A stretch of 64,000 bases of DNA, taken from positions 124,001 to 188,000 of the forward strand of contig NZ_CP139148.1 in assembly GCF_034058155.1 (NCBI RefSeq), given 5' to 3'. The notes below the pieces were generated by a model. It saw only the letters and a list, made by a program, of their open reading frames with translations. It made no database searches and was not told the DNA's origin. How positions within the stretch are numbered: the stretch's first letter is position 1; every line of letters starts with the position of its first letter. The DNA comes from Flavobacterium sp. KACC 22761 (GTDB lineage: Bacteria; Bacteroidota; Bacteroidia; Flavobacteriales; Flavobacteriaceae). This document shows positions 1 to 64,000 of this stretch, piece by piece. The translations under genes were made by a program, and so were the position numbers.

Positions 1-1137
1 ACGATTTCAAGCAGTATCAAAAAAATCGGACTTGCAGCAAATCCGAAACAAGATCGTATTATTATCGAAAAACCTTTTGGTTACGATAAAACTTCTGCAA
101 TTGCACTAAATGAAATGCTTTCGCAGACTTTCAAAGAAGAGCAGATTTACAGAATCGATCACTATTTAGGAAAAGAAACCGTTCAGAATATCTTGGCTTT
201 CCGTTTCGGAAATTCGATGTTTGAACCTTTATGGAGCCGTAACTTTATTGATTTTGTCCAAATTACCGTTGCAGAAGAAGTCGGCGTTGAAGAACGAGGC
301 GGATTCTACGAAGGAGTTGGAGCATTAAAAGATATGATTCAGAATCACTTGCTTCAAATTTTATGTATGACGGCTATGGAAGCGCCTGCGTCATTGAATG
401 CAGATGACATTCGTAACCGAAAAGCCGATGTTTTGAAATCAATTCGTCGCATCAAACCAGAAGAAGTGGATCATTATATTGTAAGAGGTCAATATGATGC
501 TGGAGAAATAAAAGGAGTTCCAGTTCCGGGTTATCGCCAAGACAAAGGCATTGCACCAGATTCTAATACTGAGACTTATGTGGCAATGAAAATTTATTTG
601 GACAACTGGAGATGGCAAGGAATTCCGTTTTATTTGCGTTCAGGAAAAAGAATGGAAGAAAAACAATCTTCAATCATTATTCAGTTTAAACCAGTGCCAC
701 ATTCTTCATTTTCTTATGGAAAAGAAGGAATGACTCCAAACCGATTGATTATCAACATTCAGCCTGCAATGGATATTAAACTGCAGTTTATGACCAAAAA
801 ACCAGGTTTATCAATGGCTCTGCGTCCAGCTGAAATGGTTTTTGATTATTTTGCTTGCTCTACAATGTCTCCAGAAGCTTATGAAACCTTATTGGCAGAT
901 GCTTTAGCGGGCGACCCTACCCTTTTCATGCGCTGGGATCAGGTGGAAGAAGCTTGGGATGCAATTGATACAATTCAGCAAGTTTGGAAAACAACCGCTC
1001 CTAAAAATTTCCCAAATTACAAAGCAGGAAGCTGGGGACCAGAAGAAGCTGATGAGTTATTAGCGCGTCAAGGCCACAAATGGATCCCGAATACACAAAC
1101 AAAAGAAGAAGTTTTAAATGATACAGATTTACAATAA
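1..1137 (+). CDS. zwf: Glucose-6-phosphate 1-dehydrogenase, 5' end outside window
   Basis: Oxidises glucose-6-phosphate to 6-phosphogluconolactone with reduction of NADP, the first step of the oxidative pentose phosphate pathway (cytosol). The frame is open from base 1, so the N-terminal Rossmann part lies upstream of the window. Visible motifs are RIIIEKPFGYD (around base 55), the substrate-binding/active-site motif RIDHYLGKE (around base 152) and the C-terminal G6PD fold with YLRSGKR. The first in-frame ATG (115) is internal, because the conserved EKPFG motif lies before it. The stop overlaps the start of pgl by 20 bases, so the two are translationally linked. Family assignment is secure; the start cannot be seen. 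Confidence 0.95.
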   Translation, partial: TISSSIKKIGLAANPKQDRIIIEKPFGYDKTSAIALNEMLSQTFKEEQIYRIDHYLGKETVQNILAFRFGNSMFEPLWSRNFIDFVQITVAEEVGVEERGGFYEGVGALKDMIQNHLLQILCMTAMEAPASLNADDIRNRKADVLKSIRRIKPEEVDHYIVRGQYDAGEIKGVPVPGYRQDKGIAPDSNTETYVAMKIYLDNWRWQGIPFYLRSGKRMEEKQSSIIIQFKPVPHSSFSYGKEGMTPNRLIINIQPAMDIKLQFMTKKPGLSMALRPAEMVFDYFACSTMSPEAYETLLADALAGDPTLFMRWDQVEEAWDAIDTIQQVWKTTAPKNFPNYKAGSWGPEEADELLARQGHKWIPNTQTKEEVLNDTDLQ

Positions 1138-1834
1138 CACAGAAGAAATCAATATTGCAGCTGCAGATCTTTTTGTAGCTTCTGCTCAAAAAGCAATTGC
1201 GGCAAAAGGAAAATTTACTGCTGTTCTTACTGGAGGCTCTTCTCCTGCAGGAATCTATAAATTATTAGCTTCTGATGCTTATAAAAATAAAATCGACTGG
1301 AGCAAAGTTTATATTTTTTGGGGCGATGAAAGATGGGTTCCATTAAACGATGATTTGAGCAATGCTAAAATGTCGTATGCAACTTTATTAAGCCACGTTC
1401 CAATTCCGCAAGAGAACATTTTTGAAATGTACAAAGATGGCATAACTCCTGAAGAATACGCTGCAACTTACGAGCAATCTGTAAGAGCAGTTTTAGGCGA
1501 AGAAGGAAAATTTGACCTGATTTTATTGGGCATGGGAGATGACGGACATACTGCGTCTCTTTTCCCGGGCGAAGCTGTTTTAGAAGAGCAAACTAAATGG
1601 GTTGATGCTTATTATTTAGCACCGCAGAAAATGTATCGAATCACGCTTACAGCTCCTTTAATCAACAAAGCAGAAAAAATTGTGGTTGTGGCTTTTGGCG
1701 AGAAAAAAACACACGCTTTGAAAGAAGTTACAACTGGCGAATACAATCCAACTTTATATCCAATGCAATTGATTAAACCAATTTCTGGTGAATTATTGTT
1801 TTTGGTGGATAAAGCTGCAGCTGGAACAAATTAA
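1118..1834 (+). CDS. pgl: 6-phosphogluconolactonase
   Basis: Hydrolyses 6-phosphoglucono-1,5-lactone to 6-phosphogluconate, directly following G6PD in the pathway. The 238-residue protein is the usual length and shows the family motifs: TGGSSPAGIYKLL near the N-terminus, WGDERWVP in the middle and GMGDDGHTASLFPG (the phosphate/active-site loop). The ATG lies inside the end of zwf in another frame (20-base overlap), which indicates one transcript and coupled translation. A strong hairpin with a T-run follows the gene and ends the zwf-pgl unit. SugI/GlcN6P-isomerase-like folds are related, but GDDGHTAS is typical of DevB-type lactonases. Confidence 0.95.
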   Translation: MIQIYNNTEEINIAAADLFVASAQKAIAAKGKFTAVLTGGSSPAGIYKLLASDAYKNKIDWSKVYIFWGDERWVPLNDDLSNAKMSYATLLSHVPIPQENIFEMYKDGITPEEYAATYEQSVRAVLGEEGKFDLILLGMGDDGHTASLFPGEAVLEEQTKWVDAYYLAPQKMYRITLTAPLINKAEKIVVVAFGEKKTHALKEVTTGEYNPTLYPMQLIKPISGELLFLVDKAAAGTN

Positions 1835-1856
1835 TTTTGATTTAAAATAATTTATT

Positions 1857-1898
1857 AAATCGCAATCATCTAAAAATGGGTGATTGCGATTTTTTTTT
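1857..1898 (+). terminator. Rho-independent terminator after pgl
   Basis: AATCGCAATCA (from about 1858) pairs with TGATTGCGATT (from 1881) around a 12-base loop and runs into an uninterrupted T stretch. It lies 24 bases after the pgl stop. Confidence 0.85.
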
Positions 1899-1910
1899 GT
1901 ATTTTATTGA

Positions 1911-2486
1911 TTTTCACTAAAAAAACATATCGAGGAAATTGCTCCAATAACCACTGAAGAGTTTGAATATATTAAAATATTCTTCAAAGAGAAAAAAGTA
2001 AAAAAACACCAATATCTGCTTCAAGACGGTGATAAAGTGACTTCTGAATATTGGATTGTCAAAGGCATTTTCCGCGCTTTTCATATTGATAAAGACGGCA
2101 AAGAACACATTTTGCAGTTTGCTCTTGAAATTTGGTGGCTTTCAGATTACAATGCTTTTTTCAACGAAAAAGAATCAAACATCAATATTGTTTGCATGGA
2201 TGATGCAGAAGTTTTATGCCTCGCACTTTCTGGACGTGAACAATTGGCATCGGAACTTCATAAAATGGAACATTTTTTCAGAATGAAATTGACCAGCGGT
2301 TATTCGGCGCAGCAAAGAAGAATTATTTCACTGCTTTCCAATAATCCAAAAAAAAGATATGAAGAATTTGCAAGCCTTTATCCAAACATAATGCAAAAAA
2401 TTCCAAAAAAATATATAGCCGAATATTTAGGCGTTAGCCGAGAAACTTTAAGCCGTCTATACTCTTCTACTACTAGCCGAGATTAA
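1911..2486 (+). CDS. Crp/Fnr-family transcription regulator, start unresolved
   Basis: A cyclic-nucleotide-binding-fold sensor followed by a C-terminal helix-turn-helix (KYIAEYLGVSRETLSRLYS, at the very end), the pattern of Flavobacterial Crp/Fnr regulators. The frame reads as a normal cNMP-domain N-terminus (KKHIEEIAPITTEEFEYI) from base 1911, just after an in-frame stop at 1908-1910, but contains no ATG, GTG or TTG before GTG at 2037. Starting at 2037 would delete about 40 residues of the sensor domain. Either a non-standard start codon is used or one base has changed in the run of seven A at 1919-1925: removing one A joins the frame to a TTG at 1907. It stands ahead of the ABM/DJ-1 genes, which carry a Crp/Fnr-like box, and resembles the regulator at 4436-5011. 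Family is clear; whether it is intact is not. Confidence 0.7.
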   Translation, partial: FSLKKHIEEIAPITTEEFEYIKIFFKEKKVKKHQYLLQDGDKVTSEYWIVKGIFRAFHIDKDGKEHILQFALEIWWLSDYNAFFNEKESNINIVCMDDAEVLCLALSGREQLASELHKMEHFFRMKLTSGYSAQQRRIISLLSNNPKKRYEEFASLYPNIMQKIPKKYIAEYLGVSRETLSRLYSSTTSRD

Positions 2487-2494
2487 CAAAATGC

Positions 2495-2523
2495 AAGCGT
2501 GATTTTTATCGCGCTTTTTTTAT
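2495..2523 (+). terminator. Terminator after the Crp/Fnr gene
   Basis: AAGCGTGAT (2495-2503) pairs with ATCGCGCTT (2508-2516, one G-T pair) over a four-base loop, followed by a T-run. It separates the regulator from the regulated promoter just downstream. Confidence 0.75.
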
Positions 2524-2548
2524 ATCCCAAATTCAACAGCAAAAATCA

Positions 2549-2596
2549 TTCTTAACCAAAGTCAATGATTTTAAAGATGCTGTCAATCTACTTTTG
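2549..2596 (+). promoter_or_regulatory. Activator-type promoter: Crp/Fnr-like box plus -7 box
   Basis: TTCTTAACCAAAGTCAATG at 2549-2567 contains the imperfect dyad TTAAC-N4-GTCAA (2552-2565), the geometry of Fnr/PrfA-type sites. Exactly 21 bases later is TACTTTTG (2589-2596), which fits the Bacteroidetes -7 consensus TAnnTTTG. No TTG -33 element is at the expected distance, as in activator-dependent promoters. The identical 19-mer with identical spacing occurs at 5099-5146. It would drive 2778-4374. Confidence 0.6.
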
Positions 2597-2633
2597 TCCC
2601 GTAATCAATTATTAATCAAGCTTTTTTCAAAAG

Positions 2634-2649
2634 TGTGATTTGAATCACA
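2634..2649. promoter_or_regulatory. CRP-consensus-like palindrome TGTGA-N6-TCACA
   Basis: TGTGATTTGAATCACA has perfect 7-base arms around TG and matches the classic CRP half-site arrangement. It lies between the upstream -7 box and the ATG at 2778. A second possible -7 box (GAACTTTG, 2694-2701) lies about 50 bases downstream of it. Which protein binds is unknown; a Crp/Fnr family member from this neighbourhood is the natural candidate. Confidence 0.5.
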
Positions 2650-2777
2650 ATTTTAAAGTGAGTTCGATCAACCGCTAGGTTTCAAACTTGACGGAACTTT
2701 GTCTCAGATCAAAAGCTAATTATTTCGCTTAAAAAATTATTTAACTGAAACATTCAATAATTAAAAAAATAAGAATC

Positions 2778-3548
2778 ATGAAAACAACTGCTTTTAAATC
2801 CATCAACAAAAAAATTATCGCTTCGCTAAATGTGCTAGTGCTTATGACCACGGCAACAAAAGCTCAAAATTCAACAATCGTAAAAACAAAGATTTTGAAT
2901 GAAACAATTTCAAAAATGACTCAATATGAAGTAAAAGAAGGAGAAGTAACTCAGTTTCGCAAAACACTTTCAGATTATGTTGTTAGCGCAATCGCTTCAA
3001 AAGAAAATATTATGGCTGAAGCTTTCTTTGAAGAAAAAAATCCAAATGTCTTATGGCTGATTGAAAGATGGAACAACAAAAATGAATTAGAAAAATTCGG
3101 CAAAAAAACAGAAGCAAAATCATTGGCAACATTGGCTGAAAAATCGCTTCTAAAACCTTCTAAAACCTATTTCGTAAAAGATCTTGAACCGCTTACAAAG
3201 GAGCAATGGCGCAAAACAGCAAAAAAGGAAGACAACCAACTAGTCATAATGTTATTTGTTGATGCTAAAAAAGGAACACAGCAAAATTTTAAAGATACGT
3301 ACCATATCGCAATGCCTCAATTTAGAAGCGAGCCGGGCGTTGTAACGTATCAGCTTTCTGAAATTGAAGGAGATGATACACAATTTGTTACTTACGAAAA
3401 ATTCAGAAGCAATGATGCTTTCCAATATCATCTCAACTTTCCTCCCATCAAACCCGTAATCGAATATTTGGAAACTAGCATAAAAACCCAACCTTTTCAA
3501 AATGGCTTGCATAATCTAATTGAATTTGCACCGCTTACAAGAGAATAA
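2778..3548 (+). CDS. Exported protein with two ABM (quinol monooxygenase-like) domains
   Basis: 256 residues. The N-terminus up to about residue 29 (ending TTATKAQN) looks like an export signal. Two antibiotic-biosynthesis-monooxygenase-like repeats follow: residues about 45-125 (MTQYEVKEGEVTQFRKTL, then LIERWNNKNELEKF) and about 150-240 (LVIMLFVDAKKGTQQNFKDT, then FVTYEKFRSNDAFQYHL). ABM proteins are small ferredoxin-like folds, some of which oxidise quinols without cofactor; the reaction here is unknown. It is followed 40 bases later by a DJ-1/PfpI gene, probably in one transcript behind the Crp/Fnr-type promoter at 2549-2596. A role in quinone or electrophile stress is inference from family and context. 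Confidence 0.7.
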   Translation: MKTTAFKSINKKIIASLNVLVLMTTATKAQNSTIVKTKILNETISKMTQYEVKEGEVTQFRKTLSDYVVSAIASKENIMAEAFFEEKNPNVLWLIERWNNKNELEKFGKKTEAKSLATLAEKSLLKPSKTYFVKDLEPLTKEQWRKTAKKEDNQLVIMLFVDAKKGTQQNFKDTYHIAMPQFRSEPGVVTYQLSEIEGDDTQFVTYEKFRSNDAFQYHLNFPPIKPVIEYLETSIKTQPFQNGLHNLIEFAPLTRE

Positions 3549-3588
3549 TCATAAAAAACAATTATCAACATTTTAAAAATTAGAAATC

Positions 3589-4374
3589 ATGAAAAATTTA
3601 AAACAAGTTATCGCAGCAGGTTTAGTAGGCACAGCATTAAGTGCAGAAGCTCAAATTAATCACGAATTGAACGTGATGAATCAATTAGCGACTCCTTCGC
3701 ATGTGTCTGTGATGCCAGTTTCACAATTATTAAATGCGCCAGGAAATGAGGCTTTAAGAGCATTCTTTTTTACTCCCGTAAAAGACAAAACGATTTTGAA
3801 AGGCAAAAAAATCGCTGTATTGGCTGCTGATGGTTTTGAAGAAATTGAACTTACTGGACCTGTTTGGTATTTCAGAGAACTTGGCGCTCAAGTTGACATC
3901 ATCGCTCCAAAATTCAATCCAGCTCCAGCAAGATATGGATTGAGCACTCCTGAAATGGCAAAAACACATATTATGGCAATTCAATATTTGCAACCTGTTG
4001 GCTGGATTAAATTTGACAAAACCGCCGACCAAATTAAAGTAAGCGATTATGATGCGGTGTTTATTCCGGGTGGAGCTTGGAATCCAGACAACCTTCGTTA
4101 TGACAAAGATGTGATCAAATTTATTCAGGATTTCAATAAATCTGGAAAATTGATTGCGGCTATATGTCACGCGCCTGTGGTTTTGGCTTCAGCTGATATT
4201 CTAAAAGGAAGAAAACTTACTGGATATTGGAACATTCAAAGTGATTTGAAAAACGCTGGCGGAATCGTTTCTGATCAACCTGTTGTAGTAGATTCAAACA
4301 TTATTACCAGCAGACATCCAATCGATGTAGCTGATTTTTCTAAGGCTGTAGAAAGCTGGTTGGCTAAAAAATAA
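3589..4374 (+). CDS. DJ-1/PfpI family protein, exported
   Basis: 261 residues with an N-terminal signal-like stretch ending near AEAQ, then a PfpI/ThiJ domain: KIAVLAADGFEEIELTGP (about 80-97), VFIPGGAWNPDNLR and the nucleophile elbow AAICHAP with Cys193-His194. The Glu in GFEEIE matches the conserved acidic residue paired to that cysteine in DJ-1/PfpI members. Such proteins act as proteases, glyoxalase-like deglycases or redox chaperones; which applies cannot be read here. It is co-directional with the ABM gene (40-base gap). A longer-than-usual loop lies between the first strand and the elbow. Confidence 0.8.
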   Translation: MKNLKQVIAAGLVGTALSAEAQINHELNVMNQLATPSHVSVMPVSQLLNAPGNEALRAFFFTPVKDKTILKGKKIAVLAADGFEEIELTGPVWYFRELGAQVDIIAPKFNPAPARYGLSTPEMAKTHIMAIQYLQPVGWIKFDKTADQIKVSDYDAVFIPGGAWNPDNLRYDKDVIKFIQDFNKSGKLIAAICHAPVVLASADILKGRKLTGYWNIQSDLKNAGGIVSDQPVVVDSNIITSRHPIDVADFSKAVESWLAKK

Positions 4375-4388
4375 TCATCATAAATCGG

Positions 4389-4417
4389 CGGAAGGTGAAA
4401 TTCATCTTCCGTCTTTA
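4389..4417. terminator. Hairpin between convergent genes
   Basis: CGGAAGGTGA and TCATCTTCCG (4389-4411, one G-T pair) form a stem between the DJ-1 stop and the stop of the convergent Crp/Fnr gene. The T-run is short, so this is a moderate terminator candidate. Confidence 0.45.
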
Positions 4418-4435
4418 AATTCTAGCCTAACACTG

Positions 4436-5011
4436 TTACTTGCCAATCATTCTTTTCCGAAGCCTGCTTAAAGATTCTGGCTTAATGCCAATGTAAGAAG
4501 AAAGCTGATTTTGCGAAATCATTTGAAAAAGATAAGGTTCCTTTTTTAGGATTGTTTTATATCGTTCTTCAGGAGTTTGAAAATGAAGCATTTCTTGTCT
4601 TTCGATAATAATCAGATAGGCATACTCTGCAATCAACCTTCCAAATTTTGACCAATTAGGACAACTGTTGTACAGCTTTTCTACTGCTGCATATTCTAAT
4701 GCAATTACTTTTGAATCTTCCATTGCTCTGCAACTGTAATGCGCCATTCTTTGGGTAATAAAACTAGCAAAATCAACTAGAAAATCATTTGGCTTTGCAA
4801 ATCTGCTATTGATTTCGTTTCCTCGATAATCGACATAAAACATTCTGAAAAAACCGCTTTCAATAAAATAAATATGACGACAAATTTCTCCTTGCTGTAA
4901 AAGATCGGTATCCTTTTTTACTTCGATTCTATTAATTATCGGAAGCATCAAATCATATTCTTCATCAGACATTGGGACAAATGATGTAATTACGTTCTTA
5001 AGTGCATCCAT
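4436..5011 (-). CDS. Crp/Fnr-family transcription regulator
   Basis: 191 residues. The cNMP-binding fold (about 15-120: DTDLLQQGEICRHIYFIESG, then EINSRFAKPNDFLVDFASF) is followed by a winged helix with recognition segment NQLSSYIGIKPESLSRLRKR (about 164-185). No Fe-S cysteine pattern is present, so this is not a classical oxygen-sensing Fnr. The start codon faces the promoter at 5099-5146, so the gene is divergent from the 2TM-cupin-CMD unit and is a likely regulator of it and of the unit at 2778. Its N-terminus is complete, unlike the relative at 1911-2486. Confidence 0.85.
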   Translation of the reverse strand: MDALKNVITSFVPMSDEEYDLMLPIINRIEVKKDTDLLQQGEICRHIYFIESGFFRMFYVDYRGNEINSRFAKPNDFLVDFASFITQRMAHYSCRAMEDSKVIALEYAAVEKLYNSCPNWSKFGRLIAEYAYLIIIERQEMLHFQTPEERYKTILKKEPYLFQMISQNQLSSYIGIKPESLSRLRKRMIGK

Positions 5012-5098
5012 ACTATTGATTTTAAAAGAAATAACCCGCTTAAAATTAGATTTTATTCTGCTAAATACAAAATTGCTTTCATTAAATTATAAAGTACG

Positions 5099-5146
5099 TT
5101 CTTAACCAAAGTCAATGGCAGGAACAAAATTACCACTCTATCTTTG
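5099..5146 (+). promoter_or_regulatory. Second copy of the Crp/Fnr-like activator promoter
   Basis: The same 19-mer as at 2549 (TTCTTAACCAAAGTCAATG, 5099-5117; dyad 5102-5115), again exactly 21 bases before a TAnnTTTG box (TATCTTTG, 5139-5146). The 21 intervening bases differ between the copies, so the conservation is selective rather than a simple duplication. It would drive 5229-6594. Confidence 0.6.
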
Positions 5147-5228
5147 TCATGTAAATAAGTTGAAAATCAATTATTTAAAAACCATTAATTAAAAATATTC
5201 TATTACTAATAATTAAAAAAACTGAATC

Positions 5229-5474
5229 ATGAAAACTAAATTCAACATCGAAACAAAAACTAGCAAAAATTCAAAACTAGGATTCAAAATCCATCTTCTT
5301 GCATTTTTATTGGCAACTCCCATTGTATTTATCATCTGGTATCTAACTGATACAACTTATCCTTGGCCACTTTGGTCTACAGCTTCATGGGCTATCGGAA
5401 TTATTTTCCACTATTTGGGTGTATTTGTATTTAAAAACAACAACCTTAAATACTATCGTCATGGAAACATTTAA
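5229..5474 (+). CDS. Small 2TM-domain membrane protein
   Basis: 81 residues with two hydrophobic segments (about 20-41, HLLAFLLATPIVFIIWYLT, and about 50-69, STASWAIGIIFHYLGVFVF) joined by a short aromatic loop, the usual pattern of Bacteroidetes 2TM proteins, which are often fused to or located beside regulators. The function is unknown. The last 14 bases overlap the start of the cupin gene, so translation is probably coupled. It is the first gene behind the operator-bearing promoter. Confidence 0.7.
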   Translation: MKTKFNIETKTSKNSKLGFKIHLLAFLLATPIVFIIWYLTDTTYPWPLWSTASWAIGIIFHYLGVFVFKNNNLKYYRHGNI

Positions 5475-6018
5475 ACGTATTGTAACCGGTCATGATATTG
5501 ACGGAAAAGCAGTAATTATTTCTGAAGAAATCCCTTCACGAACTTATATGGTAGGTGGTCCAAATGGAGCTAAATTCCACGAAATTTGGAATACCAAACA
5601 AACTCCAGCTTTAATCGATAGCATTTCTGTCGATCCTGAAGAAACCTCACTCATTTTAGGTCCGCCAAAACAAGGAACAAGAATTCGAGTTATTGATTTT
5701 CCGCCAGAAAGTGATGAAATCCGAAATCTTACTGCCGCACAAGCTGTTGAACATTTCAAAACCATGAAAGGCGAACATGCTTCAAAAGCTGATGAAAATG
5801 CTCCTCATCCGTTAATGCACAAAACCGAAACTATTGATTACGGAATTGTTTTAGAAGGCGAATTAACCCTAATTGTAGATCGTGGCGAAACTACTGCAAA
5901 AGCGGGCGATATTATCATACAAAGGGGAACAAATCATGCATGGAGCAATAAATCAGGAAAAACATGCCGAGTGGTTTTTATTCTGATTGATGGACAATTT
6001 GAAGAAAATCTTCGCTAA
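5461..6018 (+). CDS. Cupin-domain protein
   Basis: 185 residues starting at METFKRIV; an ATG further upstream would extend into the 2TM gene and lacks family character. The C-terminal half is a small cupin barrel (about 115-180: HKTETIDYGIVLEGELTLIV, then AGDIIIQRGTNHAWSN), with the His/Glu metal-ligand positions partly recognisable (H..E.DYG and H in TNHAW). Proteins of this kind bind small molecules or metals; the substrate is not known. It sits between the 2TM gene (14-base overlap) and the CMD-family gene. Confidence 0.8.
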   Translation: METFKRIVTGHDIDGKAVIISEEIPSRTYMVGGPNGAKFHEIWNTKQTPALIDSISVDPEETSLILGPPKQGTRIRVIDFPPESDEIRNLTAAQAVEHFKTMKGEHASKADENAPHPLMHKTETIDYGIVLEGELTLIVDRGETTAKAGDIIIQRGTNHAWSNKSGKTCRVVFILIDGQFEENLR

Positions 6019-6036
6019 ATCTAAAAACCAATTGTT

Positions 6037-6594
6037 ATGCGAGTACATCCTATAAAACCAGAAACCATGAACGATGAAGTTCGTTATGTTCACGATGAGG
6101 TTTTTAAACTCATTACCCACAGTCAAGGTCCGGTTGTAATGACAAATACTGAAGGTGCTTTGACTGGACCATTTCCTCCCATGCTTGCTTTTCCGCAATT
6201 TGGTATTCCGGCTTTAAGTTTTGTACGCTCTCTTGATAATCATGCAACGCTTCCTAAAAAAGTCAGAGAAGTAGCCATTTTAACTGTCGGTGCGGCGTTT
6301 GGAGCAAGATTCGAACTTTATGCGCATGAAATTATGGCAAAACATTTTGGCTTTTCTTCAGAAGCTGTTGCGTCATTAGCATCTGGAATTTGTCCTTCTG
6401 AATTAAATCAGGAAGAAAGAATTGCATATGAACTGGCTTCTGTTTTAGCAAAAGGAAAAATCGTTCCTGATTCATTGTACCATTTTGCAACGGAAATATT
6501 AGGAAAAGAAGCCACAGCAGAACTTATATTTCTTATAGGCGCTTATGCATTACTTGCAACAGTCTTAAATGGTTTTGATGTTCCAGCGCCTTAA
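6037..6594 (+). CDS. Carboxymuconolactone decarboxylase (CMD)-family protein
   Basis: 185 residues with an all-helical CMD/AhpD-like domain: LPKKVREVAILTVGAAFGAR, then ELYAHEIMAKHFGF, then LNQEERIAYELASVL. The Cys-x-x-Cys pair of AhpD peroxidases is absent, so a thiol peroxidase role is unlikely; the conserved His of the ELYAHE helix remains. It ends the 2TM-cupin-CMD transcript, 18 bases after the cupin stop. Cupin and CMD proteins often occur together in aromatic or aldehyde metabolism, but the substrate here is unknown. Confidence 0.8.
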   Translation: MRVHPIKPETMNDEVRYVHDEVFKLITHSQGPVVMTNTEGALTGPFPPMLAFPQFGIPALSFVRSLDNHATLPKKVREVAILTVGAAFGARFELYAHEIMAKHFGFSSEAVASLASGICPSELNQEERIAYELASVLAKGKIVPDSLYHFATEILGKEATAELIFLIGAYALLATVLNGFDVPAP

Positions 6595-6621
6595 ATTGCT
6601 CGAACAAAACTATTTTCCTAA

Positions 6622-6665
6622 AATTTAAAAAGCCTTAAAGAAAGTTCTTCAAGGCTTTTTAAATT
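6622..6665. terminator. Bidirectional terminator
   Basis: AATTTAAAAAGCCTT (6622-6636) and its exact complement AAGGCTTTTTAAATT (6651-6665) form a 15-base stem with A/T-rich arms that gives a T-run on both strands. It lies between the convergent CMD gene and the gene at 6681. Confidence 0.85.
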
Positions 6666-6680
6666 ATTTATTGTCTATTA

Positions 6681-7322
6681 TTAATTCAGATTCAAAATTG
6701 CATCAAGCTCAAGAATAGTTGTTCCTTCAGGAAGTTTTTTTGGTCCTATTGCTAATTTTTCGGCTAAAAATGCTGTAGAAATTGGTTTTAGGTTTTTAAA
6801 AAGTCCAATTCCATTAAAGAATTTAATTACTTTGACTGAAATTTTTTCGCCCAAACGATCTGTGTTTTCCCTAATTAGTGGTCCTGGTCTAAAAACCAAG
6901 TATTGTTCAAAATGAAGTTCGGCTATAAAATCTTCCAGTTTTCCTTTCATTTTGGAATAAAAAACACTGCTTTTCGCGGAAGCGCCATAAGAAGAAACCA
7001 ATACAAACGATTTAATATTATTTTCTTTCCCAATTCTCGCAAATGCGGCAGGAATATCAAAATCTATTTTCCATTGATTTTCCTTTGAACCTGCAACTTT
7101 CAGCGTCGTTCCTAGGCAAGAAAAAAGAACATCACCCGTAATTAAATCCTTAAATTGATCTATTTTAGAAAAATCGACAATATGTTCTGATAATTTTGGA
7201 TGCGTTTTCCCAATTGAACGTCTAACGAAAATTGAAATAGAACTGTAATCATTGTTCTTCAAAAGCGCTTCTACCAATTCTTTTCCAGTTGAACCCGTAG
7301 CTCCAATTATTATTGCTTTCAT
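6681..7322 (-). CDS. NAD(P)-binding Rossmann protein (short-chain/TIP30-like)
   Basis: 213 residues. GATGSTGKELVEALL at the N-terminus is the GxxGxxG dinucleotide-binding loop of atypical short-chain dehydrogenases. It continues with DVLFSCLGTTLKVAGS, SFVLVSSYGASAKSSVFYSKMKGKLED (the YxxxK-like pair) and VFRPGPLIREN, as in HTATIP2/NmrA-like reductases. The substrate is unknown. It is single and monocistronic, with its stop facing the terminator at 6622-6665. Confidence 0.75.
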   Translation of the reverse strand: MKAIIIGATGSTGKELVEALLKNNDYSSISIFVRRSIGKTHPKLSEHIVDFSKIDQFKDLITGDVLFSCLGTTLKVAGSKENQWKIDFDIPAAFARIGKENNIKSFVLVSSYGASAKSSVFYSKMKGKLEDFIAELHFEQYLVFRPGPLIRENTDRLGEKISVKVIKFFNGIGLFKNLKPISTAFLAEKLAIGPKKLPEGTTILELDAILNLN

Positions 7323-7399
7323 ACTATCGTTTTAGGAATTACATTTCTTTCTGCTAAAAATACTTTCATACTGAAGAAATTCATCATAAAAATAAATAA

Positions 7400-7424
7400 A
7401 AAAAACTGCTTAAAAAGCAGTTTC
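7400..7424 (-). terminator. Terminator for the gene at 7510
   Basis: AAACTGCTT (7403-7411) pairs with AAGCAGTTT (7415-7423). On the minus strand the stem runs into a T-rich tract. Confidence 0.7.
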
Positions 7425-7509
7425 AAAAACTTTAGATTTTAAAGTGAATTAATATAACCTTCAACGTAGCATAATAAAAAAAATTCCCCCTTTTTTTATT
7501 TATTACTTT

Positions 7510-8070
7510 TTAGTTTTGCGAATACGCGAACTTTGTTTCCAGATACATTTCTTCGAAATCAATTCCAGAAAAATTTAAAGTTTTTAAAAAGTGTTTAACT
7601 TTATTTTTTGCTAATTTGTTTGATCCTGTATAAAACAATTCATTATTTTCCAGCTTTTTATGCGTTGGCACTGGAATATCAGAATCAACAATATTGTGAA
7701 TTTTAACTACATGGGCTTCTGGTAATAAAGAAGCTATTATTTCGCCAGAGGATTTCATATTCAAACTTGGCTCTAAACATTCTAAACTGTAAATTGGATT
7801 GTTTGCATGTACCAATATTTTCTCCGTCATATCTGGCAAATCAGATAAAAAAAGCTGAATATCTTCCCGTGGGATGAACAATACGAGCATTTTGGCTTTT
7901 GCAGCTTCGCGTCGGCTGACTAATTTTACCTTCCCGTCCATCATCTGAACAAGATCTCGCATGTGGCTGTTGCTGCGTGTATGGCTTATTAATACTTGGT
8001 GTCCCGATTTAGCAGCACGTGCGGCCAAATCCATTGTTGTTCTGCAAACTCCTATAAATCCAATTTTCAT
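7510..8070 (-). CDS. NpdG-like (F420-reductase-type) Rossmann protein with altered dinucleotide loop
   Basis: 186 residues resembling NADP/F420 oxidoreductase-type proteins: MKIGFIG at the start, LAARAAKSGHQVLISHTRS as second helix and strand, then VLFIPREDIQLFL and VKIHNIVDS. The first loop reads GVCRTTMD where the family has a glycine-rich GxGxxG-like turn, so nucleotide binding may be changed or lost. Flavobacteria are not known to make F420, so an NADP-linked or non-catalytic role is more likely. No obvious operon partner. Confidence 0.6.
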   Translation of the reverse strand: MKIGFIGVCRTTMDLAARAAKSGHQVLISHTRSNSHMRDLVQMMDGKVKLVSRREAAKAKMLVLFIPREDIQLFLSDLPDMTEKILVHANNPIYSLECLEPSLNMKSSGEIIASLLPEAHVVKIHNIVDSDIPVPTHKKLENNELFYTGSNKLAKNKVKHFLKTLNFSGIDFEEMYLETKFAYSQN

Positions 8071-8196
8071 ATCTTTTTATTTTTTAATCTACTTCGATTC
8101 CATAAAAAAATTCTTAAATCATAAAAGTAAAATATTAACATCACAAATATAAATCTATATTGTAATCAACTGATTTGTAATAGCGTACCAATAAAC

Positions 8197-8223
8197 CTAC
8201 ATTTTTGTAGATTTAAAACTACA
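8197..8223. promoter_or_regulatory. CTACA/TGTAG half-site cluster before the histidine kinase
   Basis: CTACA (8197-8201), TGTAG (8206-8210) and CTACA (8219-8223) alternate in orientation, giving two overlapping dyads about 60-80 bases before the ATG at 8281. It is a possible operator; no binder can be named. Confidence 0.35.
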
Positions 8224-8280
8224 AACCGCAGATTATAAATTTTGTTTGCTATGTTTGCGTGTACAAATCTGATTGCACAA

Positions 8281-11200
8281 ATGACGTTATCTACCACTTT
8301 TCGTTATTGCTGTTTTTTCCTGCTACTCACTGTGGCCAAAGGTTTCTGCCAAGAAAACTATGCTTTCAGATGGTATACTGCCGATAATAATGAATTGCCC
8401 CAAAGCAGTATAAAAGCGATAGTTGCAGATAAATACAACTTTATTTGGATGACAACTGAAAACGGACTTGTACGATATGATGGCAATACTTTTACCGCCT
8501 ACAATTCTTCAAATACAAATTTGCAAGGAAGCCGATTTACAGATATTTTTGGGAGTGTCGAAAAAGACAGCTTGGTTTGTTATAATGAAGGAAAAAAAGA
8601 GCTGGCGATCATTACTGGCCGAAAAATAAAAGTCATCCAAAAAAAACCACCAATCTATAACTACAATAGAAAAGGCAGGCATTCCTTTTTGCATGATGGG
8701 CTTCCTTCCTATCTCACCATAGATCCTAGTGAGCAATTTTGCATCAAAACTTCAAATGGAAATATCTTTTTTGTTGATAATGATGAAGTAGAATTATGTG
8801 ATGCTAAAATGAAGCGCCTTTATAAAATTGCATATAAAAACAATTCCGTTTTTAACTTTTTTGCAATTGGAAATACTCTTTTTTATCTCAGCGATAATGG
8901 AAATTATGATAGTTTTTCAATAAGCGGAAAAACTTCGGGACAACTCGATCCGAAGGTTTTTAAAACAAAACCCAAGATTTTCTGGAACATTACCACTGGA
9001 CAGATTTTTCTTTCCTTTAAAAACAAAATATACCTTGTCGAATTTAAAAATGGCAAACTTTCAGCCAAGTTTATTGTCGAATTCAATGACTTTGTCAACA
9101 GCAATATCGCTTCCATTTACTATGATCAATCCAATCAAAAATTGTATTTAGGAAGCAATACAAATGGTTTGTGCATCATTACTTTTCCCGCTTTTAAATC
9201 AGTTAAAAAGGAATTTGCAAAATCTGAGGCTTATTATGCGGCTCAAGCTTTTACTGACAGTACTATAATAACCCCAATAGGACTGATTTTCGACAACAAA
9301 AAACTAATTGACAGTTTATCTTTTGAAAAAATTATTGACTTAAATGAAAAAATAACAATTGCTCAAGATGAACAAAAAAACATATGGCTTTCTAGACGTA
9401 ACAATGTTTTATGTTATTTAAAAAACTCGGGATATAAAAAGTACATTACTTATAGGTTCAACCAAAATCCCAAAACAATATTCTGTGACAACGAAAACAA
9501 TATTTGGGTTAGTTTGGCTCATAACGAATTCCAAAAACCAAAATTATACTGCATAAAAAACGGAAAAATACATTTGATAGCGCTGTTTGACGCAAACATC
9601 AATTTTATTGCTGAGTATGATGCAGAGACGCTTTATTTAGGCACTGAAAAAGGTCTTTTTAGATATGAGAAAAATTCTAGAAAACTATTTTTTATAAAAA
9701 GTACGAATCAAATAAACATCAGAAGTATTTTTATTGACCATGAGAGAAAAATATGGCTGACCACTTATGAAAAAGGCTTTTTTCTTTATTCCTCAGATCG
9801 CAAGCATCTCCATTCTTTTCCAAAAGACGAAGACGAATACCTTAACTCTTCACATTCTATCACCGAAGACAAAAATGGGTTCTTTTGGGTTCCAACAAAC
9901 AAAGGTCTTTTTCAAATATCGAGAAAAGCTTTGCTGGCCTACCTCAAAGATAAATCAGAAGCTATATATTATCATCAATACAACAAGGCCGACGGCTTTT
10001 TAACCAATGAATTTAATGGTGGATGCCAACCTAGCAGCAATTTCCTTAAAAACGGAAATATTGTTTTGCCTTCTATAAATGGCTTTGTATTTTTTAATCC
10101 TTATAAAGTTAGGCCGTTGCTCCCTGGAAAACAGCTTTATATAGATCGCGTAATTGTTGATCAAAAAGAGCAACAGCCGAGCGACATTATTGTTTTGCCA
10201 AACGGTTTTCAAAGAGTCAGCATTTTGATTGCTTATCCTTATTATGGCAATCCTGAAAATCTGCATATTGAAGCAAAACTCGAAAAAAATGCCAACAGCC
10301 GTTGGGAACGCATAAAAAATGAACGATCAATCTCCTTTACTACTTTGCCTCCTGGCGAATATAAATTGATGATTCGAAGTTTATCGGGATTTGATTCTAA
10401 ATATGTTTACAAGAAAATCTTGCTTAAAGTTCCTGCCAAATTTTACCAAACCGTATGGTTTACCGCTTTGACCTATGTTTTGCTTATCGGATTTCTAATT
10501 TCGTTATGGTACATCCGATTGTATTACATCAAAAGAAAAAATATAAAGCTCAAAGAAGTTATTGATATCAAAACAAAAAAGCTGGCTACAACAGTCAAAA
10601 AACTGCAAAAGACAAAAAGCAACCTAAAACAAGAAATCAAACAGCAGGAAACGTTGGTAAAAAGCATTAGTCATGATATCAAAAGCCCTTTAAAATTCTT
10701 GACCAATTCAATCACGCATTTATTTGAAAATGAAACCATTCAAGAAGATGCACAACTAAAAAAACACGTAGGAACAATTAAAATGTCCACAACGCAGTTG
10801 TATGAATATGTTGAAAATCTGATCAAATATTCCTCGATTTTTATTGAAGGAAAAAAACTCGAAGACGACTCCTATTCCTTATACAATTTGATTGAAGAAA
10901 AAATTGATATTTTTGAAAAAATCGCCGAAGCCGAAAATATAGAAGTCATCAATAGTGTTGACCCAAAACTTCGCATTAGGACAAATAAAAAAGCATTATC
11001 GATCATTATCCATAATCTGGTTGATAATGCCATAAAAAATGCTCCAAACGGACATGTGGAATTATTTTCTGGAACCAAAGATAATATCTTGCTGATCACC
11101 ATTATTGATAATGGAAAAGGAATGAGCAAAGAACTTATTGATTATTATCTTGATTTTTATAAAAATCCAATTGTAAAAAATTACCACTTAGGATTGCACA

Positions 11201-11298
11201 TGATTATTGAGCTTTTGTTGATTATTCACGGAAACATCAATATTACCAGCACAGAGGGCAAAGGAACTGCTATTGAAATAATGGTCGAATACGATTAA
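8281..11298 (+). CDS. Membrane histidine kinase with periplasmic propeller and Y_Y_Y sensor
   Basis: About 1005 residues from the ATG at 8281; an upstream in-frame ATG at 8242 would precede a normal signal peptide (FRYCCFFLLLTVAKGFCQ). The periplasmic part carries two-component propeller repeats (NFIWMTTENGLVRYDG, LYLGTEKGLFRYE, KIWLTTYEKGFFLYS, GFFWVPTNKGLFQIS) and a Y_Y_Y module (about 630-715). One membrane helix follows (about 725-748), then a coiled coil, a HisKA domain with His798 in SISHDIKSP and a HATPase domain (NLVDNAIKNAP, DNGKGMS). Unlike Bacteroides hybrid systems it has no receiver or AraC domain. It ends tail to tail with the response regulator, the stop codons overlapping by 4 bases. 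The ligand is unknown; the architecture suits glycan or envelope sensing. Confidence 0.85.
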   Translation: MTLSTTFRYCCFFLLLTVAKGFCQENYAFRWYTADNNELPQSSIKAIVADKYNFIWMTTENGLVRYDGNTFTAYNSSNTNLQGSRFTDIFGSVEKDSLVCYNEGKKELAIITGRKIKVIQKKPPIYNYNRKGRHSFLHDGLPSYLTIDPSEQFCIKTSNGNIFFVDNDEVELCDAKMKRLYKIAYKNNSVFNFFAIGNTLFYLSDNGNYDSFSISGKTSGQLDPKVFKTKPKIFWNITTGQIFLSFKNKIYLVEFKNGKLSAKFIVEFNDFVNSNIASIYYDQSNQKLYLGSNTNGLCIITFPAFKSVKKEFAKSEAYYAAQAFTDSTIITPIGLIFDNKKLIDSLSFEKIIDLNEKITIAQDEQKNIWLSRRNNVLCYLKNSGYKKYITYRFNQNPKTIFCDNENNIWVSLAHNEFQKPKLYCIKNGKIHLIALFDANINFIAEYDAETLYLGTEKGLFRYEKNSRKLFFIKSTNQINIRSIFIDHERKIWLTTYEKGFFLYSSDRKHLHSFPKDEDEYLNSSHSITEDKNGFFWVPTNKGLFQISRKALLAYLKDKSEAIYYHQYNKADGFLTNEFNGGCQPSSNFLKNGNIVLPSINGFVFFNPYKVRPLLPGKQLYIDRVIVDQKEQQPSDIIVLPNGFQRVSILIAYPYYGNPENLHIEAKLEKNANSRWERIKNERSISFTTLPPGEYKLMIRSLSGFDSKYVYKKILLKVPAKFYQTVWFTALTYVLLIGFLISLWYIRLYYIKRKNIKLKEVIDIKTKKLATTVKKLQKTKSNLKQEIKQQETLVKSISHDIKSPLKFLTNSITHLFENETIQEDAQLKKHVGTIKMSTTQLYEYVENLIKYSSIFIEGKKLEDDSYSLYNLIEEKIDIFEKIAEAENIEVINSVDPKLRIRTNKKALSIIIHNLVDNAIKNAPNGHVELFSGTKDNILLITIIDNGKGMSKELIDYYLDFYKNPIVKNYHLGLHMIIELLLIIHGNINITSTEGKGTAIEIMVEYD

Positions 11299-11921
11299 TA
11301 TTCATACGTTTTGAAAAGATTGATCAGTTCAACCAAGTTTGTGATTTTTAGTTTTTCAAAAAGCCTTGCTTTATAAGTACTCACCGTTGACATGTGAATG
11401 TTGAGCATGTTTGAAATTTCAAGATTTCCGTTGCCGTTTATCAGCATTTCGGCAATTTGAAGTTCTCGTTTAGAAAGGCTTTCTAACGGGTTTTTGGATT
11501 TTTTATTTATTCGAGTTTCCAACAATTTGCTTACAAGTTCTGGAGAAACATAAGTCGAAGTCTCAAAAACAGAATTGATTGCAAATATCATTTTTTCCTC
11601 GCTGCAAAGCTTATTCAAATAGCCATTTGCGCCGGCAGAAATATATTGCAAAGCATATTGATCTTCTTCATGAGCCGAAAAAACCAAAATTTTTACAGCA
11701 GGCTGAATCGCTTTAATATCGGCGATCATTCCGGTGTTTTTTCCGCCTGGAATATTGATATCCAAAAGCACTAAACAGATTGGTTTTTCTCTTAAAATCG
11801 CAAGAGCTTCGAAGAAATTTTCGGCATGTGAAATTTCTACATTTTCGATTTGTTTTTCCAAAACCATCGCAACGCCATTTCGTACCACCAAATGATCGTC
11901 AACTATTAAAATTTGCTTCAT
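11295..11921 (-). CDS. NarL/LuxR-family response regulator
   Basis: 208 residues starting MKQILIVDDH; the frame extends slightly upstream, but this ATG gives the canonical receiver start. The receiver has the DD pair at 8-9, phosphoacceptor Asp54 (LLDINIPGG), and the Thr/Ser (VFSAHE) and Lys (YLNKL) switch residues. The C-terminal LuxR-type helix-turn-helix (LSKRELQIAEMLINGNGNLE onward, about 143-190) binds DNA. The gene is convergent with the kinase at 8281-11298, overlapping by 4 bases. Pairing is inferred from position only; it has its own promoter region on the other side. Confidence 0.85.
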   Translation of the reverse strand: MKQILIVDDHLVVRNGVAMVLEKQIENVEISHAENFFEALAILREKPICLVLLDINIPGGKNTGMIADIKAIQPAVKILVFSAHEEDQYALQYISAGANGYLNKLCSEEKMIFAINSVFETSTYVSPELVSKLLETRINKKSKNPLESLSKRELQIAEMLINGNGNLEISNMLNIHMSTVSTYKARLFEKLKITNLVELINLFKTYEY

Positions 11922-12008
11922 AGAAAAAAGAATTCGTATCAAATTAACACACTATTTTTTAAACAATTAAATTTTTAACGAAAAACTTTTTAGCCGAATC
12001 AAACGCAC

Positions 12009-12043
12009 AAAAAAAGGAACAGCAAATTCGCTATTCCTTTTTT
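12009..12043 (-). terminator. Terminator after the TonB-dependent receptor
   Basis: GGAACAGC (12016-12023) and GCTATTCC (12030-12037) pair with one mismatch, flanked by A-run and T-run, so the stem can act on both strands. Nearly the same hairpin is at 13996-14033. Confidence 0.75.
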
Positions 12044-12065
12044 ATATTTTCTAAAAAATCAAACT

Positions 12066-13928
12066 TTAAAAAGTTACAAGCTTCACACCCAATGTGAACC
12101 ATCTTGATGGCAGTGGAACTGCTCCTACTTCGTAATATGTAGTATTAAATATATTTTGAGCGTCTAAAAATATGGTGAATTTATGAATCGACTGACTTAC
12201 TCTAAAATCGTTAATCCAATACGATGGTCCAGTAATTCTTTCGTTAAAACGCGTAGCAAACAAAACAGAGAAATCTTTAAATTGATAATCAATTGTATTC
12301 GTAATTTGATGTTTTAAGGATGAAATCAAGTATTTCGAATAAATTTCTGTTCGTGAACTTTTAAAATCTGAATCTAAATAAGTATAAGCTAAAAGAATAT
12401 TCAATCTAGAATCTTTAGAAAAATCGAATCTGTAAATGCCACGCAAATTGATTCCGTTTGTATTTAAATCTCCTGTGTTTTGGCTCTGCCAAGGAACTGT
12501 CGTTGCGTTTCGCATCCAGTCGATATAATTATCAATTTTTCTATAGAAATAATTCGCATTCAAACTCAAGGCTTTTTTATTGTATTTGAAGCCAATTTCA
12601 CTCTGAAAAGCATTTTCTGAATCTAAATCGGGATTTCCAATATTTCCAGTTTGCTTCAAATACAAATCTGTAAACGATGGGATTCTTTGGCTTGTTCCAA
12701 CATTTCCAGTAATTTTGAATGCTTCTGAAATTGCATAACTGGCATCAATTCCGGGATAAATCTGCCATTTATAATCGGAATTGTAATTCAAATATGTTCC
12801 AATATTTACATCCAATTTATTGGTAAAACTCGTTCTATATTCGGCGTAAAGCCCAACATTTTCGCGATCGTGATCTCCAATATTTGATGAATGAATATTT
12901 TCGTTTCTGAACTCCGCTCCAAAACCAATTTCTCCTTTTGCCAATTTAACGGTAGAATTCAATTCTCCTGCAATCGAGTTGGTATAATGCTGACTTCTTC
13001 CAACAGCCAAATTAGAGTTTCCTAAATAACGATAATCATCATAATTGTATCTGTAAGTCACTCTAGGCATAATTTTCCAGCTATCTGTAATAGAATGCGT
13101 GGACTGAATATTGGCAAATGTCGTTTGAACAATTTCAGTCGAATTCTTATCTCCCGGAGCCGCGTAAAATCCGTTAGCTCCAAATCCGTTATTGATGTAA
13201 CCTGCCGAACCTAAAATTTGATTCTTATCATTGATTTGTACATTTCCTTGATAGAAAATTTTATTGTTCTCGAATGCCGTATTGTATCGATAACCATTGC
13301 TTTTGTCATGAGAAGCAAAAATTAAATGTTGTTGCTTTTCTTTTCCTAAAACAGCTCCGGCTTGAATTCCAGTTCCGTAAAAAGTATCTCCTGTATCTTC
13401 GGAATCTTTCTCGAAATTTGAACCTGCATAAGTGCTCACTAAAAATCCAGAATCGGTTGGTTTTTTTGTAATAATATTGATCGCTCCAGTCAAACTATTG
13501 ATTCCGTAAATTCTTGCTGCGGGCCCGCGAACCACTTCAATTCTTTCGATAACTTCTACCGGAAGAGGCAAATTAAGCATGTTGTGAGCGGTTTGTGAAT
13601 CAATCACTTTTGCTCCATTTAAAAGAACAACAGTTTGCTCAAAACTTCCGCCATCAACACTAATATCGGCTTGTGTTCCAAATGGCCCTCTTTGTCGAAT
13701 ATCAACGCCATTGGCATATTGCAAGACTTCCTGAAGTGTTCTTCCCGGAAGTTTTTTAATGGTTTCGCTAGAAATAATGTAAACATTTCTATTTTGCTTT
13801 GAAATTGGAGTACTAAAGCGATTCTCGTTAATTATAACTTCATCCATTTGATTGATGGAATCTTTCTTGGTCTGTGCGTAAAAATTGGTACAAATTACTG
13901 TCAATACAGCAATATAGATTTTCTTCAT
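12066..13928 (-). CDS. TonB-dependent outer membrane receptor (BtuB/CirA-like)
   Basis: 620 residues from MKKIYIAVLTVICTNFYAQ, a normal signal peptide; the upstream frame extension is not protein-like. The plug domain spans about 45-160 (KLPGRTLQEVLQYANGVDI, GGSFEQTVVLLNG, RIEVVRGPAARIYG) and a 22-strand barrel ends with a terminal aromatic residue (VKLVTF). It belongs to the small-ligand class (cobalamin, siderophore, metal) rather than SusC. No cobalamin riboswitch was recognised upstream. It follows DsbD on the same strand, but a hairpin lies between them, so co-transcription is uncertain. Confidence 0.85.
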   Translation of the reverse strand: MKKIYIAVLTVICTNFYAQTKKDSINQMDEVIINENRFSTPISKQNRNVYIISSETIKKLPGRTLQEVLQYANGVDIRQRGPFGTQADISVDGGSFEQTVVLLNGAKVIDSQTAHNMLNLPLPVEVIERIEVVRGPAARIYGINSLTGAINIITKKPTDSGFLVSTYAGSNFEKDSEDTGDTFYGTGIQAGAVLGKEKQQHLIFASHDKSNGYRYNTAFENNKIFYQGNVQINDKNQILGSAGYINNGFGANGFYAAPGDKNSTEIVQTTFANIQSTHSITDSWKIMPRVTYRYNYDDYRYLGNSNLAVGRSQHYTNSIAGELNSTVKLAKGEIGFGAEFRNENIHSSNIGDHDRENVGLYAEYRTSFTNKLDVNIGTYLNYNSDYKWQIYPGIDASYAISEAFKITGNVGTSQRIPSFTDLYLKQTGNIGNPDLDSENAFQSEIGFKYNKKALSLNANYFYRKIDNYIDWMRNATTVPWQSQNTGDLNTNGINLRGIYRFDFSKDSRLNILLAYTYLDSDFKSSRTEIYSKYLISSLKHQITNTIDYQFKDFSVLFATRFNERITGPSYWINDFRVSQSIHKFTIFLDAQNIFNTTYYEVGAVPLPSRWFTLGVKLVTF

Positions 13929-13995
13929 TTTGGGTTTACTGATTTTTTTGCAAAAGTAACACCTTATTCTGCCCTGCACAAGCACTAAAATTTGC

Positions 13996-14033
13996 AAAAA
14001 AAAAGGAATAGCGGTTTTGCTATTCCCTTTTTT
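13996..14033 (-). terminator. Terminator after dsbD
   Basis: GGAATAGC (14005-14012) and GCTATTCC (14019-14026) form a perfect 8-base stem flanked by long A and T runs. It partly separates dsbD from the receptor gene downstream. Confidence 0.8.
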
Positions 14034-14064
14034 CAATTTAACCTTGGGTAACAATAAATAAAAA

Positions 14065-16110
14065 TTAATTAAAACTATTTTTAAAATTCGAAACTCCACT
14101 TTGCAACCAAGCTAAATAATCCTCAATATCAGGATTATATGCCGAAGTTTCATTCAAGGTTTCGCCTTCATTATTTACCAATACATAAAAAGGCTGTGCA
14201 TTGGTTTTGTATGTAACGGTTTGGAATTCACTCCATTTCTGCCCGATATATTTTATTTTTTTTCCTGTCAATTCAGAAACTACTTGTTCGTTTTGAGGCA
14301 ATTCTCTTTTATCATCAACATAAAGTGAAATCAAGACAACATCTTCTTTCAAAACTTTAAGCACTTTTTGGTCAGACCAAACATTATCTTCCATTTTTCG
14401 GCAATTTACGCAGGCATGTCCTGTAAAATCGATCATTACTGGCTTGCGCATTTTTTTGGCGTAGGCCATTCCTAAATCATAATCGGTAAAAGCGATAATG
14501 TTATGCGGACCAAATTCTGCTCCTTCCGGCAATTTTGCAGTCAATTCGTCTGAATTTGCTCCTAAACCACTCGGAATTTCACTGTAATTCAACGGTGGCG
14601 GAAAACCACTGATTAATTTTAAAGGCGCTCCCCAAATACCCGGAATCAAATAAATGGTGAACGATAAAACAACAATTCCGAGACTCAATCTTCCGACGCT
14701 GATATGCGATAACGGACTGTCGTGCGGCAACTGAATTTTTCCAAACAAATACAAACTCAGCACTGCGAAAATCGCAATCCAGATAGCTAAAAATGTTTCT
14801 CTTTCCAGCCAATGCAATTGCAAAACCAAATCGGCATTAGATAAAAATTTAAAGGCTAAAGCCAATTCTAAAAAGCCTAAAAACACTTTTACTGAATTCA
14901 ACCATCCACCCGATTTTGGCAATGAATTCAGCCAACCGGGAAAAGCCGCGAAAAAAGTAAAAGGCAAAGCCAAAGCCAACGAAAACCCAAACATTCCCAC
15001 AAAAGGCGCAATCCCGCCTCTTGAAGCCGCTTCGACCAATAAAGTTCCTACGATTGGGCCTGTGCATGAAAACGAAACAATTGCCAAAGCCAAAGCCATA
15101 AACAAGATTCCGATAATTCCTCCTCGGTCTGCCTGACTGTCCACTTTATTTGCTAATGAATTTGGTAGCATGATTTCAAACGCTCCTAAAAATGACATGG
15201 CGAAAACCAATAAAAGCACGAAGAAAACCAAATTAAACCAAACATTAGTCGAAAGTGCATTCAGCGAATCGGCACCAAAAGCCCAAGTAACTACAGCACC
15301 AAGAAAAATATAAATCGTAATAATAAAGATTCCGTAAAAAACAGCTTTTCTAATTCCTTGTGATTTGGTTTTGCTTTGTTTCGTAAAAAAACTAACAGTC
15401 ATTGGAATCATCGGGAAAACGCACGGCGTAAGCAAAGCGGCAAAACCGGAGAAAAATGACAACATAAAAATCGTCCATAAACTATCTAATTCAGCTTTGC
15501 TTTTCTTTTTTGTAATGACTGGTTTTATGGCAGAATTTGATTCTTTTACAGTGATTGGTTCGGTCTGAACCTCATCGATTGCAGTTGAATCAGGCAATAT
15601 TCTTTCTGATTTTGCCTCAGAAACAATTTTCTCAACCGTTGCGACCGCTGTCGCAGATAGGCTCACAGAAAATTCTAGTTCATCATAACTTGGCGGAAGG
15701 CAATTTTCATCGTTACAAACCATATATTCAACCTCAGCTTTGATTTTAAAAGGTTTCTTTCCGATGCTTTTTATTCGTTGTCTAAATGTTGTTTCTTTTT
15801 CAAAAAACTTAATCGACATTTTAAAAACAGGATCATTGATCGTTTTTCCTTTTTCTTCTTTTACATTTCCGATCACATGAAAATCGGGGCTTTTAGTAAA
15901 AGTAAAATGAGTTGGAATAGGCCCTCCGTCTGAACCTTCTTGGCTATATAAATGCCAGCCAGCTTCTAAAGTCGCTTTTGCCTGCAATTCATATTCAGTA
16001 TCTGAAATTTTTTCGACACTGGTTTTCCACTTTATGGGAGTATAAATCTGAGCCTTTACCATTATTGTAAACAACAACAGCAGACTCACTAAAAATATGT
16101 TCTTGTTCAT
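14065..16110 (-). CDS. dsbD: Thiol:disulfide interchange protein DsbD
   Basis: 681 residues from MNKNIFLVSLLLLF (signal peptide). Moves electrons from cytosolic thioredoxin across the inner membrane to periplasmic thioredoxin-fold proteins. Three parts are seen: a periplasmic alpha domain (about 20-175) with the pair in MVCNDENCLPP; an eight-helix CcdA-like membrane domain (about 215-490) with TPCVFPMIPMTV and SCTGPIVG, which carry its two cysteines; and a C-terminal thioredoxin domain with CVNC in GHACVNCRKM. All three cysteine pairs are present, so it should be active. It lies 143 bases after the M16 protease gene at the end of the sigma-controlled locus and could recharge that locus's periplasmic thioredoxins. 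Confidence 0.9.
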   Translation of the reverse strand: MNKNIFLVSLLLLFTIMVKAQIYTPIKWKTSVEKISDTEYELQAKATLEAGWHLYSQEGSDGGPIPTHFTFTKSPDFHVIGNVKEEKGKTINDPVFKMSIKFFEKETTFRQRIKSIGKKPFKIKAEVEYMVCNDENCLPPSYDELEFSVSLSATAVATVEKIVSEAKSERILPDSTAIDEVQTEPITVKESNSAIKPVITKKKSKAELDSLWTIFMLSFFSGFAALLTPCVFPMIPMTVSFFTKQSKTKSQGIRKAVFYGIFIITIYIFLGAVVTWAFGADSLNALSTNVWFNLVFFVLLLVFAMSFLGAFEIMLPNSLANKVDSQADRGGIIGILFMALALAIVSFSCTGPIVGTLLVEAASRGGIAPFVGMFGFSLALALPFTFFAAFPGWLNSLPKSGGWLNSVKVFLGFLELALAFKFLSNADLVLQLHWLERETFLAIWIAIFAVLSLYLFGKIQLPHDSPLSHISVGRLSLGIVVLSFTIYLIPGIWGAPLKLISGFPPPLNYSEIPSGLGANSDELTAKLPEGAEFGPHNIIAFTDYDLGMAYAKKMRKPVMIDFTGHACVNCRKMEDNVWSDQKVLKVLKEDVVLISLYVDDKRELPQNEQVVSELTGKKIKYIGQKWSEFQTVTYKTNAQPFYVLVNNEGETLNETSAYNPDIEDYLAWLQSGVSNFKNSFN

Positions 16111-16253
16111 GAATATTTTTTTTAGAAAAGAGGGCTGAATAGCAAAAAACAACCCTCTCGTAAATTCCGATATTGCAATTAATAATGCTTACTAATTCAA
16201 AATATCAATTGATTACGGAAGTACAAATTAAATTCTGGTAAAAGGTTCTAAGA

Positions 16254-19070
16254 TTATTTCAATGGCTTAAAAACAACCTCCATAGCATCGGCTTTGTTTA
16301 AAAAAGAAGTGGCAAATTCCTGAATATCTTTTGCTGTAATGTTTTTTACGATATTTTCATAAGTTGCAGGATCATCCATATTGTATTTATTTTCAAAATA
16401 ATTATAGATTAGGTTCATGCTGTAGCTGTTAAAGTTTTTGCTGTCTTCTCTTGCTTTCAAATAATTTGTTCTAGTTTTCTCAATATCTTCCGAAGCGATT
16501 TCGCCTTTTTTGATTTTATCAATTTCCTGATAAACAATTGGCAGTAAATGTTCGACTTTATCTGCATCACAGTCAAAATTGATATTCATTTTTATTCTTG
16601 AAATTGGCAATTCCTCAAGACTTGCAATAACTTGTGCGCCATATGTTCCGCCTTCTTTTTCACGAAGACTTTCAGTATATCGCAACGTCAATATATCACC
16701 TAAGAAAGAAGCCAATATTTTGTTTTTATGGCTAAAAGCACATTCTTTCAAAAATCCTATCCTAACTGAACTTTTAGGCGTTTCCATTTTAATGAAAATA
16801 TCTTTGTCAATTTTACTTGAAACCCATTTTGGAACATCCTTTTTAAACTTCTCTTTTCGTTTAATACCGTTTATACTTGCAATATATTTTTCTAATAAAG
16901 GTTTTAAAACTTCTGGTGTAACATCTCCAACAATATAAAATTCAAAGCTTGAAACATCGGCAAAACGATCCAAATAGAAAGCTTTCATGTTCTCAAAAGA
17001 TAAATCATCAATGAATTGCTGGTTCATTATACGCACTTTTGGATTGTTTTTACCATAAATTGCAGAGGTCAAACTGTCTTTCATTTTAGATGAAATATCA
17101 TTTTCTCTGTTTTTTAAAGAATTCTGCATTCTCTGTTTCAACAAATCGTATTGGTCTTTATCAAATCTTGGTTTAACAAAACGTAAATGAACCAATTGCA
17201 TCATTGCTTCAATGTCTTTTACATTTGCAGACCCTGAAACTGCTTCTGTCAAATTATTTATATCTACAGAGATTCCTACAATTTTTCCTTTTAGTACTTT
17301 ATTTAACTCAACATTCGAAAATGCTGCTACTCCTGACATCATTGCCAGATTTGTTGTCGAAATTATTGAAGGCATATCTTTAGGATCATATAAAGATGAT
17401 CCTCCAAGACTAACGGCTTGCAACATAACTTCTTTTTTATTTTTATCAGCAAATTTATAATGCACTTTCACGCCGTTACTTAACGTAAACGTAGTCGCCC
17501 CTATTTCCTTAGTTTCTTTTTCAGCAACAATTTTACCTGGCTTTAAATCCGTATCGTCCATTAGTGATTTAGTCACAAAAGTATCTGCGTACGGCTGCAA
17601 TGAAGCATCGTTTTCTGCTTTCTGAATGATATCAAATGCTTTTTCCTGCATTAAATTTTCTTCGCCTTCTACACCTGTAACCGTTACAACACGGTTTTCT
17701 TTTGTGTATAATTTTGAAATTTGTTCCTGAAGAATTTTGCTGTCAATATTTTTCAAAATGCTTTTTGTCATTTCAAATTCTACCGTAGGATCAGCAATTA
17801 CTTCGTGGTTCAAATAATCATCTTTCACCATTCCGATTACTTGTTTATGCGAAATCTCATTTATTTTTTCCAAATAATTTTCGTAACCAGAAATAGTTTC
17901 TTTAGCGGCTCTTTCGATTTCTCCGGTTGAAAAACCAAATTTATACGCACGAACCCATTCATTCATTACAGCTGTAAAAGCTTCAGCTTGTTTTCCTGGT
18001 TTTGGCAAAACGCTCAAAATCCAGACATCATTCAAACGAGTATAATTTTGATAGCCAATTTGTGCGCCTTTAAATGGGCATTCTTGTTTTTGTGCCATTT
18101 CTGACAAACGATTGTTCAAAATTGAAAAAGCAATACTTCTTTGGGTCGATTTTTCTAAATCGGCATACGTATTCGTTGTTTTTTCAGCTTTATGACGAAT
18201 CATTAAACTGATATTTGAAGCTGAAATTTCTTTATCCAAAGCCAATTTGAAAGTTGGTTCTGCTCTTTCTGGAATCGCAATTTCAAAACGCTTTTTAGGA
18301 TTTACTGGCGACGGAATATCAGCAAAAAGTTTTTTGATTTTCGCTTCAACTTCATCTGAATTAATATCTCCAACAATAGCGATTGCCTGCAAATCTGGAC
18401 GATACCAATCTTTATAAAAATCTTTTAACGCCTGATATTTGAAGTTTTTAATAATTTCCATATCGCCAATCGGCATGCGGTCTGCATAAAGCGAATTGTT
18501 GTAATAATATGGCGCCAACTGATTGTAAATTCTGGCGCGAGCATTTTGCCTTGTGCGCCATTCTTCGGTAATTACGCCACGCTCAGCATCGATTTCTTCA
18601 TTCGTCAGAGACAAAAAATTTGACCAATCATGCAAAACCAATAAACAAGTGTCGACAACTCCACCATCTTTTGACGGAATATTATCCAAATTGTAAACTG
18701 TTTCATCTGTGCTTGTGTAAGCATTGATGTTTTTTCCGAAAACGGCACCTTGCTTCTGAAGCGTATTCAAAATGCCTTTTCCTTCAAAATGTTTGGTTCC
18801 GTTAAACGCCATATGCTCCAGAAAATGCGCCAGTCCTTTCTGCTGGTCGTTTTCTAAAATCGACCCAACATTCTGAATAATATAATAACTTGCCGTATTT
18901 TTATTGACATCTGTCGGGTAAATATAATACGTCATTCCGTTTGGAAGAACCCCTTTTTTTATTTTTTGGTTGACTGCAATTGGGTCTGCAGATTTAAAAT
19001 TCTGCGCTTTCGCGGATGAGAAACACCCAACGATGAATAATAAAATTGATATTTTTTTGCTGTACTTCAT
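16254..19070 (-). CDS. M16-family zinc metallopeptidase (two-domain, exported)
   Basis: 938 residues. Signal peptide MKYSKKISILLFIVGCFSSAKAQ is visible. The inverted zinc motif HxxEH is intact at residues 82-86 (AHFLEHMAFNG), and two M16 halves make a pqqL-like clamshell of usual length. Such enzymes close around peptides or small proteins and cut them. In the Fus/PqqL systems of proteobacteria an M16 protease degrades substrate brought in by a TonB-dependent receptor, which fits a SusC/SusD gene pair upstream here. The gene begins 11 bases after the TlpA gene and is probably the last gene of the operon proper. Confidence 0.9.
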   Translation of the reverse strand: MKYSKKISILLFIVGCFSSAKAQNFKSADPIAVNQKIKKGVLPNGMTYYIYPTDVNKNTASYYIIQNVGSILENDQQKGLAHFLEHMAFNGTKHFEGKGILNTLQKQGAVFGKNINAYTSTDETVYNLDNIPSKDGGVVDTCLLVLHDWSNFLSLTNEEIDAERGVITEEWRTRQNARARIYNQLAPYYYNNSLYADRMPIGDMEIIKNFKYQALKDFYKDWYRPDLQAIAIVGDINSDEVEAKIKKLFADIPSPVNPKKRFEIAIPERAEPTFKLALDKEISASNISLMIRHKAEKTTNTYADLEKSTQRSIAFSILNNRLSEMAQKQECPFKGAQIGYQNYTRLNDVWILSVLPKPGKQAEAFTAVMNEWVRAYKFGFSTGEIERAAKETISGYENYLEKINEISHKQVIGMVKDDYLNHEVIADPTVEFEMTKSILKNIDSKILQEQISKLYTKENRVVTVTGVEGEENLMQEKAFDIIQKAENDASLQPYADTFVTKSLMDDTDLKPGKIVAEKETKEIGATTFTLSNGVKVHYKFADKNKKEVMLQAVSLGGSSLYDPKDMPSIISTTNLAMMSGVAAFSNVELNKVLKGKIVGISVDINNLTEAVSGSANVKDIEAMMQLVHLRFVKPRFDKDQYDLLKQRMQNSLKNRENDISSKMKDSLTSAIYGKNNPKVRIMNQQFIDDLSFENMKAFYLDRFADVSSFEFYIVGDVTPEVLKPLLEKYIASINGIKRKEKFKKDVPKWVSSKIDKDIFIKMETPKSSVRIGFLKECAFSHKNKILASFLGDILTLRYTESLREKEGGTYGAQVIASLEELPISRIKMNINFDCDADKVEHLLPIVYQEIDKIKKGEIASEDIEKTRTNYLKAREDSKNFNSYSMNLIYNYFENKYNMDDPATYENIVKNITAKDIQEFATSFLNKADAMEVVFKPLK

Positions 19071-19081
19071 AAAGCTGCTAA

Positions 19082-20464
19082 TTAACCTTTCAATAATTTA
19101 TCCAACTGCACTCTTAATTCTGGATTTGACGGACGAAACGCATCGGCATTGATGATGTTTCCTTTTGTGTCAAACAATAAAAATCTCGGAATCGCATTTA
19201 CATCGTAATTTTTAGCTACATCAGAACCAAAATCTTTATCAGCCATTAACTGAATTCCTTTTAATTGTTCTTTTGTAACAAAGTCTTTCCATTTTTGAGC
19301 GTCTTTTGGTTTATCCAATGAAAGGCTTACAAAAACAATATTTTTTCCGTGATAATCTTCCTCGATTTTTTTCATGTGTGGAATCTCTGCTTTACAAGGC
19401 CCGCACCAAGTTGCCCATAAATCAATGTACACAAATTTCCCTTTGAAATCTGAAAAAGAAACAGGTTTATCGTTTATGTCATTATAAGTAAAATCCAATC
19501 CTTTTTGCCCCACATTTTTATGAAGGACTTTTTCGTATTCTAATAAAAATGCTTTACTCGCGTCAGAAATCATAAAAGGTTTAATGCTCGGCGCAATTTT
19601 TTCGTATTCTTCAATTTTCATTCTTGAAGTTGCCACTTCTTCACGAAGATATGCATCCTTTAAAGCTGAATCTGTAATATGAGTAATTGATTCTGTTAAA
19701 TCCAAACGCTTTGGTTTCTCACCACCATTAATGCTTACATAGAAAAAATAATTTGTCATCAAAGAAACTCCATTCGCTAATTTTAACAAATCTGGATCTG
19801 TAAATTTCTTGTCTGTCATCCAAGTTTTAATTACTGCTGGACGATCGTCTTTGTCTGGAAACACAGATCTTGGCATTCTAAAAAAAGTATAAGTAAGTTC
19901 TTCAACATCTGTCGCTACAGCCAATTTTAATAATTTATTGAAATTCGCATCTTTTGTTTTAATTGATTTCGAAAATTCATCTGCTTTGGCAATACCTTTA
20001 TCAATAAACGGATAAAATTCTACATACGATACATTTTCACCCAAACGTGCAAAAGGCGCAAATTCGTTGTAGATTTCGTTTGCTTTTTGCACCAAAGCAT
20101 TTTGTCCGATATTCTTTCCGCTTAAAACGTAATTTGTTTTATTGATTACCAGATTTAAGTCTAGTTTAGGTTCTAAAAACAAACGAATTAATTGGTTTCT
20201 ACTTTTCATTTGACCGTAATCTACATAATAAAAGCCAGCAGCTGAAACTGGTGTCATAAAGCCGAATTCCCCCAGCGAATTAACTTTTGCGGTAGCAGCA
20301 ACGACTGGCTTTCCATCTTCAACATTGTAAAGCGTAATTTCTTTTGTTTTTAAATCTGGAATCGAGATTGTTCCTCTAATAACTGCATATTCTGAAAGGT
20401 TTGCAGCAAAACTCATTTGAACCGTGATGAAGGTCAAAATGAAATAAAAAATGTGTTTTTTCAT
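19082..20464 (-). CDS. TlpA-like thioredoxin-family protein, exported
   Basis: 460 residues with a signal peptide (MKKHIFYFILTFITVQMSFA). An N-terminal beta-rich DUF4369-like region (about 25-110) and a helical linker precede a C-terminal TlpA/redoxin domain (about 320-455) with WATWCGPCKAEIPHMKKIE; both cysteines of CGPC and the cis-Pro region (AIPRFLLF) are present. It would reduce or rearrange disulfides in the periplasm. It sits between the aspartyl protease (26-base gap) and the M16 protease (11-base gap) in one transcript. Confidence 0.85.
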   Translation of the reverse strand: MKKHIFYFILTFITVQMSFAANLSEYAVIRGTISIPDLKTKEITLYNVEDGKPVVAATAKVNSLGEFGFMTPVSAAGFYYVDYGQMKSRNQLIRLFLEPKLDLNLVINKTNYVLSGKNIGQNALVQKANEIYNEFAPFARLGENVSYVEFYPFIDKGIAKADEFSKSIKTKDANFNKLLKLAVATDVEELTYTFFRMPRSVFPDKDDRPAVIKTWMTDKKFTDPDLLKLANGVSLMTNYFFYVSINGGEKPKRLDLTESITHITDSALKDAYLREEVATSRMKIEEYEKIAPSIKPFMISDASKAFLLEYEKVLHKNVGQKGLDFTYNDINDKPVSFSDFKGKFVYIDLWATWCGPCKAEIPHMKKIEEDYHGKNIVFVSLSLDKPKDAQKWKDFVTKEQLKGIQLMADKDFGSDVAKNYDVNAIPRFLLFDTKGNIINADAFRPSNPELRVQLDKLLKG

Positions 20465-20490
20465 TGTTTTTTGTTTTTTGGTTGATATTT

Positions 20491-21966
20491 TTAAATTGAA
20501 ATTTGCATCGATTGATCGCCTTGCTCGATGATGAAATCTTTGGTTTCTTTACTCTCTTTTAGCTTTTTAAGATTTTCTGGATTCAATAAATCTTTGGCTT
20601 CAAAATCATTGATTTGAATGACCTTGGCTCCCTCTTTTACTTTCTTTAAATCTTCATTTTGCTGATCTATAATTCTTTTTACTATCAGGTTTTGATTTTC
20701 GTCAAAATCTAAATTCATTCCTCCTAAATAGAAAGAGGACATTTTTTTGAAATTTTTATTGGGTTCCAGATAAACTGTTTTATGCAAAAGATCAATGGTA
20801 AAATTGAAACGTTTGATCAAATCGATTCCCAGAGAACCATCGGCGAAAGCCCAGCTTTTATTGGCTTCGTCATATTCCTGAAGCGCGATGGTTACATTTG
20901 GGAAATTATTTCCGTTAATGGCAATATTCGGAATCGCGCCACCGACAATTTTGGTTTGTTTTCCTAAACTATAATTCACCGAAGTATATTCTGTTTTTAG
21001 ACTTGCTTCGAGATTATTTTTATGATTGAAGGGGCCGTAACCAATTAAATCGTAACCTGCTCCAGTATCAAAAGTGAAATTGCCTTCGACTGATTTTTTG
21101 TCTTCAAAAGTCAGATTCATTTTTACTACCGGAAGTCCCGATTTATAATCAAAAACCATAGGTTTTGCTTTTCCCCAATACTTAAAATCTCCAAAATTGT
21201 ATAAATCAATTGTCATTGTATCAAAATTGACTGATGTGATATAATTGCGAAGCAAATTGGCACCAAATAATCCATCATAAACGCCGTGTTTTGGAAAAAT
21301 GACCAAACCTTGATTTTTCAAAACCTGATCACCAATGTAAATCGTATTATCTGCCGAATATTGCACTTGCTGACTTCCGCCAACCACCGAAGCCGATTTA
21401 TTTTTCGTCACTACAACTCCAGCTTTGTATGCGCTATCAGGATTCAACGCCATTCCGTCTGCGCCTGTGTCAAAAAGCATTAAAAACTCGCGATCGGCTT
21501 TGTTTAGTTTTATTTTAATGGCAATTCCGTTTTCAACAATTTCAAACGGAATACTGGCTACTTCTTTTACTTCAGCATTTCTGTCGACTTTGTACAAACC
21601 ATCAAAAAACGTCACATACAAGATTTTGTTCTCTGAATTGAAAACAATTTGGGTTGGCTTTTTCTCTTTCCCTTTGAAACAAAAATCAGCCAAAACAAAA
21701 GTTTCATTTTTGATTTTCGCCGATTTTCCGATTTGAATCGAATCTAAAACCGGAAAAGCTTTGAAAATACTGTTAAGGTAAAATTCGTTTGACGAAGAAT
21801 CTCCCACACCAACTGTAAATTCTGACGCTAAAAGATTTTTGATGCTCGTATAATCTTTTTGCTGAAAAGCTTGTTCAAACGCTTTTACGCTTTCTTGAAC
21901 ACTCTTTTTTTGCCCATAATTGATATAGCACGAAATTGTCAGTGCGAATACAACTAACTTTTTCAT
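20491..21966 (-). CDS. Exported aspartyl protease with two DTG motifs and PDZ-like end
   Basis: 491 residues from MKKLVVFALTISCYINYGQ (signal peptide); an ATG 51 bases upstream only adds an unlikely leader. An N-terminal NTF2-like region (about 20-125) is followed by a retropepsin-like domain. Two catalytic-type motifs are seen, FDTGADG at 165-171 and FDTGAGY at 299-305, so one chain may form a bilobal pepsin-like active site instead of a dimer. A C-terminal PDZ-like segment (about 410-490, VKEGAKVIQINDFEAKDL) could bind peptide ends. It starts 1 base after the thioredoxin stop, so the genes are tightly coupled. Related clan AA proteins of Bacteroidetes are largely uncharacterised. Confidence 0.8.
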   Translation of the reverse strand: MKKLVVFALTISCYINYGQKKSVQESVKAFEQAFQQKDYTSIKNLLASEFTVGVGDSSSNEFYLNSIFKAFPVLDSIQIGKSAKIKNETFVLADFCFKGKEKKPTQIVFNSENKILYVTFFDGLYKVDRNAEVKEVASIPFEIVENGIAIKIKLNKADREFLMLFDTGADGMALNPDSAYKAGVVVTKNKSASVVGGSQQVQYSADNTIYIGDQVLKNQGLVIFPKHGVYDGLFGANLLRNYITSVNFDTMTIDLYNFGDFKYWGKAKPMVFDYKSGLPVVKMNLTFEDKKSVEGNFTFDTGAGYDLIGYGPFNHKNNLEASLKTEYTSVNYSLGKQTKIVGGAIPNIAINGNNFPNVTIALQEYDEANKSWAFADGSLGIDLIKRFNFTIDLLHKTVYLEPNKNFKKMSSFYLGGMNLDFDENQNLIVKRIIDQQNEDLKKVKEGAKVIQINDFEAKDLLNPENLKKLKESKETKDFIIEQGDQSMQISI

Positions 21967-21967
21967 T

Positions 21968-22840
21968 TTACTTTTGCAAAGTATAAGGATTATTGACAGG
22001 TGGCTTTTGTGCACCAAAATCTTTTAATAAAATGCCTTCGTATTTGGTCCATTCTTCTGGTGTGTACAATTCTTTTGCCTCAGCAAGCAATGCTTGGAAA
22101 CCTTTTAAATCGTTCGTTTTTTCGAATTCTTTTCTTTTACGTTGCAAAATGGTAAATACGTGGTTGGTAACACTTGATTTCCCATAATCTGTAGCGAACT
22201 TCTTGCTTGACAATAGAAAAAGATCATCATATTGTTTGCCAACTCTTAATCCAGTAACAATTACAAAAGAAACCTCATCTGTAGCGTCTTTAGATTTTAA
22301 GTAGCTATCGATTACATCAAAAGGCACATTCCTTTTGTTTGCCATATAAGCTTGCACATAAAAATCTGGGTAATCCTTTTCATTGATCTGGGGACTATAT
22401 TTTTTAAAAATTCCTTTTTTAGCCAAATCTTTTGCATTTTGAAGCAATGCTGTAAACTGCTCTACAGTTTGAAATCCTGAAGCAATATCAATCACTTTTC
22501 CATTCGGATTTATAAATAAAAAAGTTGGAAAACCAGTAACGCCGTATTTCATGCATAACTTTTTGCCAATTTCCTCTTTCAAAATATCCGATTTGAAAGT
22601 CACGAAATCTGCACTCAAAACACTGGCAACTTTAGGATCTGGAAATACATCTTTGTCCATTTGTGCGCACGGCATACAGCCCGTAAAATACAAATCGACA
22701 AAAATTAACTTTTTCTCCTTTTGTGCTTGTTTTTTAGCTAGTTCCCAACTATCATCAGCTGGATTTGTCTGTGCATTTAAAGCAATAGAAGAGCTGGCAA
22801 GCAGCAAAACTGCACTTGCGATTTTAAAAAAACGTTTCAT
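21968..22840 (-). CDS. Thioredoxin-family protein, exported
   Basis: 290 residues. Signal peptide MKRFFKIASAVLLLASSSIALNA is followed by a thioredoxin domain (about 30-145) with CMPC in DLYFTGCMPCAQMDKDVF and a cis-Pro loop GFPTFLF, as in the DsbD C-terminal or Thioredoxin_7 group. The remaining helical part (about 150-290) has no recognised domain. It lies 65 bases after the PKD-like lipoprotein gene. It probably transfers electrons between DsbD and substrate proteins; this is inference. Confidence 0.85.
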   Translation of the reverse strand: MKRFFKIASAVLLLASSSIALNAQTNPADDSWELAKKQAQKEKKLIFVDLYFTGCMPCAQMDKDVFPDPKVASVLSADFVTFKSDILKEEIGKKLCMKYGVTGFPTFLFINPNGKVIDIASGFQTVEQFTALLQNAKDLAKKGIFKKYSPQINEKDYPDFYVQAYMANKRNVPFDVIDSYLKSKDATDEVSFVIVTGLRVGKQYDDLFLLSSKKFATDYGKSSVTNHVFTILQRKRKEFEKTNDLKGFQALLAEAKELYTPEEWTKYEGILLKDFGAQKPPVNNPYTLQK

Positions 22841-22905
22841 AAAATGTGGTTATTTAGCCGAATGAATTTTAAGAATTCATCCGGCTTTGATTTAACAATT
22901 TTTAA

Positions 22906-24381
22906 TTATCTAGTACGATAAGCAACATCAACAATTTTACATAAACCAGAGTAACTATAGTCAAGTACTAAATTTCCGTTTACAGGAGGAACTGTAAATA
23001 ATTCTAATTTGCCCGTTGTACCATAGCTTCCAACGATTAATTTTTTAGTATATAATTTATTGGCTCTTGCATTACAATCCAGATAAGTGATTTCTTCACT
23101 GCCTTTGTCCAGCATTAATTTTGCAGACTGAGTTCCGTTGTCATACTCGTATAGTTTTCCTCCAACAGCATAAAACAAGTAACCAGAATCTGGACTTACA
23201 GCAAATTTTGTGGCTTTATCAATATCTGGTGCATTTAGGATTTCTTTATAATAAGTCTGTGCCAAGGCTGTATTAAATCTCAAAAGATGGAATTTTCCAG
23301 TTGTAACATTCTTCAGAACTGCAAAATTCTCGAATGAATTAAAGTTTGAGGTTGTCATATATACCAAATCACAATTGGTATTATTCCAATCTAAAACAGT
23401 TGGAGATCCCGTTAACGGAGGCATTGCAGAACAATTTCCTTTTGAAAAGCTATAACGGACAAAACGACGATTATTTTGATCATAAAAAATAGGAGGACCG
23501 GCAATTGTTCCTCGGTTTTCTGCAATAAAAGGTGCAGCATAGAAAGGTTTTGTCTCGATATCTAAAATATTTTGAGGCAAGCCATATCTAATTTGATTTG
23601 ATCTCACATAACAATAAATATTTCCTTTACTATAAATAATATTTTCTGCTGGTGCAGCAGATTTCATAAAATCAACACCAAAATTGGTTTCAAAAGCTCC
23701 GCCAACACTTTCATAAGCGATATTTTGAGATTCTGTCCAAGCAAAAGAATCTGGTTCTAATCGAGCGGTGCCTGTTTCTGTGGCAGTAACATAAATTCCG
23801 TAAGCGGTAGAAGTCGAAAGCGCTGATCCAAAACATTCTACATCAACAGCTTTTCCACTCAATTTTAAAGCCGAGCCTGCAGCATCTAAAACGTCTGTAA
23901 TAACTCGTGTAGTACCATTTGGAATTATAGAAACCATATCTAATCTCGCTTTTCCATCAACATCACCAACTACCATCCAGCCTTCATAAATAGCCGAAAC
24001 TACATTTAACGTAAAATACTTCTGTTGCCAAGTAACTCCGGTAACTTTATCGGTAATTAAATAATAAACCTGATATTTTGCAGGCGGTAACTTTATTATG
24101 GCATCAATATCTTTTGATGTACTTATAATGTTTCTGGCGCTACCTAACGCCACCCATTGGAATGTATAACGATCAGGATCTGATCCATCATCTTTGGTTG
24201 GGTTCAAATCTGGAGAAAGCTTAAAACGTTCCCCTGTATAAACGGTATACTCTTCTTGTATTCCCGTTACATTTAAAGTATTGATCTCAGTATAATTATA
24301 ATTTCCCTCATCACTTACACAACTATTTGCCACAGTAATCAAAAGCAGTAAAGCGATTTTTATTTGTATCTTTTTAATCAT
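22906..24381 (-). CDS. PKD-like family lipoprotein of a SusCD locus
   Basis: 491 residues with lipobox VANSC at the end of the signal peptide (Cys21) and acidic residues right after it (CVSDEGN), a pattern associated with surface export of Bacteroidetes lipoproteins. A PKD/Ig-like N-terminal region (about 35-130, YTVYTGERFKLSPDLNP) is followed by a beta-propeller-like remainder. Such proteins accompany DUF4843 and SusCD in many Bacteroidetes and probably bind substrate at the cell surface. Distances to neighbours are 33 and 65 bases, same strand. Confidence 0.75.
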   Translation of the reverse strand: MIKKIQIKIALLLLITVANSCVSDEGNYNYTEINTLNVTGIQEEYTVYTGERFKLSPDLNPTKDDGSDPDRYTFQWVALGSARNIISTSKDIDAIIKLPPAKYQVYYLITDKVTGVTWQQKYFTLNVVSAIYEGWMVVGDVDGKARLDMVSIIPNGTTRVITDVLDAAGSALKLSGKAVDVECFGSALSTSTAYGIYVTATETGTARLEPDSFAWTESQNIAYESVGGAFETNFGVDFMKSAAPAENIIYSKGNIYCYVRSNQIRYGLPQNILDIETKPFYAAPFIAENRGTIAGPPIFYDQNNRRFVRYSFSKGNCSAMPPLTGSPTVLDWNNTNCDLVYMTTSNFNSFENFAVLKNVTTGKFHLLRFNTALAQTYYKEILNAPDIDKATKFAVSPDSGYLFYAVGGKLYEYDNGTQSAKLMLDKGSEEITYLDCNARANKLYTKKLIVGSYGTTGKLELFTVPPVNGNLVLDYSYSGLCKIVDVAYRTR

Positions 24382-24414
24382 TTTAATATGTTTTATATGA
24401 AATGAATTTGATAA

Positions 24415-25185
24415 TTATAGAACGTACATTTCGGTACCATCTTCTTCGTAAATCGTATTTCCAGATTTCTTCTGATCAGCCAGATAACGTTTCATAAAAT
24501 TTTGATAATACACTACATCTGGAACTGTAAGTCCTGGCGAACCCAGTTTCTGTGCAAACATTTCTGGCTTCAAATCCATTAATTCGCACATCAAAAAGAA
24601 TTTTTTGGCAGTAAAAGGTCCCAAATAAGCTGCAAACCATCCTGGAGGCTGCGTTAATTTGTCATCAAAAGTTATTTTAAATCGAATAAAACTCATGGTT
24701 TTCTTTGTAATTGCATTCACTACTTTTGTTTGCATTTTTGTGGTAAACCATTCATTTTCTTCCAGATTCAAAACCAAGGTGTACTGCTTGGTTTTCATGT
24801 CTGGAGTTCTAAAAAAGGGAACATCTACGGTATCAACTCGTCTTCCTGCATGAAGGTAAATTTCTTTAGGAAGTGTAAAATGTGTCCCTTCAATTGCTGT
24901 ACTTGATGGATCTACGGTAAGTTTTACTTTTCTATCTACATCACTTAATTTTCCCTGAACCCTAATCGGAATTTTAAAAATTCTTCCTGTAATAGTTGAT
25001 TTATCTAAACTGAAGCTAAATCCTGTACTGTCACGAACAGGTTCACTAATTCCATTGGGAGCATACAAAGCATTAGAAAAATAAATATTATCCGTGTCTT
25101 GGTAAGTTGCAATTTCTTCTTTCTCACAAGATGTAAATCCTAAAAAAGAAACGAAGATTATACTTAAAATCAATATCTTATTCAT
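24415..25185 (-). CDS. DUF4843 lipoprotein
   Basis: 256 residues with lipobox GFTSC (Cys20) and the acidic tail CEKEE that suggests surface export. The first part has a Calx-beta-like strand pattern (FSFSLDKSTITGRIFKIPIRV, STAIEGTHFTLPKE), the second the helical end typical of DUF4843 proteins. It is an accessory surface component of the SusCD system; the substrate is unknown. It starts 15 bases after susD. Confidence 0.8.
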   Translation of the reverse strand: MNKILILSIIFVSFLGFTSCEKEEIATYQDTDNIYFSNALYAPNGISEPVRDSTGFSFSLDKSTITGRIFKIPIRVQGKLSDVDRKVKLTVDPSSTAIEGTHFTLPKEIYLHAGRRVDTVDVPFFRTPDMKTKQYTLVLNLEENEWFTTKMQTKVVNAITKKTMSFIRFKITFDDKLTQPPGWFAAYLGPFTAKKFFLMCELMDLKPEMFAQKLGSPGLTVPDVVYYQNFMKRYLADQKKSGNTIYEEDGTEMYVL

Positions 25186-25200
25186 ATTTAATCTTTTAAA

Positions 25201-26646
25201 TTATTGAAAGTTAATTTCAGAATCCGGCATTGGAACTACATATTGAACAGCGCTCATGGTCACATTTCCAGAAGTCGCAGAGCCGTTTGGAATTGCCGTA
25301 GAGTTGATTCTTTTGTAATAGAAAAACAACTGCCCTTCGCCAATAAATTCTTTTTTATATTCTTTAGTAACTTCAGTTGTTAAAACTGCTGTTGCGGCTA
25401 AATTCGTCAGACCTCTGTTAAAGCGAAGTGTGTTCAAATAAGAAATTCCAGTTGCAGGAACCGTTGAGGTTTCAGCTGCGATTAAATACATTTCTGAAAG
25501 TTTAAACATCGGAATCTGAAAACGAAACACTTTAGTCTTATCTGTAACATCTTCATATTTGTAGAATGTTTTCTGCGTTTTTCCTCCCACAATTGGAATT
25601 TTCCAGCTTGGAAGACTTCTATAATCGTTATCATTTGATTCAAAAACGGCATTGATTCTGACCAATAACGGAGCATATATTTTATCATCGGCCAAACTAG
25701 AATCGAATAAATCTTTTTGTTTGGTATATAAAGTATAATCACTAATCGAGAAGAAATTTTCTGAAAAAAAAATACGATCTGGATTTGCGGCATTTGTAGC
25801 TTCTAAAAATGGAGTCCAAGGAAATAGCGTATTTGATTTCGTAAAGTTTATCACTTCATTTGCGATTGTTGAAGCACCTGTTTTATCGCCAGCATACAAA
25901 AGAACACGTGCTTTTAAGCATTTTACTGCCAAATAATTCATTCTATTTCCTCTATTTACAGAATAATACGTATTGCCATCAAAAGCTCCTGAACCTATAT
26001 ATTTTCCAGTTGTCAAAATCGGGTCATTTGCTAAAAGAACTAAAGCCTGATCTAAATCAGCAAGCACTTTTACAATTACATCTTTAGCTGGAAGAATTGG
26101 ATTATTGGTTGGTGCATATTTATCATAATAAGGTATTCCTGGATCAGCGGGAGCAACTTTATAGATAGGCCCATATAGACGAAGCATATCAAAATGAAGC
26201 ATCGCACGAATCGCAATCGCCTCACCTTTTAGCATATCGGCTTTTTCGGCAGAAATTACTCCAGCATGTTCGTCTATACTTTCCAGAAATTTATTAGCTG
26301 ATAAAATAGTTGTAAATGCTGTTTCCCAAATATTCGAAAATGTAGTTTTGGCTACTTTTTCCGCATAAGCATAAGTTGAAATCTGCGCTTTATCAGGGTA
26401 TGAAGTCATATTATACTGCTGTCCCAAAATCTCAACTGCATCCATAGTCAACTGTTTACCATAAAGATTATTAGAAGCTAATTGCAGATAAAGACCATTA
26501 TGCACATTCTGAACTCCTTTCTCCGAATTGTACAACTGAGATTCTAAGATTTTGTCCTGAGGTACCACGTCTAGAAAATCACTACAGCCAACAGCTGTAA
26601 AAGATACTATAAGAAGGAATGAAATTTTATTTAAATACTTTTTCAT
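25201..26646 (-). CDS. SusD/RagB-family surface lipoprotein
   Basis: 481 residues with lipobox AVGC and acidic residues following (CSDFLDVVPQDKI), the standard SusD start. The helical TPR-like fold is seen in LKARVLLYAGDKTGASTIANE, and the C-terminal KLSEMYLIAAETS segment is characteristic. SusD lids the SusC barrel and captures ligand. It begins 5 bases after the susC stop. Its partner carries an STN domain, so the ligand is probably sensed by the sigma system upstream. Confidence 0.9.
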   Translation of the reverse strand: MKKYLNKISFLLIVSFTAVGCSDFLDVVPQDKILESQLYNSEKGVQNVHNGLYLQLASNNLYGKQLTMDAVEILGQQYNMTSYPDKAQISTYAYAEKVAKTTFSNIWETAFTTILSANKFLESIDEHAGVISAEKADMLKGEAIAIRAMLHFDMLRLYGPIYKVAPADPGIPYYDKYAPTNNPILPAKDVIVKVLADLDQALVLLANDPILTTGKYIGSGAFDGNTYYSVNRGNRMNYLAVKCLKARVLLYAGDKTGASTIANEVINFTKSNTLFPWTPFLEATNAANPDRIFFSENFFSISDYTLYTKQKDLFDSSLADDKIYAPLLVRINAVFESNDNDYRSLPSWKIPIVGGKTQKTFYKYEDVTDKTKVFRFQIPMFKLSEMYLIAAETSTVPATGISYLNTLRFNRGLTNLAATAVLTTEVTKEYKKEFIGEGQLFFYYKRINSTAIPNGSATSGNVTMSAVQYVVPMPDSEINFQ

Positions 26647-26651
26647 ACTAA

Positions 26652-29600
26652 TTAAAATGATAAGTTTAAACTAAGTGAATAAATTCTTGAAAAAGGATAA
26701 TCGATACCTCGTTCTGCTTTGATAGAAGACAATAAGAAAAATTCATTTGCGAATACATTAAGTCCTAATCCTGTTAGTCCTGCTCTTTTTAGCCAAGCTC
26801 TATCGGTTACTCGATATCCTAAACGAATCGACTCTCCTGCGATATAATCGTCTTTTTGAATAAAACGAGAGGATATTGGGGTTTCATTTGTTAAACCAAT
26901 AGCTTTGAATTGTGCTTCTTGTCCTGGTGTTGTCCAACGATCTGTAAAAGCTCTAACATCTTGATTTTCAAAAATACTTTGCTTAGAAATATTCTCTACT
27001 TTGTTGTATAATGCTGTATTGAATCGCTCTGCGCCAAAACTGTATCGTACAAATAATCCGAAGCTAAAGCCCTTATACGTCACGTTTGTAGAAACAACTC
27101 CTGTAGCAGTCTCTCTCGAATTCCCCATTACAACCTCATCTTTTTTGTCTAATGTAAAAGTCGATTGTCCATTTTTCTTCAAGAAAACTTCTCTACCTGT
27201 TGCAGGATCGATTCCTAATGAAGGAACAGCCCAAAGATCGTTGCTGCTCGCTCCATCATAATAACGAGTAAGACTTGATGTTTTTTGAGCAGCGTCATTT
27301 AAAGAAGAAAGCGCATTATTGAAACCACCTAATTTATTACCGCCTGAAGCTCCCATTATACCAACGCCCCAGATAAAATTCTTTTGAAGATTATAAATAA
27401 AGTTGTAGTTCACTTTCCACTCGATACCTTCTGTATCTAAATAACCAACATTTAACGGATATGAATTTACTCCTGTTGAAGCCGCTAAGTTTATAGCAAC
27501 AATTTGTGGAGAAGTTTTACGTTTGTAAGCACCTAATGTTGCTGTCAGTCTGTTTCTGAACATCCCCAAATCTAATCCAACAGATAAATCTTTGGTTCTT
27601 TGTGGTTCTAAATTTGGATTTGCCAATTGAGAAACGGCTAATCCTGGGCCAAAAACATTAGTATTAATATTATAAGTATAAACATCATAAGAAGCAAAGC
27701 CTAATAAATTTTGGTTTCCTGTCTGCCCTATGTTTCCACGAAGTTTTAAAATATTGACAATGTTTTCATTCATTTTGAACTCATTGTTGATATTCCATCC
27801 CAAACCTACGCCCCAATATGGAGAATATTTTTTGTTGGTTCCAAAATTGGTTGCTCCCGACATTGTCTGTGTAAAATCAAACAAATATTTCCTGTCGTAA
27901 GCATAGTTGATTTGATTGGTTAAATCAACGTTTCGAATTAATTGAGTATATACTTGAGGTTTTCCGTTTGCCTCATATCCAAAAGCAAATGCTGGGTTTC
28001 CTTCAACACCCAATGGAAATCCTCTCAAAGTGGTACTAAAAGCATTATTTGTGGTTTCTGATGCAGAAGCTCTAATAGTGTAATTGAAAGAATGCACATT
28101 TCCAAAAACATTAGAATAAGTAGCTCCCAAATTAGCATTCCATTTATCAGTAATTGCCTCATTTTTGAAATATGATCCTTTTTCCGTCGCAATATTGCTA
28201 ATATATCTAGTATCGTCTGGTGATACAAAAACAGTTGAAATTGTACTGTTTCTAGATACCGATAAAGCTCCCGTCGTTTTAAGATGCGGATTTATGTCAT
28301 AATTAATAGCAAAGTTATTGGTAAAATTGAAGGCATTTGATTTATCATAACTTCCCAAGAAAACATTGTAAAGCGGATTTGCTGCTTGATTTACCACAAT
28401 ATTTTTTTGCTCCAATGGAAATGAAGAACCGTCCAAATAGCGTGTTATAACTCCGTCTTTATTATATTTTGGATAATACGGACTTACTTTTGCCCAAGTT
28501 TCAAAAGAACCATAAGGAGATTCTTGATTATCTCCTCCAGAAACAAAAAATTGATTATTAATACTCAATTTATTTTTGCGGTAAGTTAATGTTGTATTAT
28601 ATCCCCAGGTATTATGCTCAGTTCCTTTCATAGTTCCTGTAAGCTTTTTATAATTGCCTGCGATATTAAATCTGAATTCATCACTTCCTCCACCAAAATT
28701 CAAACTGTGTCCAGATGTAATCCCCATTTGGATTGGCTCATTTAACCAATATGTATCAATTCCGCTACGCACACCTGCTAAACGTCTTTGATATTCTTTT
28801 TGTACTTTAAAGTCAAATTCAGAAGCAGGATTAGAAGTAGTATATACTCCAGAAAGTCTCTCAAACTCAAGTTTTTGTTCAGCATTCATTAAATGATAAA
28901 CACTTAAATCTGCTACTTCATAAGAAGAATTATAAACATAATTGAACTGCAATTGTCCAGGCAGAGGTTTATTAGTTTCGATAACTACAACACCGTTCGC
29001 AGAACGAGAACCGTACAATGCCGTTGAAGCGGCGTCTTTTAATAAAGTGATGCTCGCAATTCTGTTGATATCTAAATCGACAACTTGCTGCAAAGTTGTT
29101 GGAAATCCGTCCAAAATAAACAACGGTTGATTTGGATCGTCCCTAAATTGGCTGTCAACTTGATTGGCTGTTAAACTTGTCTGCCCTCTCACCTCGATTG
29201 TTGGCAGAATATTCGGGTTCGAACCTGCAATATTGTTATTGACAACAATAAAAGATGGATCTAGTGTTTTTAAAGCCTGAACTGCATTTTGAGTCGAAAT
29301 TTGTCTTAATTCTTCTCCTCTAAAAGTCGTTACCGCACCAGTTATCAATTCTTTTTTACGAACTGTAACTCCAGTATTTACCACAACCCCTTCAAGTTCT
29401 TTTCGTTCTTCCTGAAGTTTAACGTTGATTACTTTTCTCTTATTAACCTCAACAATTTGTGCTCGATGGCCAACATAAGTAAATAAAATCTGTCCATCTT
29501 CTGGAGCTGTAATAGTATACCTTCCGTCAAAATCAGTTTGAACGGCTGTTTTTGTACCTTTTACAATTATGTTTACGCCCGGAAGCGGTTCATTTTTATC

Positions 29601-30029
29601 ATTGGTAACGATACCTTTGATTTCAATAGATTTGGATTGCAGTACTACAACTTTCTCAGCTGGTATTTCTTTTACTAAAATTATATTTCCATTCGTAAAG
29701 CTGAAATTGAAATTTTTGCTTGGAAAACTGGCTTCCAGTAAATCATTTACCTTGATTTTACCCTTTTTCAAATGTACTTTTGGCAATTTCTTGAATAAAT
29801 CTTCCTGATAAATAAAAGTGTAGTCTGTTTGTTGTTTGATAATGTCAAAAACTTCATCAACAGTTACCGTTTTATCGGTTGCAATTACAATTTTTGTGTT
29901 TTGTGAAAATAAATTTGCGGGAGAAAAACCAAAAATTGCAGTACAAAACAAGAATATAAAAGTTCTCATAATGTTAATAATTAGCCGTTTTCTAATATAG
30001 AAAATAGCACTGGTTAATTTAAATTTCAT
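26652..30029 (-). CDS. SusC/RagA TonB-dependent transporter with STN signalling domain
   Basis: 1125 residues from the start at 30029. An internal ATG at 29969 begins the hydrophobic signal (MRTFIFLFCTAIFGF), but the longer start resembles the extended leader of other Flavobacterial SusC. Order of domains: STN (about 55-115, TVDEVFDIIKQQTDYTFIYQ), carboxypeptidase-like beta domain (ITVKGTKTAV-like turn at about 155), plug (about 220-350, DGFPTTLQQVVDLDINRIAS) and barrel. The STN domain contacts FecR and turns ligand binding into a sigma-factor signal. Followed by susD after 5 bases. The SusC of the xylose locus has no STN, so the two systems are regulated differently. Confidence 0.92.
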   Translation of the reverse strand: MKFKLTSAIFYIRKRLIINIMRTFIFLFCTAIFGFSPANLFSQNTKIVIATDKTVTVDEVFDIIKQQTDYTFIYQEDLFKKLPKVHLKKGKIKVNDLLEASFPSKNFNFSFTNGNIILVKEIPAEKVVVLQSKSIEIKGIVTNDKNEPLPGVNIIVKGTKTAVQTDFDGRYTITAPEDGQILFTYVGHRAQIVEVNKRKVINVKLQEERKELEGVVVNTGVTVRKKELITGAVTTFRGEELRQISTQNAVQALKTLDPSFIVVNNNIAGSNPNILPTIEVRGQTSLTANQVDSQFRDDPNQPLFILDGFPTTLQQVVDLDINRIASITLLKDAASTALYGSRSANGVVVIETNKPLPGQLQFNYVYNSSYEVADLSVYHLMNAEQKLEFERLSGVYTTSNPASEFDFKVQKEYQRRLAGVRSGIDTYWLNEPIQMGITSGHSLNFGGGSDEFRFNIAGNYKKLTGTMKGTEHNTWGYNTTLTYRKNKLSINNQFFVSGGDNQESPYGSFETWAKVSPYYPKYNKDGVITRYLDGSSFPLEQKNIVVNQAANPLYNVFLGSYDKSNAFNFTNNFAINYDINPHLKTTGALSVSRNSTISTVFVSPDDTRYISNIATEKGSYFKNEAITDKWNANLGATYSNVFGNVHSFNYTIRASASETTNNAFSTTLRGFPLGVEGNPAFAFGYEANGKPQVYTQLIRNVDLTNQINYAYDRKYLFDFTQTMSGATNFGTNKKYSPYWGVGLGWNINNEFKMNENIVNILKLRGNIGQTGNQNLLGFASYDVYTYNINTNVFGPGLAVSQLANPNLEPQRTKDLSVGLDLGMFRNRLTATLGAYKRKTSPQIVAINLAASTGVNSYPLNVGYLDTEGIEWKVNYNFIYNLQKNFIWGVGIMGASGGNKLGGFNNALSSLNDAAQKTSSLTRYYDGASSNDLWAVPSLGIDPATGREVFLKKNGQSTFTLDKKDEVVMGNSRETATGVVSTNVTYKGFSFGLFVRYSFGAERFNTALYNKVENISKQSIFENQDVRAFTDRWTTPGQEAQFKAIGLTNETPISSRFIQKDDYIAGESIRLGYRVTDRAWLKRAGLTGLGLNVFANEFFLLSSIKAERGIDYPFSRIYSLSLNLSF

Positions 30030-30140
30030 AAATTTACATGTTAATTGGTTGGTTGGTTTTAAAACTGATTAATTGATTAATACACAGAAAGGGATGAAGT
30101 GCGGTACGGTGAGAGGTCTGAACTTTAATCCCTTTTCTTT

Positions 30141-31289
30141 TTATTTTATTATAATCTTATTGTCTTTTTTCTCATAGGCATTAATGAAATTAATATTCTT
30201 GATCGTGGTTAATATGTCTTCTAATTTTTGATTTTTATTCAAAACACCATTAAATCTTACGTTTCCTAGAGCAGGATCTGCAAACTCAATATCAACATCA
30301 TACCATCTAGACAATACTTTTGCGATATCTTTAAGTGGCATTCCTTTAAAAACAAACAATCCTTTTCTCCAAGAAATTTCGTTGTACACATCAACTTCAG
30401 AAATTGAAATACTTCCGTTAGAACCACTAATTCTAGATTGTTGGTCTGGAGCCAAAATTTCTTTATTACTGGAATTGCTCACAGCAACTTTCCCTTTTAC
30501 CAATGTGGTATAAATTGTCGTTTCGTCTTTGTAGGCCTTAATATTAAATTCGGTTCCAATAACTTCAACATTCTGTCCTTGAGTTTTGACTTTAAATTTT
30601 GAGCCTTTATGTTTTGTACTTGGCGAAACTTCAAAATAAGCTTCTCCGTAAACCAATTCCACTTGTCTGATTTCGCCATCCACAAAAGCAACAGGATATT
30701 TTAATTGTGATTCTGAGTTCAGCCAAACTTTTGTACTATCGGCCAATTGAACAAAAAACTGTCCTCCTCTTGGAATCGTTAAAAAATTATTTGCGATCGC
30801 GGCAGTTTTGCCATCTTTTGAATTGTAGATTAATTTCTCGCCATTACTAGAAACATTTCCTTGACTATAGGATTCTCCCCTTTTCAATTCGATAACAGAA
30901 CCGTCTTCTAATGTCAATGTTGCTTTATCGCTTCCAATCAAAATATTTTTATGAGCAACAACTGGAATATTTTGTCTTGTATTTTTTCCTGTATGGAATA
31001 AAAGCGAAATTGAAATCAGCATCGCCACTGAAGCCGCAACCGCAACTTTAAAACTTGTTCTAGAATAAAATGGCCTTAGCGGAATAATTTTTGTTTCTTC
31101 AGACTTTATTGTCCTCTGAATCCGATTCAGCATTTTATTCTGAATTTCTTCTTTTGATCCTAACGCATCATCCCATTCTTCTGAAGTTTGAAAACTTTCG
31201 TAAAAATGCAACAACTGCTTATTCTCCTCCCGATTCGTATCGCCAGAAAGATATCTGTTTAATAACGTTAAGAATTCTTCTTTTTTCAT
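30141..31289 (-). CDS. FecR-family anti-sigma factor
   Basis: 382 residues. The N-terminal cytosolic segment (1-79) binds the sigma factor, a single membrane helix lies at about 80-100 (FKVAVAASVAMLISISLLFH), the FecR beta domain spans about 115-290, and a DUF4974/STN-like C-terminal domain follows (GMPLKDIAKVLSRWYDVDIEF). It links the STN domain of the outer-membrane SusC to the ECF sigma factor, one gene upstream. Spacing is 173 bases from the sigma gene and 111 from susC, where extra promoters could lie. Confidence 0.9.
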   Translation of the reverse strand: MKKEEFLTLLNRYLSGDTNREENKQLLHFYESFQTSEEWDDALGSKEEIQNKMLNRIQRTIKSEETKIIPLRPFYSRTSFKVAVAASVAMLISISLLFHTGKNTRQNIPVVAHKNILIGSDKATLTLEDGSVIELKRGESYSQGNVSSNGEKLIYNSKDGKTAAIANNFLTIPRGGQFFVQLADSTKVWLNSESQLKYPVAFVDGEIRQVELVYGEAYFEVSPSTKHKGSKFKVKTQGQNVEVIGTEFNIKAYKDETTIYTTLVKGKVAVSNSSNKEILAPDQQSRISGSNGSISISEVDVYNEISWRKGLFVFKGMPLKDIAKVLSRWYDVDIEFADPALGNVRFNGVLNKNQKLEDILTTIKNINFINAYEKKDNKIIIK

Positions 31290-31462
31290 TTTTTTTATTA
31301 TTAATGCAGGAGTATATTAGGTAAGTATCTAAAAAGACATTTACCCCCTAGTCCAAATTCTATTTTTTTTTGATTTTTTTTATCCTTTTAAGAAAAACCT
31401 CGCCAGAAACCAGAAAATTCAACGCTTTAGGCTTATAATCGGCAAACATTTTTTGTTTTCTT

Positions 31463-32053
31463 TTAAAGATTTTCAGAAAGCCATAAAATCATCGCCGCGC
31501 CCAATGAGCTTCCCATCGACAAACGAATCGTTTGAAGTGCTTTTGTAATGTGATTTTCGACTGTTTTGATTGAAATATTCAAACGCTCAGCAATTTCTTT
31601 ATGACTAAGCTGTTCTTCGCGACTCAGTTTATAAACAGCCTGACATTTTTCGGGAAGTGCCTCAATAATCAAATTAAGTTGTTGCACTAATTCTTCATGC
31701 ATCAACTGTGTTTCGGGCGTTGTATATTGAAAACGTTTTTCTAAATCATCAAAAAGCTCGACCTTGATTTTGTCTTTATTCTTTTTTAAATGATTAAAAA
31801 CTTGGTAACGTGCACAAGCATACATATAGCCTTTTAAAGAAATGTGGATTTCTAATTTTTCGCGATTGTGCCAAATGTTCATGAAGATATCCTGAATAAT
31901 ATCTTCGCACAATTCTTTATCTTTTATGATATTATAAGCCGAAATAAAAAGTGCCTGCCAAAAGGTATTGTACAATTCCGTCAACGCCGATTCATCTCCG
32001 GAGCGAAGACGATCAATTAAAATCTTATCTTGATTTGAGGATAACGATTGCAA
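31463..32053 (-). CDS. ECF sigma-70 factor, FecI-like
   Basis: 196 residues with region 2 (about 20-90, DIIQDIFMNIWHNREKLEI) and region 4 (about 125-180, QLSHKEIAERLNISIKTVEN). It directs RNA polymerase to the promoters of the downstream FecR-SusCD-protease genes when released by FecR. The C-terminal GAAMILWLSE extension is hydrophobic, as in several Bacteroidetes members. It is the first gene of the locus. Confidence 0.9.
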   Translation of the reverse strand: MQSLSSNQDKILIDRLRSGDESALTELYNTFWQALFISAYNIIKDKELCEDIIQDIFMNIWHNREKLEIHISLKGYMYACARYQVFNHLKKNKDKIKVELFDDLEKRFQYTTPETQLMHEELVQQLNLIIEALPEKCQAVYKLSREEQLSHKEIAERLNISIKTVENHITKALQTIRLSMGSSLGAAMILWLSENL

Positions 32054-32461
32054 CTTTTTGGCTTTTGGAAAATTGAATAATTCGCAACAAACTTAATAAT
32101 ATTATCTAATAATCCTAATTTGCTCAACCACACAACGCGCGCTTAACATTATTCAAATAATTCCATGAAAGTCTCTAATCGCTATAAATTTGATAATTTC
32201 ACAAACTTAAAAATCTAAAAAATTTGACTTTATATAATTTTTTAGATTTTAAAAACAGATTTTTCAAACAGCCCTTTGTTAAGATAAAATCATTTTTTTG
32301 TCAAGAATAGCTAAAATACCGTAGCCAATTTCTTAGATCGCAAATTTGAGCGAAAGCAACTTTTAGAAATTAGTAAAAAAACTTTACTATATTTTTTAAC
32401 ACTTAGTTTGAAAATACTCTAAGGCAAAAAAAAATCGGAAGAAACTTCCGATTTTAAATTT
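32054..32461. promoter_or_regulatory. Spacer upstream of the sigma gene with two TAnnTTTG boxes
   Basis: Between the sigma factor start and the nrdA stop. On the minus strand two identical TAAGTTTG boxes (32095-32088 and 32219-32212) fit the -7 consensus and could start transcription of the sigma gene. No clear -33 is at the usual distance for either. The end near nrdA holds its terminator. Nothing else was recognised. Confidence 0.35.
32427..32456 (-). terminator. Terminator after nrdA
   Basis: AAAATCGGAAG (32431-32441) pairs perfectly with CTTCCGATTTT (32445-32455). On the minus strand the stem is followed by a T-run just after the nrdA stop at 32462. Confidence 0.85.
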
Positions 32462-34159
32462 TTATGATTCACAACTGCTGCAGGTAACCAAACTTGTAAC
32501 CAATTCTTTTGAAACACTCTGGCTTCTTTGGTAATACAAGCTTTTGATTCCGAGTTGCCAAGATTCGATCATTAATCTATTTACTTCTTTAATAGGCAAT
32601 TCTGCAGGAATATTAAGATTTAAACTTTGTCCTTGATCTACAAATTTTTGACGAATCGCAGCTTGTTGTACAATTTCGAGCTGACTGATTTCTTTGAACG
32701 TTTTAAAAACGTCTTTTTCGGTTTGCGAAAGTTCTTCCATGTGCTGCACGCTTCCTCCATTTAGCATAATTCCTCTCCATACCTCTTCGTTGTCAAGGCC
32801 TTTGTTTTCCAGCAGTTTTTTTAAATATTTATTCTTGCGCATAAAATTTCCTTTGCTCAAACCTGCTTTGTAATAATTACTACTAAAAGGTTCAATTCCC
32901 GGAGAAGTTTGCCCTAAAATTGCTGATGATGACGTTGTTGGAGCAATAGCCATTGTAGTTGTATTTCGTCTTCCGTATCCTTTTAGCAATTCTGGTTCAC
33001 CATAAATTCGGGCTAAGTCTTGAGTGGCTTTATCGGCTTTGTCGCTAATGTGTTTGAAAATTTCTGTTGTTTTCATTTTAGCTTCCAAGCCTTCAAACGG
33101 AATCATATTTTTCTGTAAATACGAATGCCATCCTAGAACTCCTAAACCTAAAGCACGATGTCTTTTTGCAAATTTATTCGCCGCAGAAAGATAATAATTG
33201 CCTTCGGTTTTCTCTATAAATTCCTGTAAAACGGCATCCAAGAAAAATATCGCCAATTTTACGGCTTCAGTATCTTTCCATTCCTCGTAAAGCTCCAAAT
33301 TCATTGACGAAAGACAGCAAATAAATGATTCATCAAAATCAGATGGAAGCATAATTTCACTGCACAAATTACTCGCGTTGATACGCAGATTTTTATCTTT
33401 ATAAACTTGCGGTTTGTTTTTATTTACGTTGTCACTGAAAAAAATATAAGGCAATCCTTTTTGCTGACGGCTTTCTAGGACTTTCGCCCAAATTTGGCGT
33501 TTTTCAATATCGCCGTCAATCATTTCTTGCATCCAATAATCAGGAACGCAAATTCCTGTGAATAAATTCTGAATTGGATTTCCAATGCTTTTTATCTTTA
33601 AAAATTCCTCAATATCAGGATGATCAACATCTAAATATGCTGCAAATGCGCCACGGCGAACGCCACCTTGCGAAATTGTATCCATTGCAGTATCAAAAAG
33701 TTTCATAAAACTTACGGCACCACTACTTTTTCCGTTATCAGTTACGGCGCTTCCTCGGCCACGCATTTCACCAAAATAACCTGAAGTTCCACCGCCAATC
33801 TTTGTTTGCATAATAACCTCGCCAAGCTTGTGCGTGATTCCTTCAATTTTATCCGGAATATGAACATTGAAACACGAAATTGGCAAACCTCGTTCTGTAC
33901 CCATATTTGCCCAAACTGGCGAGCTGATGCTCATCCAGCCGCGTTCGATCATTTCAACAAAAGACTCTTTCAGTTCAGGTTTATAAAGTCTTCTAGCAGC
34001 CGCTGCACAAATTCTGTCAATTGCACCTTCGATCGTTTCACCTTTTAAAAGATAACCGCGATTCAATATTTGTTCACTTTCGGAGTTTTTCCACCACATT
34101 TTATTTCCAGCGTCGCTCATCGGTCTGCTTTCTTCATTTATATCTATAATATTCATCAT
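32462..34159 (-). CDS. nrdA: Ribonucleotide reductase large subunit, short form without ATP-cone
   Basis: 565 residues. Reduces ribonucleotides to deoxyribonucleotides. Seen are the first active-site cysteine region (GLPISCFN), NLCSEIML with the radical-initiating Cys, the MNLE loop, the radical-transfer NYYK tyrosines and a C-terminal TCSSCES pair (Cys560/Cys563) for re-reduction. The usual N-terminal ATP-cone of about 90 residues is missing: the catalytic domain starts almost at once (WWKNSESEQILNRGYLLKG). Class I from the nrdB partner, which is directly upstream (9-base gap). Length is typical of ATP-cone-less forms, not a truncation. Confidence 0.92.
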   Translation of the reverse strand: MMNIIDINEESRPMSDAGNKMWWKNSESEQILNRGYLLKGETIEGAIDRICAAAARRLYKPELKESFVEMIERGWMSISSPVWANMGTERGLPISCFNVHIPDKIEGITHKLGEVIMQTKIGGGTSGYFGEMRGRGSAVTDNGKSSGAVSFMKLFDTAMDTISQGGVRRGAFAAYLDVDHPDIEEFLKIKSIGNPIQNLFTGICVPDYWMQEMIDGDIEKRQIWAKVLESRQQKGLPYIFFSDNVNKNKPQVYKDKNLRINASNLCSEIMLPSDFDESFICCLSSMNLELYEEWKDTEAVKLAIFFLDAVLQEFIEKTEGNYYLSAANKFAKRHRALGLGVLGWHSYLQKNMIPFEGLEAKMKTTEIFKHISDKADKATQDLARIYGEPELLKGYGRRNTTTMAIAPTTSSSAILGQTSPGIEPFSSNYYKAGLSKGNFMRKNKYLKKLLENKGLDNEEVWRGIMLNGGSVQHMEELSQTEKDVFKTFKEISQLEIVQQAAIRQKFVDQGQSLNLNIPAELPIKEVNRLMIESWQLGIKSLYYQRSQSVSKELVTSLVTCSSCES

Positions 34160-34168
34160 TTTATGCTT

Positions 34169-35143
34169 TTAGAACAAATCATTTGCCGTTATACTCTTAT
34201 CATGTTTCGTATATTCTACTGGTCTTTTTGCAAAAAAATCATCCAGACTGTTGGCAAAAACTTCTTCTTCAAACCACAACATTGCTTTATAATCTTCTGC
34301 AGAAACATCAAAAACAGTAGGAATTCCAATTTGTTTTAAACTTTCATCTAGTCTAAATTTCATGAAATTAACCAAATCTGGTTTTTTGATTGATTCGATT
34401 TCTCCATCTTCAAAAATCCAATCTAAAATATCGGATTCCACATCAATCGAATATTTAACGGTATCCCTAATCGTCAATAAAGTTGCATCGTCAAAATAAT
34501 CTGGGAATTCCTCACGGATTTTATTAATAATATAAATGCCTCCATTCGCATGAATTTGTTCATCAATTGAAGTCCAAGCAATAATATTGCTCACATTTTT
34601 CATGTAGCCTTTGAATCTTGTAAACGAAAGCAAAATGGCAAACTGACTGAAAAGCGAAACATTTTCGATCAAAATACTGAACAAAATCAGCGAAACCATA
34701 TACTTTTTATTGTCTTGCGAGCGTGTATCTTTTAAAACATTTGAAAGATAATCAACACGTTTGCGGATTACTGGAACATCAAGCAATTTTTCGAATTCAT
34801 CATTATAGCCTAAAACTTCAAGTAAACGCGAATACGCTTCAGAATGTCTGAATTCGCATTCGGCAAAAGTAGTTCCGAGTCCATTGAATTCCGGTTTTGG
34901 AAAATGCTCATAAATATTTCCCCAAAAACTTTTCACTGCAACTTCAATTTGCGCAATGGCTAGTAAACTGTTTTTGATTGCTGTTTTTTCTGCCACTGAC
35001 AAATGCGAATGAAAATCCTGCGTATCAGCAGTAAAATCGACCTCTGTATGAACCCAGTACGCTTTGTTTATAGCTTCAGTAAATTGCAATACCTCCGGGT
35101 ATTCAAAAGGCTTATAATTGATTCTTTTATCAAAAATTGACAT
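34169..35143 (-). CDS. nrdB: Ribonucleotide reductase small subunit
   Basis: 324 residues. Holds the di-iron site and tyrosyl radical. Motifs: FAECEFRHSEAYSRLLEVLGY supplies a Glu and a His ligand and a Tyr four residues after the His, as in the E. coli radical site (Tyr122 equivalent). SIDEQIHANGG supplies a second Glu/His ligand pair. No ATP-cone at its N-terminus (it begins MSIFDKRINYKPFEYP), unlike some Flavobacterial NrdB proteins that carry one. First gene of the nrdB-nrdA unit; a long upstream region with repeats precedes it. Confidence 0.93.
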   Translation of the reverse strand: MSIFDKRINYKPFEYPEVLQFTEAINKAYWVHTEVDFTADTQDFHSHLSVAEKTAIKNSLLAIAQIEVAVKSFWGNIYEHFPKPEFNGLGTTFAECEFRHSEAYSRLLEVLGYNDEFEKLLDVPVIRKRVDYLSNVLKDTRSQDNKKYMVSLILFSILIENVSLFSQFAILLSFTRFKGYMKNVSNIIAWTSIDEQIHANGGIYIINKIREEFPDYFDDATLLTIRDTVKYSIDVESDILDWIFEDGEIESIKKPDLVNFMKFRLDESLKQIGIPTVFDVSAEDYKAMLWFEEEVFANSLDDFFAKRPVEYTKHDKSITANDLF

Positions 35144-35692
35144 AATGTAAAATATTAAATGGTGGATAATTCATATTAACGAAATGCCGATTTGGGAGGT
35201 ATTTTTGCATTCCGTTACTTACAAATTTAAGCCAGGCATTTTTGTTTTACTTTCTCTTTCATGTTAAAAATCGAAGCAATTATCAACAAGGAAAAATGCA
35301 GTTTTTTATTTGTTAAAAAAGTATTTATCAACAGCTCATTTTAAATCTATAATACGCAATAAACCAGTTATTTGAAAAGAATCTAAATTAAGTTGTCAAC
35401 AGAAAAAATCTCTTTTATTCTTCTATTTAAAAAAACAGTTATCAACAGCAAACTCGAAAATGAGCAAAATTTCGTCTCTGAGCCTGTTACAAAAAACAGC
35501 TTTTGAAGTCTCATTTTAAGATCTAAAAAGTTCAAACTTTAAAAAAAACAGATTAAAAAAATAAAACTAATTGTTTAATTTTAAACAATTTACAAAAATT
35601 AAGAATTGTTTAAAGTCTAATTTCTAAATCTGAGTAAAGAAATAAAAATGAGTTTTTTCTCTTAAACAATTCTCAAAATAAATCAACATAAA
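35144..35692. promoter_or_regulatory. nrdB/AraC divergent region with repeated TTATCAACA boxes
   Basis: The 549-base gap between divergent nrdB and the AraC gene holds three TTATCAACA 9-mers (35280-35288, 35325-35333, 35439-35447) and one TTGTCAACA (35393-35401), all in the same orientation. These differ by one base from the DnaA box TTATCCACA. The 9-mer is rare enough at this GC content that one or two copies are expected in the whole window, yet three occur in 170 bases. In E. coli, DnaA boxes control nrdAB. A second repeat family near the AraC start is listed separately. Confidence 0.5.
35569..35671. promoter_or_regulatory. Four AATTGTTTAA half-sites before the AraC gene
   Basis: AATTGTTTAA and its complement adjoin as a dyad with a 2-base centre at 35569-35590. 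A further AATTGTTTAA lies at 35604-35613 and its complement TTAAACAATT at 35662-35671. The last copy is 22 bases before the ATG at 35693. The arrangement suggests autoregulation by the AraC-type protein. Confidence 0.5.
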
Positions 35693-36571
35693 ATGACAAC
35701 CGATATTATAGAATTGAATGACTTTATTGTTTTGATCGAACAATCAAACACAACAAAAACTATAATTCAAAGATGCGAAATTGACGGCGACGCAGTTGGA
35801 TTTGCATTTTACGGATCAGGCAATGTCGAACTCGAAATCAAGCACAATAATCAGACAAAATATTTGACGAATACGACCGGTTTAGCGATTTGTTTTTTCG
35901 GAAATCAGAAAGTCGAATTCTCACATAAAATTGAGCCCGATAAACCTTTGCAATCCATCAGCATTTTTACAAAACTGAAGCATTTGAATTCGCTTCCGCA
36001 GGCCGAAAAAGAGATTTTTGAAAAACAGCTTCCAGAATTATTGAATCCGAAAGAACATTTTGTAAAAGGACCATCTTATTATATGACTTTAGACATGCAA
36101 TTGGCGGTTCAAAAAATCTTCAATACGACTTATACGGGCAACACGCGATTATTATTTTTAAAAAGTCAGGTCAACGAACTTTTGGCTCATTTTTTTGCAC
36201 TTTTGAGTACCGATGCTAAAATTGATTTTTCGGAAATTGACAAAAACAAATTGTATAAAGCGAAAGAAATTGTAACCACACATTATTCGAAACCACCATC
36301 AATTACGCAATTATCGCAAATGGTGGGTTTGAACAGCAATAAATTGAAAAAGAATTTTAAAGAGCTTTTTGGAATTCCTGTTTTCAAATATGTTCAGGAA
36401 GAACGACTTCATAAAGCGTATGAATTGCTACGCGAAAGCGAAAAAACCGTTCAAGAAGCTGCTTGGGAAGTGGGTTACGAAAGTTTGAGTTCGTTTTCAA
36501 ACGCTTTTCATAAAAAATTTGGAATGCGACCGACTGAAGTTCGGCTTCAATTCCTTTCAAACAAATCATAA
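35693..36571 (+). CDS. AraC-family transcription regulator
   Basis: 292 residues. The N-terminal region (about 1-180) is a sensor part without a recognised ligand motif. The C-terminal part (about 195-290) has the two AraC helix-turn-helix units (ITQLSQMVGLNSNKLKKNFK and VQEAAWEVGYESLSSFSNAF), followed by the family signature FHKKFGMRPTEVR. It is co-directional with an NmrA-like protein and a membrane protein and is preceded by four inverted copies of a 10-base element. Confidence 0.9.
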   Translation: MTTDIIELNDFIVLIEQSNTTKTIIQRCEIDGDAVGFAFYGSGNVELEIKHNNQTKYLTNTTGLAICFFGNQKVEFSHKIEPDKPLQSISIFTKLKHLNSLPQAEKEIFEKQLPELLNPKEHFVKGPSYYMTLDMQLAVQKIFNTTYTGNTRLLFLKSQVNELLAHFFALLSTDAKIDFSEIDKNKLYKAKEIVTTHYSKPPSITQLSQMVGLNSNKLKKNFKELFGIPVFKYVQEERLHKAYELLRESEKTVQEAAWEVGYESLSSFSNAFHKKFGMRPTEVRLQFLSNKS

Positions 36572-36643
36572 TTCTTTTGCGACAAATGATTCATTTTTAA
36601 TCTAATCAACTTTGTATCAGTATTCATTTAAAGAAATATTGAT

Positions 36644-37471
36644 ATGAGCAAAAAGAAAATTTTAGTCTTGGGTTCCAATGGGAAAACAGGGCGCAGAGTA
36701 ATCGAAAGATTGAAAAACAATCCCGATGTCGAAATTCGTTTGGGTTCTCGATCTGAGAAAATTCCTTTTGATTGGGATAATCAACAAACTTGGAAAAATG
36801 TGCTGCAAGACATTCAAACCGTTTACATTACCTTTCAGCCTGATTTAGCCATTCCTTCTGCAGTTGATACAATACAGAAATTTACGCTTTTGGCAACAAA
36901 ATTGGGCGTGCAAAAAATGGTTTTATTATCTGGAAGAGGTGAAAAAGAAGCGCAGCTTTGCGAAGAAATCGTAAAAGAAAATGCTAAAAACTGGACAATC
37001 GTTCGCGCAAGCTGGATCAATCAAAACTTTAGCGAAAGCATATTTTTAGAACCCATTTTAGCCGGAATTGTTGCTTTACCAAGAGCCGAAGCGCTTGAAC
37101 CTTTCACAGATGCAGATGATATTGCTGATGTTGTTTTAGAATCTCTTTTAGATGAAAAACACAACGGAAAAACGTATGAATTAACTGGCCCAAGATTATT
37201 GACTTTTAAAGAAGCCGTAAATACAATTGCCGAAGCGAGTGGCCGAAATATCACTTTTCAGAGTTTATCATTAGATGAATATTCACAAATGCTTCGAGAA
37301 TTTCAAGTTCCTGAAGATCATATTTGGCTTGCCAATTATCTTTTTGAGCAAGTTTTGGACGGAAGAAATTCGAATATAACTTCGGATATTGAAAAAGTTT
37401 TAGGCCGAAAAGCAAAGGATTTTACCGCTTACGCGAAAGAAACTGCCCAAACTGGAATTTGGAATTCTTAA
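36644..37471 (+). CDS. NmrA-like NAD(P)-binding protein
   Basis: 275 residues. The N-terminal loop LVLGSNGKTGRRVIERL is the GxxGxxG nucleotide-binding motif of atypical short-chain dehydrogenases. SRSEKIPFDWDNQQTW, VLLSGRGEKEA and ASWINQNFSE follow the NmrA/HSCARG pattern, and TDADDIADVV is typical of the same family. It may be a redox sensor or a quinone-type reductase. It starts 72 bases after the AraC gene and 10 bases before the next gene. Confidence 0.8.
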   Translation: MSKKKILVLGSNGKTGRRVIERLKNNPDVEIRLGSRSEKIPFDWDNQQTWKNVLQDIQTVYITFQPDLAIPSAVDTIQKFTLLATKLGVQKMVLLSGRGEKEAQLCEEIVKENAKNWTIVRASWINQNFSESIFLEPILAGIVALPRAEALEPFTDADDIADVVLESLLDEKHNGKTYELTGPRLLTFKEAVNTIAEASGRNITFQSLSLDEYSQMLREFQVPEDHIWLANYLFEQVLDGRNSNITSDIEKVLGRKAKDFTAYAKETAQTGIWNS

Positions 37472-37481
37472 AACTTCAAAG

Positions 37482-37868
37482 ATGAATTATTTTAGAGCAA
37501 CTTTATCGGGTTTCTTAGTTTGGATTTTGGTCAGTATTTCGTTTTATATTTTGGATCAAATTCCGTTTATAAAGAAATTCTTCTGGCTTCAATCGTTAAT
37601 TGTTATGTGTGGAATTGTATTTTTTGGGATTTTTGGAGCTAAAATCTATTTCAGAAAAAATTCTCAGACAAATGGTTTGTTACTTGGAATCGCAATGTCG
37701 GCAACCGCTTTAATCTTGGATGTTTTGATAACCGTTCCTTTTGTAGAAATACCAAATAGAAGAAGTTATTACAGTTTTTTTACTAGTCCGGTTTTATGGC
37801 TTTTAGCAACTATTAATGTGCTTTCAGTTTATTTTTATTGGAAGAAAAACAATTATTTGAAGTTATAA
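37482..37868 (+). CDS. Four-helix membrane protein, DUF5367-like
   Basis: 128 residues with four hydrophobic segments (about 5-25, 35-55, 65-85 and 103-122) and few charged residues outside the loops. The sequence resembles DUF5367 proteins (MNYFRATLSGFLVWI, LITVPFVEIPNRRSYYSFF). The function is unknown. Last gene of the AraC-associated unit; a strong terminator follows at once. Confidence 0.65.
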   Translation: MNYFRATLSGFLVWILVSISFYILDQIPFIKKFFWLQSLIVMCGIVFFGIFGAKIYFRKNSQTNGLLLGIAMSATALILDVLITVPFVEIPNRRSYYSFFTSPVLWLLATINVLSVYFYWKKNNYLKL

Positions 37869-37870
37869 AA

Positions 37871-37909
37871 AAACAAAAAGCTTGTTCAGATGAACAAGCT
37901 TTTGTTTTT
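37871..37909 (+). terminator. Terminator after the DUF5367-like gene
   Basis: AAAAGCTTGTTCA (37876-37888) and TGAACAAGCTTTT (37891-37903) make a perfect 13-base stem with a T-run on the plus strand and an A-run on the other side. Confidence 0.9.
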
Positions 37910-37927
37910 CTAAAATGTGCTTTAAAG

Positions 37928-38057
37928 ACATAGAAACATAGATTTATAATCTAATTAAAGAATGTAAAAGAGAAATATATTTCTTCCACATAGCAACTAT
38001 GTGCATTTAAAATAAGTGAAACGCCTTTTTGTAGCAACAAAATCTATGTTTCTATGT
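37928..38057. repeat. Intergenic palindromic repeat with ACATAGAAACATAGATTT arms
   Basis: ACATAGAAACATAGATTT (37928-37945) and its exact complement (38040-38057) enclose a smaller perfect palindrome, CACATAG-CAA-CTATGTG (37987-38003). It lies between the DUF5367-like gene and the MFS stop. A degenerate second copy is at 52267-52350, so this is a dispersed element. Confidence 0.7.
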
Positions 38058-38075
38058 GTTAAAACAAATATCTGA

Positions 38076-39323
38076 TTAGGCGATTAAATCTTTAACTTTC
38101 TTTTTTGCCAATTGATCTACGCGCCATATTAAAAACACAGTAAATAGTGTAACTACTGCAATTACATAGCCTAGAATATCGTAATTTTCAAGCGGTGAAG
38201 TTTTTGTCTCTTGATGTACAATAAAACCCGCACAAACTGCCGCGATCCCGCCGGCAATTTGCTGTAATGATGAGGTAATAGACATATACGCCCCTCTGTC
38301 TTTCATATCAGGAATTGCAGTATTTAGAGTCGTTGCTGGAATCATACGGCTCATGATTCCCATAAATAAAACCATATTGATCACCACTATTTCCCAAAGC
38401 GGAATTGGATTAAGATTGGTATAAATCAATATCATGATCATTGATATTGAAGATCCTATCGCAAATAATTTAAACTTGCTTACTTTGTCACTTAATTTAC
38501 CAATAAGCGGCATGATGACCAAAACTGAAAGTCCCGTAAAGAAAAATACCATTGGCAGTTCAAGCTGGCTGATATGAATATTATTTACTAAAAAAGCACT
38601 TCCGAAAGGCTGCAACATAAATCCTCCAACAGAAAGAAATGCAATTGCGGCAAAACCTACTTGATATTGCTTGTTGCTTATAGTATGCCAAAGATGCAAA
38701 AACGGACTTTTATCTGATTGCAATTCCAAGTGTTTTGTTATTGGTGGTATTTGTGTAAAAACGGCAATAAGAATCAGCACAGCTAAAACCGCGATCATAA
38801 TAAAAGCAGAATGCCATCCCCAGTTATTGGCAAAATACAACCCAACCGGAATTCCTAAAATCTGGCTTGTTGCAAAAGCCATTTGTATAACGCTCATAAC
38901 GCGTCCGCGCTGTTGGATTAGGAATAAATCAGTCACAATGGCTAGCGATATTGAACCAATTACGCCACCAAAAAGTCCGGTCACAATACGCGCCATAAGC
39001 AACATTATGTAACCTGTAGAAAGCGCACAAAAAACCGTTCCGATAATAAATCCGATGTAAAAGAAAATCAATAGTTTTTTTCGGTCAAATTTATCAGCAA
39101 AACCTGCCGCTAATAACCCGGAAATTCCGGCACTAAAAGCATAGGCAGATACAGCAAAACCAAAGTTTGATGTTGTCATATCTAATGTTTTCATTAAAAT
39201 ATCTCCAAGCGGAGAAATAACCATAAAATCAAGTATGACAGTAAATTGTAAAAGTGCTAATATGGCAATAATAATTTTTTGATTTGAAGTGAAAGCTGGG
39301 CTTTCAATGGTAGTTTTTTCCAT
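38076..39323 (-). CDS. MFS transporter (drug-efflux type)
   Basis: 415 residues with about 12 membrane helices. The inter-helix loop GFADKFDRKKLLIF corresponds to the MFS motif A, RIVTGLFGG to the helix-4 motif B, and IGKLSDKVSKFKLFAIG to its second-half copy. Size and motifs fit DHA1-type efflux proteins; the substrate is unknown. It is transcribed after a TetR gene and a small protein (16-base gap), the usual local-repressor efflux arrangement. Confidence 0.9.
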   Translation of the reverse strand: MEKTTIESPAFTSNQKIIIAILALLQFTVILDFMVISPLGDILMKTLDMTTSNFGFAVSAYAFSAGISGLLAAGFADKFDRKKLLIFFYIGFIIGTVFCALSTGYIMLLMARIVTGLFGGVIGSISLAIVTDLFLIQQRGRVMSVIQMAFATSQILGIPVGLYFANNWGWHSAFIMIAVLAVLILIAVFTQIPPITKHLELQSDKSPFLHLWHTISNKQYQVGFAAIAFLSVGGFMLQPFGSAFLVNNIHISQLELPMVFFFTGLSVLVIMPLIGKLSDKVSKFKLFAIGSSISMIMILIYTNLNPIPLWEIVVINMVLFMGIMSRMIPATTLNTAIPDMKDRGAYMSITSSLQQIAGGIAAVCAGFIVHQETKTSPLENYDILGYVIAVVTLFTVFLIWRVDQLAKKKVKDLIA

Positions 39324-39339
39324 TTAATAATTTGAATTT

Positions 39340-39567
39340 TTAAGATAATTCCTGGCACGCATGGCCGAAATCGCGAATCAATTTTATAATTTCTTCTGGT
39401 TTCAATGTTTCCGAAACCACTCGAAGAACGCAATCAACGTCTTCGCAATCAATACTCCAATCCTGAATTTGCGGATGATTGCTAAGAATTTGATAGGCAA
39501 TAGAACTAGAATCTATAGTTCCAATATTAGTTTTAAAAATATGTATTGTGTTTAAATCTGTTTCCAT
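39340..39567 (-). CDS. Small cytosolic protein between TetR and MFS genes
   Basis: 75 residues (METDLNTIHIFKTNIG start). The alternating strand/helix pattern and Asp/Cys-rich segment SIDCEDVDCVLRV suggest a small ferredoxin-like fold comparable to HMA domains, but without the usual CxxC motif in its normal place. Separated by 6 bases from the TetR gene and 16 bases from the MFS gene, so it belongs to the same transcript. Unknown function; possible sensing or chaperoning partner for the efflux pump. Confidence 0.6.
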   Translation of the reverse strand: METDLNTIHIFKTNIGTIDSSSIAYQILSNHPQIQDWSIDCEDVDCVLRVVSETLKPEEIIKLIRDFGHACQELS

Positions 39568-39573
39568 GATTTT

Positions 39574-40170
39574 TCAAGGTTTTAAGCCTTTAACAGCTGC
39601 TTGAAAGGCTTCTTTCATAATTTCTTTCGTAAGCACAAATGGTTTTCCTCCCATACTTTTGCGTTCGGCATGCATGTTCAGCAAGGTATAAAGAGGTCCG
39701 TATGCCACACACCAAAATGCTTCAAAACTCATTGGGAGAAGTTCTTTGTTTTGAAGTGCATTTTCTGTAAATTGGTTCATAATGGCTCGAAAATCGGCAA
39801 ACTCACTAATCGAGTCCAAAATGATTTCTCCGTGTGGCGAGTGTTTGATGATTTCAAAAAATGCAACTTCTTTAGGATATTTCATTGCAAAGTTGGCGCG
39901 GTTTTCCCATTGTTTCCACAAACCTTCTTCAAATGGCAGGTCTGGCGAAAAGTCTTTAATAGTGCTTTTGAAAAACTTCAGCCCGATCTTGGCTCCTATT
40001 TTTTGAATCAAATCATCTTTGTCAGCATAATAAATATAGAGCGTACCAACAGAAATTGAACAGGCTTTCGCCAATTTATTCATACTGAAACCTTGAAATC
40101 CTTCCTGCACGATTTGGTCAATCGCCATTTCAATAACCAATTTTTCCTTATCAATATCTCTAATTCTCAT
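39574..40170 (-). CDS. TetR/AcrR-family repressor
   Basis: 198 residues starting MRIRDIDKEK; a start ten codons upstream is possible but adds an atypical leader. The N-terminal helix-turn-helix (about 22-50, GFSMNKLAKACSISVGTLYI, with YYADKDDLI) is characteristic. The C-terminal ligand domain is unremarkable. It precedes the small protein and MFS genes and probably represses the whole unit. Confidence 0.9.
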   Translation of the reverse strand: MRIRDIDKEKLVIEMAIDQIVQEGFQGFSMNKLAKACSISVGTLYIYYADKDDLIQKIGAKIGLKFFKSTIKDFSPDLPFEEGLWKQWENRANFAMKYPKEVAFFEIIKHSPHGEIILDSISEFADFRAIMNQFTENALQNKELLPMSFEAFWCVAYGPLYTLLNMHAERKSMGGKPFVLTKEIMKEAFQAAVKGLKP

Positions 40171-40290
40171 AGCTGTATTTTTTTGACAAAGATAAAACAA
40201 TAAATGAATGAACGCTTTTTTATTTTTTTTTTTTACTGTGATTTGTTAGAAGTAAAATGTGAAATGCACTACGTAACTTCTTTTCATAAA

Positions 40291-40322
40291 AAAAGTCTGT
40301 AAACAAAACGCTGACAGACTTT
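40291..40322 (-). terminator. Terminator after the GH43-like gene
   Basis: AAAGTCTGT (40292-40300) and ACAGACTTT (40314-40322) pair perfectly. On the minus strand the stem leads into a T-run, 71 bases after the stop at 40393. Confidence 0.75.
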
Positions 40323-40392
40323 AAAAAACACTAAACAAATTAAATTACTTTCTTCTCAAAATACTCACTTCTTGCTTCTTGGCTCTTTCATC

Positions 40393-41994
40393 TCACTTCC
40401 CACTTCTCACCAAAGAAACATCATCAATAAAACAAAAAGATTTTGCTTTTCCATTGGCAAGAAAACCAACTTCGGCCTTTCCTCCTTTTACTTTTATATC
40501 TTTTATGACAATTGTTTTCCAATCGACATTTTCTTCTTTGATGGCAAACTGAAATTTCTTTCCGCCAGTTTCTGCATAGATTTCGAGATTATTAAAACCT
40601 TTGCTATTTTTTACTTTCGCAGTCAAAGTATAAAGTCCGTCTTCAAGTTTTACATATGGCGATGATTCAATTTTTTGAAAAACTTTTCGATTAAAATCAA
40701 CTTTATCACTAATATTCAAGCTCTTTTCTCCAATAACCGTTTTTCTTTCTAATTGCGTATTAAAATGATTTAAAACTGGTGAAGTAACAGTATCTAAACT
40801 TATTTTATTTCCTTCAATAGCTTCGGTTGCCCAGCCGGTCATCTGAATTTGAACGGGTTTTACAGGACTCGGAATATGTCTACGATCGGCTTCAAAACTT
40901 CCGTTTCTCACATAATTATTAGCGACGTCGACTTTCCATTTTCCCGTTTTGGCATCCAAATTCCAAGCGCTCAGCGAATTAAAATAGGGCTCACTTCCAT
41001 CAAAAGACATTGGACACCATTGGTTATACCCTAAACCATTTCCAGCAAAATTGGCCCAACGGTCGCCACAATACACAATTGTTTCCTGTTGCGTTCCTTT
41101 TACAGAAAAGAAAAATCCTGTTTGCGAAACGTGGGCAAAATCTTCTTCAGCTCCTTTTGTAACCAGCATTTCATTCGTTGGACGATATGGACCACGAATA
41201 TCATCGGCAACTAAATAATAAGCAAAGGAAGAATCCCAACCGTAGATGTTTGAAGCATACATATAATACTTGTTTTTGTATTTGAACATGCAGTTTCCTT
41301 CTCGGCTTTCGCCTTTAAAAATTTCGGTACAATCTAAAAGATTTACTTTTCCATCTTTTATTCCAATTTCAGAAACATAAATTTTATTTCGTCCTTTTCC
41401 ATAAGAATAAATCAAATATGATTTTCCGGTATCTTCATCGGTAAAAACGGTTTGGTCGCCAGTATTGCTGGTTCCAATCATTTTTTCCATATTTATTTTC
41501 TGATGCCAGACAAACTGGCCTGTAGGCGAATCTGAAAGCGTGATTAAAACTTCGCTTCCATGTTGTACAAATAAGGCATATTTATTCATTTCTTTTATAA
41601 AAGCGACGCCTAAACGTCCTACCCAGGTTTTTCCTGATTTATTGACTTCGTCTTTTGTCAAGACATTGGCTTCAAGTGTCCAATTAACCAAATCATCTGA
41701 ACTATAGCAAGTAACAGCTTCAAAATTATTGACATCGAGCGTAATAGATGGATCTTTACGATAGAGATCGGCTTCAGCATAATGAACACCATACCAAAAG
41801 TATTTTTGCTTTCCTGTTTTTGGATCTGGAAATTTAAAAATCCCACCTCCTTGACTATTAAGCGGAAGTCCGTCTTTGGTATTCCAAAAAACATCATTTT
41901 TGATGGTGCGATTCTGGGCTATCATTTTTTGTGATATTCCAAAAGAAAACATTGCAAGAACAACGCTTAAGAAATACCAATTTTGAATTTTCAT
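40393..41994 (-). CDS. Exported GH43-like glycoside hydrolase
   Basis: 533 residues with signal peptide (MKIQNWYFLSVVLAMFSFGIS). The N-terminal five-bladed propeller type domain (about 30-350) shows the family 43 pattern: FWYGVHYAEADLYRKDP, VGRLGVAFIKEMNKYALFVQ, DQTVFTDEDTGKSYLIYSYG (catalytic-base/pKa-modulator region) and CMFKYKNKYYMYAS. A C-terminal beta-sandwich (about 360-530) may bind carbohydrate. It most resembles galactan-active GH43 subfamilies. It lies 10 kb from the xylose SusCD genes. It precedes no other enzyme; specificity cannot be fixed. Confidence 0.8.
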   Translation of the reverse strand: MKIQNWYFLSVVLAMFSFGISQKMIAQNRTIKNDVFWNTKDGLPLNSQGGGIFKFPDPKTGKQKYFWYGVHYAEADLYRKDPSITLDVNNFEAVTCYSSDDLVNWTLEANVLTKDEVNKSGKTWVGRLGVAFIKEMNKYALFVQHGSEVLITLSDSPTGQFVWHQKINMEKMIGTSNTGDQTVFTDEDTGKSYLIYSYGKGRNKIYVSEIGIKDGKVNLLDCTEIFKGESREGNCMFKYKNKYYMYASNIYGWDSSFAYYLVADDIRGPYRPTNEMLVTKGAEEDFAHVSQTGFFFSVKGTQQETIVYCGDRWANFAGNGLGYNQWCPMSFDGSEPYFNSLSAWNLDAKTGKWKVDVANNYVRNGSFEADRRHIPSPVKPVQIQMTGWATEAIEGNKISLDTVTSPVLNHFNTQLERKTVIGEKSLNISDKVDFNRKVFQKIESSPYVKLEDGLYTLTAKVKNSKGFNNLEIYAETGGKKFQFAIKEENVDWKTIVIKDIKVKGGKAEVGFLANGKAKSFCFIDDVSLVRSGK

Positions 41995-42066
41995 AATTAT
42001 TACGGTTAGTTAGTTCGTAATAAAATTATTGAATCACGCTAAAGTTTGCGTCATGTACTATCCTGT

Positions 42067-42666
42067 TTAATAATAGATATTTAAGATTATGGCAGATTTT
42101 GAATTGTCTATAATTTTTTCAAGTCTTTTAAAAAAGACTTCGCTCACCATAGGGCAACCGTGGCTTCGAGAAATATAATAGTCCTGCTCTTCTTCAGGGA
42201 CGGCTGAATACGAATGCAAAACAACGGCTCTTTTTAAGGCATTGCTGTTGCTTTGGTCCAAACCATTTAATTTGTAAGATTTTCCGAACATTCCTTTATA
42301 AGATTTTCCAATTGCATATCGGCCTAAAGATGTAGCATTTGAATTGGGTTCATTACTAAATTTCAAGCTTCCCGCAACTCCAGTTTCTGATCCGCAACCA
42401 TGCGCAACAAGTCCTTCGTCTATAATTTTGTCGTTTTCTAAATCATAAACAAAAAATCTGTTTTTGCCAGACTTGATTTTCATATCAATAAAAAAAGCAA
42501 TTTTAGTATTATAAGAAGGACTGCTTTTGATTTTTTCTTTAACTTCAGCAAGCTGATTATTGAATCGTTCAACATCTGTTTCTGTCCAATTTTCTTTGCC
42601 TGATATTACATTTGGATTTCCAAAAACAGACAGGGAAAGGAATATGATTAAATTGAAAATTTTCAT
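42067..42666 (-). CDS. Exported murein L,D-transpeptidase (YkuD_2-type)
   Basis: 199 residues. N-terminal signal peptide (MKIFNLIIFLSLSVFG). The catalytic region has VVLHSYSAVPEEEQDYYISRS followed by HGCPM with nucleophile Cys171 and His169; the HxxxxxxxxxSHGCxM type motif is complete. Probably cross-links or modifies peptidoglycan peptides in the periplasm. Same strand as the GH43 gene downstream, 72-base gap. Confidence 0.85.
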   Translation of the reverse strand: MKIFNLIIFLSLSVFGNPNVISGKENWTETDVERFNNQLAEVKEKIKSSPSYNTKIAFFIDMKIKSGKNRFFVYDLENDKIIDEGLVAHGCGSETGVAGSLKFSNEPNSNATSLGRYAIGKSYKGMFGKSYKLNGLDQSNSNALKRAVVLHSYSAVPEEEQDYYISRSHGCPMVSEVFFKRLEKIIDNSKSAIILNIYY

Positions 42667-43015
42667 AAAAGCGGTATTAAAAATTTATCCAGAACAACTT
42701 TTCAAAAAAATTGTTTTTTACGATGCAAATTTACCACGCCACTCCCTTAAAAATTAGGACATAAAAGACTTAAAAACAATAAAATAAGATATAATTATCA
42801 ACGAAAAAAAGATTTATATTTTTCAAAAAAAACTTCAAAATAAGCGTCTTTATTGAGGTTTTCTAGTTTATCGCATTTTTGCGAGAACAGACTCTTAAAC
42901 TTCAAAACTAAAACACTGAACTAAAGTCTTTTACAATAAGAATTTTAAGATTAATTCTTTTTTATATGCTTAATATTGTATAACTTGCATATAGCAAATA
43001 AAAAATCTACACATT
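42667..43015. other. Divergent spacer between L,D-transpeptidase and Gly-rich gene
   Basis: 349 bases, AT-rich. One TAAATTTG box (minus strand, 42733-42726) could serve the transpeptidase gene, and a small TCGCA-TTTT-TGCGA hairpin is at 42871-42884. No gene or clear promoter for the plus-strand gene was recognised. Confidence 0.3.
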
Positions 43016-44137
43016 ATGAAAAAAATTCTATTCTCTATTTTAGTAGTTGCGATTAGTATAATGTATCAGCCGATTTTTTCGCAAACCGAGGATACCGAAC
43101 CAGCTTTAGGATTGCCCGGTGACAATTTAGATCTTTATGCTGTTCTGAGTCTTTTTCAAAAATCAAAAACAATTGAAGAATTTGAAAAAAAATTAAATCT
43201 TGAAGAAACTGGGATCAATAACTTGGATCTTAATCTGGATAAAAAAGTAGATTTTATAAAAGTAGTCACCAAAAAGAATGGCAATTCCTTCACTTTCATT
43301 CTTCAAGTAAATGTAAATAAAAGTGAAACTCAGGATGTCGCAATTATTTTAGTTGATAAAGATAAAAACGGAAAAGTTTCACTTCAAATGGTTGGAGATG
43401 AAGATCTGTACGGAAAAAACTATGTAATTGAGCCCAAAAAAGATGTACCAGCAGTAACTGCAAATCCAGCCTATAAAGGTGAAAATCCTGTCACTGTCAG
43501 CACTCCTGCGACCACAGTAGTTGTAGAACAAGCACCAATTGTTCAATATGTATATTCTCCTGCTTACGTTCCTTATTATCCGCCGTATTATTACGGTTAT
43601 TATCCTCCTTATTTTGCTGCTTTTACGGTATTAGCAGTTGGAATTTATCGTCACAATCACTGGTATCATGGCGGGCATTATGGTTATCACGGAGGTCATT
43701 ATGGCGGACATAACAACATTATCATCAATAACAACAATAGAAACAGCATTAATCATTACAACAGCAATAGATCGAGGTCGAATACTGTAGCACGAAATAA
43801 TTCGGGAGGCCGTTATGGCAATAGTGTTTCAAATCGTGCAACAAATACAGGACTTTCAAATAGAGGTTCCTCAGCAAATCGTCCTTCTGCAGGAACTTCA
43901 GATAGAGGCTCAAACAGAGGTTCTTCGGCAAATCGTCCTTCTGCGGGAACGTCAGATCGTAGTTTTGACAGAGGGTCATCATCAAATCGTCCTTCAGCAG
44001 GAACCTCAGATCGTAGTTTCTCATCGCCAAATAGAAGTTCTTCTAATTTTAGCTCTGGAGGCGGAAGAACAAGATCTGGTGGTGGAGGTTTTAGTGGCGG
44101 AGGCGGTTTTGGCGGAGGCGGCGGACGCAGACGTTAA
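43016..44137 (+). CDS. Exported His/Gly/Ser-rich protein with tandem repeats
   Basis: 373 residues. Signal peptide (MKKILFSILVVAISIMYQPIFS), then a soluble globular part (about 30-145, KKVDFIKVVTKKNGNSFTFI), an aromatic-proline hydrophobic stretch (about 180-210, YPPYYYGYYPPYFAAFTVL), a His/Gly-rich part (HNHWYHGGHYGYHGGHYGGH), an Asn-rich part, three 18-residue repeats beginning RGSSANRPSAGTSDR, and a Gly/Arg-rich end. The C-terminus is low complexity and could bind metal, polymer or nucleic acid. It may be a surface or matrix protein; the family is not recognised. A strong terminator follows. Confidence 0.7.
   Translation: MKKILFSILVVAISIMYQPIFSQTEDTEPALGLPGDNLDLYAVLSLFQKSKTIEEFEKKLNLEETGINNLDLNLDKKVDFIKVVTKKNGNSFTFILQVNVNKSETQDVAIILVDKDKNGKVSLQMVGDEDLYGKNYVIEPKKDVPAVTANPAYKGENPVTVSTPATTVVVEQAPIVQYVYSPAYVPYYPPYYYGYYPPYFAAFTVLAVGIYRHNHWYHGGHYGYHGGHYGGHNNIIINNNNRNSINHYNSNRSRSNTVARNNSGGRYGNSVSNRATNTGLSNRGSSANRPSAGTSDRGSNRGSSANRPSAGTSDRSFDRGSSSNRPSAGTSDRSFSSPNRSSSNFSSGGGRTRSGGGGFSGGGGFGGGGGRRR
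43862..44023 (+). repeat. Three 54-bp tandem repeats inside the His/Gly-rich gene
   Basis: Units 43862-43915, 43916-43969 and 43970-44023 each encode 18 residues with the core NRPSAGTSDR. The copies differ by several base changes, many silent, so the array is not newly made. Unit length is a multiple of three, so copy changes keep the frame. Confidence 0.85.
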
Positions 44138-44154
44138 TCAAAATACAAATGCAT

Positions 44155-44188
44155 AAAAAAAGATCGGATATTATCCGATCTTTTTTTT
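44155..44188 (+). terminator. Terminator after the His/Gly-rich gene
   Basis: AGATCGGATA and TATCCGATCT (44161-44181) form a perfect stem flanked by A and T runs; it ends just before the insertion element. Confidence 0.85.
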
Positions 44189-44235
44189 ATATCATCTGTC
44201 TTGTCCTGAAATAGCGATACACAAAAAGTATCATT

Positions 44236-44670
44236 ATGGAAAAAGATCAAGAATTACGCTATGTAAAGCGCACCCAAAAAGATTACAGCATGTCTTTTAA
44301 GCTTCAAATTGTTCAGGAAATAGAACAAGGAAGAATTTCAATTTCCCAGGTTAAAAAAGATTATGCCATTCAGTCCCGTTCTACAATCGTTCAATGGCTT
44401 CGAAAATTTGGTAACTTTGATTGGGACAATCAAACACCTTCTGCTATGCCAAAATCTCCTGAACAAAAAATAATGGAACTTGAAGCCAAAGTGAAATTAT
44501 TAGAAAAACAAAAATCATTTTTAGAACAGCAGGCTTACGTTGCCGATAAAAAAGCTATTATTTTCGATATGATGATTGATATAGCAGAAAAAGAATATCA
44601 AATTGACATTCGAAAAAACTCACCACCCGAACAATCGAACATTTTAAAGAAGAACATCAACAAACAATAA
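44236..44670 (+). CDS. IS3-family transposase OrfA
   Basis: 144 residues. N-terminal helix-turn-helix (about 15-55, DYSMSFKLQIVQEIEQGRIS, then SRSTIVQWLRKFG) binds the element ends. A heptad coiled coil (about 75-97, KIMELEAKVKLLEKQKSFLE) is for multimerisation. The stop codon overlaps the OrfB start in TAATG, pointing to stop-start coupling instead of the -1 frameshift used by many IS3 members. Confidence 0.9.
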   Translation: MEKDQELRYVKRTQKDYSMSFKLQIVQEIEQGRISISQVKKDYAIQSRSTIVQWLRKFGNFDWDNQTPSAMPKSPEQKIMELEAKVKLLEKQKSFLEQQAYVADKKAIIFDMMIDIAEKEYQIDIRKNSPPEQSNILKKNINKQ

Positions 44671-45536
44671 TGTTTGCCTGTACTTTGTTCGGGATAGACA
44701 GACAGGTTTATTATCGAAGAATAAAAAGAACCAGTTCCAGAAAGCTTATTGCCTCAGAAGTTATTAGTCTGGTTTTGAAAATTAGAAATACAATGCCCCG
44801 AATAGGGGCAAAAAAACTGTATTATCTTTTAAAAATCCAATTGAATCAACTCAAAATCGGCAGGGATAAATTTATAGATATACTTAGAGCTAATCATTTA
44901 TTAATAACACCTAGGCGTTCTTATCATATAACAACAAACTCTCATCATAGATTTAGAAAGCATGAGAATCTAATATTGGATTTAAAAATCTGCAGACCAG
45001 AACAAGTCTGGGTATCAGACATAACTTATGTCGGAAAAAGAGAGAATCCATGTTATTTAAGTCTTATAACAGATGCTTACTCTAAAAAAATAATGGGTTT
45101 TTATGTGGCAGATAATATGAATACTAAAAGCAGTTTAACAGCTTTAAAAAATGCAATAAAACAGCGCCGAGACAAAGGAAAAACATTAATCCACCATTCA
45201 GATAGAGGACTTCAGTATTGTTCTGATCAATATCAAAAACTATTATATAAAAACAATATAAGATGCAGTATGACACAAAACTCTGATCCTTATGAAAATG
45301 CAGTGGCGGAGAGAATAAATGGAATTTTAAAACAAGAATTTAATATTGATAAATTTAATCAGCAACTTGCTGTGATGAAGATTTTAATAAAAGATGCAAT
45401 TGAGGTTTATAATAATGAAAGACCCCATTATTCTAATTATATGCTAACACCCAATCAAATGCACAAACAAAACATAGTAGAAATGAGAACTTATAAAACA
45501 AAAACACCTGCAAAAAAAGTTTTTACAGGTGTTTAA
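44670..45536 (+). CDS. IS3-family transposase OrfB (DDE integrase core)
   Basis: 288 residues. An N-terminal HTH_21-like region (about 25-85, PRIGAKKLYYLLKI) precedes an rve integrase core. The three acidic catalytic residues are seen in VWVSDITYV (first Asp), HHSDRGLQY (second Asp) and NAVAERINGILKQEF (Glu), so the enzyme looks functional. The 3' end of the reading frame forms a hairpin. Confidence 0.92.
   Translation: MFACTLFGIDRQVYYRRIKRTSSRKLIASEVISLVLKIRNTMPRIGAKKLYYLLKIQLNQLKIGRDKFIDILRANHLLITPRRSYHITTNSHHRFRKHENLILDLKICRPEQVWVSDITYVGKRENPCYLSLITDAYSKKIMGFYVADNMNTKSSLTALKNAIKQRRDKGKTLIHHSDRGLQYCSDQYQKLLYKNNIRCSMTQNSDPYENAVAERINGILKQEFNIDKFNQQLAVMKILIKDAIEVYNNERPHYSNYMLTPNQMHKQNIVEMRTYKTKTPAKKVFTGV
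45502..45534 (+). terminator. Hairpin within the OrfB 3' end
   Basis: AAACACCTG (45502-45510) and CAGGTGTTT (45526-45534) form a stem overlapping the last codons and stop of OrfB. It may end transposase transcription inside the element. Confidence 0.55.
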
Positions 45537-45593
45537 TTAAATATATTTGTCTAATAATCTGTATCGATTATTTAGGACTAGTCAATCATTTAT

Positions 45594-46064
45594 TTATTGA
45601 TCTGAAACGCTCATATCTCTTACACAAACATATTTCCCATCTCTTTTCACAAACAAACTCATATAGTTTCCTGTATTTATAATGGCTTTTGTAGAATCTG
45701 TTACCTCAAAAGCCCCAGTTTCTACAACTTGATTTCCGTCATCTGAAACAAATATTTCACCAGTTTTAAATGCAATCTGATTGGAGTTTGAGCCAACATT
45801 ATCTTTCAAAAACTCTAAAATATTAGCTTTTCCAACCAAAGGAATATGGTTTTGGTAGTAGCTAATGGCATCATCTGCATAATAGCCGACACTTGTAAGC
45901 TCACCTGAATTATAAACTCTAGCAAAGTCATCTTCCTTACTTTGAATTTCCTTTTTTATTGCTTCTTTATCAACCACTACAGGTTCTTCCTTTTTTGTAT
46001 TGCAGGCAAAGATAGAAGTTAAAACACCTAACAATAAAATTCCTTTTAAAAGATTGTTTTTCAT
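45594..46064 (-). CDS. NTF2/SnoaL-like lipoprotein (DUF4440-type)
   Basis: 156 residues. Lipobox TSIFAC gives Cys21. The mature part has an NTF2-like fold (about 45-150): KEDDFARVYNSGELTSVGYY, ISYYQNHIPLVGKANILEFL and YMSLFVKRDGKYVC. Members of this fold bind small hydrophobic ligands or are non-catalytic; the role is unknown. Its stop lies 10 bases beyond the insertion element. Confidence 0.75.
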   Translation of the reverse strand: MKNNLLKGILLLGVLTSIFACNTKKEEPVVVDKEAIKKEIQSKEDDFARVYNSGELTSVGYYADDAISYYQNHIPLVGKANILEFLKDNVGSNSNQIAFKTGEIFVSDDGNQVVETGAFEVTDSTKAIINTGNYMSLFVKRDGKYVCVRDMSVSDQ

Positions 46065-46366
46065 ATATTTAAGGATTTAAAACTATACCTTAAAAGTACT
46101 TATAAAAATTAAAATATCAAGTTATTTCCGATAAAAATATTATCCGGTCATAATGAAGATTTTCAAAAACATTTTGCTATATTTAAATCAATCTGAATTG
46201 ATTAAAGCAATACAGGCCCTTACACGAATGTTTTTGACCGAATTATAGCAAGTTATTCAGATTATATTGATTCTTTGTCAAAAAAATAGCCATATATTAG
46301 CAGGAGAAAAAGCTTATTATTGAAAATCAAAAAACGCTTTACATTTAATTTACCCCCTTTTTTAAA
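46065..46366. other. Spacer before the receiver-kinase operon
   Basis: 302 bases. One inverted repeat, AATCAAT-CTGA-ATTGATT (46196-46213), lies 154 bases before the receiver gene. No clear TAnnTTTG box at a useful place; nothing else recognised. Confidence 0.3.
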
Positions 46367-46816
46367 ATGAATAAAACCCATTACAATATTTTACTTGCAG
46401 ACGACGACGACGACGATTGCTCTTTTTTCAAAGAAGCTCTTGACGAATTAAACCTTCCGGTAACTCTTGTAACGGTACATGATGGCGTGCAGCTAATGGA
46501 TTATTTAAGAACACATTCGCACAGCAACCTACCAGATATTCTTTTTCTCGACTTGAATATGCCCCGCAAAAATGGCCACGAATGCCTGAAAGAAATTAAG
46601 GAAATTCAAGAATATGAGACACTTCCTGTGATTATTTTTTCGACCTCATTAGATATTGAAATTGTTGATTTGATGTATCAAAAAGGCGCTACACATTATA
46701 TACGAAAACCTGGCGAATTTTCTAAATTAAAGGCTGTAATCAGCAATGCTTTATCAACCACTGTCGAAAATAATCTAAAACAGCCTGCAAGGGAACAATT
46801 TGTTCTTCAGCCGTAA
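46367..46816 (+). CDS. Stand-alone response-regulator receiver
   Basis: 149 residues containing only a receiver domain of the Rcp1-type: a run of six Asp after LLA (acidic pocket), phosphoacceptor Asp in LFLDLNMPRKNG, IIFSTS and HYIRKPGEF for the switch Thr/Lys positions. No DNA-binding output. It lies 10 bases before the multi-PAS kinase and is its likely partner, passing phosphate to a protein outside this window or tuning the kinase. Confidence 0.9.
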   Translation: MNKTHYNILLADDDDDDCSFFKEALDELNLPVTLVTVHDGVQLMDYLRTHSHSNLPDILFLDLNMPRKNGHECLKEIKEIQEYETLPVIIFSTSLDIEIVDLMYQKGATHYIRKPGEFSKLKAVISNALSTTVENNLKQPAREQFVLQP

Positions 46817-46826
46817 TTTTTTAGGA

Positions 46827-49800
46827 ATGAACCACAAGGAATATTATTTTCTAGCCGATGGCGGTGAAATGGGCGAATTAACACGATCCAAAGATTGGAG
46901 CAAGACTGCTTTAAGCCATCCTGATTTATGGCCAAAAAGTCTGCAAACAATGGTTTCGGTGATGCTCAATAATCCTATTGGAATGTACATTGCTTGGGGA
47001 ACTTCGTACATACAACTGTATAATGACGCCTTTCGCCCTATTTTGGGTTCAACAAAACATCCTGACGCTTTAGGAATTGGTTCTAAAGAAACATTTTCCG
47101 AAATTTGGGACACTATCGGGCCAATGTTTGAGGATGTTATGAATGGCAATGCTGTTAGCTATTCTGACCTAAAACTCATTTTGAATCGGAATGGATTTGA
47201 TGAAGAGTGTTATTTCAACTTTTCCTATACTCCAATTAAAACTGAAAATGGAAATGTTGGAGGCATATTAGTGACCGTTGTTGAAACTACCGAAAAAACT
47301 GAGCAGCTTTTAAGCAAAGCAAAAGTTCAAGAAAGCGAGCAAAAAATAAGGCAAATTGTAGAAAATGCGCCTTTCCCAATTGGGGTTTATGTGGGAAAAG
47401 AACAACGCATCGAGCTAGCCAATCAATCCATTATGGACGTTTGGGGAAAAGGAAATGATGTTGTTGGAAAATTATACACTGAAATTCTTCCTGAACTTGA
47501 CAATCAATCTGTTTTTGAGCAAGTAAACCATGTTTTTGAAACTGGTGAAGCCTTTCATAATAAAAATGCCCGTATTGACATTACCATAAATGGTAAACTG
47601 GAAAGCTTTTATTTCAATTACAGTTTTACCCCGCTTTACGATACAAATGGAAATATTTATGGCGTAATGAATACCGGAGCAGAAATCACTGACTTGCATC
47701 TCGCCACAAAAAAAATAGAAGAAGCCGATAAACGTTTTCGAAATACCGTAAAACAAGCTCCGATAGGAATTACTATTTTGCGCGGACCAGATTATATGGT
47801 CGAAATGGCCAATGAAGCTTATTTGAAAATTGTTGACCGAGAAGAAAGTACTTTTGTAGGCAGACCGCTTTTTGATTCGCTTCCTGAAGTTAAAGAGAGT
47901 GTAAGTAAACTTTTATCTGACGTACTAACAACTGGAATTCCTTTTCATGGAAATGAAGTTCCAATTCCTTTGAATCGCTACGGAAAACTTGATATATCCT
48001 ATTTCGATTTTCTTTATAATCCGCTAAGGGAAGAAAATGGCGAAATCTCAGGAATCATTGTTACCGTTACTGAAGTAAGCGAAAAAGTTGAAACTCGAAA
48101 AAAGATCGAACTTAATGAAGAAAGGCTTAAAATTATAGTTGAAGCTAGTGAACTTGGCACTTGGGAACTCAATCTAAAAGAAAACAAAATTCACTATTCA
48201 CAACGTTATTTAGAAATCCTTTCCGGACATAAAGAAACGGTTGATCTAAAACACGAGCAATTACTTACTTTCATTCATCCAGACGATTTACATATAAGAA
48301 ATAAGGCTTATAACGAAGCACTTGTTTCAGGGATCATCAATTATGAACTAAGAGTGATTTGGCATGACAAATCGGTTCATTGGCTTGAAGCCAAAGGAAA
48401 AGTTTTTTTTGATGCCGAAAATAAACCAGAAAAACTTCTTGGAACAATAAGAGATATTACCGACGAAAAAAACCATCAACAGGAACTGGAGGAAAGCGAA
48501 AAGCGTTTTCGTTCTTTAACCGAAAGCATTCCACAGTTAATCTGGGAAACAGATGAAAAAGGAAACTCGCTATTTGTTTCTGGGAAATGGGTTGAATATA
48601 CCGGAATGCTGCCTGAAGAACAAATTTGGAAAAGCATGATTCATCCTGATGATTTTGATGAAAACATGCGAGTTTGGAGTCACAGTCTTGCCACGGGAGA
48701 AATTTATAAATGCGATGTCCGAATCAAAAGATACGACGGCATTTACAGATGGCATACTGTTATTGGAGAACCTGTTTTTAATGACGAAAATAAAATCATT
48801 AAATGGGTTGGTGCTTTTACAGATATTCATACTGAAAAGGCATTTACAAATGAGCTTGAGCAACAAGTAACCGCAAGAACTAAAGAACTTAGCCTGATGA
48901 ATGAATCGCTTCAAAAAAGTGAAGAACGATATCATTTGATGGTGGAGGAAGTTCAGGATTATGCTATTTTATACCTCAATCACGAAGGTATTGTTGAAAA
49001 TTGGAATTTAGGCGCACAAAAAATCAAAGGATATAAAGCTGAAGAAATTATTGGTAAAAATTTCTCTCAATTTTACACCGAATCTGACCGAAAAAATAAT
49101 CTTCCTCAGAAATTATTGAATTTAGCCATTGAAAAAGGAAAATCAAGCCACGAAGGATGGCGTGTTCGAAAAGACAAAACACTTTTTTGGGCAAATGTAA
49201 CGTTGACTGCAATTCATAACAAAAACAATCAGATTATTGGTTTCTCAAAAATGACGCACGATCTTACAGAGAAAAAAAGTGCCGATGATAAACTGAAAAT
49301 GAACGCCTTAGAACTTGAACATAAAAATGTAGAACTTGAAAAAATGAATCAAGAACTTCAATCTTTTGCTTACATTTCAAGTCATGACTTACAAGAACCA
49401 TTGCGAAAAATTCAAACTTTTGCTACGCAGATTATGGAAAAAGAATCTGAAAATTTATCTGATTATGGAAAAGATAAATTCAAGAGAATGCAAAATGCCG
49501 CGCAACGAATGCAAACTTTAATCAACGATTTGCTTTCGTATTCTAGAACGAATATTCAAGAAAGAGTTTTTGAAAAAATAGATTTAGGGAAAATTGTAGC
49601 TGAAGTCATAGAAGATTTAAAAGAAGAAATTGAACAGAAAAATGCCAAAATCGAGAGTTTGGAAAATTGTGAAGCTAATATTATTCCGTTTCAGTTTAGA
49701 CAGCTTTTGTATAATTTAGTCAGCAATTCTCTTAAATTTTCAAATCGAGAAAAACCAATTGTGATAAAAATCAATAGCGAGATTGCCAAAGGTTCTGATT

Positions 49801-50057
49801 TGAAAAATGAAAAATTAGTGCCCGAAAATTATTATTGCCATATCAGAATCGAAGACAACGGAATTGGTTTTGAACAACAATACAGCTCAAAAATCTTTGA
49901 GGTTTTCCAGCGTCTTCACGGAAAACTCGAATATACAGGAACTGGAATTGGCCTTGCAATCGTAAAAAAAATCGTAGATAATCATAACGGAATTATTACG
50001 GCAATGGGCGAACTAAATAAAGGCGCCATTTTTGACATCTATATTCCGGCTACATAA
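46827..50057 (+). CDS. Cytosolic multi-PAS sensor histidine kinase
   Basis: 1076 residues from MNHKEYYFLADGGEMG (an upstream start at 46800 would overlap the receiver gene). No membrane helix is seen. About six PAS/PAC modules follow one another: an N-terminal PAS-like module (GEMGELTRSKDWSKTALSHP type), then repeats near 175-295, 305-430, 440-560, 565-690 and 715-835. HisKA follows with His in ISSHDLQEPLRKIQTF, then HATPase (NLVSNSLKFSN, EDNGIGFEQQYSSKIFEVFQ, GTGIGLAIVKKIV), the phytochrome-like type. Probably senses redox, small molecules or light-related signals in the cytosol; no cofactor can be named. Confidence 0.9.
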   Translation: MNHKEYYFLADGGEMGELTRSKDWSKTALSHPDLWPKSLQTMVSVMLNNPIGMYIAWGTSYIQLYNDAFRPILGSTKHPDALGIGSKETFSEIWDTIGPMFEDVMNGNAVSYSDLKLILNRNGFDEECYFNFSYTPIKTENGNVGGILVTVVETTEKTEQLLSKAKVQESEQKIRQIVENAPFPIGVYVGKEQRIELANQSIMDVWGKGNDVVGKLYTEILPELDNQSVFEQVNHVFETGEAFHNKNARIDITINGKLESFYFNYSFTPLYDTNGNIYGVMNTGAEITDLHLATKKIEEADKRFRNTVKQAPIGITILRGPDYMVEMANEAYLKIVDREESTFVGRPLFDSLPEVKESVSKLLSDVLTTGIPFHGNEVPIPLNRYGKLDISYFDFLYNPLREENGEISGIIVTVTEVSEKVETRKKIELNEERLKIIVEASELGTWELNLKENKIHYSQRYLEILSGHKETVDLKHEQLLTFIHPDDLHIRNKAYNEALVSGIINYELRVIWHDKSVHWLEAKGKVFFDAENKPEKLLGTIRDITDEKNHQQELEESEKRFRSLTESIPQLIWETDEKGNSLFVSGKWVEYTGMLPEEQIWKSMIHPDDFDENMRVWSHSLATGEIYKCDVRIKRYDGIYRWHTVIGEPVFNDENKIIKWVGAFTDIHTEKAFTNELEQQVTARTKELSLMNESLQKSEERYHLMVEEVQDYAILYLNHEGIVENWNLGAQKIKGYKAEEIIGKNFSQFYTESDRKNNLPQKLLNLAIEKGKSSHEGWRVRKDKTLFWANVTLTAIHNKNNQIIGFSKMTHDLTEKKSADDKLKMNALELEHKNVELEKMNQELQSFAYISSHDLQEPLRKIQTFATQIMEKESENLSDYGKDKFKRMQNAAQRMQTLINDLLSYSRTNIQERVFEKIDLGKIVAEVIEDLKEEIEQKNAKIESLENCEANIIPFQFRQLLYNLVSNSLKFSNREKPIVIKINSEIAKGSDLKNEKLVPENYYCHIRIEDNGIGFEQQYSSKIFEVFQRLHGKLEYTGTGIGLAIVKKIVDNHNGIITAMGELNKGAIFDIYIPAT

Positions 50058-50096
50058 AATCAAAACTATACTACTTTAAACAAATTCTAAATGAAT

Positions 50097-50223
50097 AAAT
50101 TGCCTCCAGCTTTAGCTGGAGGAATTTATAGGATTTTTTTAAGGCTTTAGCCAAACTTGCTTTTTTTGGCTAAAGCCAACTTAAGATTCATTATTAACCC
50201 TCCAACTGAAGTTGGAGGCAATT
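50097..50223. repeat. Three-hairpin palindromic element between convergent genes
   Basis: Outer arms AATTGCCTCCA (50098-50108) and TGGAGGCAATT (50213-50223) are complementary. Inside are three more hairpins: CCTCCAGC-TTTA-GCTGGAGG (50103-50122), GGCTTTAGCCAA with its complement (50143-50154 and 50166-50177), and CCTCCAACT-GA-AGTTGGAGG (50199-50218). The pattern is that of a REP/REPIN-type element; it may also stop transcription from both sides. Confidence 0.75.
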
Positions 50224-50251
50224 GATTTAAAGCTTAAATTTTCATTAGATC

Positions 50252-52177
50252 TTACTTAAATACAGCACCCTCAAAAGGTGAAGCAGGCAAATTTTCTTTA
50301 TTGTACAAATTGGCCTCAATTGGATTATCTGCCCAAGCATAACGAACTTTGACAGGCTTGGCAATATTTTCATTCCAAACGTTGACTTTATTTCCTTCGA
50401 TCACAGCGCTTGCCCAAACAAATTTTCCGTCGCTTCCAGCAATTTCAAATCCTTTCAAACGATCGCTATTTTTAATCATCAAGCCACTTCCAGTATCAGT
50501 AAAAGATAAAATCAATTGATTGCCTTTTTTTTCTGCCGATTTAAAAAGCGGACCCGAAGCCACAATATTTTTTTCTCCGTACGCAATTTTTTCAGCTTGT
50601 AATGCCAATCTTTTTCCAACATCATATTTGTTCAAAGGATGAATGTCATTCCATTCACCGAGATCTATCGTTACTGCCATTCCCGTATTCGGAATTGCTA
50701 AAGTGTTTTTTTGTTGTTGACGCAAAGCGGCCCAATTGCTTTCTGCCGGTTCTGTTTTCGGTTCCATAAAATTGGCTAACTGTACAACCAAAAATGGAAA
50801 ATGGCCTTGCTTCCAAGCTGAACGCCAACTTGAAATTAACGTTTCCATCAGTGCACCATATTCCTCAGGTTTTTTAGTGCTCGATTCTCCTTGATACCAA
50901 AGTGTTCCTTTTATAGCATAATTCGTCAAAGGTGCAATCATAGCATTATATAATCCCACGGGTTTCCACCTGATGAAAGTTGGGGATGGCAGAGGAGACA
51001 TTTTCACTCCTAATTTATATTTCCACGGACCTCTCAAATCAATTGAGTCTTTATCTAAAATAAGCTGATACGGTTTATCCTCAACAAAACCTCCTTTTCC
51101 TGAATTATTGATTACTCGAATTGCAATTTCATTTTTTCCCTCTTTTAAAAATTTCGGATCAAAGGAATATTTTCTTGGTGGATACAAATAAGAAGTTGTT
51201 CCAACGAAATTCCCATTTACATAAACCGAATCAGCATCTACGATTCTTCCCAAAATTAATTTAGCTGAAGAAGCTTTTAGATTTGACAAATTGACTTCTT
51301 TCCTGAACCAGACTGCACCATTAGTTTTCTCTAAAGCATAATCGCTCCAATATCCAGGAATATTCATAACAGGCCAGTCGATATCATCTAAATCAGCTTT
51401 TGACCATTGTTTTTTCAAACCTTCATCTTGGCGATTTATTCCAGAATACCAATCGGAGCTGACTTTTTTGTCATTCGCTTCAATTTGTGTTCCTAAAGTT
51501 CCATCCTTGAATTTTTGATACTCCGCATCATATTCGGGAAATTTCTTCACAGCATCGGCGCTCAGCCAAGATTCTGCAGGAGAACCTCCCAAAGCGCTGT
51601 TGATTAAACCAATCGGAACTTTGTATTTTGCATAAATTTCGCTTGCAAAAAAATAAGCAACTGCCGAAAAATTTAAAATATTTGCTGCGTTTACTGCTTT
51701 CCATTCGCCCGAAGACAAATCCGTATTTTCTTTGGCAAAATCATATTGATCCGGAACTAAAAATTGTCTTATTTCCGAATTGTTTGCTTTGGCAATAATA
51801 TCTCGGTATTTATCTTTTACGCGTTCCATCGGCAATTCCATATTCGATTGTCCAGAACAAAGCCAAACATCACCAAACAAAATATCTTTGAGAACAATTG
51901 AATTACTCGCTGACAAAGTCATTTCATAAGGTCCGCCCGCTTTTTGAGAAGGCAAGGTAATTATCCAATTTCCATCTTGAGAAGCTGTGGTGTTAAACTT
52001 TTTTTTGTCGAAAGAAAGCTCAACTTTTTCATTTGGTGCCGCCCAGCCCCATATTTTCACCGGAATATCGCGCTGTAAAACCATTCTGTCACTAATCAAT
52101 CTCGGAAGTTTTATTTGAGAATAAGTAGTACTGCAAATGAGCGCACTGATAAAAATTAGTATTTTTTTCATTTTCAA
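50252..52177 (-). CDS. Exported SGNH/sialate O-acetylesterase-like carbohydrate esterase
   Basis: 641 residues. Signal peptide (MKMKKILIFISALICSTTYS; MKK two codons later is an alternative start). The catalytic block CSGQSNMELPMERV gives nucleophile Ser111, and WYQGESS plus the C-terminal Asp/His region (WNDIHPLNKY) complete the triad. A jelly-roll insertion (about 260-380) is typical of this family. In the neighbourhood of xylA/xylB and SusCD it may remove acetyl groups from xylan-type or other hemicellulose chains; the substrate is inference. Confidence 0.85.
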   Translation of the reverse strand: MKMKKILIFISALICSTTYSQIKLPRLISDRMVLQRDIPVKIWGWAAPNEKVELSFDKKKFNTTASQDGNWIITLPSQKAGGPYEMTLSASNSIVLKDILFGDVWLCSGQSNMELPMERVKDKYRDIIAKANNSEIRQFLVPDQYDFAKENTDLSSGEWKAVNAANILNFSAVAYFFASEIYAKYKVPIGLINSALGGSPAESWLSADAVKKFPEYDAEYQKFKDGTLGTQIEANDKKVSSDWYSGINRQDEGLKKQWSKADLDDIDWPVMNIPGYWSDYALEKTNGAVWFRKEVNLSNLKASSAKLILGRIVDADSVYVNGNFVGTTSYLYPPRKYSFDPKFLKEGKNEIAIRVINNSGKGGFVEDKPYQLILDKDSIDLRGPWKYKLGVKMSPLPSPTFIRWKPVGLYNAMIAPLTNYAIKGTLWYQGESSTKKPEEYGALMETLISSWRSAWKQGHFPFLVVQLANFMEPKTEPAESNWAALRQQQKNTLAIPNTGMAVTIDLGEWNDIHPLNKYDVGKRLALQAEKIAYGEKNIVASGPLFKSAEKKGNQLILSFTDTGSGLMIKNSDRLKGFEIAGSDGKFVWASAVIEGNKVNVWNENIAKPVKVRYAWADNPIEANLYNKENLPASPFEGAVFK

Positions 52178-52266
52178 AATTTTATTTTCTGCTAATCCCG
52201 AAACTTCGGGACTGAAATCATTTTTAAAGATAATTAACCCGTTGGTGTAATTTGAAAAAATATTTC

Positions 52267-52350
52267 AACACATAGAAACATAGATTTTTCTTTTTGAAAA
52301 GGTAGTTGAAAAAAACTAGTTTCTAACAATCGGGAATGTTTCTATATATT
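52267..52350. repeat. Degenerate second copy of the ACATAGAAACATAG repeat
   Basis: AACACATAGAAACATAGATTT starting at 52267 matches the arm at 38037-38057 (complement) exactly over 21 bases. The right arm is degenerate (ATGTTTCTATATATTA near 52337), and the central palindrome is missing. Confidence 0.65.
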
Positions 52351-52400
52351 AAAATTAATATCCACATCAAGTTTATTATTCTCCTCTAACATTTGACAGC

Positions 52401-52432
52401 AAAAAGCCGAGAGGGCTCAACTCTCGGCTTTT
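52401..52432 (-). terminator. Terminator after susD of the xylose locus
   Basis: AAAAGCCGAGAG (52402-52413) and CTCTCGGCTTTT (52421-52432) form a perfect 12-base stem; on the minus strand it ends in a T-run, 129 bases after the susD stop. Confidence 0.85.
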
Positions 52433-52560
52433 ATATAAAACAATTTATTTGCAATTTTAGCCAATTCTGTAAAAGAAACACTTACTTACAACTTTATCCA
52501 ACTTAATTGGCTGTTTTAATTGTTTTATCAATTTGATTTCGGTTATTAGGATTTTATTTC

Positions 52561-54480
52561 TTAGTAACCTGGATTTTGATACGTTGCTTTTTCTGCTGTT
52601 GTCATTACCATAGCATCTAATTGCCCTTGTGGGATTGGACGCAAATAATGATGCTTATCAATAGTTCTTGTAACGGTTACAGGCGTATGATCACCATATG
52701 TACTACCACAAATTTGGTATGAACCAGCAAGTTCTTCCCATTTTTGAGTACGAACTAAATCAAACCAGCGATATCCTTCTGCATAATATTCACGAGAACG
52801 TTCTGCTAAAATATAATTGATATCGATTACTGCTGGAGTTGCTGCAGTCAAGGCTGCGCTATTATCAGCCACTTTTGCCATATTTCCACCATTATCCCAT
52901 CTCCATTTTCCAGCTCGTGCGCGAATAACGTTTATTAATTCGCGAGCACTTTTACCAGCTCTTGGAGCTGCGCCTTTTACAGCAGCTTCAGCGGCAATAA
53001 AGTAAAGTTCAGAGAATTTTGCAATATTAAATGGACGTGTACTAGCTGCGTTTGGCTGTCCTAAGCCCGTTCCATTATCTGTACGATAAACACCCAATTT
53101 CCAAAGTCCTGGATAAACAATTCTGCTGATACCGCTCGGATTAATAACATAATCTGCTCTTCCTGGCAATAAGCCGGCACCAATATTTCCTGTTGATGCA
53201 GCATAAACTACAGCTGGATTATCTTGAGGCAAAAATGACAAAATAGCTCCACCTGGACTTACAGGCAATCCGTTTGCATTATTTAAAGTTGCAGAAGTAT
53301 TTCCTGCCTTGTTCCAATTTCCTCTATATACTGTTGTAAAAGTTCCGTCGTAACGAGAATCATTTGTTTTATCAGCAAAAGTGTTTTTAATTACATTGAT
53401 TGTAGGGCACATACGTGTCCAAGGACGTCCTAAAGGTTGAACAGCTTCACGTTGCACAGAACTTACTCCAGAACTTCTGATGTTCGTATAATTCCATGTC
53501 ATCATCCAGCCTGCAAAGTTTTCTGGCGCTGCACCATTTGAATAAGTCAAACTACTTGCATTATAAAATTCGCTTGACTCTGTGTGGTCTGCATATAATA
53601 ATATTTCACTATTTCTATCATTAGTACCTACATTCACATCATAATATGTGTTTTGCAAACTAAACGATCCTGGATTTTCAATTCCGTCTGCAGCAATATT
53701 ATAAGCTTGTTGAAAATACCAGCTTGCGTCGTGTCCGTCAGGATCTGTTCTATTTGTTTCAGGATAAGTTGGAACATTATTCGGATTTTGAAGCCACCAA
53801 GCATAAGTTAAATATGCTTTTGCCAAATACAATCTTGCAACCGTTTTAGTTACACCTCCTTTTACTCTTCCTGCCACTGGCAAATCATTTACAGCAATCA
53901 ATAAATCAGGGAAAATCGCTTTTGTATAAACTTCAGTCACCGTGTTGCGTTTAGAAGTTCTCACAGGATTTGTATTAAATTTCAACTCTCCTGCACCTAA
54001 ATCTAGTGGTACACCTCCAAAAGTTTGAACCAAAAGAAAATAATCAAAAGCGCGGAAAAACCTAGCTTCGGCAATTAATGCATTTGAAATAGTTCCAACT
54101 GCCGCTGCATTTTCAATAATACCGCTCGCTGTATTTATATTTGGAAATGCAGTACCCCACAATCCGTCAGAACGGCTGCTAGTAGCTGTTATTGAACCAA
54201 CACCTGAAAGATCCATATCCTTAAAGTTGTTGTCGGCACTTTGTGCATATGTCGCTTCATCTGTTCCGGTCACTAATGTGTTGTAATAATAAGCCGGACC
54301 ATAAATATAACGCAAGTGCGCATACATTGAAGTCAATCCTCCAAAAACACCTTTTTCTGTCTTAAAAAAACCAGGCTCATAAATACTTCGTGGCTTTTCA
54401 TCCAAAATTTCACTGCATGACCCTAAAAACAGCATCAAAAATAGTGCTGTTATAAAAGTTCTTATTTGTATACGTTTCAT
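52561..54480 (-). CDS. SusD/RagB-family lipoprotein of the xylose locus
   Basis: 639 residues, longer than the susD at 25201. Lipobox FLGSC (Cys22) followed by acidic residues (CSEILDEKPRSIY), the normal SusD beginning. The helical SusD fold is seen in VARLYLAKAYLTYAWWL, KFSELYFIAAEAAVKG and RSREYYAEGYRWFDLVRTQK. It lies 13 bases after susC. The ligand is probably xylose-containing saccharide, from gene context. Confidence 0.92.
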   Translation of the reverse strand: MKRIQIRTFITALFLMLFLGSCSEILDEKPRSIYEPGFFKTEKGVFGGLTSMYAHLRYIYGPAYYYNTLVTGTDEATYAQSADNNFKDMDLSGVGSITATSSRSDGLWGTAFPNINTASGIIENAAAVGTISNALIAEARFFRAFDYFLLVQTFGGVPLDLGAGELKFNTNPVRTSKRNTVTEVYTKAIFPDLLIAVNDLPVAGRVKGGVTKTVARLYLAKAYLTYAWWLQNPNNVPTYPETNRTDPDGHDASWYFQQAYNIAADGIENPGSFSLQNTYYDVNVGTNDRNSEILLYADHTESSEFYNASSLTYSNGAAPENFAGWMMTWNYTNIRSSGVSSVQREAVQPLGRPWTRMCPTINVIKNTFADKTNDSRYDGTFTTVYRGNWNKAGNTSATLNNANGLPVSPGGAILSFLPQDNPAVVYAASTGNIGAGLLPGRADYVINPSGISRIVYPGLWKLGVYRTDNGTGLGQPNAASTRPFNIAKFSELYFIAAEAAVKGAAPRAGKSARELINVIRARAGKWRWDNGGNMAKVADNSAALTAATPAVIDINYILAERSREYYAEGYRWFDLVRTQKWEELAGSYQICGSTYGDHTPVTVTRTIDKHHYLRPIPQGQLDAMVMTTAEKATYQNPGY

Positions 54481-54493
54481 CGTTTTCTTTTTT

Positions 54494-57400
54494 TTAAAAT
54501 GTTAAGTTAAATCCAATCAAGAAGTTTCGTGTAGCTGGAGTATTAGTTCCAAGGGTAAGCAAACGTCTTTTGTAAGCAGTTGTTACTGCAGCGTTTTCAT
54601 CACCATAAGAATTTGTTTCTGGATCCATACCCGACTCTTTATGATATGGCGAGAACATAACGAATGGATTTTGTACAGTACAATAAATTCTAAATTTATC
54701 TAAGCCTGTTTCTTCTAAAAATTTGTTTTTGAAATTATAACCTAATGAAATAGTACGAACTTTTAAATAAGAAGCATCAAAATATCCTAAAGTAGAACCA
54801 TATTTTGGATTATCTCCATCTGAAAGTCCACCTGGTTTTGGGTATTTAGCACCTGTATTTTCTGGTGTCCAATAATCTACATCCACGTTTCCACGACGAC
54901 CGCTTAACATATTAAGATATCCTGAAGAAGAATATAGCGTACTGATTAAAATTCCACCACTTTGGAAAGCTCCTACTGCAGTCAAATCAAAATTTTTGTA
55001 GGCAACACGCGTATTGAATCCACCTTGAAAATCTGGATCTACTTTTAAAATTTGTCTGTCGTCTGGACCAATTTGTCTTGTTGGAGTTCCATCTGCATTA
55101 AAAGTTCCTGTGTATTTTACTTTGATCATTCCCGGATTTCCTCCTGGCTCATATTTCGTCAAGTTGGCATCGCCTTGTTGCCAAAGTCCGATTTTTTCAT
55201 AATCATAAATTACATTGATTGGTTTACCAACAAACCACCAGTTCGCTTCGTCTCTTTGTTGTCCTGAAGCCAATGCAACCAATTCATTTTTATTTGAATA
55301 GAAGTTCACTCCTGCTTCCCAAGTCCAACCTCCTACATTGTCAAGAATTACTCCATTTAATGAAAACTCAATACCTTTGTTTTGAGACTGCCCGATATTT
55401 CCTGTATAGCTGCTTACACCAGAAGTGCTTGGAAGATTTACTCCTAAAAGAATATCTTTTGTATCTGTCACATAATATTCTGCTGTTGCAGATAAACGGT
55501 TTTTAAGAATTGTAAAATCTAATCCGTAATTCCAAGTTGTCGAATATTCCCAACCTAAATTTGGGTTTGGCAACTCAGACACATAATATCCTACTGCGTA
55601 ATCTGTCCCAAAATTGTAAGGTCTTGTGCTCAAACGCCCAAGCGTTGCGTATGGATTGATAGACTGATTAGAAGTTTCTCCGTATCCAACACGAAGTTTT
55701 AATGCATCAATGAAATCTACATTTTTCATGAACGATTCTCCTTTGATGTTCCAACCAGCAGAAATCGCTGGATAAGTATGCCATTTATGTCCTTCCGCCA
55801 ATCTTGAAGAAGCATCAGAACGTACTGTAGCTGTCAACATATAGCGATTGTCATAAGAATACATTGCACGTCCCATCCAAGAAATCAAACCACTTTTATA
55901 ATAGTTTTGATCATTTGGATTAATTGTGATTTCGCCCGTCGCATTTCCTAAATTGTAAAATTGAAAAGCATCTGAAGGAATCCCTCTTGCTGAAACTGAA
56001 GAACTATTGAAAGAAGTTTGTTCTGACGAATATAATCCTACAACATTAATTTTATGCTTTTGTGCAAAAGTACGATCATACGTCAACAAGTTTTCGAGCA
56101 CCCAGTTTGTAGTAAGTGAATGATTAATATTGGCTGTTGAAGGTGTAGTTGGGGTTGTGCTGAAAACGCCTTCTCCAGTATAACTTCCACCATCTGTCAT
56201 ACGCAAATTAAGACCTACGTTTAGGCGATATTTCAAACCTTCAACTCCTGGAATCTTAACTTCTCCAAATATATTGTTGTAAGATCCAAAAGCTCTTGTT
56301 TGATTGATCCATTTATCTCCTAAAGCCTCTACACTTTCTCTTGTGTAAACCCATTGCTGGTCTAAAGGCATTTGGATAATTCTTTTTAAAGATCCATCCG
56401 GATTATATGGATTTGCGATTGGTGTACTGTTTAAAACACCATACATTGATAAATTGCTTCCGTTTGTAATAGAATAATTATTATTTGTTGTGATTCCGAA
56501 ACGGAAAGATTTTCCAATTTCTTGATCTACAGCAGCACGTAATGAAATACGCTCGTAATCTTGTCCTGGAAGTACAGCTACATCTTTATAGTGTCCTAAT
56601 CCAAAATTATACGAACCGTTTTCAGTTCCTCCATTTACGCCAAAATCATTTGAGGTAACCATTCCTGTTCCATAAAACAAATCCTGCCAGTCTGTATTGA
56701 CATCATTTGCTTCGTCAATACCATTTGTATAGATTCCCGCAGTCTGGCGAAGTTTTACAAAATCTGGCCCGCTCATCATTGGGTAGCGAGCAAAAACGCT
56801 TTTTAAACCATAGTAATTATCAAATGTGAATCTTGCTTTTTGTCCCTTTTTTCCTTTATTTGTTGTGACCAAAATAACTCCATTTGCTCCACGAGAACCA
56901 TAAATCGCAGTTGAAGATGCATCTTTAAGAATATCTACACTTTTAATATCTGTCGGATTAATGTCTCCCAAAGATCCAGCAAACGGTATTCCGTCGAGAA
57001 CAACCAAAGGATCGTTGCTTGCATTTAAAGAACGTGTACCACGAATTCTGATCTGCATGGTCGCTCCAGGTTTCGAAGAAGTCTGCGTCATTTCGACACC
57101 GGCAATTCGTCCTTGAAGCGCCTGAGTAATATTTGCAGATGGAACTTCCCTCAAAGCTTCCCCAGTAATTGAAGCTACAGAACCCGTTACTGCCTCTTTG
57201 CGCTGTGTACCGTATCCTACAACAATTACTTCCTGCAGATTATTTAAGTTTTCCTCTAAAACTGCATTGATCTTAGTTTTTCCTGCAACCGGAATTTCTT
57301 TGTCTTTTAATCCTAAAAAACTAAATACTAAAACTCCATTAGAAGGAACATTAGCAATAGAATAATTTCCGTCAAAACCTGTCGCGACACTGTTTTTAGT

Positions 57401-57568
57401 ACCTTTAACAGTAACATTCGCCCCCGGAATTGGTCCAGTAGCATCAGATACAACTCCTGTAATAGTATTCTGTGCCACTGTGTTGACAGAAAACAGAAAC
57501 ATCAAGGATAAAAACCCCAGGCATTTCAGGAGTTTTGATTTGCTTTTAATTGTAAAAAAGTCAGTCAT
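54494..57568 (-). CDS. SusC/RagA TonB-dependent transporter of the xylose locus
   Basis: 1024 residues. Signal peptide (SKLLKCLGFLSLMFLFSVNTVAQ), carboxypeptidase-like beta domain (about 33-110, ITGVVSDATGPIPGANVTVKG), TonB-box-like NNLQEVIVVGYGTQ, plug (about 120-240, LQGRIAGVEMTQTSS, DILKDASSTAIYGSRGANGV) and barrel. No STN domain, so control should be by a DNA-binding repressor or activator and not through FecR. Its upstream region has a promoter covered by a palindrome. Confidence 0.93.
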   Translation of the reverse strand: MTDFFTIKSKSKLLKCLGFLSLMFLFSVNTVAQNTITGVVSDATGPIPGANVTVKGTKNSVATGFDGNYSIANVPSNGVLVFSFLGLKDKEIPVAGKTKINAVLEENLNNLQEVIVVGYGTQRKEAVTGSVASITGEALREVPSANITQALQGRIAGVEMTQTSSKPGATMQIRIRGTRSLNASNDPLVVLDGIPFAGSLGDINPTDIKSVDILKDASSTAIYGSRGANGVILVTTNKGKKGQKARFTFDNYYGLKSVFARYPMMSGPDFVKLRQTAGIYTNGIDEANDVNTDWQDLFYGTGMVTSNDFGVNGGTENGSYNFGLGHYKDVAVLPGQDYERISLRAAVDQEIGKSFRFGITTNNNYSITNGSNLSMYGVLNSTPIANPYNPDGSLKRIIQMPLDQQWVYTRESVEALGDKWINQTRAFGSYNNIFGEVKIPGVEGLKYRLNVGLNLRMTDGGSYTGEGVFSTTPTTPSTANINHSLTTNWVLENLLTYDRTFAQKHKINVVGLYSSEQTSFNSSSVSARGIPSDAFQFYNLGNATGEITINPNDQNYYKSGLISWMGRAMYSYDNRYMLTATVRSDASSRLAEGHKWHTYPAISAGWNIKGESFMKNVDFIDALKLRVGYGETSNQSINPYATLGRLSTRPYNFGTDYAVGYYVSELPNPNLGWEYSTTWNYGLDFTILKNRLSATAEYYVTDTKDILLGVNLPSTSGVSSYTGNIGQSQNKGIEFSLNGVILDNVGGWTWEAGVNFYSNKNELVALASGQQRDEANWWFVGKPINVIYDYEKIGLWQQGDANLTKYEPGGNPGMIKVKYTGTFNADGTPTRQIGPDDRQILKVDPDFQGGFNTRVAYKNFDLTAVGAFQSGGILISTLYSSSGYLNMLSGRRGNVDVDYWTPENTGAKYPKPGGLSDGDNPKYGSTLGYFDASYLKVRTISLGYNFKNKFLEETGLDKFRIYCTVQNPFVMFSPYHKESGMDPETNSYGDENAAVTTAYKRRLLTLGTNTPATRNFLIGFNLTF

Positions 57569-57674
57569 AAAAATTAAGTTAGATAGTTAATATAATAGTT
57601 TAGTTAGTTGAAATTCATGAAGCAAAATCATGTGCTTTTGCAAGGCTAAAACAGATATTTTTGCATTTGTTTAA

Positions 57675-57712
57675 CAAATATATATAAAATTTCAAATTAC
57701 ACAACCGGTTGT
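57675..57712 (-). promoter_or_regulatory. susC promoter overlapped by palindrome ACAACCGGTTGT
   Basis: On the minus strand TATATTTG (57682-57675) matches TAnnTTTG. Exactly 19 bases before it is TTG, a typical -33 element, and this TTG is inside the perfect 12-base palindrome ACAACCGGTTGT (57701-57712). A protein bound there would block the promoter. The symmetric centre CG is the style of LacI-type operators; the binding protein is not proven. Confidence 0.6.
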
Positions 57713-58109
57713 TTATTATTTTTTTATTTAGTCGAAAAAAAATAGTTGTAAAAAATAGTAGTTGAATAATTTTTAAGCCAAAAAAATAAGTAATTCATAA
57801 CAAATTAGCTTTTTCAACAAACCTGAGTAGATGAAATTTATTGTTTTTAAAAAATGGTTAACAATTCCCTAAAACCCAACAATAAAGCATATTATAGGAT
57901 TTTTTTATTCCGTAAAACAAAATATGTTTCAGCCAATAAAAAACACAAAACATTAAGAAAATATTCATTTGGAAAAAAATTCAAAACAAAACCGCTTCCA
58001 ATTTATCGTTTGCTTTAAAAAGAAACCATTTTCAACACAATCGTTTGCATAAAAAATAAAAAAAAACTCCTTTTTCACAAAAGAAGTTTAAAATTGATAA
58101 AAAATGAAT
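57713..58109. other. Spacer between susC promoter and aldose epimerase stop
   Basis: AT-rich, about 400 bases. A terminator-like hairpin is at 58055-58090. Apart from the palindrome listed separately, no gene or convincing signal was recognised. Confidence 0.3.
58055..58090 (-). terminator. Terminator after the aldose epimerase gene
   Basis: On the minus strand AAACTTCTTTTT pairs imperfectly with AAAAAGGAGTTT and leads into a long T-run (58064-58090). Confidence 0.6.
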
Positions 58110-59084
58110 TTATCCAAAAGTAAAAGCAAAAATCATTTCATTTAGATAAGTTTCGCCAGGCTTCAAAATTGAATTGGGAAAATGTTTTTTATTTGGAGCA
58201 TCGGGAAAATTTTGAGGTTCAAAACAAATTGCAGGGAAAGTTCCAAATTGATTATCATTTGAAAAAGGCAAATCTGGAAATTTTTCTGGAGTATAAACTA
58301 CCATTGCTGGCTGATTAGAATATATATCCATAATTATACCGCTTTCTGCAGAAGACAAAGATGCCTTTAGTCGCTTTTCATTAAAAACAAAAGTATCATC
58401 AAAACCTTTAAAATCTTCTCTTTTTATTTTAGCTTTTTTATTTCGATCAAAAGAAGTTCCTTCTGATTTATTCAATTTTCCCGTTGGAAGCAATTGTGAA
58501 TCAACATCTAAATGAAAATCGCTATTAATTTGCAATTCATGATCTAAAATTGAATCTTTTCCGTTTAAATTCATATAAACATGACTGGTCAAATTCACTG
58601 GCGTGGCTTGATCCGTTTGCGCTTGATATATTATTTTCACTTCATTTTCAGGCGTCAGCTCAAAAATTGCTTCAACATTCAAATTCCCAGGATAACCTTC
58701 TTCAAGATGTTTGCTTTCATAAGTCAAAACGGCGCGGTTTTGAAAAACTTCTTTTACTGACCAAAACTTTTTAAAAAAGCCGTTTCTGCCTCCATGCAAA
58801 TGAACTCCGTCTTCATTTTCGATTTTATAAACAACATCATCAATCGCAAATTGACCACCAGAAATTCTTCCAGCATATCTTCCGATACTGCATCCTAAAA
58901 AGAGTTTCACATTTGAATAAGGAGCTTCAAGATAATTCGAAGCTTTTTCCAAACCAGCCGCAACGTCAAAGATTTCTCCTTTTGCATTTTTAACTTTCAG
59001 CCCAATAACGGTAGCGCCAAAATTGGAAATTTTCATTTCCAATGCATTATTATTTCTAATTGTAATTACCTCTAGCTTTTCCAT
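58110..59084 (-). CDS. galM: Aldose 1-epimerase
   Basis: 324 residues. Converts alpha and beta anomers of aldoses. Motifs: ISNFGATVIGLKVKN, GRYAGRISGGQFAID, VHLHGGRNGFFKKFW (His), PVNLTSHVYMNLNG (catalytic His) and CFEPQNFPDAPN (catalytic Glu). No signal peptide, so cytosolic. It follows the transaldolase gene after 25 bases. In this locus it would deliver the xylose anomer used by XylA. Confidence 0.92.
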   Translation of the reverse strand: MEKLEVITIRNNNALEMKISNFGATVIGLKVKNAKGEIFDVAAGLEKASNYLEAPYSNVKLFLGCSIGRYAGRISGGQFAIDDVVYKIENEDGVHLHGGRNGFFKKFWSVKEVFQNRAVLTYESKHLEEGYPGNLNVEAIFELTPENEVKIIYQAQTDQATPVNLTSHVYMNLNGKDSILDHELQINSDFHLDVDSQLLPTGKLNKSEGTSFDRNKKAKIKREDFKGFDDTFVFNEKRLKASLSSAESGIIMDIYSNQPAMVVYTPEKFPDLPFSNDNQFGTFPAICFEPQNFPDAPNKKHFPNSILKPGETYLNEMIFAFTFG

Positions 59085-59109
59085 TTTACAATTGATAAAT
59101 TCTGAAATC

Positions 59110-59766
59110 TTATAAATTCATCTTTTTTGCGTCATCAATAAATTGGTTCAAACCAATATCAGTAAGAGGATGCTTCAGCAAACCTTTAATTGCCGACAAC
59201 GGTCCGGTCATAACATCAGAACCCACTTTGGCACAATTAATTACGTGCATTGTGTGACGCACAGATGCCGAAAGAATTTGAGTATTGAAAGCGTAATTAT
59301 CATAAATCTCTCTGATTTCAGCAATAAGATGCATTCCGTCAGTTGAGACATCATCCAATCTTCCTAAAAATGGAGAAACGTAAGTCGCACCCGCTTTTGC
59401 CGCTAAAAGAGCTTGCCCTGCAGAGAAAACAAGAGTCACATTCGTTCTAATTCCTTTATCCGAAAAATATTTACAGGCTTTAATTCCGTCAGCAATCATT
59501 GGTAATTTCACTACAATCTGCTCATGCAAAGCAGCAAGTTCCTCGCCTTCTTTGATCATTCCTTCAAAATCAGTTGAAATTACTTCAGCTGAAACATCGC
59601 CGTCCACAATATTGCAGATATCCAAATAATGTTTTAAAATATTAGCTTTTCCAGTAATTCCTTCTTTCGCCATTAACGACGGATTTGTTGTTACGCCGTC
59701 TAAAACGCCTAAGGCCTGCGCTTCTTTAATATCGTTTAAATTTGCGGTGTCAATAAAAAATTTCAT
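59110..59766 (-). CDS. Transaldolase / fructose-6-phosphate aldolase-type enzyme
   Basis: 218 residues from [12 protein letters not shown]; a start 11 codons upstream is not family-like. Short transaldolase-type TIM barrel with the DTAN and [13 protein letters not shown] motifs, Schiff-base Lys87 in VVKLPM and ASVRHTMHV. This subfamily includes both transaldolases and fructose-6-phosphate aldolases; the position beside xylA/xylB favours a pentose phosphate transaldolase role. Confidence 0.88.
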
Positions 59767-60138
59767 TGGTTTTTGTTTTTTTATGTTAATAGAGTTCATT
59801 AAGAAATTCTATATCTTCAATTCATAACAAGATGAATCTTCAATACAGACAAAATGATTTTATGTTTTAATTTGAAATGAAAAGCAAAAGAAATTGCTTT
59901 GAAAAGACAGCAGAAAACTATCCTTTGAATATGAACTTAATCATATGACCGTCAGTGCTTCATTCATCCAACGGTCATAATCACTAATTAATAAAGTTTT
60001 CTCTGGCGCATCAACTAACCTTCAAATATGCACCAGAGAAGAAAAACTACAAAAAACAATCTTGATTCCGATTTTATGATTTTATACAAAACCGAAAATT
60101 ATTTTATGCAAAAACTGCGTTTACAGTTTGTTAATCAA
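59767..60138. other. Spacer between transaldolase and xylA with two hairpins
   Basis: 372 bases. ATGACCGT (59945-59952) and ACGGTCAT (59971-59978) form one inverted repeat. TTCTCTGGCGCA (59999-60010) and TGCACCAGAGAA (60029-60040, one mismatch) form a second. They could end or slow xylA transcription or protect mRNA; no T-run follows. No TAnnTTTG box for the transaldolase gene was seen. Confidence 0.4.
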
Positions 60139-61464
60139 TTAAATATATTGATTGATGATGTTTTCAAACAATTCTTGTTTACCGCTTTGAAGATTTAATT
60201 CTCCATTTTCATGAGCGATAGTGTAAAGATCTTTTAAACCTAATTTTCCATCAGCAAAATCTTTTCCTTTTCCAGAATCGAAAGAGCTGTATCTTTCTTT
60301 TCTCAATTTTTCATATGGAGACGAAGAAATGATTTTATCTGCTGTCAATAAAGCTCTTGCAAAAGTATCAGCACCGCCAATGTGTGCTAAGAAAACATCT
60401 TCTAAGTCTGTTGAGTTTCTTCTGATTTTAGCATCAAAGTTAACTCCACCGCCTTGTAATCCGCCAGCTTTTAAGAAAACCAACATAGCTTCAGTAGTTT
60501 CTTGGATGTTATTTGGGAACTGATCTGTATCCCATCCGTTTTGGTAATCTCCTCTATTTGCATCGATACTTCCTAACATTCCAGCTTTTGCCGCAACTTC
60601 TAATTCGTGTTGGAAAGTGTGTTGTGCCAATGTAGCGTGGTTTACCTCGATATTGATTTTGAAATCTTTATCTAAACCATATTCTTTCAAGAATCCGATT
60701 GCAGTTGCCGAGTCAAAATCGTATTGGTGTTTTGATGGCTCCATTGGTTTTGGTTCAATAAAGAAAGTTCCTTTAAAACCTTGTGCTCTTGCGTAGTCTC
60801 TAGACATTGCCAAGAATTGCGCCATGTGGTCTAATTCTCTTCCCATATCTGTGTTTAGCAAAGACATATAACCTTCTCTACCTCCCCAGAATACGTAGTT
60901 TTCTCCGCCTAAAGCGATTGTTGCATCAAGCGCTAATTTTACTTGTCCTCCAGCTCTTGCCACTACATTAAAATCAGGATTTGTAGCCGCACCGTTCATG
61001 AATCTTGGGTTTGAGAAACAGTTTGAAGTTCCCCAAAGCAATTTAATTCCAGATTCTGCTTTTTTCTGTTTTAAGTAATCTGTAATAAAAGCCAAACGTT
61101 TTTCTGATTCTGCGAAAGTTGCTCCTTCAGCAATCAAATCGTAATCGTGGAAACAGAAATAATCGAATCCCATTTTGCTGATGAATTCAAAAGCAGCATC
61201 TGCCTTGTCTTTTGCAGCTTGATAAGGATCCGATGAAGCATCCCATGCAAAATTTTGAGTTCCCGGTCCGAATGGATCGCTACCTTGTCCGCAGAAAGTA
61301 TGCCAGTAAGCAATCGCAAATTTAAAGTGATCGCGCATTGTTTTTCCAGCTACAACTTGGTCTGGATTGTAATATTTAAATGCCAACGGATTGTCAGATT
61401 CTTTTCCTTCAAATTTAATTTGGCCAATACCTTTGTAGTATTCTTTATCTCCTAAAACTATCAT
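60139..61464 (-). CDS. xylA: Xylose isomerase
   Basis: 441 residues, the usual length of class II enzymes. Interconverts D-xylose and D-xylulose. Motifs: [30 protein letters not shown] (catalytic His/Asp), [46 protein letters not shown] and [18 protein letters not shown] (metal and acidic ligands). Starts 9 bases after the xylB stop. The first step of xylose use, feeding xylulokinase. Confidence 0.97.
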
Positions 61465-61473
61465 TTTATCTTT

Positions 61474-62955
61474 TTATTTATTTGTTAATATTAATTCTAA
61501 TTCTTGTTTCCATTTTTTATAAGCCGTCTCATAAGGCTCCTTGTTGTGCAACGGCAAAAACGTCATTACGTGATCGTTGTCACTAACATTAGCTCCAAAT
61601 TTGCTGTAATCGCCATCTTTTAAGCCAACCGCTCTCGCTGCGCCAACTGCTCCTGTCGTATTGTAAATCTCAATTTCGTGGCCAATTAAAGTCGCCACAG
61701 TATTGGAGAAAATCTCGGAGCGGAAAAGGTTATCATTTCCGGCTCTAATGACATTGATTGTTGCATTATCCTCTTTCAAACATTCCATTCCGTACACAAA
61801 TGAAAATGCAATTCCTTCAAGAGAAGCTCTAAACAAATGCGCGCTGTTATGAATATTTAAGTTGAGGTTTAAAAAGTGAGTTCCGATTGTTTTATTGTTG
61901 AACATACGCTCAGCACCATTTCCAAACGGAATCACCACAACGCCTTCTGATCCAATTTCAATATTTGAAGCTTTTTCATTCATTACTTCGTAACTTTCGT
62001 TGCCCATATTATTACGCAACCATCTGTATTGAATTCCCGCTCCGTTAATATTCAAAAGCTTACCTACTCTAGGCGTTTCTAATTCGTAATTTACGTGAAC
62101 AAAATTGTTTACTCTTGTGCTCTTTCCAGAAGACATTTCGCTAACGGCATAAAAAACTCCTGAAGTTCCGCCCGTAGCCGCCACTTCTCCCGGATTCAAA
62201 ACATTTAATGACAAAGCATTATTAGGTTGATCTCCCGCTCTATAAACAATCGGAATTCCAGCAGGAAGACCTGATTCTGTAGCCGCTTTTTCAGTAACAA
62301 CTCCTTGATTCGTAAAGTTTTCTACGATTTTCGGAGTCAACCCTGTATCAATTCCGTAATATTCTAAAAGCCAATCGGCTACTTTATTTTCTTTGTAATC
62401 CCAAAGCATTCCTTCAGACAAACCATTTTTGGTCGTCGTTACTTCGCCTGTCATTTTCAAAGCGATGTAATCTCCCGGAAGCATGTATTTAGCGATTTTA
62501 TTGTAAATCGCAGGTTCATTTTCTTTAACCCATTTCAGTTTCGAAGCCGTGAAATTCCCAGGCGAATTCAATAAATGCGACATACATTTCTCTTCTCCAA
62601 TTTCGGCGAAAGCCTTGTTTCCAATTTCAACCGCACGGCTGTCACACCAAATAATGGAATTTCGAAGCGCATTTCCAGCTTCATCCACAATCACCAATCC
62701 GTGCATTTGGTACGAAATACCAATTCCTTGAATGTTAGACGCGTCAACGTTTGCTTCTTTAATCGCTCTTTTTGTTGCCGTACAAATGTGCTGCCACCAG
62801 ATTTCAGGATCTTGTTCAGCCCAGTCTGGGTGAATTGAAAGGATTTCCATTTCGTTCTGAGGTTCATTCAAAACGATCACTTTTTTACCCGTTTCTGCTT
62901 CTACCAAGGCTGCCTTGACAGAAGAACTTCCAATATCATAACCGATATAATACAT
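61474..62955 (-). CDS. xylB: Xylulokinase
   Basis: 493 residues. FGGY carbohydrate kinase that phosphorylates D-xylulose with ATP. Motifs: YIGYDIGSSSVKAALVE (phosphate-1 loop), GIGISYQMHGLVIVD, SIIWCDSRAVEIG, YRAGDQPNNALSLNV with catalytic Asp and ATGGTSGVFYAVS. The C-terminal half is the second actin-like lobe. It begins 2 bases after the regulator stop and is first of the catabolic genes. Confidence 0.95.
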   Translation of the reverse strand: MYYIGYDIGSSSVKAALVEAETGKKVIVLNEPQNEMEILSIHPDWAEQDPEIWWQHICTATKRAIKEANVDASNIQGIGISYQMHGLVIVDEAGNALRNSIIWCDSRAVEIGNKAFAEIGEEKCMSHLLNSPGNFTASKLKWVKENEPAIYNKIAKYMLPGDYIALKMTGEVTTTKNGLSEGMLWDYKENKVADWLLEYYGIDTGLTPKIVENFTNQGVVTEKAATESGLPAGIPIVYRAGDQPNNALSLNVLNPGEVAATGGTSGVFYAVSEMSSGKSTRVNNFVHVNYELETPRVGKLLNINGAGIQYRWLRNNMGNESYEVMNEKASNIEIGSEGVVVIPFGNGAERMFNNKTIGTHFLNLNLNIHNSAHLFRASLEGIAFSFVYGMECLKEDNATINVIRAGNDNLFRSEIFSNTVATLIGHEIEIYNTTGAVGAARAVGLKDGDYSKFGANVSDNDHVMTFLPLHNKEPYETAYKKWKQELELILTNK

Positions 62956-62957
62956 AC

Positions 62958-63965
62958 TTACAATGATTCTCTAATTATTAATTTTGTCGGCACATAACAT
63001 TTCGTTTCTTCGTCATGCGTAATAAATGCCGCTGCTTTGGTTCCTATTTCTTTAAAATCAGTTGAAACAACCGAAATTCCTTTGTATATAAACTTCTTCA
63101 TCGGGGTTTCGTTGTACGATAAAAAGCCAACGTCTTTTCCCGGTTCGTAATCTTTCTCTTTGCATTGCTCTAAAAAGTACCCCAAAATCCTATCACTAAC
63201 ACTGATGTAGGCTATTCCTTTTTCGATATTGAACTTTTTAGGATCTGTAATAATGTCGTATTTAAAACTAAAATCGGCACAGAATTTCTTAAAATATTCT
63301 ACCGTTTCCCACGGATGATTCGTAAAATCTGGATACACAAACTGTATCTTTTTATACTTTTTAAACAAATCCACCGCCTCTGTCAAAGACTCATAAAACG
63401 CCTTTCCAAAATCCTGAAAAATGTAATTGTTCGTTTTATCGGCCTGAATATTCCAGTCGATCAAAAGCAATTTGTCTTTTGAAATTGCCGACAATGCTGG
63501 AGCAATATCCTGATGATCAAAATTCATCACCACATACTTGTAATACTTCCCGATTCCGTTATTAATGATCGTTTTAAAAACATCAATATTATAATGGTGA
63601 AACTGCACATCTGTAATCACATTATCCGCCAGATTATTTACAAACGAATGATACAAAACCTCTTTATAAGCCTTAAACGTATCCAAAACCAAAAGCACTT
63701 TTCTCGTTTCTCCCGCTACATAATATCCTTTATTAGGCACAGAATCAATTACATTTTGATCTTTTAAAATCGAATATGCTTTAAAAACTGTGTCTCTCGA
63801 AAGCTGGTATGTTTTGCAAATTACATTCACAGACGGAAGCAAATCTCCCTTTTGTAAAATATTCTCCGCAATGGCGTTTGTAATTCCGTCAACCAATTGC
63901 TGATACTTCGGAATATCACTTTCGTGATTCATTATAAACTCAAATTTTTCTTCTTCTTTTAGCAT
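62958..63965 (-). CDS. GntR-type regulator with LacI-like sugar-sensing domain
   Basis: 335 residues. An N-terminal GntR winged helix (about 12-85: SDIPKYQQLVDGITNAIAEN, DLLPSVNVICKTYQLSRDTV, GYYVAG) is joined to a periplasmic-binding-protein-like domain (about 85-330), a combination found in Bacteroidetes sugar regulators. It stands directly ahead of xylB (2-base gap), so its ligand is probably xylose or a derivative. Own start region carries repeats (63958-63994). Confidence 0.88.
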   Translation of the reverse strand: MLKEEEKFEFIMNHESDIPKYQQLVDGITNAIAENILQKGDLLPSVNVICKTYQLSRDTVFKAYSILKDQNVIDSVPNKGYYVAGETRKVLLVLDTFKAYKEVLYHSFVNNLADNVITDVQFHHYNIDVFKTIINNGIGKYYKYVVMNFDHQDIAPALSAISKDKLLLIDWNIQADKTNNYIFQDFGKAFYESLTEAVDLFKKYKKIQFVYPDFTNHPWETVEYFKKFCADFSFKYDIITDPKKFNIEKGIAYISVSDRILGYFLEQCKEKDYEPGKDVGFLSYNETPMKKFIYKGISVVSTDFKEIGTKAAAFITHDEETKCYVPTKLIIRESL

Positions 63966-63994
63966 ACCGTTCTGTTCCGTTCTGTTATGCTAAA
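63958..63994. promoter_or_regulatory. Inverted and tandem repeats over the regulator start
   Basis: TTTAGCATA (63958-63966) and its exact complement TATGCTAAA (63986-63994) flank two direct copies of CCGTTCTGTT (63967-63976 and 63977-63986). The start codon lies in the left arm. It could be an autoregulatory operator or an mRNA structure at the ribosome site. A possible weak -7 box (TACTTTAG, minus strand) overlaps the right arm. Confidence 0.5.
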
Positions 63995-64000
63995 GTAACT

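Follow-up and report, generated by a model that had tools for sequence, protein, structure and literature searches.

The eleven-gene cluster described here, located in a 64,000-nucleotide stretch of Flavobacterium DNA (the window, that is, the whole stretch analysed), probably encodes a peptide importer under sigma/FecR control, as judged from its gene content and the comparison of loci. As such it would belong to an already known kind, the peptide-type SusCD importers. Its allelic block structure, seen across 34 loci, is new: species appear to exchange the outer-surface half as a single piece and to keep the inner half. We only infer that the cargo is disulfide-bonded.

All 11 genes named in a sequence-only reading of this DNA were matched at the expected positions by Pfam and NCBIfam profiles. 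Together with the noncoding elements, they are arranged in the window as follows:

31463..32053, minus strand: ECF-type sigma factor (TIGR02985)
30141..31289, minus strand: FecR anti-sigma protein (FecR and FecR_C profiles)
30086..30138, minus strand: conserved fecR-susC leader, potential hairpin (sequence comparison)
29625..30029, minus strand: N-terminal signalling region of SusC, STN-like (weak Pfam STN match; evolves with FecR)
26652..29624, minus strand: carboxypeptidase-regulatory-like domain, plug and barrel of SusC (profiles); swapped block from about residue 200 (about 29430)
25201..26646, minus strand: SusD lipoprotein, swapped block (profile, lipobox cysteine, allele correlation)
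24415..25185, minus strand: DUF4843 lipoprotein, swapped block (predicted Calx-beta/Ig-like domain)
22906..24381, minus strand: PKD_2 lipoprotein, with which the swapped block ends (predicted Ig-like domain and beta-propeller)
22856..22886, minus strand: PKD-thioredoxin intergenic hairpin (two-sided changes in three pairs)
21968..22840, minus strand: thioredoxin, CMPC (profile; signal peptide judged by eye)
20491..22017, minus strand: NTF2-like/double-DTG aspartyl protease/PDZ protein (likely start about 21966)
19082..20464, minus strand: TlpA-like thioredoxin, CGPC (profile, residues)
16254..19070, minus strand: M16 metalloprotease of PqqL-like length (profile, residues)
16128..16159, minus strand: terminator-like hairpin with T run, directly before dsbD (two-sided changes in three pairs)
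14065..16152, minus strand: DsbD (likely start about 16110)

Profile matches confirmed the sigma factor (143 bits vs. a TIGR02985 cut-off of 126.4) and FecR genes upstream of susC, as well as the aspartyl protease and TlpA/AhpC-TSA genes between those for thioredoxin and M16. SusC reached 508 bits with TIGR04056 (curated cut-off 368) and is adjoined by SusD (SusD-like_3, 57 bits vs. a cut-off of 27). The receptor had been read as an STN-SusC; SusC lies above its cut-off, but the STN domain gave a weak Pfam match (17.5 bits vs. a cut-off of 28.4), and SusC residues 1–130 are tied to FecR (r = 0.68, vs. 0.22 with SusD). In the double-DTG protease, weak profile matches (E ~1e-4) add an NTF2-like N-terminus and a PDZ domain at the C-terminus, and going by its orthologs the protein starts some 50 bp into the ORF as listed. 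The lipoprotein called PKD-like did match PKD_2, but most of it is a predicted beta-propeller. Matches of the M16 profiles include two C lobes; the protein carries HxxEH and is putatively periplasmic, with the signal peptide judged by eye. The solved chain nearest to it is 9ldy.

The complete 11-gene order was kept at all 13 own-genus loci retrieved, which bears out the proposed co-conservation of SusCD with the thioredoxins and proteases, and the sigma gene was found at each of them. In a named-genome scan of 34 Flavobacterium loci, this gene was absent only at L091, L110 and L112, where the stretch ends, and M16 and DsbD were present at 33 of the 34. For a residue survey we used the window and 33 Flavobacterium loci (n = 34). 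As had been claimed, the catalytic residues were intact, at all 34 loci: the CxxC of thioredoxin, the WCGPC of TlpA, the first and the second DTG of the aspartyl protease, the HFLEH and downstream glutamate of M16, and six cysteines of DsbD. The lipobox cysteine of each of SusD, DUF4843 and PKD was likewise present in 34/34. No carbohydrate-active enzyme lay inside any of the 34 orthologous Flavobacterium clusters, in agreement with the sequence-only reading. Just two clusters held extra internal ORFs, namely L085 (602 and 147 aa) and L091 (159 aa); the 602-aa product gave sub-threshold matches and the other two no match.

Outside the genus, the general part of the system is a core of sigma factor, FecR, SusC, SusD, DUF4843 and PKD_2 propeller genes, then thioredoxin-fold genes. 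Among the enzymes of 20 PKD_2 loci from a different family, the thioredoxin-fold proteins are the ones found most consistently: 18 of the 20 loci have such a gene in the same-strand run after PKD. CxxC is present in each of the 47 proteins labelled as thioredoxin-fold in these stretches and in L066, L067 and L069. Two SusCD/DUF4843/PKD loci (L244 and L080) have ABC transporter genes in place of thioredoxins, and L258 has neither. A peptidase was found in the run after PKD at 12 of the 20 loci, and a double-DTG aspartyl protease at eight; such runs also held a trypsin-PDZ protein (L249), two Met-zincins (L252) and M60 peptidases (L253 and L255), and in L240 a DPP-IV type S9 peptidase lies beyond a gap. 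Because unrelated peptidase families follow the same SusCD/DUF4843/PKD core, protein or peptide cargo is indicated, which strengthens the earlier proposal of protein or peptide import.

The sole glycosidase domain among the 20 loci is in a GDPD-GH16 fusion in the run of L254. SusCD is mostly a glycan system, and Ig-like lipoproteins accompany glycan SusCD; together with this GH16 domain, these points would fit an ordinary glycan locus with its glycan enzymes elsewhere and the thioredoxins and proteases as bystanders. We consider this quite unlikely, given that a second family also has peptidases and thioredoxins in such loci and that the 34 orthologous Flavobacterium clusters hold no glycan enzyme.

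The M16 and DsbD genes had also been proposed as parts of the system. Neither had a match in the 20 PKD_2 loci of the other family, and neither was found in the Zhouia and Aestuariibaculum stretches examined; in the sampled loci they are a Flavobacteriaceae addition, rejected as a general feature and kept for Flavobacterium. Among 60 other M16 loci (some of whose stretches end at contig ends, and one of which, L170, gave no M16 label), 10 had M16, SusC and SusD on one strand, with TlpA in four, DsbD in two and an S9 peptidase in between in three (L126, L131 and L132). M16 alone was discarded as a marker, with 50 of the 60 loci having no same-strand SusC-SusD pair in the stretch examined.

An M16 protease accompanies the TonB transporter of Fus-like systems (PMC6793856); it is periplasmic in Fus/YddB-PqqL, as it would be in our cluster, and the M16 protein here resembles PqqL (6ofs, E 4.1e-70). 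Iron or cofactor piracy could be imagined, with M16 freeing the metal from an imported metal-bearing protein or peptide. This is unlikely: the receptor here is of the SusC/RagA type with a SusD lid and not FusA-like, and M16 stands outside the general system. Fus/PqqL systems, with their FusA-type transporter, are described for Proteobacteria, and the term thioredoxin has 0 occurrences in that text (PMC6793856).

The cluster had been described as a tight run followed by DsbD. The run holds as far as M16, where it stops because a conserved, terminator-like hairpin with a T run, changed on both sides in three pairs, separates dsbD from M16. A second hairpin, also with two-sided changes in three pairs, lies between PKD and thioredoxin, at the boundary between the surface and periplasmic halves. 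Both were detected by sequence comparison; a terminator scan flagged neither. In the fecR-susC leader 98.3% of cells were paired and no pair changed on both sides; with no covariation, this element may be promoter DNA, not RNA. Rfam at gathering thresholds gave no match, and a sigma-70 promoter scan was uninformative (67 sites vs. 66.4 expected).

In its full form, the sequence-only reading held that thioredoxin, TlpA and DsbD must reduce disulfide-bonded peptides or small proteins before proteolysis. The constancy of thioredoxin-fold genes in the other family agrees with this, as do the presence in the cluster of one of the two DsbD_TM genes of the genome (the other is at 2.83 Mb) and the recurrence of DsbD beside SusCD and M16 in L129 and L155. 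Yet DsbD has no match in the 20 other-family loci, dsbD is preceded by a hairpin, and periplasmic thioredoxins serve many other roles, so that obligatory reduction is possible but rather doubtful.

The SusC sequence does not decide the cargo, since two SusC homologs listed without a cargo, 8aa4 (E 7.6e-50) and 5t3r, come before RagA (2.9e-39) and BT2264 (3.6e-14) among solved chains. Oligopeptide ligands have been reported for both RagAB of Porphyromonas gingivalis and BT2261-2264 of Bacteroides thetaiotaomicron (PMC7782687). These share the SusC barrel and SusD lid with the cluster, which adds a sigma/FecR/STN relay, lipoproteins of the DUF4843 and PKD-propeller types, and thioredoxins and proteases of its own. 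Neither phmmer nor profile searches linked PKD or DUF4843 significantly to solved chains such as BT2261/BT2262, which is no proof of difference, and no link to these two appeared among the fold matches listed. The best fold matches of the PKD propeller were Bacteroides surface lipoproteins, including BtuG2; BtuB-BtuG, a vitamin B12 system, is alike in joining a propeller lipoprotein to a TonB transporter (PMC10404256) but has a different cargo. DUF4843-like and propeller folds were also found in proteins labelled carbohydrate-binding or B12-binding. Following the lipobox cysteine, SusD, DUF4843 and PKD have mostly SDF, KEE/QEE and SDE-like residues, close to the published surface-export signals SDDFE and C-X-K-(D/E)2-X (PMC5080379).

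The statement that no such system had been described goes too far as regards the kind. In the same genus, SusCD pairs beside peptidases, predicted for oligopeptides, are reported from Flavobacterium collinsii (TRV642_0198-0209 and others; PMC10132118). The peptidases named there are S9, S37, M24 and M43, and its main text contains neither "thioredoxin" nor "M16". Titles and abstract beginnings among the matches listed from open-licence PMC do not describe the exact gene set.

Results of the allele comparison across the 34 loci showed that the SusC plug and barrel, SusD, DUF4843 and PKD form one allelic block, with correlations of r = 0.60–0.85 within it and 0.06–0.26 with FecR, DsbD, the aspartyl protease, TlpA and M16. 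The surface block is largely uncoupled from the rest of the cluster; the SusC signalling region evolves with FecR, and the enzymes follow the backbone. For ragAB, four alleles are known and horizontal transfer has been discussed (PMC11817032). In control comparisons with best hits as orthologs, an alpha-glucan SusCD locus (with GH97, alpha-amylase and SusE) also swapped alleles, another FecR/STN SusCD did not, and a xylan-type SusC in the window, labelled from its neighbours, was intermediate (r = 0.46, 8 genomes). Since the alpha-glucan locus swaps too, swapping is no mark of peptide cargo, and a peptide-specific trait was ruled out. Strong swapping of exactly the expected surface parts would also suit envelope defence or detoxification: the cell would capture antimicrobial peptides and then reduce and cut them, and a change of surface block would let it evade phages or toxins for which that block is the receptor. 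Given the cost of taking up a poison through TonB, the equally good fit of sigma/FecR induction to nutrients and the swapping of the alpha-glucan locus, we regard this as improbable.

For the peptide importer, we propose that SusC, SusD and the DUF4843 and PKD/propeller lipoproteins form one outer-membrane complex, which would capture oligopeptides or small proteins and import them via TonB. Periplasmic thioredoxin and TlpA may keep thiols reduced or open disulfides of the incoming chains, which the double-DTG/PDZ and M16 proteases would cut, with DsbD as a possible electron source for the thioredoxins. Through its STN-like region, SusC would signal to FecR and the sigma factor that it is occupied. 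Whatever cargo arrives would be processed by one common set of generic periplasmic enzymes and, with the surface complex exchanged as one allelic block, strains probably differ in the peptides they read or in the attackers they avoid.

It is conceivable, if somewhat short of evenly balanced, that the cluster represents a widespread, undescribed class of reductive peptide importers in Bacteroidota (sigma-FecR-SusC-SusD-DUF4843-PKD, thioredoxins and an interchangeable peptidase), whose surface half, from SusC plug/barrel to PKD, is an exchangeable cassette with breakpoint zones between signalling domain and plug and just after PKD. If true, a strain could alter what it imports without rewiring regulation or periplasmic processing. 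A good part of the 29 SusCD pairs of F. collinsii are listed as Unknown (PMC10132118), and cargo is unassigned for many SusCD pairs that lack glycan enzymes. A recognisable core followed by thioredoxins and variable peptidases offers a means of recognising peptide importers among Bacteroidota, by which the question of cargo becomes testable. The allelic block, in turn, suggests which proteins share one outer-membrane machine and that a different receptor may be taken up with sensing and processing retained, a point relevant to niche change and to attack by phages or toxins through the receptor.

The cluster is read on the minus strand in the order sigma factor, FecR, SusC, SusD, DUF4843, PKD_2, thioredoxin, double-DTG aspartyl protease (AspP), TlpA and M16, followed by DsbD, and the genome that holds it is a single contig of 5.04 Mb. 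It lies downstream of the ribonucleotide reductase genes and of the terminator-like site (32431-32455) that closes them; in L053, L057 and L058, too, the sigma gene adjoins a match to the large reductase subunit.

Features at and around the cluster
32462-35143, upstream of the cluster: large and small subunits of ribonucleotide reductase
14065-32053, minus strand: the eleven-gene cluster
12066-14099, same strand as dsbD and directly after it: non-SusC TonB-dependent receptor

Of the loci in the named-genome scan, L096 alone has a labelled match to this receptor (98%), which is therefore placed outside the conserved cluster. Over 34 loci (the window and 33 other Flavobacterium loci) the median gaps between cluster genes are 6 to 33 bp, with four wider exceptions before fecR (approximately 158 bp, 31 loci), susC (112), trx (72) and dsbD (140). 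By profile, AspP combines NTF2-like, double-DTG and PDZ domains, the NTF2-like and PDZ matches standing at E about 1e-4. Every active-site residue checked, the M16 HxxEH described as intact in the sequence-only reading among them, is retained in all 34 loci.

For the ortholog search AspP was used as the anchor, and each genome's best few candidates alone were scored. Orthologs with 73% identity or more were found in 12/150 genomes of the genus, own included; matches at E <= 1e-30 occurred in 4/395 genomes of the phylum sample, own included, and matches at E <= 1e-3 in 135/299 of the family sample, where, the own genome apart, nearly full-length relatives (31 to 40%) were confined to two Zhouia genomes (G021 and G250) and Aestuariibaculum G115, with two copies. 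The expectation that proteases, thioredoxins and SusCD co-occur held within the genus, where the 11 genes stand in the same order in 13/13 stretches fetched, but M16 and DsbD were not found in the Zhouia and Aestuariibaculum stretches read. In the named-genome scan 39 loci turned up, of which 34 are from Flavobacterium; their genomes overlap with those of the 13. By script 29/39 were complete. Of the five remaining Flavobacterium loci, L101 does hold the whole cluster with an extra SusC match downstream, L091, L110 and L112 lost sigma at the stretch edge, and L113 is without M16 and DsbD. Two Flavobacterium genomes have extra genes between tlpA and m16: a lipoprotein-like protein of 602 aa, whose SprT-like and CBM_14 matches stay below threshold, at L085:12975-15238, and small proteins with no Pfam match at L085:12975-15238 and L091:12893-13372.

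The M16-dsbD interval carries a hairpin of 9 pairs and a T run. Over 33 distinct rows it is 99.3% paired (25 to 75% in slid controls), 3 of its pairs show changes on both sides, and it ends approximately 17 bp short of the likely start of dsbD. In the window this terminator-like structure lies at 16128-16159, and it is seen across the 34 aligned loci. It is possibly an attenuator of dsbD. A second hairpin, of 11 pairs, lies between PKD and trx (97.4% paired against 17 to 49% in slid controls, with 3 pairs changed on both sides; two rows are gapped there). The fecR-susC leader is able to pair (98.3%), yet shows no paired changes. We infer that the surface and periplasmic halves are expressed at different levels and that dsbD is reached by read-through or has a promoter of its own.

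Set against L096 from F. zhairuonense, the nearest relative by backbone, the DNA is 92 to 95% identical in sigma and FecR and 91 to 95% in the part below DsbD, but the block that runs from the SusC plug up to and including PKD has just 65 to 77%. With L088 and L105, which are more distant, the figures are 72 to 85% in the sigma, FecR and DsbD genes and 80 to 90% in this block. TlpA is mosaic too (91 to 94% to L088 and L105), as is the C-terminal half of M16, with 90 to 96% to L095 and, one bin of L093 apart, 71 to 83% to the remaining five.

Protein distance matrices were compared over the 34 loci, L113 being excluded. Those of SusC, SusD, DUF4843 and PKD correlate with one another at r 0.60 to 0.85 and with FecR, AspP, TlpA, M16 and DsbD at 0.06 to 0.26, while FecR and DsbD, at opposite cluster ends, reach 0.83 and AspP versus TlpA 0.87. 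Sliding windows place the block boundaries at SusC residues about 100-300 and in the PKD/Trx interval: SusC 1-130 gives r 0.68 with FecR and 0.22 with SusD, and SusC 221-1125 gives 0.84 with SusD and 0.08 with FecR. Within-block correlations had p 0.0002 in Mantel permutations; because several weak block-to-backbone values were nominally significant too (0.0006 to 0.05), the uncoupling is strong yet partial. The nearest neighbour by FecR+DsbD was also nearest by block in 5/34 loci, and by AspP+TlpA in just 11/34, so the backbone, meaning here the flanking genes of the cluster locus as distinct from the whole-genome species tree, has been reshuffled as well. Average linkage cut at 0.15 gave ten SusC groups, and L084 and L085 share 99% in the backbone, 98% in AspP/TlpA and 69% in the block. 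Old balanced alleles may lie behind such a pattern; we read it as a block swap by between-species recombination at one locus.

Other SusCD loci served as controls for the swap.

Control loci by coordinates
L236:4474-15404, own genome: alpha-glucan SusCD with GH97, alpha-amylase, SusE, FecR and STN
50252-61464, window: second SusCD locus with SASA esterase, aldose epimerase, transaldolase and a weak xylose-isomerase-like match

Across 14 genomes of the genus the block correlates with FecR+DsbD at r 0.04 to 0.10, AspP at 0.71 and TlpA at 0.70. In a second FecR/STN SusCD, which 8/13 further genomes share, the signal is retained (barrel 0.61, SusD 0.81), the xylan-type SusC at 54494-57568 of the window (7/13) gives 0.46, and the alpha-glucan SusCD (8/13) loses it (barrel 0.22, SusD 0.10), its STN region tracking its own FecR at 0.91. 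Barrel and SusD alleles at L236:4474-15404 are likewise swapped between species. As the controls split, the swap is recurrent at some SusCD loci and absent at others, and the recurrent swaps show a similar divide between signalling region and transporter.

Beyond the genus, in Zhouia (G250, G021) and Aestuariibaculum (G115), SusC-SusD-DUF4843-PKD is followed by Trx/TlpA genes, AspP and TlpA; G115 has in addition an 861-aa protein with an M60-like N-terminal domain. L118 and L120 lie on the same contigs as the G250 and G115 loci, respectively. No SusCD cluster surrounds the second G115 AspP relative (L068) or the distant relatives L070-L072. PKD_2 occurs in 5/296 phylum-sample genomes, three of these own-genus. 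The other two hold five loci: in L076, L077 and L078 the core (sigma to PKD_2) precedes a thioredoxin-fold gene, L077 having also an M16-like gene of 410 aa on its other strand; L080 has ABC transporter genes in that place; and L079 has a PKD_2 match with a stop and no SusCD nearby. Within the family to which one of these genomes belongs, PKD_2 was matched at E <= 1e-15 in 37/151 genomes. From there the best 20 of 60 selected loci were read, already-read loci excluded; the profiles had been built without these 20. The six-gene core is present in 18/20 (the contig ends within L247, FecR has no match in L239, and SusC is split over two ORFs in L248). The gene adjoining PKD is of thioredoxin fold in 15/20, and 18/20 have such a gene within the run of genes on one strand (gaps of at most 250 bp), the exceptions being L244 and L258. 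Together with L066, L067 and L069, CxxC is kept in 47/47 labelled thioredoxin-fold proteins and two catalytic-loop motifs in 11/11 aspartyl proteases, with the variants DSG in L242 and DAG in L069.

Taken as anchor, M16 gave 67 matches in 59/247 genomes at E <= 1e-120, and 60 of the 64 beyond the own cluster were read (the other four belong to G503, with two, and to G495 and G496, with one each). SusC and SusD share its strand in 10/60 (L126, L129, L131-L136, L155 and L166), all from the same family and eight from the same genus, with TlpA in four and DsbD in two (L129, L155); L124 has TlpA-M16-DsbD without SusCD. Between SusD and M16 stand an S9 peptidase (L126, L131, L132), a serine-hydrolase-like protein (L129) or an ABC transporter pair (L133, L136). 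Such a pair (ABC_tran with ABC2 membrane/ABC_transp_aux) replaces or adjoins enzyme genes in SusCD loci L080, L244, L133 and L136, twice with M16.

A peptidase lies in the same-strand run of 12/20 other-family loci. It is a double-DTG protease in 8/20; others are trypsin-like with PDZ (L249), two Met-zincins (L252) and M60 (L253, L255). Beyond this tally, L247 has a further trypsin-like peptidase, and L240 a DPP-IV type S9 peptidase 633 bp past the end of the run. All 15 unlabelled run genes were scanned, and the non-peptidases among them were ExbD, an ABC pair, a tRNA-modifying transferase, a dienelactone-hydrolase-like protein, two ClpB-like ATPases, a phosphoesterase and a GDPD-GH16 fusion (L254), the sole glycosidase domain in these runs. 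Cargo that is protein or peptide is the best explanation for one slot being filled by unrelated peptidase families. Among known systems RagAB and BT2261-64 come closest in the transporter, and the F. collinsii SusCD loci that carry peptidases come closest in the type of locus. The idea of import plus M16 is nearest to Fus/PqqL, to which the cluster does not belong. That disulfide cargo is the point of the system, as had been proposed, overlaps with the peptide-import reading and seems to us rather doubtful. Import of peptides or proteins with periplasmic proteolysis is probable: cargo peptides would be imported and then undergo proteolysis and thiol reduction in the periplasm.
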